NCBI RefSeq assembly: GCF_052324685.1 | Contig: NC_135212.1 | Coordinates: forward strand, 1-64,000 | Reading direction: 5' to 3' | Length of the DNA: 64,000 nt | Origin: Brachyhypopomus gauderio | Taxonomy: Eukaryota; Chordata; Actinopteri; Gymnotiformes; Hypopomidae | Shown: positions 1 through 64,000 of the stretch, one piece after another | Position numbering within the stretch: position 1 is the stretch's first letter | How the letters are laid out: every line of letters starts with the position of its first letter | Notes under the pieces: generated by a model | Told to the model about the DNA's origin: nothing | The model's input: only the letters and a program-made list of their open reading frames with translations | The model's database searches: none | Made by a program: the position numbers and the translations under genes

Positions 1-333
1 AGTCAGAAAGTCACTTACAAATCTGCCTTCATTCAGTAATGCAAGTTTGACTGCAGTGTATAGAAGATCACCCTTCATTAAAACGTTATCAAGATCCTGG
101 CTGTTTAAGGCATTATGTTCATTATGTACAGCTAGGAATGTAAGGGCATTACAAGTACACTGTTTTCCAACAGAGAATTCTGAATAACGTACATCACCTT
201 GAGAGTGGGACGCTTGAACAACTGTAACACGCGGGATTGTAGTAATCATTTGGGTACTTACAGAGAGGTCTTGACTTGCCTTTTTCACTTCACGCTGCTT
301 GGCTGCTTGAGATTTCTTGCTTTTTCTTCCCAT
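1..333 (-). CDS. Helentron Rep-helicase, N-terminal 111 codons (cut by window edge)
   Basis: This is the start of a second copy of the 2317-aa replicase gene at 45238-52191; position 1 corresponds to 51859 and the rest lies to the left of the window. The ATG (331-333 on the minus strand) has A at -3 and G at +4. The fragment carries the basic N-terminus ([13 protein letters not shown]) and the Gln-Cys-x-Cys-Asn-Ala motif of the cysteine-protease-like domain (Cys59/Cys61). No difference from the full copy was found here. Seen: near-identity and open frame. Inferred: a complete gene may lie to the left if the 52-kb duplication is real. Confidence 0.85.
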   Translation of the reverse strand, partial: MGRKSKKSQAAKQREVKKASQDLSVSTQMITTIPRVTVVQASHSQGDVRYSEFSVGKQCTCNALTFLAVHNEHNALNSQDLDNVLMKGDLLYTAVKLALLNEGRFVSDFLT

Positions 334-514
334 TGTATACAGACAGAGAAATTCAACAAAATGTATCAATGTGACAGATAATTGTATCAGTATAAAATAT
401 AATAATAGGGAGTGATAGGCCAACAGACAGCACACCAATGTGTTACTCAGACTGGTTGTTCAACAACAGGTTCTTTTCAGGTTGGTCTGCAATGATTCAC
501 TTGGTCAGGTGAGG

Positions 515-590
515 AAACAGGGCCTCTTTGGGCAGCTCACAAACAGGGCCTCTTTGGGCAGCTCACAAACAGGGCCTCTTGGCAGTAACA
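515..590. repeat. 26-bp tandem repeat, about 3 units
   Basis: Direct repeats of AAACAGGGCCTCTTTGGG plus CAGCTCAC, the last unit partial, lying between the Helentron start codon and the 24-bp minisatellite. The right copy is at 52372-52447 and is one base shorter in its left flank. Confidence 0.8.
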
Positions 591-614
591 GGGAGTATCA
601 CACAATCAGGGCAC

Positions 615-1300
615 TTCAGGAGTGCAGTTACGGGACACTCTGGGAGTGCAGTTACGGGGCACTCTGGGAGTGCAGATACGGGGCACTCTGGGGAGCGCAG
701 ATACGGGGCACTCTGGGAGCGCAGATACGGGGCACTCTGGGAGCGCAGTTACGGGGCACTCTGGGAGCGCAGTTACGGGGCACTCTGGGAGCGCAGTTAC
801 GGGGCACTCTGGGAGCGCAGATTACGGGGCACTCTGGGAGCGCAGATACGGGGCACTCTGCTCTGGAGCGCAGATACGGGGCACTCTGGGAGCGCAGATA
901 CGGGGCACTCTGGGGGAGCGCAGTTTACGGGGCACTCTGGGAGCGCAGTTACGGGGCACTCTGGGAGCGCAGTTACGGGGCACTCTGGGAGCGCAGGTAC
1001 GGGGCACTCTGGGAGCGCAGGGACGGGGCACTCTGGGAGCGCAGGGACGGGGCACTCTGGGAGCGCAGGGACGGGGCACTCTGGGAGCGCAGGGACGGGG
1101 CACTCTGGGAGCGCAGTTACGGGCACTCTGGAGCGCAGTTACGGGGCACTCTGGAGCGCAGTTACGGGCACTCTGGGAGCGCAGTTACGGGGCACTCTGG
1201 GAGCGCAGTTACGGGGCACTCTGGGAGCGCAGTTACGGGGCACTCTGGGAGTGCAGGGACGGAGCACTCTGGGAGCGCTGTAACACGGTACTGCAGGAGG
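615..1300. repeat. 24-bp GC-rich minisatellite, degenerate copy
   Basis: About 27 units of GGGCACTCTGGGAGCGCAG followed by TTACG, ATACG or GGACG, upstream of the Helentron gene. Because 24 is a multiple of three, long open frames appear on both strands in several phases; none is a credible gene. Many units here carry single-base or short indels (for example near 690, 820, 860, 910 and 1120), whereas the matching array at 52479-53140 is almost perfectly regular. The order of TTACG/ATACG/GGACG variants matches between copies, so these are the same array and not independent expansions. Confidence 0.9.
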
Positions 1301-1801
1301 TGCTGTGATGCGGCACTGCAGCACTTATAGTGTGCGGTAACTGAGCACTTCAGGGAGAGCAGTAACACATGCAATGTATCTTGTGGGGACAGAAAAAAAT
1401 ATATGAGATTATTATTACTGTATATTTCTTTATATTAGCTTTTTTACTTGAATGTTACTCACCGTATTACTCTCTAGAAGATTAAGCCACAAATGATATT
1501 TCATTGACTGATTCTGTATGCAAAACAAACATGCACTCATATCTACACCTCATACATGCAGACGCAAATAACCCTAACATTTTTGAAGTTTTAAATGTAA
1601 TTTCACGTAATGAAGAACGAATAAAAATAAAATTGATTGTAAAACTTTTTTGCCTAAAACATTTTTGTAAAGGGTCTGCGATGACGTAATTCCATGGTCA
1701 AATTTAGGTGTAAAACCAGGTCACGTTAACGTTTGCCGTTTTAGACATCTTTATCGATACAAGTAGCGGATGTGTGTGAAAAGTAAACTGAAGCATAACT
1801 A
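1300..1801. other. Unassigned AT-rich interval
   Basis: AT-rich, with no coding or RNA signal that I can support. A 61-codon open frame at 1504 is not preserved in the right copy, where a one-base T-run difference near 1592 breaks it. Confidence 0.6.
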
Positions 1802-3118
1802 TTAACCCTCTGACGCATAGTGGTCACTACAGTGGACAGCTGTTTAAATGTCATTTTCTCCTATGGTGAAAGGTTTCTATGTGAAATTGCATATCAGCAT
1901 TTAGAATGCTCTCTGCTGCCACCCTCCATTTAGGTGTATTCAGTGGTTAGTTGTTGTAACTCCAAGTAAACCTCCTCTGAATCCAAGATGGCCAACAGAC
2001 AGCCACACTTGTTGAACACTGCTGGAATATCTTGTCAATCTTTCTATTCTAGGAGAACCATAGAGGTAAAAAAAATATGGTGACATACAGGAGTATCTAA
2101 GTAACAATACTATTCTTTCTTTTAGTTTTGAAAAAAATATTTCAAATAAGTAGGAATTTATGATTAACCATGTGTCTAACCATTTGTCATTTATAGACCA
2201 CAAGTGCAGCAAAGAATAGGGAAAGCTATAGAATAGTGCAGGAAGTTTCATTTGACTCCAGTGATGATGAGTATAGTGACAACAGCAATGATGAGTGAGT
2301 GGCTGCCACAGAACAACAGAGATGAGGATGCTGACAATCAAGATGATGAGGGGCGGGATGATGGGAGACAGGATGATGAGGGGGGCAGGATGATGATGAG
2401 GGACAGGAGGATGAGGGGCAGGATGATGAGGGGCAGGATGATGAGGGGCAGGATGATGAGGGGCAGGAGGATGAGGGGCAGGATGATGATGAGGGGTAGG
2501 ATGATGGGGGGGACAGGATGATGATGAGGGGCAGGATGATGATGGGGACAGGATGATGATGATGAGGGGCAGGATGATGATGGGGACAGGATGATGATGG
2601 GGACAGGATGATGATGATGAGGGGCAGGATGATGATGGGGACAGGATGATGATGGGGACAGGATGATGATGGGGACAGGATGATGATGAGGGGCAGAATG
2701 ATGATGATGAGGGGCAGGATGATGATGATGAGGGGCAGGATGATGATGATGAGGGGCAGGATGATGATGGGGACAGGATGATGATGGGGACAGGATGATG
2801 ATGAGGGGCAGGATAATGATGAGGGGCAGGATGATGGGGGGACAGGATGATGGGGGGACAGGATGATGATGCATAACAATGAAATGAATGCTCATGGATT
2901 TATGATAAAATTTAATTACATTCATTCTTCCATTAAGTTTATACAGTTTTATTTGAGTGCTTAAGCACATGTAGTCCACTGTGGTGGACATGTCTGTAAC
3001 TTTCTGAAAAAATGAAGATTTTGGGAAAAAAGTTTATATTTGTTTTTGCATGCCCTATAAAGTGTAAAAACAGATTAGAATGACTCAGTATTTCATAATT
3101 CATGCATCAGAGGGTCAA
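1802..3118. mobile_element. Non-autonomous piggyBac-like element
   Basis: The left end is TTAA then CCCTCTGACGCATAG; the right end is CATGCATCAGAGGG then TCAA. The ends form a 14-bp inverted repeat with one mismatch, and the TTAA/TCAA flanks suggest a TTAA target duplication with one substituted base. Subterminal inverted sequences (GGTCACTACAGTGGAC; GTCCACTGTGGTGGAC) strengthen the pairing. Inside, 2245-2310 reads as a short acidic peptide (SFDSSDDEYSDNSNDE then stop), like the acidic N-terminus of fish piggyBac transposases. No DDE domain remains; its place is taken by a GATGAGGGG-type minisatellite. Confidence 0.65.
2330..2872. repeat. GATGATGAGGGGCAG-type minisatellite
   Basis: Imperfect 12-18 bp units mixing GATGATGAGGGGCAG, GATGATGATGGGGACAG and related forms, inside the piggyBac-like element. 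The plus strand is G+A-rich with almost no pyrimidine runs. One frame is acidic Asp/Glu/Gly/Gln; the minus strand gives long His/Pro/Ser/Ile frames that are by-products. It probably grew from an acidic codon tract. The right copy (54180-54722) looks identical. Confidence 0.85.
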
Positions 3119-3281
3119 TGTATACAAAATGTAATTTATCTATGATTCTTTCAAAAGGTTTTACTTTCTGCGCAGCTACCAAAACATTAGCCAGACAATA
3201 AGTAATGCGACATTGCTCAACTATTTGCGTCCAAGTTTAGCCAACAGGCAGCTGCTTGAAGGAAGCATATTAGCCAGCTAA
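3119..3281. other. Short interval before the 271-bp repeats
   Basis: No gene or repeat recognised. Confidence 0.4.
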
Positions 3282-3820
3282 CGCTCCTAACTAGCTAGTT
3301 AGGTTTTAGCTTAAACTTTTTTTAAACGCTGATATAGCTAGTTGTGTGTATACATATCGAATAACGTTTTAAATCTTTAAAACGCCGTTGCGCGACAGCG
3401 AATTTTTACCTCAGGCAACGTTAGCACAAAGCTAACCTAGCTGGGTAAATAAGCTAACTTTAGTGTATTACGAAGGTATATGTATACTGATACTTTGTTT
3501 TACAATATTCACAATTACATTAACTTACAGGAATAAATGACAATCCTCCGAACGCTCCTAACTAGCTAGTTAGGTTTTAGCTTAAACGTTTTAAAGCTGA
3601 TATAGCTAGTTGTGTGTATACATATCGAATAACGTTTTAAATCTTTAAAACGCCGTTGCGCGACAGCGAATTTTTACCTCAGGTAACGTTAGCACAAAGC
3701 TAACCTAGCTGGGTAAATAAGCTAACTTTGGTGTATTACGAAGGTATATGTATATTGATACTTTGTTTTACAATATTCACAATTACATTAACTTACATGA
3801 ATAGATGACAATTCTCCAAA
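3282..3820. repeat. 271-bp direct tandem duplication with an 18-bp palindrome
   Basis: Two units (3282-3552 and 3553-3820) differ by small indels and a few substitutions. Each begins with the perfect palindrome CCTAACTAGCTAGTTAGG and contains CGCCGTTGCGCGACAGCG and a TTAGCACAAAGCTAACCTAGC inverted-repeat-like tract. The position is 2.4 kb upstream of the RPA-like gene A start codon. A regulatory role is possible but unproven. The right copy is 55132-55670. Confidence 0.85.
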
Positions 3821-3829
3821 CGCTGACCG

Positions 3830-4110
3830 ACTGAACCAACAATAAACTCCACTTCTCTCTCTCGTCGCATAAGCACAAAGACAGTTTGACTTCTCTCTCT
3901 CCTCGCCCAAGCAAACAGAAGACAGCTAAACGCTAAGAACTCGAGTTTGGGTTGTTGCGATGGATGACATCATTCGCCCAACAACGGACTACAAAATCGG
4001 CCAATCAGCACACTGTACATTCTCCCTTCTCTACCAATCTTAGCGAGGAAGCGAGACTCGTTAGACACCGCAGTCTGCAGAAGCGACGCAGTGACAGTAG
4101 TACATTAAAC
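3830..4110 (+). promoter_or_regulatory. Promoter-like segment upstream of RPA-like gene A
   Basis: Richer in CG than its surroundings, with pyrimidine tracts (CTCTCTCTCGTCG, CTCTCTCTCCTCG), a CRE-like TGACATCA at 3965, and CCAAT motifs at 4011 (GGCCAATCAGCA) and 4034. A splice donor (AAAAG|GTAAAT) at 4717 could end a non-coding first exon that joins to the acceptor at 6207-6208 just ahead of the gene A start codon. All of this is motif-based; transcription could run either way. Confidence 0.35.
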
Positions 4111-5287
4111 ATCTAACAGTACCTTGATAATAAACTGACCACTGATAGACTCAGTCTAACTTTAATTAAAGAAATGTTACAATTGTGACTGACGGACAGA
4201 TTTTCACAGTTATAGTATTAAAAATGGCTAAACTGAATATAGTGTCTGTTATTATAAATGTCAGATATAATGGGATAAACGGGTTAAACTGAAAATAATT
4301 TGGAAATACATGTCTGATTTTGGAACAACAGATTATATTTGTAGGCTATTTGGCCATGGGGTATCTGACTGTTAAACATAGTCTGGGTTACTTTATACAG
4401 CTCCAAATTAGTGTTTCTTCATGGAGTCAGATCATGAATCAGCTTAGCAAGACGTTTCAGAATTTTTAAAGCAACTATTCATACTGGATGCCTGTTTTAT
4501 TATGTCTTTACTGTCGTAGTGTCATGAAGTCAGAAGTGGAATTTGCTTAGCAACACCTATCGGATTTTCTGTTTTCATAAAGCAACTATTACCATAGGAT
4601 GTCACAGTTTTATTATGTCTCATTCAGAAATAAACAGCTTTATCTTCGATCACTCTCACTAATCTTTACCATTTCGAGATCAGAAGCCAACGTCAAGAAA
4701 TAACTGAATAGAAAAGGTAAATTCTCATATTTCTGTTTTCTTTTTTATGTTGAAGGTTTATACTGGCTAAAAATATAAATGTATGTAGTATCACAAAACA
4801 TAACTAACTATATTTCTTTAACTGATAGTAAATTATTTGGAAAATTTTAATTGACTTTAATTAAACTTATTAGCCTAGTAATGTGATGACAACGTGTCTC
4901 ATTTTGTTCGTTAATTATGAAAGTGATCTTAGCTGAAAGAATTTTGTTAGAATTTTTTTTCGTTGTTCAGGTTGTTAATATAATCTGTGTGTAGGCCTCC
5001 CGGGTCCTGAATATTACCTCAGAATAGAGGATAACAGTTTAACGCAGATGAATAATTTCCCGTGTAACTGAGTATGACCAGAAACAATAGCCCAAAGTGC
5101 GCAGTAGTGTCTTTATAACGTCGAGTTTAAAACATTTTGAGTGACATTGATAGGCTAATACATTAATCAATGGATGTAAAATGTGTTTTTTATGTTGTTG
5201 CGATCAAAATGATTATATCTATGCTGTGTTCGTCACAACTGGACTCAAACTTCGAGAAAGCCTTTGTACTCAAATAGACAGACCGAT
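4111..5287. other. Putative 5' UTR and intron of RPA-like gene A
   Basis: AT-rich sequence without a credible coding frame. The donor at 4717 and the acceptor at 6208 suggest one intron of about 1.5 kb. No known repeat was recognised. Confidence 0.35.
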
Positions 5288-8200
5288 ATTTCAGTAGCAT
5301 TAAGTAAAACCCGTCGAATACATAAAATAGGGGTATAGTAAAAACCTAATTAATTTCCCCTTATAGCCTAAATAAGGTCTGGTAAGGATTTTGGTGTTTG
5401 GCCATATCAGAACCACAAGATCTATTTGAACAAGCTCCGGCAACAATATAGAAGTTAAATCATATTGTTCTTTTCGATTCATTAGCCTATCCGATGTAGC
5501 AAGTGTCATAGCTAGAGGTTGATTACAGCATCAGCGCTCATCTTACTCGTTCCGCCAGCATTTTCCGCAGCGACGAAATGTAACTTATTAATGCGGTAGT
5601 CTTGAGGTTTCGTCTCTCAAACACAGTGGTGTCTAAGAGCCGGTAGCTCACTGAAGTAGCTACACTTCTGGATAAATACACTACTGGATAAACCGGCAAA
5701 ATTAAAACAATGACATTGTGCTTCCATTTGTCTTACATTTCTGCACTTATGAATGTAGCCGTTTACTTTAGGCAATTATTGAACTGTTTAGCCTCCGAAT
5801 TCGATTAAAACGGCATCGATGAGCTCGCAAAGTAGGCTATAGTATGTCTATTTTTTTATGTCAATAGGCGGTATTCGTTTGGTCGTCAGATTTCCATTAC
5901 TTATTTTAGATAAATAAGATAGTGGTAGTGATTGGTATCGACTGAATAAAACAAGGGACCTGGTGACTTGAAGTCTGGGGATTCGACCTTTTATGAGCAC
6001 AGCGGCAAGGCAATTACTGCATTTCGAATAAAGTAAAGCTCAGCACACAGTTATATAAATATCTTACTTTCCTTTTTATAAAACGACTACCTTATGACAA
6101 GAAGTTGGAACAATAACGTCTTTATTTAAATCACATAACTTTCATTTGAACAGAAAACTTGCATTTCCTTTCTACAAAACTACAGTATTGTTTCTCTTTC
6201 CTCCCCAGCAGGGCTCATCACAATGGCAACTGTATCTGAAGCACTAAGCAAAAGCACCACCCCATACAGTAGACCACCAGCTGTAAAAGTCAAGTGCGTT
6301 TTTAAAAAAAGTGTAGACCGTGCTACAGGTTTTAGTTTCAACGCGGACCAAGTGACTGTAGCTTCATCCAAACATTATATTCATTTTGGCGCTACTGATG
6401 GCCAACAGGCAATTAAAGTGGTCATCAATTTGGACTACCAGTCCAATCACATCAACATGGAGGAGGGGGGGTTTATATTATTAAAGGTTATGCAGTTATT
6501 AAAGAAAAGAAAACAGGGCAGGACTTTTTTTTAATCACCAAAGACACCAAAATCTTCAGAACCGGCATTTTTGATGTGTCCATGGAGGCAGAACAAAGGG
6601 CGATCCGGGTCGTCGAGCCTCTAAGTGTGCCAACGGAAATAGGAGAAAAGACTCCAGAAAACCATCTTGCTACCCTGAAGGGAACAGTGGACACTGTAAG
6701 TTATACTACATTGTGTTCACTTAAACAGTTGTGCACGCGTGTGTACTTGTTGCCAAACAATCACCAGTGGTGTAACAGAATGTATTTCAAAATCTCTGGA
6801 TAATTATGAACAAGTTCAGGTGTGGGTTAATTAGTGATATCTAAGCTACAAGGAGGAAAATGCATAAGGCTGGGTAGTTTCTGGAACAATAAATTACATT
6901 TTACTCTATGAAGGATACAGGAGTCATTTGCACTGCCAAAAATGCTACTTGGAATAAGTACTTAAAATGTAATCAATTTGTTATTCAATTGAATTTGATT
7001 TTACTATAAAATTGGTCTTTTTTAACACCCAATTTTCTTGCTGCCTATTAAGATACATTTTTGTACAGTGTATACTTTTGCAGACATGTACAGTGCAAAT
7101 TTGTCTTGATTTATTGTCAGGTGAGTGCACCTCGACGAGTCAAACTTCACGAGGGGGATGTGCCCATTGTAGACCTCTCCCTTGCGGATGGGTACAGGAG
7201 AGTGCAAGTGTCCCTTTGGAGGGAGACTGCCCTGAATGCCATTCATGAAGGCCAGCAGATAACAATCACCCACCTCCGCTGGACAACTGATAAATCTGTG
7301 GGCTACAAATGGAACTCTACATCCTACACAACCATAAAGGTGAAAAAAAAGTTATGCGATTATTATTTTCAAACATTTAATATATTTTACATGACAGCTT
7401 CAGTAAATACACTCAAGTATTAAAATGTATGTGACAATATAATAAAAATGCAATAATGCCTATAAAGAAACCTGCAAACTAAGTGAAAGTTAGGATTGTT
7501 TACACTGCATTTTCTTGTTAGTCAATTTAAGCAGCAACATTGTATATAGGCCTAATATTGTTATCCATTAATGTAATTGTAAGATGTTTACCTATATGGT
7601 GATCAAACCATTTCAACATAAATACACATCTTGTTATTCGCATACTTACCAAACAAAAAAAAATCAATGCCTAAAATAATAGGCCAACTTTATATTAACA
7701 TTATGTTTATAATAATTAACATATTATATTAATTATGTGGGAAATTTCACGATATTTCTCATGCAACATTTTACTTGCTGTCTGTCTGAATCCAAGTCTG
7801 AAGTCGCGATACCCTTAGCTGGCTCCGTGAGCAGTTATTCTTTCGCAGTTTCCTCATTTGGGAAAGCACTGTCATTGCCTGATGTAATCACGAAAATGAA
7901 CAGAACATTAAAAATGCATTCGAACCAATGTGAATGACACAAGCTAGCAGCAAAGTAGCTAATGCTAATGTTATTTCAAATTGCTTAAAAAAAACAAGAA
8001 ATCTGGCCATGACTTTAAATAAAACAGCAGGCAGCTGCTGTAGACAGCTACGTTAATGGCTACGTGTTTTAGCTACCTGCGCTTTACTATGCGTAATGGG
8101 TGAGGATTTTTTGTCATTGGAAAATATCCCCCAATTTCTTTTGAGTTTGTATGTTAAAAGTTAATCGATATGCTGTATCTCCACTCACATGTTCGTCTCT

Positions 8201-8710
8201 GCCCATAAACAAATGCGGGGATCCGATCACGTGACTCGCGAAGCAGCGGAGCCGAATCTTTAGCACTAAGCGTTCGCTTGTTGAAAATAGCGAAGACAAA
8301 AATAACGGATTTTTCACAGCCTACATCTCTGTGGGATCATAATAGGCCACACTCCTTTATAACTGTACATAGTTTAAAGTTATTTTTAATGGGATCAAAA
8401 GTCACTCATATGCATTCATTGAGACGACTCAAGTAACTGCACAATTTTACAGTTCTACAACGCAATAACTGAAAGTATTGATACCTTTTTTGTTTGGTTT
8501 CATTTACATTTTACATTTACGGCATTTTGCAGATGCCCTTATCCAGAGCGACTTACATTTTTATCTCATTTTTATTGAGGGTTTAGGCCTCAGTCATGGC
8601 CTCAGGCCTGGAAATCAAACCCACAACCCTCCGGTCACAAGATCAGTTCCCTAACCACCAGGCCACGACTGCCTTTCACTCTTCTGTGTGAACACATGAC
8701 ATCCTAAGAT
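5288..8710 (+). repeat. RPA-like duplication unit A (paralogous to 9598-12935)
   Basis: About 3.4 kb with a diverged second copy starting at 9598, covering upstream sequence, exons 1-2 and most of the following intron. Similarity starts at ACCGATATTTCAGTAGCATT in both units. Divergence from unit B is easily visible, unlike the near-identity of the 52-kb duplication, so this tandem gene duplication is much older. Confidence 0.8.
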
Positions 8711-9018
8711 ACATTCATCTATCTTTATAGCAGTGCACATAGTTGAAAAATCCTTGTTCTAACTGGTATTTTTCTTGTAACTCTTTTCTATTACAGGAAA
8801 GTGAAGAGGGCCCAAAAACAGAACGTGTCAAAATAATAGGATTAGTGGAAAAAGACCAGCACGTTCTGCTGATGACAGAAAAAGAGGAGGAACTGGTCAT
8901 TGAATGGGAAGTAATAAAAAATGCATTCAATGACATTTCACTACATGAATTTGTATACATGCTCCCTGTAGAGTGCCAAGCTAAAATTAAACAAAACAAA
9001 ATAATTGAAATACTATGA
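6223..9018 (+). CDS. RPA-like OB-fold ssDNA-binding protein, gene A (left copy, one-base frameshift in a G tract)
   Basis: Three coding exons: 6223-6695, 7121-7339 and 8797-9018, all phase 0, with donors GTAAGT and GTGAAA and acceptors TTATTGTCAG and TCTATTACAG; another acceptor (CCTCCCCAG) lies 14 nt before the ATG. The product is about 304 aa. Exon 1 has an OB-like half (FSFNADQVTVASS, then IIKGYAVIKEKKTG). Exon 2 has a clear RPA70-type OB core (VKLHEGDVPIVDLSLADG, RVQVSLWRETA, EGQQITITHLRW). Exon 3 encodes an acidic tail ending in TGA. In the family such proteins bind single-stranded DNA, and RPA-like genes accompany some Helitrons. The G tract at 6465-6471 has 7 G; 8 keeps the frame and the right copy has 9, so consensus error or a variable homopolymer is as likely as a dead gene. 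It points away from the Helentron gene. Confidence 0.7.
7340..8796. other. Last intron of gene A, with a conserved block at 7775-7878
   Basis: Besides the SINE, this intron holds a block (7775-7878 and flanks) almost identical to 11775-11878 in gene B, while nearby intron sequence has diverged. On the minus strand the block is bounded by a good acceptor (TTCGTGATTACATCAG) and a donor (GTAAAA) and is open in one phase. It is followed in the minus direction's upstream side by CpG-rich sequence with CACGTG near 8230. See findings. Confidence 0.4.
8501..8674 (-). mobile_element. tRNA-derived SINE in the last intron of gene A
   Basis: On the minus strand it starts GGCAGTCGTGGCCTGGTGG, with a tRNA A-box-like GTGGCCTGGTGGTTAG, a B-box-like GGTTGTGGGTTTGATT and the common teleost tail GTAAGTCGCTCTGGATAAGG ... 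GCCGTAAATGTAAAATGTAAATG. The related intron of gene B lacks it (12895-12910 reads straight through), which gives a natural empty site. The right copy is 60353-60526. Confidence 0.85.
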
Positions 9019-9271
9019 AAAGTTTATAAGAAACATGTTCTTGTTTAAATAATTCAGTTTTAAATATTGTAAGTTGTTCAATGTGTTTGTTATGTAGTCC
9101 TATAGTTTTTTAATATGAACTCCCTTTCTTGTTCAAAACATGATTTGAAATTTTAAATAGATATAAAAAATATATGATACAACAGATATTTTCAGTTTAT
9201 ATTGATATAATATTGTCTTTTCATAATTAATATTAATTAAACAATTTGTGTGCTGATATTCTAGTAAAAAG
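9019..9271. other. 3' flank of gene A
   Basis: Very AT-rich. A possible ATTAAA polyadenylation signal lies at 9236-9241; nothing else recognised. Confidence 0.35.
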
Positions 9272-9590
9272 GTTTACATGCTGTTACAACAATCCACTTT
9301 TTTATCTCTTCTTTTTCATCCTGTGCTGTTCACCCATTGTCTTCGATTCATTTTTCACTACCTTAATTTTTCTCTGCATTCAATGCCTTTTCTGATATTA
9401 CCCTCAATATCACTATATGGAAAATCTGGTTTGATATCAATAAAGGTCCAATTATTTTTCACCACTCATGCAATATTCATCCTTTTTTCATTCCTTCATC
9501 TTTCCATAGGAACAATATAGATTGAACAACTAAATCTGCTGAACTGATTCAACTGTTTATATGCTAAACATGGTGTTATATGGTCTTTAT
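9272..9590 (+). mobile_element. Diverged fragment of the satellite-bearing element family
   Basis: Contains TTTACATGCTGTTAC, CTTCTTTTTCATCC, TTTTTCACTACCTT, CAACTAAATCTGCTG and ATGGTGTTATATGGTCT in the order seen in the 5' part of the elements at 14595-42950, but diverged and without ends. It sits exactly between RPA-like units A and B. The right copy is 61124-61444. Confidence 0.7.
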
Positions 9591-9597
9591 ATATGGA

Positions 9598-12500
9598 ACC
9601 GATATTTCAGTAGCATTAAGTAACACCCGTCGAATACATAAAATAAGGGTACTGTAAAAACCTAATTTCCCCATATAGCCTAAATAAGGTTTGGTAAGGA
9701 TTTTGGTGTTTGGCCATATAAGAACCACAAGATCTATTTGAACAAGCTCCGGTAACAATATAGAAGTTAAATCACCATGGTGTCTAAGAGCCGGTACCAG
9801 ACTGAAGTAGCTACACTACTGCATAAACCGGCAAAATTAAAACAATGACATTATGCTTAAATTTGTCTTACATTTCTGCACTTATGTAGCCGTTTACTTT
9901 AGGCAAATTATTGAACTGTTTAGCCTCCGAATTCGATTCTAGCGGCATTGATGAGCTCGCAAAGTAGGCTATAGCCTTTGTCTATTTTTATGTCAACAGG
10001 CGGTACTCGTTTGGCCATCAGACTTCCATCATTCATTTTAGATAAATAATAAGATAGTGGTAGTGATTGGTATCAACTGAATACACCAAGGGACCTGGTG
10101 ACTTCGACCTTTTATGAGCATAGTGGCAGGGCAATTACTGCATTTCGAATAAAGTAAAGTAAAGCTCAGCACAGTTATATAAATATCTTACTTTCCTTTT
10201 TATAAAACTACCTTATGACAAAGTTGGAACAAAGATTTTTATTTAAATCACATAACTTTCAATTTAACAGAAAACTTTACAAAACTACAGTATTGTTTCC
10301 ATTGCCTCCCTCCAGGGCTCATCACAATGGCAAACTATATCTGAAGCACTTAAAGCCACCACCCCATACAGCAGGCCACCAGCTGCAAAAGTAGTGTCTG
10401 CTCAAAAAAAAAAAAATGTAGACCATGCTACAAGTTTTAGTTTCAATGCGGACAAGGTCACTGTAGCCTCATCCAACCATTACATGCATTTTGGCATTAC
10501 TGATGGCCAACATGCAATTAAAAGTTGTCATCAATTTGGAGTACCAGTCCAGTCACATCAACATGGAGGGGGGGGGGGGGGGGGGGGGGGGTTACATTAT
10601 TAAGGGGTTATGCCATTATCAAAGAAAAAAAAAAAAAAAAAGGCAGGACTTTTTTTAATTACGAAAGACACCAAAATCTTCAGGACCGCCTCAAAGTGTG
10701 ACAGCAGAGATTGGAGAAAAGACCCCGGAAAACCATCTTGCCATCCTGCAGGGAACAGTGGATGCTGTAAGTTATACTCCATTGTGTTCACTTAAGGTGT
10801 GCACACACGTGTGTACTTGTTGCCAGTCACCAGTGGTGGAACAGATTATATTTCAAAATCTCTGAATAATTAGGAACATATTCAAGTTTTGGTTAATTAA
10901 TGATATCTAGACTAAATAGGGAGGAAAATGCATAAGGCTGGGTAGTTTCTGGAATAATAGATCATTACATTTTACTCTATGAAGGATACATGACACATTT
11001 GCACTGCCACAAATGCTACTTAGAATAAGTACTTACATTTAAATCCATTTGTTGTTCAATTGAAATTGTTTTTTATTTTTTAATATAAACATCCAATTTT
11101 CTTGCTGCCCATCAAGACTTTTGTACAGTGTAAACTTTTGCAGACATGTACAATGCAATTACAGTGCAAATATTTGTCTTGATTTATTTTGAGGTGAGTG
11201 CACCTCGACAGGTCAAGCTTCACGAGGGGGACGTGCCCATTGTGGACCCCTCACTTGCGGATGGATACAAGAGAGTCCAAGTATCCCTTTGGCGGGAGAC
11301 TGCCCTGAACGCCATCCATGTAGGCCAGCAGATAACCCTCACCGACCTCTGCTGGACAACTGATAGAACTGTGGGCTTCAAATGGAATTCCACATCCTAC
11401 ACAACCATAAAGGTGAAAGTTATGCAATTAATGTTTTCAAACATTTAAGCTTCAGTAAACACAAAGTATCATGCATGTATGTGACAATATACTAAAAATG
11501 GAATAAAGCCTTTAAAGAAACCAAGTGAAAGTTGGGGATTGTATACACTGCTGTTTCTTTGTAGCCAATTTAAGCAGCAACATGGTATGTTGGCCTTAAT
11601 ATTGTTATCCATCAATATGACTGCAAGATGTTTAGCTATAGCCTATGGTTATCAAATCATTTCAACTTACATTTTTAGTTATTCATATACTTACCAAACT
11701 AAAAAATGCTGAAAAAGTAGGCGTTATATTAATTATGCAGTAAATTACACGTTATTTCTAGCGCAACATTTTACCTGCTGTCTGTCTGAATCCAAGTCTG
11801 AAGTCGCGATACCCTTAGCTGGCTCCGTGAGCAGTTATTCTTTCGCAGTTTCCTCATTTGGGAAAGCACTGCCATTGCCTGATGTAATCACGAAAATGAA
11901 CAGAACATTTAAAAAAAGCATAATATTTGAACTAATGTGAATGACGCAAGCTAGCAACCAAGTAGCTAATGCCAATATTTTTTATTTCATATTGCTTTAA
12001 AAAAAAAGCAAATCTGGCCATGACTTTAAACAAAACAGCAGGCAGCTGCTGTAGACAACTACGTTAACGCCTACGTGTTTAGCTACCTGCGATTTACTAG
12101 CTATCTAGCTTTAATTTAACATACTCTTAATAAATCTGCATGTTGTAAAGATGTGCACACCGACTAACACAATGCAACATCAAGCTTTTACACAAATGTT
12201 TGTAAAACTACATCTTTCACCGTAACTTAGCGTTCCCTTACTTGATGTTGAAGTAGCCACAAAGCTAGCTAGCTATAGCCATAACTTACCCGTTATATAG
12301 TAGTCTGCTGTGAATGAGCTCAGTTATAAACACATTAGGAGTCTGGATCAAAGGCTTCGAACCTTTTCATAATAGCAACGCTTTTGACGACGAGGTTGCA
12401 CAGTAGGGCAACACACATGAGCATAAGCAGCTATCAATAATGCACCTTACAGACCAACGATATACAAAATGGGGAAAAGCGTTAACTCACCATTAATATG

Positions 12501-12935
12501 TGCTTCCTGTCCGTAGTTACCAGTTACTTCGTTCCCTCCACGTCACGATCAGTTTCCCAGTCAATATATACACGCACGAAGCATACACGTGACAGAGTAA
12601 TGCAATTACAATGATAATATATTCATTAACATCAGAATTATTAATGAAGGCTTTTCTCTTCTCCGTACATGAATAACTGCACTCCCATCAGCAGCTCAGT
12701 TCAATTACTTTAGTTTGCAGATGACACCACCTTATAGGTGTAATTACAGTGGTGAAAAAGTTCTGAGTGGAATGAACAGTGGTCCTCAAACAGCATGTAT
12801 GTCTATATATATATTCCTTGAGACAGCTCAAGAAACTGTATTGCACAATTTTACAGTTCTACAAAGCAATAATTGAAAACGAATACCTTTTTGTTTGGTT
12901 TGGCTCTTCTGTGAAAACACATGGCATCTTATGAT
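9598..12935 (+). repeat. RPA-like duplication unit B
   Basis: Paralogue of 5288-8710. Similarity stops near 12935 (CATCTTATGAT against CATCCTAAGAT in unit A), just before a TGTCA...TGACA-bounded insertion, so the last exon is missing. Confidence 0.8.
10327..11412 (+). pseudogene. RPA-like gene B pseudogene (left copy)
   Basis: Paralogue of gene A. Exon 1 (10327-10766) is broken: an extra A after ATGGCA shifts the frame to an early stop, the basic stretch has become an A13 run, another extra A occurs near 10520, and a 24-G tract (10568-10591) and A17 run follow. This copy also lacks 53 bp at 10688/10689 that the right copy keeps. Exon 2 (11194-11412, 73 codons) is open and keeps the OB core (VKLHEGDVPIVDPSLADG, RVQVSLWRETA), although its acceptor is weakened to TTTTGAG. 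No exon 3 is found downstream. Exon 2 conservation suggests recent loss or selection on that segment. Confidence 0.8.
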
Positions 12936-12941
12936 TAGAGG
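11413..12941. other. Remnant intron of gene B and unclassified sequence
   Basis: Holds the conserved block 11775-11878 (twin of 7775-7878). Minus-strand donor-like sites occur near 12290 (CGG|GTAAGT) and 12490 (ATG|GTGAGT), and CACGTC/ACGTGAC motifs near 12540-12590. 12110-12830 does not match unit A well and was not identified. Confidence 0.35.
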
Positions 12942-13205
12942 TGTCAATTCCAGGTTCATAGATTAAAAGTCCTCACCGTAGCGAGGGGAGGTGTACAAGC
13001 TGAATGCGCAGCACTGTACGGCGCTACCTGTGGGGATTTAAAGTGCCCGAGTCCAATTAGTGCCAGGTGCTAATACTCGGGTGATTGGGAGTGAGGGAGT
13101 GTCCGGGAGTGAGAGGGCGTGCGCATAGTCGGAGTGGGCGTGTGTGAGTGGGAAGGAGTGTGTCTGCGCGCCCTCTGGTTGCGTCTGGGCTGACCCACCG
13201 TGACA
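12942..13205 (-). mobile_element. Possible solo LTR or LTR fragment
   Basis: 264 bp bounded by TGTCA...TGACA. Read on the minus strand it begins TGTCACGGTGGGTCAGCC, is GC-rich, and has a TATA-like CACTTTAAATCCCC followed by a basal-promoter-like stretch. No target duplication is visible, and it sits at the junction between gene B and the satellite array, so it may be a recombined remnant. It could also be another element type. Confidence 0.35.
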
Positions 13206-14594
13206 CTGATATGATCTAAAACAGCTTTTTATTATCTTCTATTCATTCTTTTTTCATCCTTTCATCCTCCCATTGGAAACCACCGATTTAACTCCATCAG
13301 ATGTATAGATAGAACAACTAAATCTGCTGTAATGATTCAACTGTAAATATGATAAATATGATGTTATATGGTCTTATTGTGACGCGGGGACAGAGGCATC
13401 AGGAGGCAGATGCTGTGAGCAAAAGGCTTTATTATCCAGTTTAAACTGAAATACTCAGGCCACCAGGCAGACCAAACACAACAGTATACTCCAGGAAATG
13501 CATGTAAGTAAAGCAGCCACAGAAGCCATATGGTTTAAAACAGCCTTTTATTTTCAACTATTCATTTTTTTTCATCCCTTCATCCCTCCATTCTCCCATT
13601 GGAAACCACTGATATAACACAGATGTATAGATAGAACAACTAAATCTGCTGTACCAATTCAATTGTATATATATGCTAAACATGTTGTCATATGGTCTTA
13701 TATGGTCTAAAACAGCTTTTTATTTTATTCTATTCTTTCTTTTTTCATCCCTCCATCTGATATAACTTAATCAAACTCCATCATTCCATAAGAATCCACT
13801 GATTTAAAAAAATCCCTTAATTTTCAAGATATAGAGATCAAACTTGGTGACCTGACTCAGTAGCTGGTCCCTAGCACTGCACTGAATATCATATTGAAGC
13901 CATTTGTCTATCCTCCCATTCTATCACTTCATTCATCCCTCCATCCTCTCATAGATAAACATTGATTTAATCAAATCCTTAATTTTCAAGATACAGTGAT
14001 CAAACTTGGTGACATGACTCACTACCTCATCCCTAGCACTACACTGAATATCATATTGATGCCATTTGTCTATCCTCCGATTATATCATTTCAATCATCC
14101 CTCCATCCTCCCATAAGAATCAATTTATGTTAAAAATCCCTTAATTTTAAAGATACAGTGATCAAACTTGGTGAAATGACTCAATAGCTGATTCCTACCA
14201 CTGCGCTGCATTTCATATCGATGCCATTTCTATCATTTCATTCATCCCTCCATCCTCCCACATGGTTCATTTGGTTTTATAACTCCAGATGTATAAATAG
14301 AACAACTAAAACTGCTGTACTCACTCAACTGTAAATATACTAAATATGGTCTTACATGGTTTTAAACAGTTTTTTCTTCTATTCATTCGTTTTCATCCCT
14401 CCATCCTCCCATAGGAAACCATTGATTTTTTAATCTGTTTCAGCTGTTAAGATAAAACAAACTATATTTGCTGTCCTTATTGAACTACTATGCTTTTCTG
14501 GGACCAACTATTATCATTTAACATACTTAACATTGCTGTTACAACAGGCTTTGTCAAGCCAACTTAAAGTTTGTTCACAAACTTTACTTTCTAG
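13206..14594 (+). mobile_element. Element E0: 5'-truncated HINE-like element
   Basis: Same satellite modules as the following elements (ATATGGTCTAAAACAGC units and 162-bp units). It ends with TTTGTCAAGCCAACTT, the hairpin AAAGTTTG-TTCA-CAAACTTT, ACTTT and CTAG (14591-14594). The 5' end is missing. An unrelated 155-bp stretch at about 13376-13530 (starting TGTGACGCGGGGACAGAGG) interrupts it and was not identified. Confidence 0.7.
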
Positions 14595-17500
14595 TTATTA
14601 TTATTATTATTATTCCGACTCGTAAAAATTTGACACGCTATTTCGTCCACAGCTTTTAAGATAGAACCACCAAACTTTGTAGGAACCTCCGCCCTATATC
14701 AGAATAGTGTGCTTGTGCTTTATAGAAAGATACACCACCTGCCTCCACCCTTTTTATGCCTCCAACCGAGCCATTTTTCCCATAGACTTGCATGGGGCCA
14801 ATTTTCAAACTGCTCTCATTTTGTCAGATTTCAAGATAAATCCACCAAACTCGATATACATGGTCCAGTGATGGAAAGAACGAAAACAACAACTTTTCAC
14901 AACTCTATCACTCTTTTATCCCTTCTTTTTCATCCCTTCTTTTTCACCCATTCACTTCCATTCATTTTTCACTGCCTTGTAGCTCGTATGTTTTACATGC
15001 TATTACCACCAAAATCACTAGATATAGTACATCTGGTCTGATATCAGTAAAGATACAACTATTTTTTACCACTCATTTTGTATTCATCCTTTTTTCATCC
15101 CTCCATTCTCCCATAGAAATACATTGATTTTATAACTACATCAGCTGTATAGATAGTACAACTATATCTGCTGTACTGACTAAGCTGTATATATGCTACA
15201 CATGGTGGTATATGGTCTTATATGGTCTAAAACAGCTTTTTATTTTCTTCTATTCATTCTTTTTTCATTCCTTCATCCCTCCATCCTCCCATTGGAAACA
15301 ACTAATATAACTCAATCAGCTGTTTAGATAGATCAACTAAACATGCTATTCCAATTCAATCTTATATATGATAAACATAGTGTTATATGGTCTAAAACAG
15401 CTTTTTATTTTCTTCTATTCATTCTTTTTTCATTCCTTCATCCCTCCATCCTCCCATTGAAAACCACTGATAAAACTGAATCAGATGTATAGATAGAACA
15501 ACTAAATCTGCTGTACTGATTCAACTGTTAATATGATAAATATGCTGTTATATGGTCTAAAACAGCTTTTTATTTTCTTCTATTCATTCTTTTTTCATTC
15601 CTTCATCCCTCCATCCTCCCATTGGAAACAACTAATATAACTCAATCAGCTGTTTAGATAGAACAACTAAAAATGCTATTCCAATTCAATTGTATATATG
15701 CTAAACATGGTGTTATATGGTCTTATATGGTCTAAAACAGTTTTTTCTTTTCTTCTATTCATTCTTTTTCATCCTTTCATCCCTCCATCCTCCCATTGGA
15801 AACCATTGATTTAATCAAATCCTTAATTTTCAAGATACAGTGATCAAACCTTGTGACATGACTCAGTCACTGATCCCTAGCACCGCACTGAATAGCATAT
15901 TGATACCATTTGTCTATCCTCCCATTCTATCATTTCATTCATCCCTCCATCCTCCCATTGGAAACCATTGATTTAATCAAATCCCTAATTTTCAAGATAC
16001 AGTGATCAAACCTTGTGACATGACTCAGTCACTGATCCCTAGCACCGCACTGAATAGCATATTGATACCATTTGTCTATCCTCCCATTCTATCATTTCAT
16101 TCATCCCTCCATCCTCCCATTGGAAACCATTGATTTATTCAAATCCCTAATTTTCAAGATACAGTGATCAAACTTGGTGACATGACTCAGTAGCTGATCC
16201 CTAGCACCGCACTGAATAGCATATTGATGCCATTTGTCTATCCTCCCATTCTATCATTTCATTCATCCCTCCATCCTCCCATTGGAAACCATTGATTTAA
16301 TCAAATCCTTAATTTTCAAGATACAGTGATCAAATTTGGTGAAATGACTCAGTAGCTGATCCCTAACACTGCCCTGAATATCATATTGATGCCATTTGTT
16401 TATCCTCCCATTCTATCATTTCATTCATCCCTCCATCCTCCCATTGGAAACCTATGATTTAATCAAATCCTTCATTTTCAAGATACAGTGATCAAATTTG
16501 GTGAAATGACTCAGTAGCTGATCCCTAACACTGCCCTGAATATCATATTGATGCCATTTGTCTATCCTCCCATTCTATCATTTCATTCATCCCTCCATCC
16601 TCCCATTGGAAACCATTGATTTATTCAAATCCTTAATTTTCAAGATACAGTGATCAAACTTGGTGACATGACTCAGTAGCTGATCCCTAACACTGCCCTG
16701 AATATCATATTGATGCCATTTGTTTATCCTCCCATTCTATCATTTCATTCATCCCTCCATCCTCCCATTGGAAACCATTGATTTATTCAATCCCTTAATT
16801 TTCAAGATACAGTGATCAAACTTGGTGAAATGACTCAGTAGCTGATCCCTAACACTGCCCTGAATATCATATTGATGCCATTTGTCTATCCTCCCATTCT
16901 ATCATTTCATTCATCCCTCCATCCTCCCATTGGAAACCATTGATTTAATCAAATCCTTAATTTTCAAGATACAGTGATCAAACTTGGTGACATGACTCAG
17001 TAGCTGATCCCTAGCACCACACTGAATATCATATTGATGCCATTTGTCAATCCTCCCATTCTATCATTTCATTCATCCCTCCATCCACCCATTGGAAACC
17101 ATTGATTTAATCAAATCCTTAATTTTCAAGCTACAGTGATCAAACTTGGTGAAATGACTCAGTAGCTGATCCCTAGCACCGCACTGAATAGCATATTGAT
17201 GCCATTTGTCTATCCTCCCATTCTATCATTTCATTCATCCCTCCATCCTCCCATTGAAAACCATTGATTTAATCAAATCCTTAATTTTCAAGATACAGTG
17301 ATCAAACCTTGTGACATGACTCAGTAGCTGATCCCTAGCACCGCACTGAATAGCATATTGATGCCATTTGTCTATCCTCCCATTCTATCATTTCATTCAT
17401 CCCTCCATCCTCCCATTGGAAACCTATGATTTAATCAAATCCTTAATTTTCAAGATACAGTGATCAAATTTGGTGAAATGACTCAGTAGCTGATCCCTAA

Positions 17501-18244
17501 CACTGCCCTGAATATCATATTGATGCCATTTGTCTATCCTCCCATTCTATCATTTCATTCATCCCTCCATCCTCCCATTGGAAACCATTGATTTATTCAA
17601 ATCCTTAATTTTCAAGATACAGTGATCAAACTTGGTGACATGACTCAGTAGCTGATCCCTAGCACTACACTGAATATCATATTGATGCAATTTGTCTATC
17701 CTCCCTTTCTATCATTTCATTCATCCCTCCATACTCTCATAGTAACCCATTGATTTACTAACTGCCTTAATTTTCAAGATACAGTGATCAAACTTGGTAA
17801 AATTACTCAATAGCTGATACCAACCATTGAGCTGCATTTCATATCGATGCCATTTGTCCATCTGCCATTTCTATCATTTCATTCATCCCTCCATCCTCCC
17901 ATATGATTCAATTGGTTTTATAACTCCACCAGATGTATGGATAGAACAACTAAAACTGCTGTACTTACTCAACTGTAAATATACTAAATATGGTCTTACA
18001 TGGTTTTAAACAGTTTTTTCTTCTATTCATTCGTTTTCATCCCTCCATCCTCCCATAAGAAACCATTGAATTTTTAACTGTTTCAGCTGGTAAGATAAAA
18101 CAACTATATTTGCTGTCCTTATTGAACTACTATGCTTTTCTGGGACCAACTATTATCATTTAACATACTTAACATTGTCTTCATGCTGTTACAACAAGCT
18201 TTGTCAAGCCAACTTAAAGTTTGTTCACAAACTTTACTTTCTAG
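14595..18244 (+). mobile_element. Element E1: HINE-like non-autonomous element with satellites
   Basis: Starts directly after the CTAG of E0 with a TTATTATT run and CCGACTCG, so the usual 5' hairpin (AAGTTGGCTT-GACA-AAGCCAACTT) is absent. The order is: a unique 5' part (14615-15060), about-170-bp units with ATATGGTCTAAAACAGC, about thirteen 162-bp units (about 15780-17860), then GCTTTGTCAAGCCAACTT, the terminal hairpin and CTAG (18241-18244). A 110-codon frame at 14709 recurs unchanged in E2, E4 and E5 because the copies are recent; it shows no protein-like features. Confidence 0.75.
15780..17860. repeat. 162-bp satellite, first block (type example)
   Basis: Exact 162-bp spacing measured at 15911, 16073, 16235 and 16397 using TGTCTATCCTCCCATTC. 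A unit contains ATCATTTCATTCATCCCTCC, GGAAACCATTGATTTAATC, TTTTCAAGATACAGTGATCA and GCTGATCCCTAGCACCGC. The same unit forms blocks in E2 (19440-20900), E3 (26080-28820), E4 (35100-37390) and E5 (39290-41500). Confidence 0.9.
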
Positions 18245-21200
18245 TTATTATTATTATTATTATTATTCCGACTCGTAAAAATTTGACACGCTATTTCGTC
18301 CACAGCTTTTAAGATAGAACCACCAAACTTTGTAGGAACCTCCGCCCTATATCAGATATAGTGTGCTTGTGCTTTATAGAAAGATACACCACCTGCCTCC
18401 ACCCTTTTTATGCCTCCAACCGAGCCATTTTTCCCATAGACTTGCATGGGGCCAATTTTCAAACTGCTCTCATTTTGTCAGATTTCAAGATAAATCCACC
18501 AAACTCGATATACATGGTCCAGTGATGGAAAGAACGAAAACAACAACTTTTCACAACTCTATCACTCTTTTATCCCTTCTTTTTCATCCCTTCTTTTTCA
18601 CCCATTCACTTCCATTCATTTTTCACTGCCTTGTAGCTCGTATGTTTTACATGCTATTACCACCAAAATCACTAGATATAGTACATCTGGTCTGATATCA
18701 GTAAAGATACAACTATTTTTTACCACTCATTTTGTATTCATCCTTTTTTCATCCCTCCATTCTCCCATAGAAATACATTGATTTTATAACTACATCAGCT
18801 GTATAGATAGTACAACTATATCTGCTGTACTGACTAAGCTGTATATATGCTACACATGGTAGTATATGGTCTTATATGGTCTAAAACAGCTTTTTATTTT
18901 CTTCTATTCATTCTTTTTTCATTCCTTCATCCCTCCATCCTCCCATTGGAAACAACTAATATAACTCAATCAGCTGTTTAGATAGATCACCTAAACATGC
19001 TATTCCAATTCAATCTTATATATGATAAACATAGTGTTATATGGTCTTATATGGTCTAAAACAGCTTTTTATTTTCTTCTATTCATTCTTTTTTCATTCC
19101 TTCATCCCTCCATCCTCCCATTGAAAACCACTGATAAAACTGAATCAGATGTATAGATAGAACAACTAAATCTGCTGTACTGATTCAACTGTTAATATGA
19201 TAAATATGCTGTTATATGGTCTAAAGCAGCTTTTTATTTTCTTCTATTCATTCTTTTTTCATTCCTTCATCCCTCCATCCTCCCATTGAAAACCACTGAT
19301 AAAACTGAATCAGATGTATAGATAGAACAACTAAATCTGCTGTACTGATTCAACTGTTAATATGATAAATATGCTGTTATATGGTCTAAAACAGCTTTTT
19401 ATTTTCTTCTATTCATTCTTTTTCATCCTTTCATCCCTCCATCCTCCCATTGGAAACCATTGATTTATTCAAATCCTTAATTTTCAAGATACAGTGATCA
19501 AACTTGGTGACATGACTCAGTAGCTGATCCCTAGCACCGCACTGAATATCATATTGATGCCATTTGTCTATCCTCCCATTCTATCATTTCATTCATCCCT
19601 CCATCCTCCCATTGGAAACCATTGATTTAATCAAATCCTTAATTTTCAAGATACAGTGATCAAACCTTGTGACATGACTCAGTAGCTGATCCCTAGCACC
19701 GCACTGAATAGCATATTGATGCCATTTGCCTATCCTCCCATTCTATCATTTCATTCATCCCTCCATCCACCCATTGGAAACCATTGATTTAACCAAATCC
19801 TTAATTTTCAAGATACAGTGATCAAATTTGGTGAAATGACTCAGTAGCTGATCCCTAACACTGCCCTGAATATCATATTGATGCCATTTGTCTATCCTCC
19901 CATTCTATCATTTCATTCATCCCTCCATCCTCCCATTGGAAACCATTGATTTATTCAAATCCTTAATTTTCAAGATACAGTGATCAAACTTGGTGACATG
20001 ACTCAGTAGCTGATCCCTAGCACCGCACTGAATATCATATTGATGTCATTTGTCTATCCTCCCATTCTATCATTTCATTCATCCCTCCATCCTCCCATTG
20101 GAAACCATTGATTTAATCAAATCCTTAATTTTCAAGATACAGTGATCAAATTTGGTGAAATGACTCAGTAGCTGATCCCTAACACTGCCCTGAATATCAT
20201 ATTGATGCCATTTGTTTATCCTCCCATTCTATCATTTCATTCATCCCTCCATCCTCCCATTGGAAACCATTGATTTATTCAATCCCTTAATTTTCAAGAT
20301 ACAGTGATCAAACTTGGTGAAATGACTCAGTAGCTGATCCCTAACACTGCCCTGAATATCATATTGATGCCATTTGTCTATCCTCCCATTCTATCATTTC
20401 ATTCATCCCTCCATCCTCCCATTGGAAACCATTGATTTAATCAAATCCTTCATTTTCAAGATACAGTGATCAAACCTTGTGACATGACTCAGTAGCTGAT
20501 CCCTAGCACCGCACTGAATATCATATTGATGCCATTTGTCTATCCTCCCATTCTATCATTTCATTCATCCCTCCATCCTCCCATTGGAAACCATTGATTT
20601 AATCAAATCCTTAATTTTCAAGATACAGTGATCAAACCTTGTGACATGACTCAGTAGCTGATCCCTAGCACCGCACTGAATATCATATTGATGCTATTTG
20701 TTTATCCTCCCATTCTATCATTTCATTCATCCCTCCATCCTCCCATTGGAAACCATGGATTTAATCAAATCCTTAATTTTCAAGATACAGTGATCAAACC
20801 TTGTGACATGACTCAGTAGCTGATCCTCAGCACCGCACTGAATATCATATTGATGACATTTGTCTATCCTCCCATTCTATCATTTCATTCATCCCTCCAT
20901 CCTCCCATAAGAATCCATTGATTTTATAACTCCATCAGATGTATAGATTTAACAACTAAATCTGATATAGTGACTCAACTGTAAATATACTAAATATGGT
21001 CTTACATGGTGTTAAAGTTTTTTCGTCTATTCATTCGTTTTCATCCCTCCATCCTCCCATAGGAAACCATTGATTTTTAAACTGTTTCAGCTGTTAAGAT
21101 AAAACAAACTATATTTGCTGTCCTTATTGAACTACTATGCTTTTCTGGGACCAACTATTATTATTTAACATACTTAACATTGTCTTCATGCTGTTACAAC

Positions 21201-21249
21201 AAGCTTTGTCAAGCCAACTTAAAGTTTGTTCACAAACTTTACTTTCTAG
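18245..21249 (+). mobile_element. Element E2: HINE-like non-autonomous element with satellites
   Basis: Nearly the same as E1 from its first base (again TTATTATT directly after CTAG), with fewer 162-bp units (about nine, 19440-20900). It ends with GCTTTGTCAAGCCAACTT, the hairpin, ACTTT and CTAG at 21246-21249. Head-to-tail with E1 and the next element, no sequence between. Confidence 0.75.
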
Positions 21250-21517
21250 TCTTCTTATTATTAAGTTGGCTTGACAAAGCCAACTTGCTGTTCTTCTTAA
21301 TCTTCTTATTATGTTGGCTTGCGAAGCAGCCAACATCTTGTTCTCCCTATTCTTATTTTTATTATTCTTCCGCATCACTTTTTGACACTTTTCACAGGTC
21401 GCAGTTTTTGAGCTAGAACCTTGAAAATTGGCAGGATCACAGATCCCATACGGGAATAGTGTGCTTGTGCTTTTGGGACATGTCGGACATACAGTGTCCG
21501 CAGGACAATGCTCCAAA

Positions 21518-22240
21518 AGCCCTATCCGGACGGGATTAGTTTCTCAGGGGGTCCTGGGGTAATTTTCTCTTTTACGGGGGGTCCTCTGTGATTTTAATCC
21601 CGTCCGGAACGAGCATGTCCGTGTTTTTCTCAGACGTCCTCAGAGAAAATTACAGGCGGAATTACCTACTGTTTTTCGCTGTACTCCGTGGTCGTCTGGT
21701 AATTTTAGTCCCGTCCGGATCCACATGTCTGAGTTTATACATGCAGACATCACCTCGCGTTTAATAAAACAGCTATATGTCCACTGCCACGCACCGTAGT
21801 TACACGTTGGGCGCGCGTTTTCACGGAGATCCACGTAAAGACAGCGGCGAGCGAAAATGGATTTACTGGATTTTTTAATGGATTTATTTTATTTTATTTA
21901 ACGGATTTATTTAGCTATTTACATTCATTAGCGATTTTTTATAATGTGTTTTCTGTATTGGTTTAACAAAATAGCTTAACTTAAACGGAGATCTTAAATG
22001 CTGAACTGAACAGTAGTAAAGTTAAAAGTTAAAAAGGAATCATCAGAGTTGGCAGTGTGACATTATTAAACATGCTATCACGTGACAAGGCGATGTCATG
22101 TGACCGAGAAAGCCAAAAACTCGCGGGTCCTCCTGTTTTTTCAATTGCTGTCCGGATGCAAGAGTTTTATCACTGAGTACAAGGGTGAAATATTTTTCAC
22201 AGACATCCCCCTGAAAAACTAATCCCGTCCGGATAGGGCT
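21518..22240. mobile_element. 723-bp MITE with 33-bp terminal inverted repeats
   Basis: Ends AGCCCTATCCGGACGGGATT and AATCCCGTCCGGATAGGGCT; the inverted repeat extends to 33 bp with one mismatch (then TCAGGGG). CCCGTCCGGA recurs internally near 21600 and 21710. Flanks read CTCCAAA and AAAGTTG, so the target duplication is a short A-rich 2-4 bp whose exact length is ambiguous. The superfamily is not assigned. It has no coding capacity. Confidence 0.75.
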
Positions 22241-22369
22241 AAAGTTGACTTTTTCCCATAGAGAATGAATGGCGGAATGTTCAGAACTGAACATTCCGTA
22301 AGGGAGATCCCCACAGGCTCACACAACACACGCACGGAACCTCTTCTCTCCCTCAGTCCCTGCAGCAGT

Positions 22370-24870
22370 ATTAACGGTATAACTGAACAACAACCCAATT
22401 TTTACTACCCCACAACCAATTACCCCTCAACAGTAATTGCCCCATAACAGTAATTGCCCCACCACAAATAAATACCCCCTCAAAAAAAAAACACAACATC
22501 TAAACAAGCTTTTACCAGGAACTACACAATAATCTTAATACCCATCAACAACAATAACCTCAACAGGTCAATAACCCCTCAATATCAACTACCCCACAGC
22601 CAATTACCCCTCAGCAGTAATTGCCCCAAACAGCTAAATCACCTCTTAACATTAACAATCCCATTAAACTAATAGCCTTCAACAATATCAAATACATCTG
22701 CATTAACTACCCCAATGGCAATTTTACTACCCCACAACTAATTGCCCCTCAACAGTAATTGCCCCACCACAGGTAAATACCCCCTCAACAAAACATTCCA
22801 CATCTAAACAAGCTTTTCACAGGAACTACACAGTAATCTTAATAGCCATCAACAACAATAACCCCAACAGGTCAATAACCCCTCAATATCAACTACCCCA
22901 CAGCCAATTACCCCTCAGCAGTAATTGCCCCAAACAGCTATATTACCTATTAACCGCAACAACACCATTAAACTAATAGCCTTCAACAATATCAAATACA
23001 TCTGCATTAACTACCCCAATGGCAATAGCCCCTCAACAGTAATTGCCCCACCACAGGTAATTGCCCCTCAACAACAAATACAACATCTAAACAAGCTTTT
23101 AACAGGAACTACACAGTAATCCTAATATCCATCAACAACAATAACCCCAATAGGTCAATAACCCCTCAATGTTAACTACCCCACAGCCAATTACCCCTCA
23201 ACAGTAATTGCCCCACCACAGGTAAATACCCCCTCAACAAAACATTCCACATCTACAAAAGCTTTTCACAGGAACTACACAGTAATCTTAATACCCATCA
23301 ACATCAATAACCCCAACAGGTCAATAACCCCTCAATATCAACTACCCCACAGCCAATTACCCCTCAGCAGTAATTGCCCCAAACAGCTATATTACCTATT
23401 AACCGCAACAACACCATTAAACTAATAGCCTTCAACAATATCAAATACATCTGCATTAATTACCCCAATGGCAATAGCCCCTCAACAGTAATTGCCCCAC
23501 CACAGGTAATTGCCCCTCAACAACAAATACAACATCTAAACAAGATTTTAACAGGAACTACACAGAAATCTTTAAAGCTATCAACAACAATAACCCCAAC
23601 AGGTCAAAAATCCCTCAATGTCAACTACCCCACAGCCAATTGCCCCTCAACTATAATTGCCCCACCACAGGTAAATACCCCCTCAACAAAACATTCCACA
23701 TCTAAACAAGCTCTTCACAGGAACCACACAGTAATCTTAATACCCATCAACAACAATAACCCCAACAGGTCAATAACCCCTCAATATCAACTACCCCACA
23801 GCCAATTACCCCTCAGCAGTAATTGCCCCAAACAGCTAAATCCCCTCTTAACATTAACAAACCCATTAAACTAATAGCCTTCAACAATATCAAATACATC
23901 TGCATTAACTACCCCAATGGCAATTTTACTACCCCACAACCAATTGCCCCTCAACAGTAATTGCCCCAAACAGCTATATTACCTATTAACCGCAACAACA
24001 CCATTAAACTAATAGCCTTCAACAATAACAAATACATCTGCATTAACTACCCCAATGGCAATAGCCCCTCAACAGTAATTGCCCCACCACAGGTAATTGC
24101 CCCTCAACAATAAATACAACATCTAAACAAGCTTTTAACAGCAACTACACAGTAATCTTAATAGCCATCAACAACAATAACCCTAACAGGTCAATAACCC
24201 CTCAATGTCAACTACCCCACAGCCAATTACCCCTCAGCAGTAATTGCCCCAAACAGCTATATTACCTCTTAACTGCAACAACCCCATTAAACTAATAGCC
24301 TTCAACAATATCAAATACATCTGCATTAACTACCCCAATGGCAATTTTACTACCCCACAACTAATTGCCCCTCAACAGTAATTGCCCCACCACAGGAAAA
24401 TACCCCTTCAACAAAACATTCCACATCTAAACAAGGTTTTAACAGGAACTACACAGTAATCTTAATAGCCATCAACAACAATAACCCCAACAGGTCAATA
24501 ACCCCTCAATATCAACTACCCCACAGCCAATTACCCCTCAGCAGTAATTGCCCCAAACAGCTATATTACCTATTAACCGCAACAACACCATTAAACTAAT
24601 AGCCTTCAACAATAACAAATACATCTGCATTAACTACCCCAATGGCAATAGCCCCTCAACAGTAATTGCCCCACCACAGGTAAATACCCCCTCAACAAAA
24701 CATTCCACATCTAAACAAGCTTTTCACAGGAACTACACAGTAATCTTAATACCCATCAACAACAATAGCCCCAACAGGTCAATAACCCTTCAATATCAAC
24801 TACCCCACAGCCAATTACCCCTCAGCAGTAATTACCCCAAACACCTAAACTACCCCTTAACCGCAACATA
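22370..24870. repeat. C/A-rich satellite array inside element X
   Basis: Irregular tandem repeat built from phrases such as CCCCACAGCCAATTACCCC, CAGTAATTGCCCC, CAACAATAACCCCAACAGG and AACAAGCTTTT, with larger blocks recurring at roughly 450 or 590 bp (for example near 22925, 23374, 23966 and 24548). The plus strand is extremely poor in G. Plus-strand frames up to 166 codons exist only because of this composition. Confidence 0.85.
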
Positions 24871-24986
24871 ATCTAACAATGCTAACATTAAAACAACCTT
24901 TAACATTAGGTCATCAACATTCAAAACAGCGTTTCAGCTGCTTTGCAAGCCAACATAAAGTTTGTTCACAAACTTTGCCTATCTAG

Positions 24987-27900
24987 TTATTAAGTTGGCT
25001 TGACAAAGCCAACTTACTGTTCTTCTTATTCTTCTTCTTATTATTATTATTCCCCCTCGTAAAAAACTAGACAGCTATTTCGTCCACAGCTTTTAAGATA
25101 GAACCACCAAACTTTGTAGGAACCTCCGCCCCATATCAGAATAGTGTGCTACTGCTTTATAGAAAGATACACCACCTGCCTCCACCCTTTTTATGCCTCC
25201 AACCGAGCCATTTTTCCCATAGACTTTCATGGGGACAATTTTCAAACTGCTCTCATTTTATCAGATCTCAAGATAAATCCACCAAAATCGATAAACATGG
25301 TCCAGGGATGGATAGAAATGATTCAACCACTTTTCACAACTATATCACTCTTTTATCACTTCTTTTTCATCCCTTCTTTTTCACCCATTCACTTCCATTC
25401 ATTTTTCACTGCCTTCTAGCTCTTATGTTTTATATGCTATTACAACCAAAATCACTCGATATAGTACATCTGGTCAGATGTCAAGAAAGATACAATTATT
25501 TTTCACCACTCAATCTTTATTCATCCTTTTTTCATCCCTCCATTCTCCCATTGGAATACATTGCTTTTATAACTACATCAGCTGTATAGGTAGTACAACT
25601 ATATCTGCTGTACTGACTAAGCTGTATATATGCTACACATGGTGGTATATGGTCTTATATGGTCTAAAACAGCTTTTTATTTTCTTCTATTCATTCTTTT
25701 TTCATTCCTTCATCCCTCCATCCTCCCATTGGAAACAACTAATATAACTCAATCAGCTGTTTAGATAGATCAACTAAAAATGCTATTCCAATTCAATCAT
25801 ATATATGCTAAACATAGTGTTATATGGTCTTATATGGTCTAAAACAGATATTTATTTTCTTATATTCATTCTTTTTTCATTCCTTCATCCCTCCATCCTC
25901 CCATTGGAAACAACTAATATAACTGAATCAGCTGTTTAGATAGAACAACTAAAAATGCTATACCATTTCAACTGTATATATGCTAAACATGGTGGTATAT
26001 GGTCTTATATGGTCTAAAACAGCTTTTTATTTTCTTCTATTCATTCTTTGTCATCCCTTCATCCCTCCATCCTCCCATAGGATTACATTGATTTCATAAC
26101 TCCCTTAACTTTCAAGATACAGTGATCAAACTTGGTGACATGACTCAGTAGCTGATCCCTAACACTGCCCTGAATATCATATTGATGCCATTTGTTTATC
26201 ATCCCATTCTATCATTTCATTCATCCCTCCATCCTCCCATAGAGAACCATTGATTTCATTAAATCCCTTAATTTTCAAGATACAGTGATCAAACTTGGTG
26301 ACATGACTCAGTAGCTGATCCCTAGCACCGCACTGAATATCATATTGATGCCATTTGTCTATCCTCCCATTCTATCATTTCATTCATCCCTCCATCCTCC
26401 CATTGTAAACCATTGATTTAATCAAATCTTTAATTTTCAAGATATAGTGATCAAAACTTGTGACATGACTCAGTAGCTGATCCCTAGCACCGCACTGAAT
26501 ATTATATTGATGTCATTTGTCTATCCTCCCATTCTATCATTTCATTCATCCCTCCATCCTCCCATAGAGAACCATTGATTTCATTAAATCCCTTAATTTT
26601 CAAGATACAGTGATCAAACTTGGTGACATGACTCAGTAGCTGATCCCTAGCACTGCACTGAATATCATATTGATGCCATTTGTCTATCCTCCCATTCTAT
26701 CATTTCATTCATCCCTCCATCCTCCCATTGTAAACCATTGATTTAATCAAATCTTTAATTTTCAAGATACAGTGATCAAAACTTGTGACATGACTCAGTA
26801 GCTGATCCCTAGCACCGCACTGAATATCATATTGATGTCATTTGTCTATCCTCCCATTCTATCATTTTATTCATCCCTCCATCCTCCCATTGGAAACCAT
26901 TGATTTAATCAAATCTTTAATTTTCAAGATACAGTGATCAAAACTTGTGACATGACTCAGTAGCTGATCCCTAGCACCGCACTGAATATCATATTGATGC
27001 CATTTGTCTATCCTCCCATTCTATCACTTCATTCATCCCTCCATCCTCTCATAGATAACTTTTGATTGAATCAAATCCTTAATTTTCAAGATACAGTGAT
27101 CAAACTTGGTGAAATGACTCACTACCTGATCCCTAGCCCTGCACTGAATATCATATTGATGCCATTTGCCTATCCTCCCATTCTATCATTTCATTCATCC
27201 CTCCATCCTCCCATAAGAATCCATTGATTTCATCAATCCCCCAATTTTCAAGATACAGTGATCAAACCTGGTGACATGACTCAGTACCTGATCCCTAGCA
27301 CTGTACTGAATGTCATATTGATGCAATTTGTCTATCCTCCTATTCTATCATTTCATTCATCTCTCCATCCTCCCATTGGAAACCATTGATTTAATCAAAT
27401 CCTTAATTTTCAAGATACAGTGATCAAACTTGGTGACATGACTCAGTAGCTGATCCCTAGCACTACACTGAATATCATATTGATGCCATTTGTCTATCCT
27501 CCCATTCTATCATTTCATTCATCCCTCCATACTCTCATAGTAACCAATTGATTTACTAACTGCCTTAATTTTCAAGATACAGTGATCAAACTTGGTGAAA
27601 TTACTCAATAGCTGATGCCTGTTATTGCACTGAATATTATATTGAGGCCATTTGTCTATCCTCCTATTCTATCATTTCATTCATCCCTCTATCCTCCCAT
27701 AAGAATCCATTGATTTCATAAATCGCTTAATTTTCAAGATACAGTGATCAAACTTGGTGATATGACTCAGTAGCTGATCCCTAGCACTACACTGAATATC
27801 ATATTGATGCAATTTGTCTATCCTCCCTTTCTATCATTTCATTCATCCCTCCATACTACCATAGTAACCCATTGATTTACTAACTGCCTTAATTTTCAAG

Positions 27901-29489
27901 ATACAGTGATCAAACTTGGTGAAATTACTCAATAGCTGATGCCTGTCACTGTACTGAATATCATATTGATGCCATTTGTCTATCCTTCTCTTCTATCATT
28001 TCATTCATCCCTCCATCCTCCCATTGGAAACCATTGATTTAATCAAATCCTTCATTTTCAAGATACAGTGATCAAACTTGGTGACATGACTCAGTAGCTG
28101 ATCCCTAGCACCACACTGAATATCATATTGATGCCATTTGTCAATCCTCCCATTCTATCATTTCATTCATCCCTCCATCCACCCATTGGAAACCATTGAT
28201 TTAATCAAATCCTTAATTTTCAAGATACAGTGATCAAACTTGGTGACATGACTCAGTAGCTGATCCCTAACACTGCCCTGAATATCATATTGATGCCATT
28301 TGTTTATCCTCCCATTCTATCATTTCATTCATCCCTCCATCCTCCCATAAGAATCCATTGATTTAATCTCTTATTTTTAAAGATACAGTGATCAAACCTT
28401 GTGACATGACTCAGTAGCTGATCCCTAGCACCGCACTGAATATCATATTGATGCCATTTGTCTATCCTCCCATTCTATCATTTCATTCATCCCTCCATCC
28501 TCTCATTGGAAACCATTGATTTAATCAAATCCTTAATTTTCAAGATACAGTGATCAAACCTTGTGACATGACTCAGTGGCTGATCCCTAGCACTGCACTG
28601 AATACCATATTGATGCCATTTGTCTATCCTCCCATTCTATCATTTCATTCATCCCTCCATCCTCCCATAAGAATCCATTGATTTAATCAATCCCTTAATT
28701 TTTAAGATACAGTGATCAAACTTGGTGAAATGGCTCAGTAGCTGGTCCCTAGCACTGCACTGAATATCATATTGATGCCATTTGTCTATCCTCCCATTCT
28801 ATCATTTCATTCATCCTTCCATCCTCCCATAGGATTTTATTGATTTTATAACTCCATCAGATGTAAAGATTTAACAACTAAATCTGATATACTGTCTCAA
28901 ATGTAAATATACTAAATATGGTCTTACATGATGTTAAACAGTTTTGTCTTCTATTCATTTGTTTTCATCCCTCCATCCTCCCATTGGAAACCATTGATTT
29001 AATCAATCCCTTAATTTTCAAGATGCAGTGATCAAACTTGGTGAAATGACTCAGTAGCTGATCCCTAGCCCTGCACTGAATAACATATTGATGCCATTTG
29101 ACTATCCTCCCATTTCTATCATTTCATTCACCCCTCCATCCTCCCATATGATTCAATTGGTTTTATAACTCCACCAGATGTATAGATGGAACAACTTAAA
29201 CTGCTGTACTCACTCAACTGTAAATATACTAAATATGGTCTTACATGGTTTTAAACAGTTTTTTCTTCTATTCATTCGTTTTCATCCCTCCATCCTCCCA
29301 TAGGAAACCATTGATTTTTTAACTGTTTCAGCTGTTAAGATAAAACAACTATATTTGCTGTCCTTATCGAACTACTATGCTTTTCTGGGACCAACTATTA
29401 TCATTTAACATACTTAACATTGTCTTCATGCTGTTACAACAAGCTTTGTCAAGCCAACTTAAAGTTTGTTCACAAACTTTACTTTCTAG
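24987..29489 (+). mobile_element. Element E3: complete HINE-like element
   Basis: Has both ends. The 5' hairpin AAGTTGGCTT-GACA-AAGCCAACTT starts at 24992. The inverse of its first 18 bases, GCTTTGTCAAGCCAACTT, is at 29443-29460, followed by hairpin AAAGTTTG-TTCA-CAAACTTT, ACTTT and CTAG (29486-29489). The 5' part is diverged from E1, E2, E4 and E5. About seventeen 162-bp units lie between 26080 and 28820. Its last 1.3 kb is essentially identical to the end of E4, 8561 bp away. Confidence 0.8.
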
Positions 29490-30179
29490 TTAAGTTGGCT
29501 TGACAAAGCCAACTTGCTGTTCTTCTTAACACTAGGAACCCGACGGCCGCGAAAATTTTCGCAAGGCTTAGTAAGGTCCATGTAGCCCACTCCCCTGCTG
29601 TGAAGAGATTAACGCCCATTGTCTTGGTAATGCGGTGGAAGCGTCTCACCCCCAGCTCATACGCCTGCCAAAGCACAAGCGGCTCACCTCCAAGCTCATA
29701 CAAGGCACCAAACGTGATACTTCACGAAAAACTTGGTTACAAACAAGCAGACTGTATATGTTACCGATCCTACAACAAACAGCGGAAATTTTGTAGACTC
29801 GTGTTTCAAAAGATACAATTCAAGCGCACGTAGAGAGTTTCTCAAATGAGTCCCGTCAAACAATAAAAATAAATAAAATTGTCTGAACCTCTTTGTATAT
29901 TGTTTGAAGCTCTTTGTATATTTACTACACTATATAATATTTGTTACACTTTCTGTTTCCGCGTTTGAATTCGCGTTTGAAAAGCTAAGAAATTATATGG
30001 CGCAATTATATATATGGCTGATAAATGTTGTGATCTAAACAGCAGACTGGAAAAGGAGAGGAAAAGACAGGAAGAACAAATTCATGTGCTGTAAAACAAC
30101 TTTATTTTGATCAAACATGGATGTCTATTCCGGGTTTCTTGAAGTGGAATGTCAAGAAAGTTGAGGGTGTCTTGAAGTT

Positions 30180-30680
30180 GAGGGTGTACTCGCCAGATGC
30201 ACTTGCCGCATGCAACACACGCGTTGATGCTGTGGAGAACAATTCAAGGTACACCTTACATTTTGAATAAAATCTTTCAGAAGACAAAAATACGTAACAT
30301 ATGTGGTGTTACGTATGTAGGCCTACTTATCAACGTACCTTCATGTAGTTGTAGCCAACAGTTGCTACACAGCCAGGGTGTACTCGCTGCATGCAACGGG
30401 CCACCGGCGTGTTCCTGCGTGCACTGTGTATGCACGCACCTTCATGATGTCTGTCAACGGCGCACTGCAAAGAACAAAGTACATGTTATATTTTGAACGA
30501 ATTTATTCATGTGTACCAGCCAGGGACCCTCTTTCTTACATTTGCGGCAGGTTCATCGTTCATCGCTGCCAAGGTCAACGGGCCACCGGCGTGTTCCTGC
30601 GCGCACTGTGTATGCACGCACAGAAGTACATGTTATATTTAGAACGAATTCATTCATGTATAAATTGATTCTGTGAAAAT
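30180..30680 (-). pseudogene. Partial duplicate copies of the transposase 3' exon
   Basis: GGGCCACCGGCGTGTTCCTG followed by the CGCACTGTGTATGCACGC sequence occurs at about 31321 (inside the transposase exon) and again near 30398 and 30577. TTGCCGCATGCA and GCTGTGGAG phrases near 30200 match the Cys-rich end of the same exon. These are broken fragments without a continuous frame, probably from local duplication within the element. Confidence 0.7.
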
Positions 30681-30992
30681 GTCACAGGCATGGGTCATAA
30701 CAGAACGGGAATCCAATTCCAGCAACCATGAGAAAAATAACCAGCAACCACGACGAGAAATAAACAGAGGACTAACACGGAAACAGACATGAAATGGCAG
30801 GAGATGCGGGGCAGACCGTGACACCGGGTTTCATGATGTGCGACTGTGGAACAGAAAGAGAAGAGATTTTTGGTTATGTTCAAATAATAGTGTGTGTGTA
30901 TATATATGTGTGTGTGATTGGTTGTCTGTATATATATATAATATATTTATATATATATATATATATATATAAATATACTTATCGACGTACCT

Positions 30993-32430
30993 TCATGTAG
31001 TTTTAGGTACACAGTTGCCACACAGCCAGGGACACTCTGCCCTACACTTGCGACAGGTGTACTTGCCGCATGCAGCGCACGGGGTTATGCTGTGGTTCCG
31101 GTTGCAGTTTGTCTGCACCTGACACGTAGTCTTCTTTCCAGGAGCAGGCGAAGGACGTGGCGTTCTCTTCAACTCCTTTTCCTGTAGGAAACGAAGACGG
31201 AGTTCCTCAGCAAGAGTACACATAAAAACTCTCCTACTCTCTGTGGACCCCGTACATGCCGTGTACAAAACATGCGCGTTCATCGCTGCCAGGTCAAGTA
31301 TGTTATAAAACACTGCAACGGGCCACCGGCGTGTTCCTGCGCGCACTGTGTATGCACGCGCCTTCTGGTCCATGATGTCAACGGCGCACTGCAAAGAACA
31401 AATACAAAGAAGTACATGTTATATTTTGAATAAATTCATTCATGTATGATAAATTGATTTATCAATGCCAACACATGCATACCTTCGTCCGGTTGTAGTC
31501 CGTCACAGTGTTTGGCTTCTTTTTGCGGTCGTCTGCAATCTCCACGTGCGTGTGCATAGTGCTCAGAACGCAAACTGTTTTGTTGGGCTTGGAGGCATAC
31601 ACCGTCAGAAGCGCATCATCGGATCTGTACACCTCCGTTGACAACTTCTCACGTCCCTTGGCGTTTTTGGCTTCCAAAGGAACTTCTCGGCGAATCTTGT
31701 TCATTGTCCCAAGCAGAGTCGTGTTGCATTCCAGCAGCTTCTTAGCCAGGGAAAGAGATGTGAAAAAATTGTCTGTGGCTACAGTTCTGCCCTTGCCCAG
31801 GTATGGCTTCATAAGCTTCATCACCACATTCTCGGACACTCTTTCCCCCTTGGGACGATCGGGGTCCTTTCCAAGGTATGGAATGGCGTTGCACATGTAC
31901 TTTGTGTTCAACTCAGAAGCAACCCAAAACTTTATTCCAAACTTGTCCGGCTTTGAGGCAATGTACTGGGTGAATGGACAGCGAACCTTGGTCGGAAACA
32001 GCTGCTCGTCGACTGTCAGTTCCTTGCCTGGGGTATAGCACAAAATGCAGTTGTTCACAAATCGCTGCCAGATGTCCGAAATCGCAGCAAATCTGTCGCT
32101 CTTTGCACGCTCCGCACGGGTGTCCTTATTATCAAAGCGCAAGTACCGCATGATTTCTTGGTAGCGGTCCCGTGCCATTGTCTCCTGGATCGAAGGCACA
32201 GCGAACATTGCCGACCAACAGTCCGACATCGCTCCAACTGGACAGAGGACTGCTCGTAGAAATAGGATTGCTACGAATGCCATAAACTCGCTGACCGACA
32301 AACTCCAGCTGCTGTCTGTTCTGCGGGTCAAAAAACAGGAGGGTCCTTCTCCCGCATCGGACTCACAGCAGTCCTCGTTGGTCAGCAAAGCCGCAACTTC
32401 TTGACCGGTGAACGTCCTCTGTCTTGCCAT
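30993..32430 (-). CDS. piggyBac transposase, two exons, shortened N-terminal part
   Basis: Exon 1 is 32430-31483 (donor AAG|GTATGC) and exon 2 is 31388-30993 (acceptor TTGTTCTTTGCAG), phase 0; the protein is 447 aa. The ATG at 32430 has an excellent context (ACACCATGG); the frame upstream begins only at a GTG. The DDE-type domain keeps the three expected acidic sites: Asp141 (TVDEQLF), Asp220 (VATDNFFTS) and Asp320/Asp323 (AVDIMDQ), followed by TRRWPVAVFYN. A Cys-rich zinc-binding tail (about 400-444, CAACGKYTCRKC) ends the protein. Family members are usually nearer 590 aa: the acidic N-terminus and part of the N-terminal domain are missing between about residues 30 and 45, so activity is doubtful. 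It would excise and insert DNA at TTAA. Confidence 0.85.
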
Positions 32431-32667
32431 GGTGTTTTGCGTCGTCTCCACACAGGATAGTAGTGAAAATGTAAGTCGCCTGCCTTTGGGTTTCAGCTTT
32501 TATCATGACTCTGAAGAACACACCCACAACAGCGCATACTAATTATACTTTATTATAATAGGTGGCGCTTCACACATAACGCCGAAACCGAAACCGGGCT
32601 AATCCCCTGCATACACGGGAACAATAAAAGTTGTTCCCCGTGATAATGGTTCACGGCAATCCGTGAA

Positions 32668-33280
32668 TATCAGTCAAACACAAGCATAAACACTGCAAAA
32701 AATATTATATTACTATGCTGTATGAGTAAAAATAAATAAATGACGCTAAGTTATTTACACAAACGAAATATCTTATTTACACAAACGAAATATCAGTCAA
32801 ACACAAGCATAAACACTGCAAAAAATATTATATTACTATGCTGTATGAGTAAAAATAAATAAATGACGCTAAGTTATTTACATGAACGAAATATCTTATT
32901 TACACGAACGAAATATCAGTCAAACACAAGAAAACACAAAAAATATTATATTACTATGCTGTATGAGTAAAAATAAATAAATGACGCTAAGTTATTTACA
33001 CAAACGAAATATCTTATTTACACGAACGAAATATCAGTCAAACACAAGCATAAACACTGCAAAAAATATTATATTACTATGCTGTATGAGTAAAAATAAA
33101 TAAATGACGCTAAGTTATTTACATGAACGAAATATCTTATTTACACAAACGAAATATCAGTCAAACACAAGCATAAACACTGCAAAAAAATATTATGTTA
33201 CTATGCTGTATGAGTAAAAATAAGTAAATGTACAAATAAATATTACTTTACTATACCTTTATTACTTTGTTGCTGCTATT
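32668..33280. repeat. 123-bp tandem repeat, 5 units
   Basis: TATCAGTCAAACACAAG recurs at 32668, 32791, 32914, 33032 and 33155 (periods 123, 123, 118, 123). Units include GCTGTATGAGTAAAAATAAA and ACGAAATATCTTATTTACAC. It lies between the transposase promoter side and the right end of the piggyBac element. Confidence 0.9.
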
Positions 33281-33640
33281 GAAGTGCATACACAAGAAAA
33301 TCTGGGACGCTTGCTTCATACATAACGCCAATACCACGCTAATGATAATGTGTTTCACGGGAACAATATGAACCCGTGATAATGGTTGGTTCAGCCATGT
33401 AAATGTGTGGCGCTATTGAAGTGCATACACAAGAAAATCTGGGACGTTTGCTTCATACATAACGCCAATACCACGCTAATGATAATGTGTTTCACGGGAA
33501 CAATATGGACCCGTGATAATGGTTGGTTCAGCCATGTAAATGTGTGGCGCTATTGAAGTGCATGCACAAGAAAATCTGAGACGCTTGCTTCATACATAAC
33601 GCCAATACCACGCTAATGATAATGGTTCACCGCTCTAAAT
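33270..33640. repeat. About 132-bp tandem repeat, about 3 units
   Basis: Units contain GAAGTGCATACACAAGAAAA, CATACATAACGCCAATACCA and CGTGATAATGGTTGGTTCAG. Related phrases (CACACATAACGCCGAAAC) also appear at 32570 and 33670, so this is subterminal piggyBac sequence that has been amplified. Confidence 0.85.
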
Positions 33641-36600
33641 AATACTTATGTCAATATGTAGCGCTTCACACATAACGCCGAAACAGGGCTAAACTTTATT
33701 TATTTATTTTAGACTACAAACTAGACCTGGTGCACACAGACTGCACACAGACTAGACCTGGTGCACCACAGAGCTCCTGCCACAGAGCTCCTGCCTGTCT
33801 TTCTGCTCCTGTCTTGCTCTGAAATTAACATATGTATGGTCCTGCTAATTGGGCAGGAGAAGGAGGGGTGATGTCCTCAGAACCTTGAAATCTCAGGAGT
33901 TCCAGTGTTAATCTTCTTATTATTATTATTATTATTCCGACTCGTAAAAATTTGACACGCTATTTCGTCCACAGCTTTTAAGATAGAACCACCAAACTTT
34001 GTAGGAACCTCCGCCCTATATCAGAATAGTTTGCTTGTGCTTTATAGAAAGATACACCACCTGCCTCCACCCTTTTTATGCCTCCAACCGAGCCATTTTT
34101 CCCATAGACTTGCATGGGGCCAATTTTCAAACTGCTCTCATTTTGTCAGATTTCAAGATAAATCCACCAAACTCGATATACATGGTCCAGTGATGGAAAG
34201 AACGAAAACAACAACTTTTCACAACTCTATCACTCTTTTATCCCTTCTTTTTCATCCCTTCTTTTTCACCCATTCACTTCCATTCATTTTTCACTGCCTT
34301 GTAGCTCGTATGTTTTACATGCTATTACCACCAAAATCACTAGATATAGTACATCTGGTCTGATATCAGTAAAGATACAACTATTTTTTACCACTCATTT
34401 TGTATTCATCCTTTTTTCATCCCTCCATTCTCCCATAGAAATACATTGATTTTATAACTACATCAGCTGTATAGATAGTACAACTATATCTGCTGTACTG
34501 ACTAAGCTGTATATATGCTACACATGGTGGTATATGGTCTTATATGGTCTAAAACAGCTTTTTATTTTCTTCTATTCATTCTTTTTTCATTCCTTCATCC
34601 CTCCATCCTCCCATTGGAAACAACTAATATAACTCAATCAGCTGTTTAGATAGATCAACTAAACATGCTATTCCAATTCAATCTTATATATGATAAACAT
34701 AGTGTTATATGGTCTTATATGGTCTAAAACAGCTTTTTATTTTCTTCTATTCATTCTTTTTTCATTCCTTCATCCCTCCATCCTCCCATTGAAAACCACT
34801 GATAAAACTGAATCAGATGTATAGATAGAACAACTAAATCTGCTGTACTGATTCAACTGTTAATATGATAAATATGCTGTTATATGGTCTAAAACAGCTT
34901 TTTATTTTCTTCTATTCATTCTTTTTTCATTCCTTCATCCCTCCATCCTCCCATTGGAAACAACTAATATAACTCAATCAGCTGTTTAGATAGAACAACT
35001 AAAAATGCTATTCCAATTCAATTGTATATATGCTAAACATGGTGTTATATGGTCTTATATGGTCTAAAACAGTTTTTTCTTTTCTTCTATTCATTCTTTT
35101 TCATCCTTTCATCCCTCCATCCTCCCATTGGAAACCATTGATTTAATCAAATCCTTAATTTTCAAGATACAGTGATCAAACCTTGTGACATGACTCAGTA
35201 GCTGATCCCTAGCACCGCACTGAATAGCATATTGATGCCATTTGTCTATCCTCCCATTCTATCACTTCATTCATCCCTCCATCCTCTCATAGACAACCAT
35301 TGATTTAATCAAATCCTTAATTTTCAAGATACAGTGATCAAACCTTGTGACATGACTCAGTCACTGATCCCTAGCACCGCACTGAATAGCATATTGATAC
35401 CATTTGTCTATCCTCCCATTCTATCATTTCATTCATCCCTCCATCCTCCCATTGGAAACCATTGATTTAATCAAATCCCTAATTTTCAAGATACAGTGAT
35501 CAAACTTGGTGACATGACTCAGTAGCTGATCCCTAGCACCGCACTGAATAGCATATTGATGCCATTTGTCTATCCTCCCATTCTATCATTTCATTCATCC
35601 CTCCATCCTCCCATTGGAAACCATTGATTTAATCAAATCCTTAATTTTCAAAATACAGTGACTAACCTTGTGACATGACACAGTAGCTGATCCCTAGCAC
35701 CGCACTGAATAGCATATTGATGCCATTTGTCTATCCTCCCATTCTATCATTTCATTCATCCCTCCATCCTCCCATTGGAAACCTATGATTTAATCAAATC
35801 CTTAATTTTCAAGATACAGTGATCAAATTTGGTGAAATGACTCAGTAGCTGATCCCTAACACTGCCCTGAATATCATATTGATGCCATTTGTTTATCCTC
35901 CCATTCTATCATTTCATTCATCCCTCCATCCTCCCATTGGAAACCATTGATTTATTCAATCCCTTAATTTTCAAGATACAGTGATCAAACTTGGTGAAAT
36001 GACTCAGTAGCTGATCCCTAACACTGCCCTGAATATCATATTGATGCCATTTGTCTATCCTCCCATTCTATCATTTCATTCATCCCTCCATCCTCCCATT
36101 GGAAACCATTGATTTAATCAAATCCTTCATTTTCAAGATACAGTGATCAAACCTTGTGACATGACTCAGTAGCTGATCCCTAGCACCGCACTGAATATCA
36201 TATTGATGCCATTTGTCTATCCTCCCATTCTATCATTTCATTCATCCCTCCATCCTCCCATTGGAAACCATTGATTTAATCAAATCCTTAATTTTCAAGA
36301 TACAGTGATCAAACCTTGTGACATAACTCAGTAGCTGATCCCTAGCACCGCACTGAATATCATATTGATGCCATTTGTTTATCCTCCCGTTCTATCATTT
36401 CATTCATCCCTCCATCCTCCCATTGGAAACCATGGATTTAATCAAATCCTTAATTTTCAAGATACAGTGATCAAACCTTGTGACATGACTCAGTAGCTGA
36501 TCCCTAGCACCGCACTGAATAGCATATTGATGCCATTTGTCTATCCTCCCATTCTATCATTTCATTCATCCCTTCATTCTCCCATTGGAAACCATTGATT

Positions 36601-38050
36601 TAATCAAATCCTTAATTTTTAAGATACAGTGATCAAACCTTGTGACATGACTCAGTAGCTGATCCCTAGCACCGCACTGAATATCATATTGATGCCATTT
36701 GTCTATCCTCCCATTCTATCATTTCATTCATCCCTCCATCCACCCATTGGAAACCATTGATTTAATCAAATCCTTAATTTTCAAGATACAGTGATCAAAC
36801 TTGGTGACATGACTCAGTAGCTGATCCCTAACACTGCCCTGAATATCATATTGATGCCATTTGTTTATCCTCCCATTCTATCATTTCATTCATCCCTCCA
36901 TCCTCCCATAAGAATCCATTGATTTAATCTCTTATTTTTAAAGATACAGTGATCAAACCTTGTGACATGACTCAGTAGCTGATCCCTAGCACCGCACTGA
37001 ATATCATATTGATGCCATTTGTCTATCCTCCCATTCTATCATTTCATTCATCCCTCCATCCTCTCATTGGAAACCATTGATTTAATCAAATCCTTAATTT
37101 TCAAGATACAGTGATCAAACCTTGTGACATGACTCAGTGGCTGATCCCTAGCACTGCACTGAATACCATATTGATGCCATTTGTCTATCCTCCCATTCTA
37201 TCATTTCATTCATCCCTCCATCCTCCCATAAGAATCCATTGATTTAATCAATCCCTTAATTTTTAAGATACAGTGATCAAACTTGGTGAAATGGCTCAGT
37301 AGCTGGTCCCTAGCACTGCACTGAATATCATATTGATGCCATTTGTCTATCCTCCCATTCTATCATTTCATTCATCCTTCCATCCTCCCATAGGATTTTA
37401 TTGATTTTATAACTCCATCAGATGTAAAGATTTAACAACTAAATCTGATATACTGTCTCAAATGTAAATATACTAAATATGGTCTTACATGATGTTAAAC
37501 AGTTTTGTCTTCTATTCATTTGTTTTCATCCCTCCATCCTCCCATTGGAAACCATTGATTTAATCAATCCCTTAATTTTCAAGATGCAGTGATCAAACTT
37601 GGTGAAATGACTCAGTAGCTGATCCCTAGCCCTGCACTGAATAACATATTGATGCCATTTGACTATCCTCCCATTTCTATCATTTCATTCACCCCTCCAT
37701 CCTCCCATATGATTCAATTGGTTTTATAACTCCACCAGATGTATAGATGGAACAACTTAAACTGCTGTACTCACTCAACTGTAAATATACTAAATATGGT
37801 CTTACATGGTTTTAAACAGTTTTTTCTTCTATTCATTCGTTTTCATCCCTCCATCCTCCCATAGGAAACCATTGATTTTTTAACTGTTTCAGCTGTTAAG
37901 ATAAAACAACTATATTTGCTGTCCTTATCGAACTACTATGCTTTTCTGGGACCAACTATTATCATTTAACATACTTAACATTGTCTTCATGCTGTTACAA
38001 CAAGCTTTGTCAAGCCAACTTAAAGTTTGTTCACAAACTTTACTTTCTAG

Positions 38051-41000
38051 TTAAGTTGGCTTGACAAAGCCAACTTGCTGTTCTTCTTAATCTTCTTATT
38101 ATTATTATTATTATTCCGACTCGTAAAAATTTGACACGCTATTTCGTCCACAGCTTTTAAGATAGAACCACCAAACTTTGTAGGAACCTCCGCCCTATAG
38201 ATCAGAATAGTGTGCTTGTGCTTTATAGAAAGATACACCACCTGCCTCCACCCTTTTTATGCCTCCAACCGAGCCATTTTTCCCATAGACTTGCATGGGG
38301 CCAATTTTCAAACTGCTCTCATTTTGTCAGATTTCAAGATAAATCCACCAAACTCGATATACATGGTCCAGTGATGGAAAGAACGAAAACAACAACTTTT
38401 CACAACTCTATCACTCTTTTATCCCTTCTTTTTCATCCCTTCTTTTTCACCCATTCACTTCCATTCATTTTTCACTGCCTTGTAGCTCGTATGTTTTACA
38501 TGCTATTACCACCAAAATCACTAGATATAGTACATCTGGTCTGATATCAGTAAAGATACAACTATTTTTTACCACTCATTTTGTATTCATCCTTTTTTCA
38601 TCCCTCCATTCTCCCATAGAAATACATTGATTTTATAACTACATCAGCTGTATAGATAGTACAACTATATCTGCTGTACTGACTAAGCTGTATATATGCT
38701 ACACATGGTGGTATATGGTCTTATATGGTCTAAAACAGCTTTTTATTTTCTTCTATTCATTCTTTTTTCATTCCTTCATCCCTCCATCCTCCCATTGGAA
38801 ACAACTAATATAACTCAATCAGCTGTTTAGATAGATCAACTAAACATGCTATTCCAATTCAATCTTATATATGATAAACATAGTGTTATATGGTCTTATA
38901 TGGTCTAAAACAGCTTTTTATTTTCTTCTATTCATTCTTTTTTCATTCCTTCATCCCTCCATCCTCCCATTGAAAACCACTGATAAAACTGAATCAGATG
39001 TATAGATAGAACAACTAAATCTGCTGTACTGATTCAACTGTTAATATGATAAATATGCTGTTATATGGTCTAAAACAGCTTTTTATTTTCTTCTATTCAT
39101 TCTTTTTTCATTCCTTCATCCCCCCATCCTCCCATTGGAAACAACTAATATAACTCAATCAGCTGTTTAGATAGAACAACTAAAAATGCTATTCCAATTC
39201 AATTGTATATATGCTAAACATGGTGTTATATGGTCTTATATGGTCTAAAACAGTTTTTTCTTTTCTTCTATTCATTCTTTTTCATCCTTTCATCCCTCCA
39301 TCCTCCCATTGGAAACCATTGATTTAATCAAATCCTTAATTTTCAAGATACAGTGATCAAACCTTGTGACATGACTCAGTAGCTGATCCCTAGCACCGCA
39401 CTGAATAGCATATTGATGCCATTTGTCTATCCTCCCATTCTATCACTTCATTCATCCCTCCATCCTCTCATAGACAACCATTGATTTAATCAAATCCTTA
39501 ATTTTCAAGATACAGTGATCAAACCTTGTGACATGACTCAGTCACTGATCCCTAGCACCGCACTGAATAGCATATTGATACCATTTGTCTATCCTCCCAT
39601 TCTATCATTTCATTCATCCCTCCATCCTCCCATTGGAAACCATTGATTTAATCAAATCCCTAATTTTCAAGATACAGTGATCAAACTTGGTGACATGACT
39701 CAGTAGCTGATCCCTAGCACCGCACTGAATAGCATATTGATGCCATTTGTCTATCCTCCCATTCTATCATTTCATTCATCCCTCCATCCTCCCATTGGAA
39801 ACCATTGATTTAATCAAATCCTTAATTTTCAAAATACAGTGACTAACCTTGTGACATGACACAGTAGCTGATCCCTAGCACCGCACTGAATAGCATATTG
39901 ATGCCATTTGTCTATCCTCCCATTCTATCATTTCATTCATCCCTCCATCCTCCCATTGGAAACCTATGATTTAATCAAATCCTTAATTTTCAAGATACAG
40001 TGATCAAATTTGGTGAAATGACTCAGTAGCTGATCCCTAACACTGCCCTGAATATCATATTGATGCCATTTGTTTATCCTCCCATTCTATCATTTCATTC
40101 ATCCCTCCATCCTCCCATTGGAAACCATTGATTTATTCAATCCCTTAATTTTCAAGATACAGTGATCAAACTTGGTGAAATGACTCAGTAGCTGATCCCT
40201 AACACTGCCCTGAATATCATATTGATGCCATTTGTCTATCCTCCCATTCTATCATTTCATTCATCCCTCCATCCTCCCATTGGAAACCATTGATTTAATC
40301 AAATCCTTCATTTTCAAGATACAGTGATCAAACCTTGTGACATGACTCAGTAGCTGATCCCTAGCACCGCACTGAATATCATATTGATGCCATTTGTCTA
40401 TCCTCCCATTCTATCATTTCATTCATCCCTCCATCCTCCCATTGGAAACCATTGATTTAATCAAATCCTTAATTTTCAAGATACAGTGATCAAACCTTGT
40501 GACATAACTCAGTAGCTGATCCCTAGCACCGCACTGAATATCATATTGATGCCATTTGTTTATCCTCCCATTCTATCATTTCATTCATCCCTCCATCCTC
40601 CCATTGGAAACCATGGATTTAATCAAATCCTTAATTTTCAAGATACAGTGATCAAACCTTGTGACATGACTCAGTAGCTGATCCCTAGCACCGCACTGAA
40701 TATCATATTGATGCCATTTGTCTATCCTCCCATTCTATCATTTCATTCATCCCTCCATCCTCCCATTGGAAACCATTGATTTAATCAAATCCTTAATTTT
40801 CAAGATACAGTGATCAAACCTTGTGACATAACTCAGTAGCTGATCCCTAGCACCGCACTGAATATCATATTGATGCCATTTGTCTATCCTCCCATTCTAT
40901 CATTTCATTCATCCCTCCATCCACCCATTGGAAACCATTGATTTAATCAAATCCTTAATTTTCAAGATACAGTGATCAAACTTGGTGACATGACTCAGTA

Positions 41001-42950
41001 GCTGATCCCTAACACTGCCCTGAATATCATATTGATGCCATTTGTTTATCCTCCCATTCTATCATTTCATTCATCCCTCCATCCTCCCATAAGAATCCAT
41101 TGATTTAATCAATCTCTTATTTTTAAAGATACAGTGATCAAACCTTGTGACATGACTCAGTAGCTGATCCCTAGCACCGCACTGAATATCATATTGATGC
41201 CATTTGTCTATCCTCCCATTCTATCATTTCATTCATCCCTCCATCCTCTCATTGGAAACCATTGATTTAATCAAATCCTTAATTTTCAAGATACAGTGAT
41301 CAAACCTTGTGACATGACTCAGTGGCTGATCCCTAGCACTGCACTGAATATCATATTGATGACATTTGTCTATCCTCACCTTCTATCATTTCATTCATCC
41401 CTCCATCCTCCCATAGAAGACCACTGATTTAATCAAATCCTTAATTTTTTAGATATAGTGATCAAACTTTGTGACATGACTCAGTAGTTAATCCATAGCA
41501 CTGCATTGAATATCATATTGATGCCATATGTCTATCGTCCACTTTTATCATTTCATTCATCCCTTCATCCTCCAATTGGAAACCACTGAAATAACTCCAT
41601 CAGATGTATAGATAGAACTAAAAATACTATACCAATTCAACTATATATATGTTAAACATGGTGTTATATGGTCTAAAACAGCTTTTCATTTTCTTCTATT
41701 CATTCTTTTTTCATCCATCTATCCTCCCATTGGAAACCACTGATATAACTCAGACGTATAGAAAGAATAACTAAAAATCCTATACCAATTCAATTGTATA
41801 TATGCGAAACATCGTGTCATATGGTCTAAAACAGCTTTTTATGTTCTTCTATTCATTCTTTTTTCATCCTGTCATCCCTCCATCCTCCCATTGGAAACCA
41901 CTGATATAACTCTATCAGATGTATTAATAGAACAACTAAAATTCTATACCAATTCAACTGTATATATGCTAAAAACGGTGTTATATGATTGTATATCATC
42001 TAAAACAGCTTTTTATTTTCTTCTATTCATTCTTTTTTCATCCCTTCATCCCGCCATTGAAAACCACTAACTCAATCAAATATAGATAGATCAACTAAAA
42101 TGCTATACCAATTCAACTGTATTTATGCTAAACATGATGTTTTATGGTCTAAAACAGCCTTTTCTTTTTTCATCCCTTCATCCCTCCATCCTCCCAGAGG
42201 AATGCATTGCTTTTACAAATCTCTTAAATTTCAAGATACAGTGATCAAACCTGGTGAAATGACTGAATAGCAGCCCTGCACTGAATATCATATTGATGCC
42301 ATTTGTCTATCCTCCCCTTCTATCATTTCATTCATCTCTCCATCCTCTTATGGGAATCCATTGATTTTATCTATCCCTTAATTTTCAAGATACAGTGATC
42401 AAACCTGGTGAAAAGACTGAATAGCTGATCTGCAGCCCTGCACTGAATATCATATTGATGCCATTTGTCTATCCTCTTCTTCTATCATTTAATTCATCCC
42501 TCCATACTCCCATAGTGAACCATTGATTTAATCAAATCCTTACTTTTTCAGATATAGTGATCAAACTTTGTGACATGACTCAATAGCAGATCCCTAGCAC
42601 TGCGCTGAATATCATATTGATGTTATGTGTCATTCCTCCTCTTCTATCATTTCATTCATCCCACCATCCTCCCGTAGAAACACTTTGATTTTATAAATCC
42701 CTTAATTTTCAAGGTGCAGTGATCAAACTTGGAAAATGACTCACTAGCTGATCCATAACATTACAGTCCATCATATTGATTCAGTTTGTCCATCCTGCCC
42801 TTCCATCATTTCATTCATCCCACCTTCCTCCCATTTTCACGTTACAATAATCAATCTTGGTGACATGACTCAATATTTTATCTCTATCACTAGAATTCTA
42901 TTCCCCTTTTATCCTTTTCATCCCTCCATCCCCTCGTATGAAACCACTGA
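38051..42950 (+). mobile_element. Element E5: HINE-like element, 3' end lost
   Basis: Opens with TTAAGTTGGCTTGAC and the intact sequence CTTCTTAATCTTC that is split in E4. It matches E4 to about 41340; beyond that the 162-bp and 170-bp type units (41350-42950) are far more diverged and no GCTTTGTCAAGCC/CTAG end is present. About fourteen regular 162-bp units lie at 39290-41340. The diverged part could be an older element that E5 joined. Confidence 0.75.
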
Positions 42951-43019
42951 TTTATAATTCACTTTATTGTCAAGTTATTTCCATCATAAGTTACATCCAG
43001 AAAATGTAGATGTTGAGCA

Positions 43020-43300
43020 CAAAATTGAATTTCATTGTGATGGCTTTTTAATCAAATCAATAAAATGTATTTATGTAGTACTCTTTACAACAGTTGTTGT
43101 CACAAAGTAGCTTTACAAGTGTCCGAGTCCAAGCCCCCAGTGAGCAAGCCAAGGGCAACAGTGGCAAGGAAAAACTCCCTAAGGGCATGAGGAAGAAACC
43201 TTGAGAGGAACCAAGACTCAGGGGGGGAACCCATCCTCTTCTGGCTGACGCCGGTCACCATGACAACAATAATTGGACAGATACATAAACAAATAAGTTA
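43020..43300. repeat. Dispersed teleost-type repeat fragment
   Basis: Contains CAAAGTAGCTTTACAAGTG, AGTGAGCAAGCCAAGGGCAA, CAGTGGCAAGGAAAAACTCC and AAACCTTGAGAGGAACCAAG, a phrase set I recognise as high-copy in fish genomes. Class and ends were not determined. Confidence 0.55.
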
Positions 43301-43965
43301 TGCGTCTCTAAACAATTCTTATTCTTAAGAGTCCTAGATTTCTTGATTGTCAGTAATAGTAGTCCAGGGCTGTGGAAATAGTCATAGCAGGGGAAAATTC
43401 ATGGTGGTGAGAGGGGCCAGGGCAGTACGTTGATGCTTCATCCATAGCTGGTTAGGCAGAAGGTGGCTGGCCCAGGGTGGATAGCAGCAAAAGCTCGTCT
43501 CTCCTCATCGCAGGAATTTCTCAGGTAGGGGGGCAGCCATTTGGACAGAGAAAATAGGCACAATTAGTTCTGTATGTGATTGTATGTGGGACAGAGATAA
43601 TGTAAACATTTTTGGAGTGTGGCAGAAACTCCAGCATTAAATTATTACAACCTAACTAAAGGGGCGGAACCTGAAGGTAACACAGACTTGGGAGCATCCT
43701 GAGACATTGGCATCTTATCCACTACACTGTCAACAAACATGAGTGATCACGTGCAGTGACAGGATGACAGCACCTATTCAATATTACATTGTGTATTACA
43801 AAATTAGTAGCTACACTTTTTGTGTTTTCTGTCAGGATGCAGTCCTGGTAATGTGTCGAAGTTGTTGCCACCAGCTGAAACTGGATAAAGTCTTAGACAC
43901 CTAATACTTTGTTCACAGCTGCACAAACAAATGCATACACAAACACACAAAAAAAAAAACACTTA
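43300..43965. other. Unassigned interval
   Basis: No gene recognised. On the minus strand an acceptor-like TTTGTGCAG near 43920 precedes a short open stretch, which could be a further exon of the candidate at 43966-44206, but the phase 0 junction gives an immediate stop. Confidence 0.3.
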
Positions 43966-44200
43966 CATATTCTTGTGGCACTGTGCGTAGTGGCAACTTG
44001 GGATGTACTGCTGGAATAGCAGCTTCCTCTTGAATCCAAGCCCCATCCTGTGAGGAGTTTGCACATGTTCCCTGACAGAAACTGCATATAATTGAGACAT
44101 TTACATCTGGACACTCCAGTTTCATCCCAAATTGCAAAGGTGTGCATGGTTTGGCATATCGAAATGTTCCAAAGTACAAATTTCCAAAGTTTCTGCTCAT
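43966..44200 (-). CDS. Candidate coding exon, unknown protein
   Basis: Open from ATG at 44200 to a strong donor (CAAGAATAT|GTAAGTG) at about 43965, giving 78 codons. The peptide has several cysteines (KPCTPLQFGMKLECPD, IICSFCQGTC) and a Pro-rich end (AVHPKLPLRTVPQEY). An acceptor-like ATCATATACAG lies just upstream of the ATG. It sits on the same strand as, and downstream of, the Helentron gene, so a captured host exon is possible. I do not recognise the family; an overlapping second frame of 113 codons shows that openness alone is weak evidence. Confidence 0.3.
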
Positions 44201-44500
44201 AATTTACTGTATATGATTTACAGCCGTTTCTCACAAAACCTTTGAATTTTATAACTTGAGTATTAAAATATTCATATTACATATTGACTAAGGTTTAAAG
44301 GATATCACAATACAACATGCATATTTAGAATTTCTTCATGTTTTTTTGGCCCACCTCCACCCCCCCCGTCTTTGGAGGACAACTTTGTTTTTATTTAAAT
44401 ATCAAATTAAAACAATTCAGTATAATACAGTAAAATAGTGATGAAAATACAATGCTTTGATAGCTTCTATGTTAGAGTCTGTGTCCAAGTGCACCTGTGT
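44201..44500. other. Unassigned AT-rich interval
   Basis: A short C tract (CCACCTCCACCCCCCCC) near 44350 is the only notable feature. Confidence 0.5.
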
Positions 44501-44506
44501 TTATGT

Positions 44507-44509
44507 AGT

Positions 44510-44543
<34 letters not shown>

Positions 44544-44592
44544 GTGTGTGAGAGAGAGTGTGTGAGAGAGTGTGTGAGAGTGTGTGTGTCTT
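44507..44592. repeat. TG/AG microsatellite
   Basis: (TG)n passing into TGTGAGAGAG-type units. It creates spurious Thr/His-rich frames on the minus strand. Confidence 0.9.
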
Positions 44593-44720
44593 GGTTATGT
44601 TCTTTTTTTATCATAATGCTAGACTTGACAGGCCAAAGAGAATCTGTAAAAAAGAGAGGAGAGACAAGAGGGGGAGACAAAGTAAAAAGGGAAAAGACAG
44701 AAGGGCAAAAAGAACATGGC

Positions 44721-45196
44721 ACAAATGACCACTGTGATGGTTCACCAACTGCTGCTGGTGAAAGAAGAATTTTCATCTGTAATATGACAGCATTTCATTA
44801 ATCCTGAAATCATTTATCTGTTCAATTATGATGTTTTTTTAAGTCGTTATTCATTAAAAAACATTACGAATTAAAACACAAATGACCACTGTGATGGTTC
44901 ACCAACTGCTGCTGGTGAAAGAAGATTTTTCATCTGTAATATGACAGCATTTCATTAATCCTGAAATCATTTATCTGTTCAATTATGATGTTTTTTTTAA
45001 GTCGTTATTCATTAAAAAACGTTACGCATTAAAACACAAATGACCACTGTGATGGTTCACCAACTGCTGCTGGTGAAAGAAGATTTTTCATCTGTAATAT
45101 GACAGCATTTCATTAATCCTGAAATCATTTATCTGTTCAATTATGATGTTTTTTTAAAAAGTCGTTATTCATTAAAAAACGTTACGCATTAAAACA
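44721..45196. repeat. 157-bp tandem repeat, 3 units, downstream of the Helentron gene
   Basis: ACAAATGACCACTGTGATGG begins units at 44721, 44878 and 45036. Each holds a hairpin TTCACCA-ACTGCTGC-TGGTGAA and TAATGAATAACGAC-type sequence (minus strand). It lies 41 bp past the stop codon of the replicase. Tandem repeats with hairpins near the ends are common in Helentron-type elements, so these may be subterminal repeats. Confidence 0.85.
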
Positions 45197-45237
45197 ACAC
45201 AGAAATATTACGTGATTTACTGATAAATCTGTTGATT

Positions 45238-48200
45238 CTAAAAAACACAATAAACAGGATTATGGTAGCTGTAATATGTTTGTAACACCCCGGCTGCAGC
45301 ACTTGTATGGGAGCTGGAAAAGAACACAGGATCCAAAAGCGTTTTCTTTTCTGTTGTAGCTCTGTTGATTAGTTGAGTGTATCCTTTTTCCTGAAACAAA
45401 TTAAAAATGGGTTTGTTTGCATTTGAGAGTTGATTTTCGTTTAAATCCCCACACACTACAACAGGTTGGTAACTCATGATGTTTAAGGAGTTCAAAAGAG
45501 CATTAAGGTTTGGCAAAAACTCTGTCAAATTGTAATTTGGGGGTCTGTAAACGACTGCTATTAATGCTTGTTTGGGTGCCTCTACTTTTAAGACTAAACA
45601 TTCCAGATCTGTTACATTCTGAATGTACTGCACAGGATGAGCCTGGACATCATTTTTAACATACATGGCAACACCACCACCACCACTGTTGTTCAAATGA
45701 ATGTAGGTTGAGTAAGACACATGTCTGTTGCGCTTGTAAATTTGGTATCCATTCAGCTGAAGACTATCAGCAACAACTGAACCAGACATGTGAGTTTCAG
45801 TGAGGCATAGAATGTCAGCAAGGAGAAGCTCATGATGGCTCCTAATATCTTCAATGTGACTTTGTAGGCCCTCTGTATTGTGATGCACCACCTTTAGTAA
45901 TGAATTCAGATTTGATTCTCTTACAATGTGCAAAAGTGGCTGGATATGATGGAGGTCAGCGTTTAGCATGTTGTCTAGTGAATCACTTATTTCAGGATCA
46001 CAAAAAATCTTATTTTCATCAAAATCAATAATGTGCAATCCACTGAGTGAAGTGGTTCTGCTAAGTGCAACATATGCCATGCCAGGTTCAAATATTTTTT
46101 TTAGAGACACAACTGCACAGTGAGTTGTCATTCCTTGAACTTTATGAACAGTGCATGCAAAAGCCAACTTTAGAGGAAACTGTCTTCGCACTGCTCCCTT
46201 TTTTTTAAGTGGTTCCTCTGTTCTCTCAATATAAACAATATCATTGGGGGCACCAGGCACTTTGTTGCGGTGTTTCTGTCCTGCATCAACATTATCCAGT
46301 TTAAGACCAATCATATCAACAAATGGAACAGTTTCACGTGACTGCATGATTACCTTCACCACTTTGCCAAATGAACCATTGACCAGTCCATCTTCAACAT
46401 CAATGTTTCTGATCAACATCACTCGAGCACCAATTGCAACTTGCAATGTATCATTAAGATCACACTTGTCTCCTTTTAATGTGGTACTTTGCCTTTGCAT
46501 CTTACCAGATCTAGGATCTTTTTTATAATCGTCTGCATCTATGTTTATAATATCAGAAAAGCGTGAGAGTAAAGTTGCTGAGTTATGATTATCAACTTCT
46601 TTATTTGTTGCAAATATATGAAGTGCATCAGGGGGGCACTCTTCAGGTGATTTAACAACCTGTTCCAGCATACACCGGTCAGCATTAGACAGTGTTTCAT
46701 GCTTGTTTTTCACTCTCAGCCTATTAAGCAGCTCAGCAAATGCAAGATCATCTTTTTGACGCATTATTTCGGTCAGTGTTATAATCTTAAAATGATCTCT
46801 CCAGAAATCAATGACATGTTCTTCATATACACACAGCGGTTTGGCCCTTCCTAATGGAGGCAACTGCTGAAAGTCTCCGACTGTAATCACTGAAACATTG
46901 CCAAAAGGTTTGGTGTTTCCTTTAATCTGTTGCAGTCTCCAGTTCACATAGGCAAAGAGTGGTTTTGAAACCATTGATATTTCATCAATTATCATGATTT
47001 GCACATTATAAAAGTTTGCTCTCATTTCATCTAGACTATTTCCAAGTCCTTGATATGGGGGCTTCAAGCTTCTTGGAAGTTTAAACAGGGAATGCAGTGT
47101 TTTTCCATTAATATTATAACTTGCACAACCTGTAAATGCCGTTAGTAGCACTGTGGGTTTTGATATGTCTGTCTCTTCACTTAGGCAGGGCAGCTTACGT
47201 AATAATTGTGTTGCTTCTGCATAAATTGATTTAATAAGGTGACTCTTTCCTGTACCTGCTGTTCCTGAGACATAGAAAAGAAACTGAGGTGGATTTTCAC
47301 CAAAAACACATCTTTTGCACCAATCACGAACAGCATAGAATACAGCCGCCTGTGTTTCATTTAAACTCTGGTACATTTTTCTAATACGTAAAGGATTCAT
47401 CTGTGGCTCTTCCATCAATGGCATAGCTGTGCTGTTACCACAAGCAGATGTGGAATATTCAGGAACATCATCTTGTTCACTTATAACATTCGGATCTGTG
47501 GGTTCACGCTCCAAAATAGTGTCCAAACGGATCTGTTCATTTGCTGGTGCCAGTGAAGTCCAGGCATCTTCAATTGGACCATTTTGTTCAAAATCGTCAA
47601 TTGCTTGGTCAATAGCCTCACTGTTCTTTTCATACTTTGCTCTGTTCTCATTTACAATGGTGTAAACACGGTGAAGTGTATCTGAGCCCTTCAGTTTTAC
47701 AGAGGCAAAGCCATAAAAGGATTCATAATTCTGGTATCGTGTTGACTTAAGTTGTGTGATTTTTCGGTATGGTAAGTATAACTTCAGCAATGTTCCATAG
47801 AACTTTTCTGGATGTTTTTGCTGGGAGAATCGAGCAAATCGAATGATGGCAGGTTTTCCCCTAGTACGTTTTTGTATGTGCCCCATGTTGTTCTGTAATG
47901 ACAAAACATTTTTGCCTTTTTTCTGCCCTCCATAAACAATTCTATATTCACTAGCAAATTCTGCCATGCACATGTTTTCAAATTCAAGAGTGTTTGGCCT
48001 GGACATGTACTTGTCAGTCAGTCCAACCATCCACACATCCTCATCATCAGGGTCTTTGTTTTGCAGATATCTCAGTGGTAAACTCATCCGTACAGCATTG
48101 TCATCAGTTGGTATGAAAACAACAGCACGAGATGATGATTTGAGTTTCAAACTGCAAGTTCGTGCAACTGCCTCCTGGGCACTGACCTCTCGGTTTTTGG

Positions 48201-51200
48201 CGTAGGCATGCATGATCTGTTTCATGGTTTCACTTTCAGATGTGCTGTTACATGCATCTGTCATCACTCGCTTTAGATAATCACTCAATTCATGTTCAGC
48301 TTTTGAAATGTATGACAGTATGTACATTATACAGCTATATGGATTCAGTATGAATTGAATGTCCATGTTGGCATTCCAGGCTTTTAACAACAGAGGATTG
48401 TAGCCATTTACCCAGCAGTCTTTTGGTGCTCGTTCCATTATGATCAGACTGGATGTAGAAAGAGATTCAACACTTCTCTTATAGTCCTGGTAAGACATAT
48501 TTACCTTTTCAAGCAGTTCTGTGATGCTTTCAAACTGTTGATTTGTGTCATTCAACAGATCCCACACATTCTGTAGATTAGGTTTAGCCTGTGCTTGTTC
48601 ATTTATTTCTGTATTTTCCTCATCAGAATCTGTGTCAAGGGATGGTGGTCTGGGACGTGTAATCATTGTTCTTGCCATAGGTGGTTTAGGAAATCCAAAC
48701 CTGCAGTGCTTGTTATTTTTTTTGCATGATTTAGAGTGATTTCGACTGTGTGTTTGTACTTCAGTTACTATTCTGTTCAGCTCTTGGTCTGTGTTTGGGT
48801 CTGGCAACTTGCATGATATGTATTTGTCAATGAAATCACATACAACTTGATCTGGATCATCTTCAAATTCTGGTGCATCTTTCACCCAAAACAGACAGTG
48901 AATATGTGGAGAACCTCGCTGTTGAAATTCTACACGGTAAAAATAGTCAACCACTTCACCAATGGGCTGTGAAGAAGACATAATGAGGTTCATGAGTGCT
49001 TCTACACGTTTCTCAAACATTCTCATGGCAGTAACTGGATTGCTACGTAATATTTCACACTTCTCTGACCAGTCCAATGCTGGAAAGTCCACAGTTTCAC
49101 ATTGTTGTGCTTTAATTGCTGTTATTACCTCTGGCCATCTCATCTCAGCAGCACTGAATGTACAAAAGAATGTGGGAGTTCCCAGTTGTCTGAGCATAGC
49201 AAACAGATCTCTGAGTGTTTTTTGCCAGTAAGCAGGTGTACCTCTCAGAGGCTGCATGAATCTGGTCCCTTCATTGTTTTGTATAAGTTTATCTAATTCA
49301 GTTTTGTTCTGTAAAAGTGAACTGTTGATTCTACGTCCATCACGTGTCATAGTTTTTGATTTTCTCAGTTGAATGGACATGCTTGAACAGGCTAAATGCA
49401 TTTCAGTCACAAACTGGGCAAAGAAAATGTAGTTTGTATCTCTGGCAAAACGATTATCAACAGCAAACAGTCTTGCATTAAAATACCTGCTGGGTGATAG
49501 AGCAGTTTGCCTGTGAAGTTCATCAAATGTGTTATTACCATCAGGAAATTGTACTGGAAATGCCATAGCTTCCAACCTAGGAACTTTGAATATGCTTGTA
49601 GGACTGTTTCTTTCTGCTGGAGCAATACAGAATATTCCATCATTGAATGACAGGAGCTGTTGACCAAGATCTGGTGGTTGAAGGCATGTGTCTAAAGCTA
49701 AACCAATGTGCTGCTCTGAAGTATTTTGTGTGGCCTCATGGTCATTCAACTGCACATTTTCAGGCTGTTGTGCGTCATTGTCGTTTTCGGTCTCCATCTC
49801 ATCATCATTTGAACAGTTTGCAAAAGAATTAATTGTTTCCTCAGAATTTAGAACAATGTTTCTGTATTCAGAATGAATTTCTCTTAATTTAATTAAAGCA
49901 GACATAACTTTATGCATATTGATAGTTTGAAACTGGTAGTGACCCTGAAAACACAGTCGTCTTTTCAGTTTTACTGTGAGTAACTGTGATTCATCTCTTG
50001 GCCTGGGCAAAACATTTACTGTGGTTTCAACATCTGAAGCAACTGATACAACAGCACCCTTTATAGCTTTCTGTTGACCTTTTGGAAGGGTTATAATTTT
50101 TGCAAAAGGTATGTATTTTGCTATAATATGCCTTTCTAAGATATTCAAATCACACAGTTCTGGTGGGATGGGAGTAAGCTTTAGTTTATTAGCTACAGCA
50201 ATGGCAGGCATTTTTCCTTTCATCAAATTTTCATGGCAACTATGGCAGATCCACTCATGTCTCCTCTCCTCATTCACACAATCATCAAGACAATCTGCAG
50301 AGCACGTGTGAATGTATGTTCCTGTTAAACAGGCTGAAACCACTGCAGGGTCTTTTTGATAACGTCCACGATCACATAGCCGAACTTGATCAGAAAACAA
50401 AGCCCTGTGACAAACTGTGCAAACAAATGTTGGTCCCCTTTTGGTCATAGCAGCAAAATTGGACAGTGCATTCACAACTTGAGGATTCTGTTGTTCAATG
50501 GAATGTTGATTCTGACTTTGTAATCTCCACATCCGAAACTGATTAATGTGTCTGTACTTCTGCAGAATGTGTTGCACACATCGTGTCCTCTGAAAAATCT
50601 TCATTTTAGAACTTTTATTTTTAGAGCGAACTGAACAGCTTTCATTGTGACGGGATCTGAAACTAGGGTCACTATAATATAATCTCTTCATTTTTTGTTT
50701 AATTTGTTCATAATAATTCACATCATTTTTGCACTTATTTGTAAAGTAGCATTTTTGTCTTTGTCTGAACACTGGATCTTTCCAATATCTATTAGTAATG
50801 TAATGTTTATGCCATTCTCTGTACATTTCATTGCTCTTGTAGTTATGGACCACATACTTTTTCTGCTTGTCTCTGTATGCTTCACTGTTCTTGTAGTTTC
50901 TGACCACATACTTTTTCTGCTTGTCTCTGTATGCTTCACTGTTCTTGTAGTTTCTGACCACATACTTTTTCTGCTTGTCTCTGTATGCTTCACTGTTTAT
51001 GTAATTACTCACAATGTGTTGTTTCTTTTTTTCTCTGTAGTTTATATTTATACAGTATTTACGTCTGTGTTGTTGATTTTTCATTTTTCTAATCTCAGAA
51101 TCATCTGTACTTTTAAGTGACCTTCTCGGTTGTGCATTTTGTTTAGATGTTTTACTTTTTGTTTGTGAAATATTCTTGTTTTCTTTACAGTTAGATTTAG

Positions 51201-52191
51201 TTTGGAAATAGATTCTTCTATATGCTTTCCTTTTTCGCTCTCTGTTAATTTTTCCCAACCTGGATTGAACTACCTGGTCAACATTTGAAACTGGCTCATT
51301 CTTTTGAGTTACACTGTAATCAGTATTATATAAGGCTTCACTATTGACACTGTTTTCACAAGAGATAGATGGAATTTCAGGTATCTCAGGCTCTGTTGTC
51401 TCTGGTGCACTGTTGACTTTGTCAGAATGCTGATCATGATTGTTAATGGGTATTTCTGCAGTCAGAAAAGAGACAGGAAGAAGTTCGTACTGCTCCTGAT
51501 CACTGCTGCCTTCATACAGTTGTAGCAGTATTTGTGTCAAGTCCTCTAATGTGTAAAATGTCGACATTATAGCTGTACCCGTGCCACACCTAGGTCGTAG
51601 GACTTCAGGTGTTCTGCCATGGGAATCAAAAAATCCAAATCTCCCAGCACGGTCTCTAAATACAGCAATGCATTCTGCATTAACAATCAGTAGTGCATCA
51701 GTTACATCTCCACTAAGACAATGAAGCATAGTCTCCAGATTACTGTATTCCTCCATTCCTGGTAAGGGATTATCTCTCAAAAACCCGACCTTTGGTTCAT
51801 GTTTAATGACGTTGTAGCAGCATGAGTCTGTCTCAATAATAGTTGGTAGCTCCTCAAAAGTCAGAAAGTCACTTACAAATCTGCCTTCATTCAGTAATGC
51901 AAGTTTGACTGCAGTGTATAGAAGATCACCCTTCATTAAAACGTTATCAAGATCCTGGCTGTTTAAGGCATTATGTTCATTATGTACAGCTAGGAATGTA
52001 AGGGCATTACAAGTACACTGTTTTCCAACAGAGAATTCTGAATAACGTACATCACCTTGAGAGTGGGACGCTTGAACAACTGTAACACGCGGGATTGTAG
52101 TAATCATTTGGGTACTTACAGAGAGGTCTTGACTTGCCTTTTTCACTTCACGCTGCTTGGCTGCTTGAGATTTCTTGCTTTTTCTTCCCAT
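45238..52191 (-). CDS. Helentron replicase: protease-like domain, HUH Rep, Pif1 helicase, endonuclease
   Basis: 2317 aa, no intron or stop. ATG 52191 has A at -3 and G at +4; the frame continues 35 codons upstream only from a TTG. Domains: Cys-protease-like with QCTCNAL (Cys59 or Cys61) and FFDSHGR (Asp189, His191), spacing as in UL36/C76-type deubiquitinases; basic tandem repeats about 394-480 ([18 protein letters not shown]); CxxC-rich DUF6570-like zinc region about 587-655 and onward; Helitron-like N domain about 890-1095; HUH motif PHIHCLFW (His1096, His1098); YILSYISK (Tyr1290, Tyr1294, Lys1297); helicase GTAGTGKS (Lys1649), IIDEIS (Asp1736), [24 protein letters not shown] nuclease LTETHMS (Glu2132), CGDLNEN (Asp2249). 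The final SDH-like motif reads YSYH (Tyr2309 for Asp) and LLDP has Pro2288 where His is usual, so the nuclease may be impaired. Expected role: nick, unwind and copy the element by rolling-circle transposition in the nucleus. Confidence 0.95.
50830..51010 (-). repeat. 54-bp coding tandem repeats inside the replicase gene
   Basis: Three near-identical 54-bp units, each encoding 18 residues ([18 protein letters not shown]), with weaker units on both sides ([37 protein letters not shown]). The low divergence among three units shows recent in-frame expansion. Confidence 0.85.
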
Positions 52192-52300
52192 TGTATACAG
52201 ACAGAGAAATTCAACAAAATGTATCAATGTGACAGATAATTGTATCAGTATAAAATATAATAATAGGGAGTGATAGGCCAACAGACAGCACACCAATGTG
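52192..52300 (-). promoter_or_regulatory. Possible promoter/leader of the Helentron replicase
   Basis: AT-rich, with TATTATATTTTATACTG on the minus strand about 60-70 nt before the ATG. It is the only TATA-like sequence near this start; motif-based only. Confidence 0.3.
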
Positions 52301-52371
52301 TTACTCAGACTGGTTGTTCAACAACAGGTTCTTTTCAGGTTGGTCTGCAATGATTCACTTGGTCAGGTGAG

Positions 52372-52447
52372 AAACAGGGCCTCTTTGGGCAGCTCACAAA
52401 CAGGGCCTCTTTGGGCAGCTCACAAACAGGGCCTCTTGGCAGTAACA
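52372..52447. repeat. 26-bp tandem repeat (right copy)
   Basis: Same as 515-590. Confidence 0.8.
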
Positions 52448-52478
52448 GGGAGTATCACACAATCAGGGCACTTCAGGA

Positions 52479-53140
52479 GTGCAGTTACGGGACACTCTGG
52501 GAGTGCAGTTACGGGGCACTCTGGGAGTGCAGATACGGGGCACTCTGGGAGCGCAGATACGGGGCACTCTGGGAGCGCAGATACGGGGCACTCTGGGAGC
52601 GCAGTTACGAGGCACTCTGGGAGCGCAGTTACGGGGCACTCTGGGAGCGCAGTTACGGGGCACTCTGGGAGCGCAGATACGGGGCACTCTGGGAGCGCAG
52701 ATACGGGGCACTCTGGGAGCGCAGATACGGGGCACTCTGGGAGCGCAGATACGGGGCACTCTGGGAGCGCAGTTACGGGGCACTCTGGGAGCGCAGTTAC
52801 GGGGCACTCTGGGAGCGCAGTTACGGGGCACTCTGGGAGCGCAGTTACGGGGCACTCTGGGAGCGCAGGGACGGGGCACTCTGGGAGCGCAGGGACGGGG
52901 CACTCTGGGAGCGCAGGGACGGGGCACTCTGGGAGCGCAGGGACGGGGCACTCTGGGAGCGCAGTTACGGGGCACTCTGGGAGCGCAGTTACGGGGCACT
53001 CTGGGAGCGCAGTTACGGGGCACTCTGGGAGCGCAGTTACGGGGCACTCTGGGAGCGCAGTTACGGGGCACTCTGGGAGCGCAGTTACGGGGCACTCTGG
53101 GAGTGCAGGGACGGAGCACTCTGGGAGCGCTGTAACACGG
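52479..53140. repeat. 24-bp GC-rich minisatellite, regular copy
   Basis: About 27 nearly perfect 24-bp units (GGGCACTCTGGGAGCGCAG plus TTACG/ATACG/GGACG), giving uninterrupted frames in several phases on both strands. CpG-rich, 290 bp upstream of the replicase ATG. It could be promoter-proximal or a recombination-prone spacer. Confidence 0.95.
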
Positions 53141-53651
53141 TACTGCAGGAGTGCTGTGATGCGGCACTGCAGCACTTATAGTGTGCGGTAACTGAGCACT
53201 TCAGGGAGAGCAGTAACACATGCAATGTATCTTGTGGGGACAGAAAAAAATATATGAGATTATTATTACTGTATATTTCTTTATATTAGCTTTTTTACTT
53301 GAATGTTACTCACCGTATTACTCTCTAGAAGATTAAGCCACAAATGATATTTCATTGACTGATTCTGTATGCAAAACAAACATGCACTCATATCTACACC
53401 TCATACATGCAGACGCAAATAACCCTAACATTTTTGAAGTTTAAATGTAATTTCACGTAATGAAGAACGAATAAAAATAAAATTGATTGTAAAACTTTTT
53501 TGCCTAAAACATTTTTGTAAAGGGTCTGCGATGACGTAATTCCATGGTCAAATTTAGGTGTAAAACCAGGTCACGTTAACGTTTGCCGTTTTAGACATCT
53601 TTATCGATACAAGTAGCGGATGTGTGTGAAAAGTAAACTGAAGCATAACTA
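53141..53651. other. Unassigned AT-rich interval (right copy of 1300-1801)
   Basis: No gene or RNA recognised; one fewer T near 53442 than in the left copy. Confidence 0.6.
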
Positions 53652-54968
53652 TTAACCCTCTGACGCATAGTGGTCACTACAGTGGACAGCTGTTTAAATG
53701 TCATTTTCTCCTATGGTGAAAGGTTTCTATGTGAAATTGCATATCAGCATTTAGAATGCTCTCTGCTGCCACCCTCCATTTAGGTGTATTCAGTGGTTAG
53801 TTGTTGTAACTCCAAGTAAACCTCCTCTGAATCCAAGATGGCCAACAGACAGCCACACTTGTTGAACACTGCTGGAATATCTTGTCAATCTTTCTATTCT
53901 AGGAGAACCATAGAGGTAAAAAAAATATGGTGACATACAGGAGTATCTAAGTAACAATACTATTCTTTCTTTTAGTTTTGAAAAAAATATTTCAAATAAG
54001 TAGGAATTTATGATTAACCATGTGTCTAACCATTTGTCATTTATAGACCACAAGTGCAGCAAAGAATAGGGAAAGCTATAGAATAGTGCAGGAAGTTTCA
54101 TTTGACTCCAGTGATGATGAGTATAGTGACAACAGCAATGATGAGTGAGTGGCTGCCACAGAACAACAGAGATGAGGATGCTGACAATCAAGATGATGAG
54201 GGGCGGGATGATGGGAGACAGGATGATGAGGGGGGCAGGATGATGATGAGGGACAGGAGGATGAGGGGCAGGATGATGAGGGGCAGGATGATGAGGGGCA
54301 GGATGATGAGGGGCAGGAGGATGAGGGGCAGGATGATGATGAGGGGTAGGATGATGGGGGGGACAGGATGATGATGAGGGGCAGGATGATGATGGGGACA
54401 GGATGATGATGATGAGGGGCAGGATGATGATGGGGACAGGATGATGATGGGGACAGGATGATGATGATGAGGGGCAGGATGATGATGGGGACAGGATGAT
54501 GATGGGGACAGGATGATGATGGGGACAGGATGATGATGAGGGGCAGAATGATGATGATGAGGGGCAGGATGATGATGATGAGGGGCAGGATGATGATGAT
54601 GAGGGGCAGGATGATGATGGGGACAGGATGATGATGGGGACAGGATGATGATGAGGGGCAGGATAATGATGAGGGGCAGGATGATGGGGGGACAGGATGA
54701 TGGGGGGACAGGATGATGATGCATAACAATGAAATGAATGCTCATGGATTTATGATAAAATTTAATTACATTCATTCTTCCATTAAGTTTATACAGTTTT
54801 ATTTGAGTGCTTAAGCACATGTAGTCCACTGTGGTGGACATGTCTGTAACTTTCTGAAAAAATGAAGATTTTGGGAAAAAAGTTTATATTTGTTTTTGCA
54901 TGCCCTATAAAGTGTAAAAACAGATTAGAATGACTCAGTATTTCATAATTCATGCATCAGAGGGTCAA
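53652..54968. mobile_element. Non-autonomous piggyBac-like element (right copy)
   Basis: Same structure as 1802-3118: TTAA plus CCCTCTGACGCATAG on the left, CATGCATCAGAGGG plus TCAA on the right. Contains the minisatellite at 54180-54722. Confidence 0.65.
54180..54722. repeat. GATGATGAGGGGCAG-type minisatellite (right copy)
   Basis: Appears identical to 2330-2872 unit by unit, in contrast to the 24-bp array. Confidence 0.85.
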
Positions 54969-55131
54969 TGTATACAAAATGTAATTTATCTATGATTCTT
55001 TCAAAAGGTTTTACTTTCTGCGCAGCTACCAAAACATTAGCCAGACAATAAGTAATGCGACATTGCTCAACTATTTGCGTCCAAGTTTAGCCAACAGGCA
55101 GCTGCTTGAAGGAAGCATATTAGCCAGCTAA

Positions 55132-55670
55132 CGCTCCTAACTAGCTAGTTAGGTTTTAGCTTAAACTTTTTTTAAACGCTGATATAGCTAGTTGTGTGTA
55201 TACATATCGAATAACGTTTTAAATCTTTAAAACGCCGTTGCGCGACAGCGAATTTTTACCTCAGGCAACGTTAGCACAAAGCTAACCTAGCTGGGTAAAT
55301 AAGCTAACTTTAGTGTATTACGAAGGTATATGTATACTGATACTTTGTTTTACAATATTCACAATTACATTAACTTACAGGAATAAATGACAATCCTCCG
55401 AACGCTCCTAACTAGCTAGTTAGGTTTTAGCTTAAACGTTTTAAAGCTGATATAGCTAGTTGTGTGTATACATATCGAATAACGTTTTAAATCTTTAAAA
55501 CGCCGTTGCGCGACAGCGAATTTTTACCTCAGGTAACGTTAGCACAAAGCTAACCTAGCTGGGTAAATAAGCTAACTTTGGTGTATTACGAAGGTATATG
55601 TATATTGATACTTTGTTTTACAATATTCACAATTACATTAACTTACATGAATAGATGACAATTCTCCAAA
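55132..55670. repeat. 271-bp direct tandem duplication (right copy)
   Basis: Units 55132-55402 and 55403-55670, each starting with the CCTAACTAGCTAGTTAGG palindrome. Confidence 0.85.
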
Positions 55671-55679
55671 CGCTGACCG

Positions 55680-55960
55680 ACTGAACCAACAATAAACTCC
55701 ACTTCTCTCTCTCGTCGCATAAGCACAAAGACAGTTTGACTTCTCTCTCTCCTCGCCCAAGCAAACAGAAGACAGCTAAACGCTAAGAACTCGAGTTTGG
55801 GTTGTTGCGATGGATGACATCATTCGCCCAACAACGGACTACAAAATCGGCCAATCAGCACACTGTACATTCTCCCTTCTCTACCAATCTTAGCGAGGAA
55901 GCGAGACTCGTTAGACACCGCAGTCTGCAGAAGCGACGCAGTGACAGTAGTACATTAAAC
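55680..55960 (+). promoter_or_regulatory. Promoter-like segment upstream of gene A (right copy)
   Basis: Same CRE-like and CCAAT motifs as 3830-4110. It lies between the divergent Helentron gene and the RPA-like genes. Confidence 0.35.
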
Positions 55961-58058
55961 ATCTAACAGTACCTTGATAATAAACTGACCACTGATAGAC
56001 TCAGTCTAACTTTAATTAAAGAAATGTTACAATTGTGACTGACGGACAGATTTTCACAGTTATAGTATTAAAAATGGCTAAACTGAATATAGTGTCTGTT
56101 ATTATAAATGTCAGATATAATGGGATAAACGGGTTAAACTGAAAATAATTTGGAAATACATGTCTGATTTTGGAACAACAGATTATATTTGTAGGCTATT
56201 TGGCCATGGGGTATCTGACTGTTAAACATAGTCTGGGTTACTTTATACAGCTCCAAATTAGTGTTTCTTCATGGAGTCAGATCATGAATCAGCTTAGCAA
56301 GACGTTTCAGAATTTTTAAAGCAACTATTCATACTGGATGCCTGTTTTATTATGTCTTTACTGTCGTAGTGTCATGAAGTCAGAAGTGGAATTTGCTTAG
56401 CAACACCTATCGGATTTTCTGTTTTCATAAAGCAACTATTACCATAGGATGTCACAGTTTTATTATGTCTCATTCAGAAATAAACAGCTTTATCTTCGAT
56501 CACTCTCACTAATCTTTACCATTTCGAGATCAGAAGCCAACGTCAAGAAATAACTGAATAGAAAAGGTAAATTCTCATATTTCTGTTTTCTTTTTTATGT
56601 TGAAGGTTTATACTGGCTAAAAATATAAATGTATGTAGTATCACAAAACATAACTAACTATATTTCTTTAACTGATAGTAAATTATTTGGAAAATTTTAA
56701 TTGACTTTAATTAAACTTATTAGCCTAGTAATGTGATGACAACGTGTCTCATTTTGTTCGTTAATTATGAAAGTGATCTTAGCTGAAAGAATTTTGTTAG
56801 AATTTTTTTTCGTTGTTCAGGTTGTTAATATAATCTGTGTGTAGGCCTCCCGGGTCCTGAATATTACCTCAGAATAGAGGATAACAGTTTAACGCAGATG
56901 AATAATTTCCCGTGTAACTGAGTATGACCAGAAACAATAGCCCAAAGTGCGCAGTAGTGTCTTTATAACGTCGAGTTTAAAACATTTTGAGTGACATTGA
57001 TAGGCTAATACATTAATCAATGGATGTAAAATGTGTTTTTTATGTTGTTGCGATCAAAATGATTATATCTATGCTGTGTTCGTCACAACTGGACTCAAAC
57101 TTCGAGAAAGCCTTTGTACTCAAATAGACAGACCGATATTTCAGTAGCATTAAGTAAAACCCGTCGAATACATAAAATAGGGGTATAGTAAAAACCTAAT
57201 TAATTTCCCCTTATAGCCTAAATAAGGTCTGGTAAGGATTTTGGTGTTTGGCCATATCAGAACCACAAGATCTATTTGAACAAGCTCCGGCAACAATATA
57301 GAAGTTAAATCATATTGTTCTTTTCGATTCATTAGCCTATCCGATGTAGCAAGTGTCATAGCTAGAGGTTGATTACAGCATCAGCGCTCATCTTACTCGT
57401 TCCGCCAGCATTTTCCGCAGCGACGAAATGTAACTTATTAATGCGGTAGTCTTGAGGTTTCGTCTCTCAAACACAGTGGTGTCTAAGAGCCGGTAGCTCA
57501 CTGAAGTAGCTACACTTCTGGATAAATACACTACTGGATAAACCGGCAAAATTAAAACAATGACATTGTGCTTCCATTTGTCTTACATTTCTGCACTTAT
57601 GAATGTAGCCGTTTACTTTAGGCAATTATTGAACTGTTTAGCCTCCGAATTCGATTAAAACGGCATCGATGAGCTCGCAAAGTAGGCTATAGTATGTCTA
57701 TTTTTTTATGTCAATAGGCGGTATTCGTTTGGTCGTCAGATTTCCATTACTTATTTTAGATAAATAAGATAGTGGTAGTGATTGGTATCGACTGAATAAA
57801 ACAAGGGACCTGGTGACTTGAAGTCTGGGGATTCGACCTTTTATGAGCACAGCGGCAAGGCAATTACTGCATTTCGAATAAAGTAAAGCTCAGCACACAG
57901 TTATATAAATATCTTACTTTCCTTTTTATAAAACGACTACCTTATGACAAGAAGTTGGAACAATAACGTCTTTATTTAAATCACATAACTTTCATTTGAA
58001 CAGAAAACTTGCATTTCCTTTCTACAAAACTACAGTATTGTTTCTCTTTCCTCCCCAG
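55961..58058. other. Putative 5' UTR and intron of gene A (right copy)
   Basis: No coding frame supported; donor-like AAAAG|GTAAAT near 56567 and acceptor CCTCCCCAG just before the gene A start. Confidence 0.35.
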
Positions 58059-58072
58059 CAGGGCTCATCACA

Positions 58073-60870
58073 ATGGCAACTGTATCTGAAGCACTAAGCA
58101 AAAGCACCACCCCATACAGTAGACCACCAGCTGTAAAAGTCAAGTGCGTTTTTAAAAAAAGTGTAGACCGTGCTACAGGTTTTAGTTTCAACGCGGACCA
58201 AGTGACTGTAGCTTCATCCAAACATTATATTCATTTTGGCGCTACTGATGGCCAACAGGCAATTAAAGTGGTCATCAATTTGGACTACCAGTCCAATCAC
58301 ATCAACATGGAGGAGGGGGGGGGTTTATATTATTAAAGGTTATGCAGTTATTAAAGAAAAGAAAACAGGGCAGGACTTTTTTTTAATCACCAAAGACACC
58401 AAAATCTTCAGAACCGGCATTTTTGATGTGTCCATGGAGGCAGAACAAAGGGCGATCCGGGTCGTCGAGCCTCTAAGTGTGCCAACGGAAATAGGAGAAA
58501 AGACTCCAGAAAACCATCTTGCTACCCTGAAGGGAACAGTGGACACTGTAAGTTATACTACATTGTGTTCACTTAAACAGTTGTGCACGCGTGTGTACTT
58601 GTTGCCAAACAATCACCAGTGGTGTAACAGAATGTATTTCAAAATCTCTGGATAATTATGAACAAGTTCAGGTGTGGGTTAATTAGTGATATCTAAGCTA
58701 CAAGGAGGAAAATGCATAAGGCTGGGTAGTTTCTGGAACAATAAATTACATTTTACTCTATGAAGGATACAGGAGTCATTTGCACTGCCAAAAATGCTAC
58801 TTGGAATAAGTACTTAAAATGTAATCAATTTGTTATTCAATTGAATTTGATTTTACTATAAAATTGGTCTTTTTTAACACCCAATTTTCTTGCTGCCTAT
58901 TAAGATACATTTTTGTACAGTGTATACTTTTGCAGACATGTACAGTGCAAATTTGTCTTGATTTATTGTCAGGTGAGTGCACCTCGACGAGTCAAACTTC
59001 ACGAGGGGGATGTGCCCATTGTAGACCTCTCCCTTGCGGATGGGTACAGGAGAGTGCAAGTGTCCCTTTGGAGGGAGACTGCCCTGAATGCCATTCATGA
59101 AGGCCAGCAGATAACAATCACCCACCTCCGCTGGACAACTGATAAATCTGTGGGCTACAAATGGAACTCTACATCCTACACAACCATAAAGGTGAAAAAA
59201 AAGTTATGCGATTATTATTTTCAAACATTTAATATATTTTACATGACAGCTTCAGTAAATACACTCAAGTATTAAAATGTATGTGACAATATAATAAAAA
59301 TGCAATAATGCCTATAAAGAAACCTGCAAACTAAGTGAAAGTTAGGATTGTTTACACTGCATTTTCTTGTTAGTCAATTTAAGCAGCAACATTGTATATA
59401 GGCCTAATATTGTTATCCATTAATGTAATTGTAAGATGTTTACCTATATGGTGATCAAACCATTTCAACATAAATACACATCTTGTTATTCGCATACTTA
59501 CCAAACAAAAAAAAATCAATGCCTAAAATAATAGGCCAACTTTATATTAACATTATGTTTATAATAATTAACATATTATATTAATTATGTGGGAAATTTC
59601 ACGATATTTCTCATGCAACATTTTACTTGCTGTCTGTCTGAATCCAAGTCTGAAGTCGCGATACCCTTAGCTGGCTCCGTGAGCAGTTATTCTTTCGCAG
59701 TTTCCTCATTTGGGAAAGCACTGTCATTGCCTGATGTAATCACGAAAATGAACAGAACATTAAAAATGCATTCGAACCAATGTGAATGACACAAGCTAGC
59801 AGCAAAGTAGCTAATGCTAATGTTATTTCAAATTGCTTAAAAAAAACAAGAAATCTGGCCATGACTTTAAATAAAACAGCAGGCAGCTGCTGTAGACAGC
59901 TACGTTAATGGCTACGTGTTTTAGCTACCTGCGCTTTACTATGCGTAATGGGTGAGGATTTTTTGTCATTGGAAAATATCCCCCAATTTCTTTTGAGTTT
60001 GTATGTTAAAAGTTAATCGATATGCTGTATCTCCACTCACATGTTCGTCTCTGCCCATAAACAAATGCGGGGATCCGATCACGTGACTCGCGAAGCAGCG
60101 GAGCCGAATCTTTAGCACTAAGCGTTCGCTTGTTGAAAATAGCGAAGACAAAAATAACGGATTTTTCACAGCCTACATCTCTGTGGGATCATAATAGGCC
60201 ACACTCCTTTATAACTGTACATAGTTTAAAGTTATTTTTAATGGGATCAAAAGTCACTCATATGCATTCATTGAGACGACTCAAGTAACTGCACAATTTT
60301 ACAGTTCTACAACGCAATAACTGAAAGTATTGATACCTTTTTTGTTTGGTTTCATTTACATTTTACATTTACGGCATTTTGCAGATGCCCTTATCCAGAG
60401 CGACTTACATTTTTATCTCATTTTTATTGAGGGTTTAGGCCTCAGTCATGGCCTCAGGCCTGGAAATCAAACCCACAACCCTCCGGTCACAAGATCAGTT
60501 CCCTAACCACCAGGCCACGACTGCCTTTCACTCTTCTGTGTGAACACATGACATCCTAAGATACATTCATCTATCTTTATAGCAGTGCACATAGTTGAAA
60601 AATCCTTGTTCTAACTGGTATTTTTCTTGTAACTCTTTTCTATTACAGGAAAGTGAAGAGGGCCCAAAAACAGAACGTGTCAAAATAATAGGATTAGTGG
60701 AAAAAGACCAGCACGTTCTGCTGATGACAGAAAAAGAGGAGGAACTGGTCATTGAATGGGAAGTAATAAAAAATGCATTCAATGACATTTCACTACATGA
60801 ATTTGTATACATGCTCCCTGTAGAGTGCCAAGCTAAAATTAAACAAAACAAAATAATTGAAATACTATGA
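58073..60870 (+). CDS. RPA-like OB-fold ssDNA-binding protein, gene A (right copy, one-base frameshift in a G tract)
   Basis: Exons 58073-58547, 58973-59191 and 60649-60870, same splice sites and phases as the left copy. Here the G tract in exon 1 (at about 58315-58323) has 9 G, one more than the in-frame length, while the left copy has one fewer. Outside this tract all three exons are open and the OB-core residues (VDLSLADG, VSLWRETA) are unchanged. Opposite errors at one homopolymer in otherwise identical genes suggest that the true gene may be intact. The gene is divergent from the Helentron replicase, start codons 5.9 kb apart. Confidence 0.7.
60353..60526 (-). mobile_element. tRNA-derived SINE (right copy)
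   Basis: Same insertion as 8501-8674; absent from the related gene B intron. Confidence 0.85.
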
Positions 60871-61123
60871 AAAGTTTATAAGAAACATGTTCTTGTTTAA
60901 ATAATTCAGTTTTAAATATTGTAAGTTGTTCAATGTGTTTGTTATGTAGTCCTATAGTTTTTTAATATGAACTCCCTTTCTTGTTCAAAACATGATTTGA
61001 AATTTTAAATAGATATAAAAAATATATGATACAACAGATATTTTCAGTTTATATTGATATAATATTGTCTTTTCATAATTAATATTAATTAAACAATTTG
61101 TGTGCTGATATTCTAGTAAAAAG

Positions 61124-61444
61124 GTTTACATGCTGTTACAACAATCCACTTTTTTATCTCTTCTTTTTCATCCTGTGCTGTTCACCCATTGTCTTCGATT
61201 CATTTTTCACTACCTTAATTTTTCTCTGCATTCAATGCCTTTTCTGATATTACCCTCAATATCACTATATGGAAAATCTGGTTTGATATCAATAAAGGTC
61301 CAATTATTTTTCACCACTCATGCAATATTCATCCTTTTTTCATTCCTTCATCTTTCCATAGGAACAATATAGATTGAACAACTAAATCTGCTGAACTGAT
61401 TCAACTGTTTATATGCTAAACATGGTGTTATATGGTCTTTATAT
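61124..61444 (+). mobile_element. Diverged satellite-element fragment (right copy)
   Basis: Same as 9272-9590, between RPA-like genes A and B. Confidence 0.7.
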
Positions 61445-62178
61445 ATGGAACCGATATTTCAGTAGCATTAAGTAACACCCGTCGAATACATAAAATAAGG
61501 GTACTGTAAAAACCTAATTTCCCCATATAGCCTAAATAAGGTTTGGTAAGGATTTTGGTGTTTGGCCATATAAGAACCACAAGATCTATTTGAACAAGCT
61601 CCGGTAACAATATAGAAGTTAAATCACCATGGTGTCTAAGAGCCGGTACCAGACTGAAGTAGCTACACTACTGCATAAACCGGCAAAATTAAAACAATGA
61701 CATTATGCTTAAATTTGTCTTACATTTCTGCACTTATGTAGCCGTTTACTTTAGGCAAATTATTGAACTGTTTAGCCTCCGAATTCGATTCTAGTGGCAT
61801 TGATGAGCTCGCAAAGTAGGCTATAGCCTTTGTCTATTTTTATGTCAACAGGCGGTACTCGTTTGGCCATCAGACTTCCATCATTCATTTTAGATAAATA
61901 ATAAGATAGTGGTAGTGATTGGTATCAACTGAATACACCAAGGGACCTGGTGACTTCGACCTTTTATGAGCATAGTGGCAGGGCAATTACTGCATTTCGA
62001 ATAAAGTAAAGTAAAGCTCAGCACAGTTATATAAATATCTTACTTTCCTTTTTATAAAACTACCTTATGACAAAGTTGGAACAAAGATTTTTATTTAAAT
62101 CACATAACTTTCAATTTAACAGAAAACTTTACAAAACTACAGTATTGTTTCCATTGCCTCCCTCCAGGGCTCATCACA

Positions 62179-63307
62179 ATGGCAAACTATATCTGAAGCA
62201 CTTAAAGCCACCACCCCATACAGCAGGCCACCAGCTGCAAAAGTAGTGTCTGCTCAAAAAAAAAAAAATGTAGACCATGCTACAAGTTTTAGTTTCAATG
62301 CGGACAAGGTCACTGTAGCCTCATCCAACCATTACATGCATTTTGGCATTACTGATGGCCAACATGCAATTAAAAGTTGTCATCAATTTGGAGTACCAGT
62401 CCAGTCACATCAACATGGAGGGGGGGGGGGGGGTTACATTATTAAGGGGTTATGCCATTATCAAAGAAAAAAAAAAAAAAAAAGGCAGGACTTTTTTTAA
62501 TTACGAAAGACACCAAAATCTTCAGGACCGGGATTTTTGAGGTGTCCATGGAGGCAGAAGAAATGGCAATCCGGGTCATCGAGCCTCAAAGTGTGACAGC
62601 AGAGATTGGAGAAAAGACCCCGGAAAACCATCTTGCCATCCTGCAGGGAACAGTGGATGCTGTAAGTTATACTCCATTGTGTTCACTTAAGGTGTGCACA
62701 CACGTGTGTACTTGTTGCCAGTCACCAGTGGTGGAACAGATTATATTTCAAAATCTCTGAATAATTAGGAACATATTCAAGTTTTGGTTAATTAATGATA
62801 TCTAGACTAAATAGGGAGGAAAATGCATAAGGCTGGGTAGTTTCTGGAATAATAGATCATTACATTTTACTCTATGAAGGATACATGACACATTTGCACT
62901 GCCACAAATGCTACTTAGAATAAGTACTTACATTTAAATCCATTTGTTGTTCAATTGAAATTGTTTTTTATTTTTTAATATAAACATCCAATTTTCTTGC
63001 TGCCCATCAAGACTTTTGTACAGTGTAAACTTTTGCAGACATGTACAATGCAATTACAGTGCAAATATTTGTCTTGATTTATTTTGAGGTGAGTGCACCT
63101 CGACAGGTCAAGCTTCACGAGGGGGACGTGCCCATTGTGGACCCCTCACTTGCGGATGGATACAAGAGAGTCCAAGTATCCCTTTGGCGGGAGACTGCCC
63201 TGAACGCCATCCATGTAGGCCAGCAGATAACCCTCACCGACCTCTGCTGGACAACTGATAGAACTGTGGGCTTCAAATGGAATTCCACATCCTACACAAC
63301 CATAAAG
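62179..63307 (+). pseudogene. RPA-like gene B pseudogene (right copy)
   Basis: Exon 1 is 62179-62661 and exon 2 is 63089-63307. It shares the early one-base insertion after ATGGCA, the A13 run and the A17 run with the left copy, but has a 14-G tract instead of 24 and keeps the 53-bp segment (IFEVSMEAEEMAIRV region). The second half of exon 1 and all of exon 2 are open and protein-like (TKDTKIFRTG, EIGEKTPENHLA, VSLWRETA). The inactivating start-side changes precede the 52-kb duplication. Confidence 0.8.
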
Positions 63308-64000
63308 GTGAAAGTTATGCAATTAATGTTTTCAAACATTTAAGCTTCAGTAAACACAAAGTATCATGCATGTATGTGACAATATACTAAAAATGGAATA
63401 AAGCCTTTAAAGAAACCAAGTGAAAGTTGGGGATTGTATACACTGCTGTTTCTTTGTAGCCAATTTAAGCAGCAACATGGTATGTTGGCCTTAATATTGT
63501 TATCCATCAATATGACTGCAAGATGTTTAGCTATAGCCTATGGTTATCAAATCATTTCAACTTACATTTTTAGTTATTCATATACTTACCAAACTAAAAA
63601 ATGCTGAAAAAGTAGGCGTTATATTAATTATGCAGTAAATTACACGTTATTTCTAGCGCAACATTTTACCTGCTGTCTGTCTGAATCCAAGTCTGAAGTC
63701 GCGATACCCTTAGCTGGCTCCGTGAGCAGTTATTCTTTCGCAGTTTCCTCATTTGGGAAAGCACTGCCATTGCCTGATGTAATCACGAAAATGAACAGAA
63801 CATTTAAAAAAAGCATAATATTTGAACTAATGTGAATGACGCAAGCTAGCAACCAAGTAGCTAATGCCAATATTTTTTATTTCATATTGCTTTAAAAAAA
63901 AAGCAAATCTGGCCATGACTTTAAACAAAACAGCAGGCAGCTGCTGTAGACAACTACGTTAACGCCTACGTGTTTAGCTACCTGCGATTTACTAGCTATC
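63308..64000. other. Remnant intron of gene B, to window end
   Basis: Contains the conserved block at 63670-63773 (same as 11775-11878). Nothing else recognised. Confidence 0.4.

Follow-up and report, generated by a model that had tools for sequence, protein, structure and literature searches.

The window analysed here, the first 64 kb of contig C2 (49.9 Mb) in an assembly of 796 Mb and 840 contigs, is a head-to-tail chain of rolling-circle transposons, the Helentrons. We extended the region to 224 contiguous kb of C2 starting with the window and marked 3′ ends, 5′ palindromes, T-rich strips and the starts of element bodies. The names alpha, beta, gamma, delta, B and C denote subfamilies or families and were coined in this analysis; C1, C3, C4, C6, C8, C11, C14, C16, C17 and C18 are other contigs of the same assembly. 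The window is made up of the following parts:

1–14594, + strand: 3′ part of a large Helentron copy, its left part beyond the contig start; repeats C2:51859–66489
14548–14594, + strand: 3′ end of family A (subterminal repeat, 20-bp hairpin, ACTTTCTAG)
14595–18244, + strand: leftover strip (TTA)6TT and alpha body, together the downstream part of an older copy that was split; 3′ end at 18198–18244
18245–21249, + strand: leftover strip (TTA)7TT and alpha body; 3′ end at 21203–21249; partner 5′ fragment not seen
21250–21260, + strand: strip piece TCTTCTTATTA, between two insertions
21261–21308, + strand: orphan alpha 5′ fragment (palindrome and 22 strip bases); the body resumes at C2:66490, beyond the window
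21309–24986, + strand: complete family B copy, 5′ TTATGTTGG..., 3′ hairpin-GCCTATCTAG
24987–24989, + strand: single TTA unit of the split alpha strip, between two insertions
24990–29489, + strand: complete family A copy, subfamily beta
29490–38050, + strand: complete family A copy, subfamily alpha, its strip interrupted by a piggyBac
29530–33907, − strand: nested piggyBac-type transposon flanked left and right by TTAA (29526–29529, 33908–33911); borders set by eye
38051–64000, + strand: first 26 kb of an alpha-ended Helentron copy of 28.4 kb with the Rep/helicase/endonuclease ORF; the copy has its end at C2:66489
38077–38115, + strand: intact T-rich strip of the 28.4-kb copy, CTTCTTAATCTTC then (TTA)n, a repeated target
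45238–52317, − strand: ORF of 2359 codons with Helitron_like_N (Rep), PIF1 helicase and exo/endonuclease domains

Contig C2 opens with a 51.9-kb repeated unit, in which window positions 1–14594 match C2:51859–66489 at 99.7% (1–10688) and 100% identity (10688–14594), and junction 14594 is the counterpart of junction 66489, one repeat earlier. The first 1706 bases from 14595 match the resumed alpha body at C2:66490 with 99.4% identity; the partner of the residual body at 14595 would be situated past the contig start. Of the first 100 of 137 A-type 3′ ends listed for the genome, 91 fall in C2:1–780000; along the contig, these ends lie on the + strand up to 428 kb, on the − strand up to about 729 kb and then on the + strand again. 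The transposase ORF of the nested piggyBac (31462–32499) matches Pfam DDE_Tnp_1_7 (E 1.2e-55), and an ORF with the same C-terminal residues is found inside an alpha body at C2:70135–71142.

Elements start precisely with TTAAGTTGG or TTATGTTGG and close precisely with a hairpin and CTAG: copies of family A run from TTAAGTTGGCTTGACAAAGCCAACTT to ACTTTCTAG, those of family B from TTATGTTGGCTTGCGAAGCAGCCAACAT to GCCTATCTAG. The 5′ palindrome and the repeat that precedes the 3′ hairpin are inverses of each other (AAGTTGGCTTGACAAAGC versus GCTTTGTCAAGCCAACTT), giving the palindromic subterminal inverted repeats typical of Helentrons. Other Helentron traits present are a 3′ stem-loop (a 20-bp hairpin ahead of the end) and a T-rich TT target without target duplication (TT on the 3′ side at 17/17 host sites). 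The 3′ end also has the form seen in canonical Helitrons (Helitron1), with CTAG and a hairpin 9–10 nt before the end; the canonical 5′-TC is absent, copies beginning with TT. Just behind the 5′ palindrome and before the body sits a T-rich (TTA-rich) strip, and TTATTATT is present in all 22 distinct intact strips, taken as the interval from palindrome to body. The non-coding bodies (window 15776–17902 and others) contain internal tandem repeats of about 162 bp, visible as BLAST offsets.

The ORF at 45238–52317 joins Rep (HUH), PIF1-type helicase and endonuclease in one protein, a further Helentron trait. Pfam searches found PF14214, PF05970 and PF03372 in this ORF and in that of a gamma copy (C2:157238–164281; domains read over 2254 codons), and the window ORF contains the motifs HIH, YILSY and GTAGTGKS and matches Helraiser (PDB 7lcc). 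The gamma copy (C2:151870–168806, 16.9 kb) has an uninterrupted ORF of 2348 codons, 91% identical to that of the window, while in a third ORF-bearing copy (C2:80803–103376) the reading frame is broken. The 224 kb contain three ORF-bearing copies, and each has its Rep/helicase ORF on the strand opposite to the 5′-to-3′ sense of the element (window 45238–52317; C2:86347–93505; C2:157238–164281).

An earlier note on this DNA had described six junctions at which a hairpin and CTAG are followed by T, and we found all six (CTAG ending at 14594, 18244, 21249, 24986, 29489 and 38050), together with the four kinds of following sequence that it had quoted; its identification of rolling-circle elements whose 3′ end falls exactly at hairpin-CTAG|T holds. 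A scan of both strands of the 224 kb, allowing up to four substitutions in the hairpin, yielded 40 such ends, every one on the + strand and followed by T (TT 37, TA 2, TC 1). What follows is in each of the 40 cases a strip or the 5′ end of another copy: a leftover strip and body at 19, a 5′ end directly at 12, and a strip piece and then a 5′ end at nine. Genome-wide searches, restricted to exact patterns and hence excluding ends with an altered hairpin, found 137 A-type ACTTTCTAG ends with T next and 143 B-type (GCCTAT-type) ends; T came next in 278 of 280 and another base in two, with T and then a non-T base after 24 of the 280. The pattern lies far beyond chance, because a reversed control gave no matches in each of four genome-wide searches.

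The target site was derived from family B, starting from 20 3′ ends chosen by eye as isolated, of which two (L037, L038) turned out to abut other copies. TT followed directly in 20/20. Sixteen of these ends pair with an exact 5′ palindrome, 15 directly and the one on C8 in its nest; the copy at C3:28.3 Mb has a worn 5′ start in the same place, and for those at C3:5.11 Mb and C17:2.98 Mb no 5′ start was found within 4.4 kb of the 3′ end. No sampled B copy was seen to begin inside its strip at a host site (17/20 starts located; C14:13.52 Mb left out). The 15 directly paired copies, minus the two abutting ones, plus four nest flanks (C17, C8, C11, C16) gave 17 host sites, all of family B, with the consensus TT(A/G)^TT....(T/C)T: T at −3 in 17, T at −2 in 14 and A/G at −1 in 15 on the left, and TT at +1/+2 in 17, T/C at +7 in 16 and T at +8 in 16 on the right. 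One T on either side of an insertion is assignable neither to copy nor to target. The earlier suggestion of insertion without a resolvable target duplication agrees with these 17 sites and with restored strips that show no gain or loss. At C1:20656208–20658517 (L054 / L029), the flanks of a single B copy share about 17 bases (TATCTCTATTATCTTTA), either a pre-existing repeat or a longer duplication.

The (TTA)n of the strip repeats this same target, TT(A/G)^TT....(T/C)T, on one strand only. The strips, which cover 1,448 bp of the 224 kb, contain 146 of 182 forward TTATTNNNNTT sites, as against 0/76 reverse sites; for a looser consensus the figures are 171/354 and 0/319. The shared orientation of all 40 copies fits, because the target recurs along the strip in a single direction. 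Just 22/40 array junctions have the full right-hand target TT....(T/C)T, compared with a background of 2%, and this shortfall counts against nesting.

The earlier note spoke of variable 5′ ends. The variability is real for the sequence after CTAG, but the element does not begin there: this sequence is what is left of the T-rich 5′ strip of an older copy, split by a nested copy. Such split copies have a 5′ fragment upstream, at least one complete copy in the middle, and the strip remainder and body downstream. Pairing halves last in, first out and comparing the result with known intact strips, we found that the rejoined strip is identical, base for base, to a known intact strip in seven of 11 closed nests; the remaining four are off by 2, 3, 3 and 6 nt, which counts against nesting. 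Mispaired halves gave a known intact strip in 0/54 cases, in a control that skipped pairs sharing a piece. Outside the set of 11 stand C2:215598 (open), C16 (unbalanced) and C18, C1 and C6 (lacking a resolved right side).

Several nests sit at isolated loci. On C17, a unique flank is followed by a B 5′ fragment, a complete B copy, the strip remainder with B body and a second unique flank; the nest on C8, a beta copy within a B copy, has the same layout, again between unique flanks. A double nest on C11 holds two stacked B fragments, one complete copy and two remainders: joining the two outer halves, or the two inner ones, gives in each case the same 39-nt strip, which is intact elsewhere too, the rejoined copies are 99.0–99.6% alike, and crossed pairing fails. 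At C2:136590, a B copy splits a gamma strip at CTTAA^TATT, and the joined strip equals intact gamma strips (compared by eye); a TT duplication is excluded here, because the right flank starts with TA and the copy with TT. Within the window, the alpha fragment at 21261–21308 is followed by the B copy, one TTA unit, the beta copy, the alpha copy with its piggyBac and the 28.4-kb ORF-bearing copy. Interrupted after 21308, the outer alpha copy resumes at C2:66490, and its rejoined strip is identical to those of the intact alpha copies at C2:173633 and 193188; the closure at 66490 was picked after viewing the sequence, as the first residual body downstream.

Orphan 5′ fragments are stacked at array starts. 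In the first 100 of the 130 B 5′ ends listed, neighbours 50–107 bp apart occur at 16 loci, in the same orientation at 15 loci (20 neighbour pairs) and in opposite orientation at one. That single opposite pair among the first 100 of 130, C18:121083 and 121156, stands back to back, 73 bp apart. Some material lacks a counterpart, and this counts against nesting: of the 19 residual bodies found in the 224 kb, 15 have no visible partner 5′ fragment; for one of five orphans, the C-type fragment at C2:215598, the other half was not found up to 235,000; and, counted by exact ends, C4 has three B starts to four B ends and C16 four starts to three ends. Missing partners, open fragment and imbalance alike would be explained if short tandem 5′ fragments had been lost, or by exchange or composite transposition.

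On this sequence evidence, the chain very probably consists of Helentron copies lying inside one another; later copies would have inserted, in the same orientation, into the TTA strips of older ones, most likely because the strip repeats the preferred target of the element.

Ready-made nests might instead have moved as blocks by composite transposition, the first 3′ end being bypassed, so that arrays grew mostly by block copying rather than by fresh nesting. End bypass and composite Helitrons are described in the accessible parts of two studies (PMC5148889; PMC3288121), and the stretches in which a complete alpha copy is followed by alpha bodies without 5′ fragments (173633–188310, 193188–208189) resemble such blocks. 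However, the loss of short tandem 5′ fragments would give an identical appearance, and no block stands here between two unique flanks; we regard this account as improbable.

Lower still in our estimation is rolling-circle read-through or repeated initiation, favoured by the earlier note, in which a single transposition event would deposit several units that share their 3′ end but begin at shifting 5′ positions. It would fit the fixed 3′ ends, the head-to-tail order and the 12 of 40 joints that run exactly from 3′ end to 5′ end, as expected of a circle. Yet different subfamilies are joined at 27 of 39 classifiable junctions, including 10 of the 12 direct joints, which counts against read-through because a concatemer would repeat one copy. 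Neither does it predict stacked 5′ fragments with matching halves, and among the sampled B copies 16/20 3′ ends pair with an exact 5′ palindrome and one with a worn one, none being seen to start in the strip at a host site (17 starts located). Subfamily mixing, stacked 5′ fragments and restored strips lead us to reject read-through or wandering initiation as the origin of the variable start, and the exact last-in-first-out rejoining in 7/11 nests speaks against the earlier proposal.

No better placed, and highly unlikely, is unequal crossing-over with segmental duplication acting alone on one original junction. The 51.9-kb repeat, at 99.7–100% identity, speaks for it, as do runs of alpha bodies and a repeated order of units in 115168–130082 and 173633–208189 (compared as token order, unaligned), but it explains neither the complete, different copies inside strips at unique isolated loci (C8, C11, C17) nor exact strip restoration. 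The earlier note dismissed unequal exchange too broadly: the 51.9-kb repeated unit at the window start implies that duplication or exchange multiplied units later. Unless they are assembly artefacts, this repeat and the recurring unit orders show that duplication is also at work, and we retain exchange and duplication solely in that amplifying role.

That the chain is a TTAA-duplicating TIR element of piggyBac or Kolobok type, a reading that the earlier note had named as the alternative, can be discarded with near certainty: the family A start TTAAG resembles TTAA and a piggyBac does lie within the chain, but TTAA stands on both sides at 0/17 host sites, full-size copies encode Rep/helicase, and the sole TTAA duplication (29526–29529, 33908–33911) flanks the separate nested piggyBac.

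Under nesting into self-carried strips, the encoded Rep/helicase would produce a single-stranded or circular intermediate, which would insert at TTR^TT. Each insertion would split one strip and add a new one, and arrays would therefore grow from within. Where CTAG|TTAAG ends meet directly, a copy probably inserted at the very 5′ boundary of the resident one, and exchange, segmental duplication and possibly composite transposition would have multiplied units afterwards.

Much of this has precedent, as far as the accessible parts of the cited papers go. The elements resemble Helentrons, HINEs and DINE-1 (PMC4067079) in combining Rep/helicase with endonuclease, palindromic subterminal repeats, a 3′ stem-loop and a T-rich TT target without target duplication. 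Clusters are mentioned in that account and tandem Helitron arrays ascribed to bypassed termination, whereas a TTA strip carrying the element's own target is not described in the portions available, and the 3′ end here is CTAG. For FoHeli in Fusarium (PMC5148889), the available text infers self-insertion near the 5′ end from duplicated 5′ termini (several 5′ termini with one 3′ terminus), names insertion into the 5′ end or rolling-circle replication for a three-copy tandem, and reports a joined-end circular intermediate of FoHeli1; unlike here, the cases there are few, with no own target strip, base-exact halves or long arrays in that text. Maize Helitrons with multiple termini were likewise explained by nesting, with a preference for insertion in or near other Helitrons (PMC3288121), but those are canonical Helitrons whose internal 3′ ends are mostly worn rather than intact, and the preference is given without a cause in the part available. 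Residues 81–285, in the N-terminal part of the window ORF, match 8ADD (E 7.6e-71), the structure of the deubiquitinase domain of DrT1, one of the VTD-bearing zebrafish Helentrons DrT1 and DrT2; that work (PMC9741609), in its accessible parts, treats the protease and not insertion or arrays. The match to a zebrafish Helentron domain suggests that the DNA comes from a fish. MuTAnT (PMC4486113) is also a DNA transposon that targets a microsatellite, but is described in the text available as Mutator-like and as targeting host TA microsatellites rather than a self-carried strip. Neither a self-carried target strip nor base-exact nested arrays were found in the literature searched, whose scope took in few subscription papers. 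Nested Helitrons are thus already known; the self-carried target strip, base-exact nesting and the scale of the arrays appear to be new.

Head-to-tail clustering and landing in or beside other copies have so far, in the literature consulted, been ascribed to bypassed termination or left unexplained. Here, the order of insertion can be read from the bases, the attracting sequence is visible inside the element, and the shared orientation of the copies is a consequence of it. How Helitron-derived arrays and satellites arose thereby becomes testable in any long-read assembly. We tentatively advance a broader reading, which we hold to be possible rather than probable: Helentrons would carry a one-way array of their own targets, a self-landing strip, and so build self-nesting, satellite-like arrays of tens to hundreds of kb; arrays elsewhere ascribed to failed termination would largely be the same kind of nest; and the strip may have been selected because it directs new copies towards existing ones rather than into genes.
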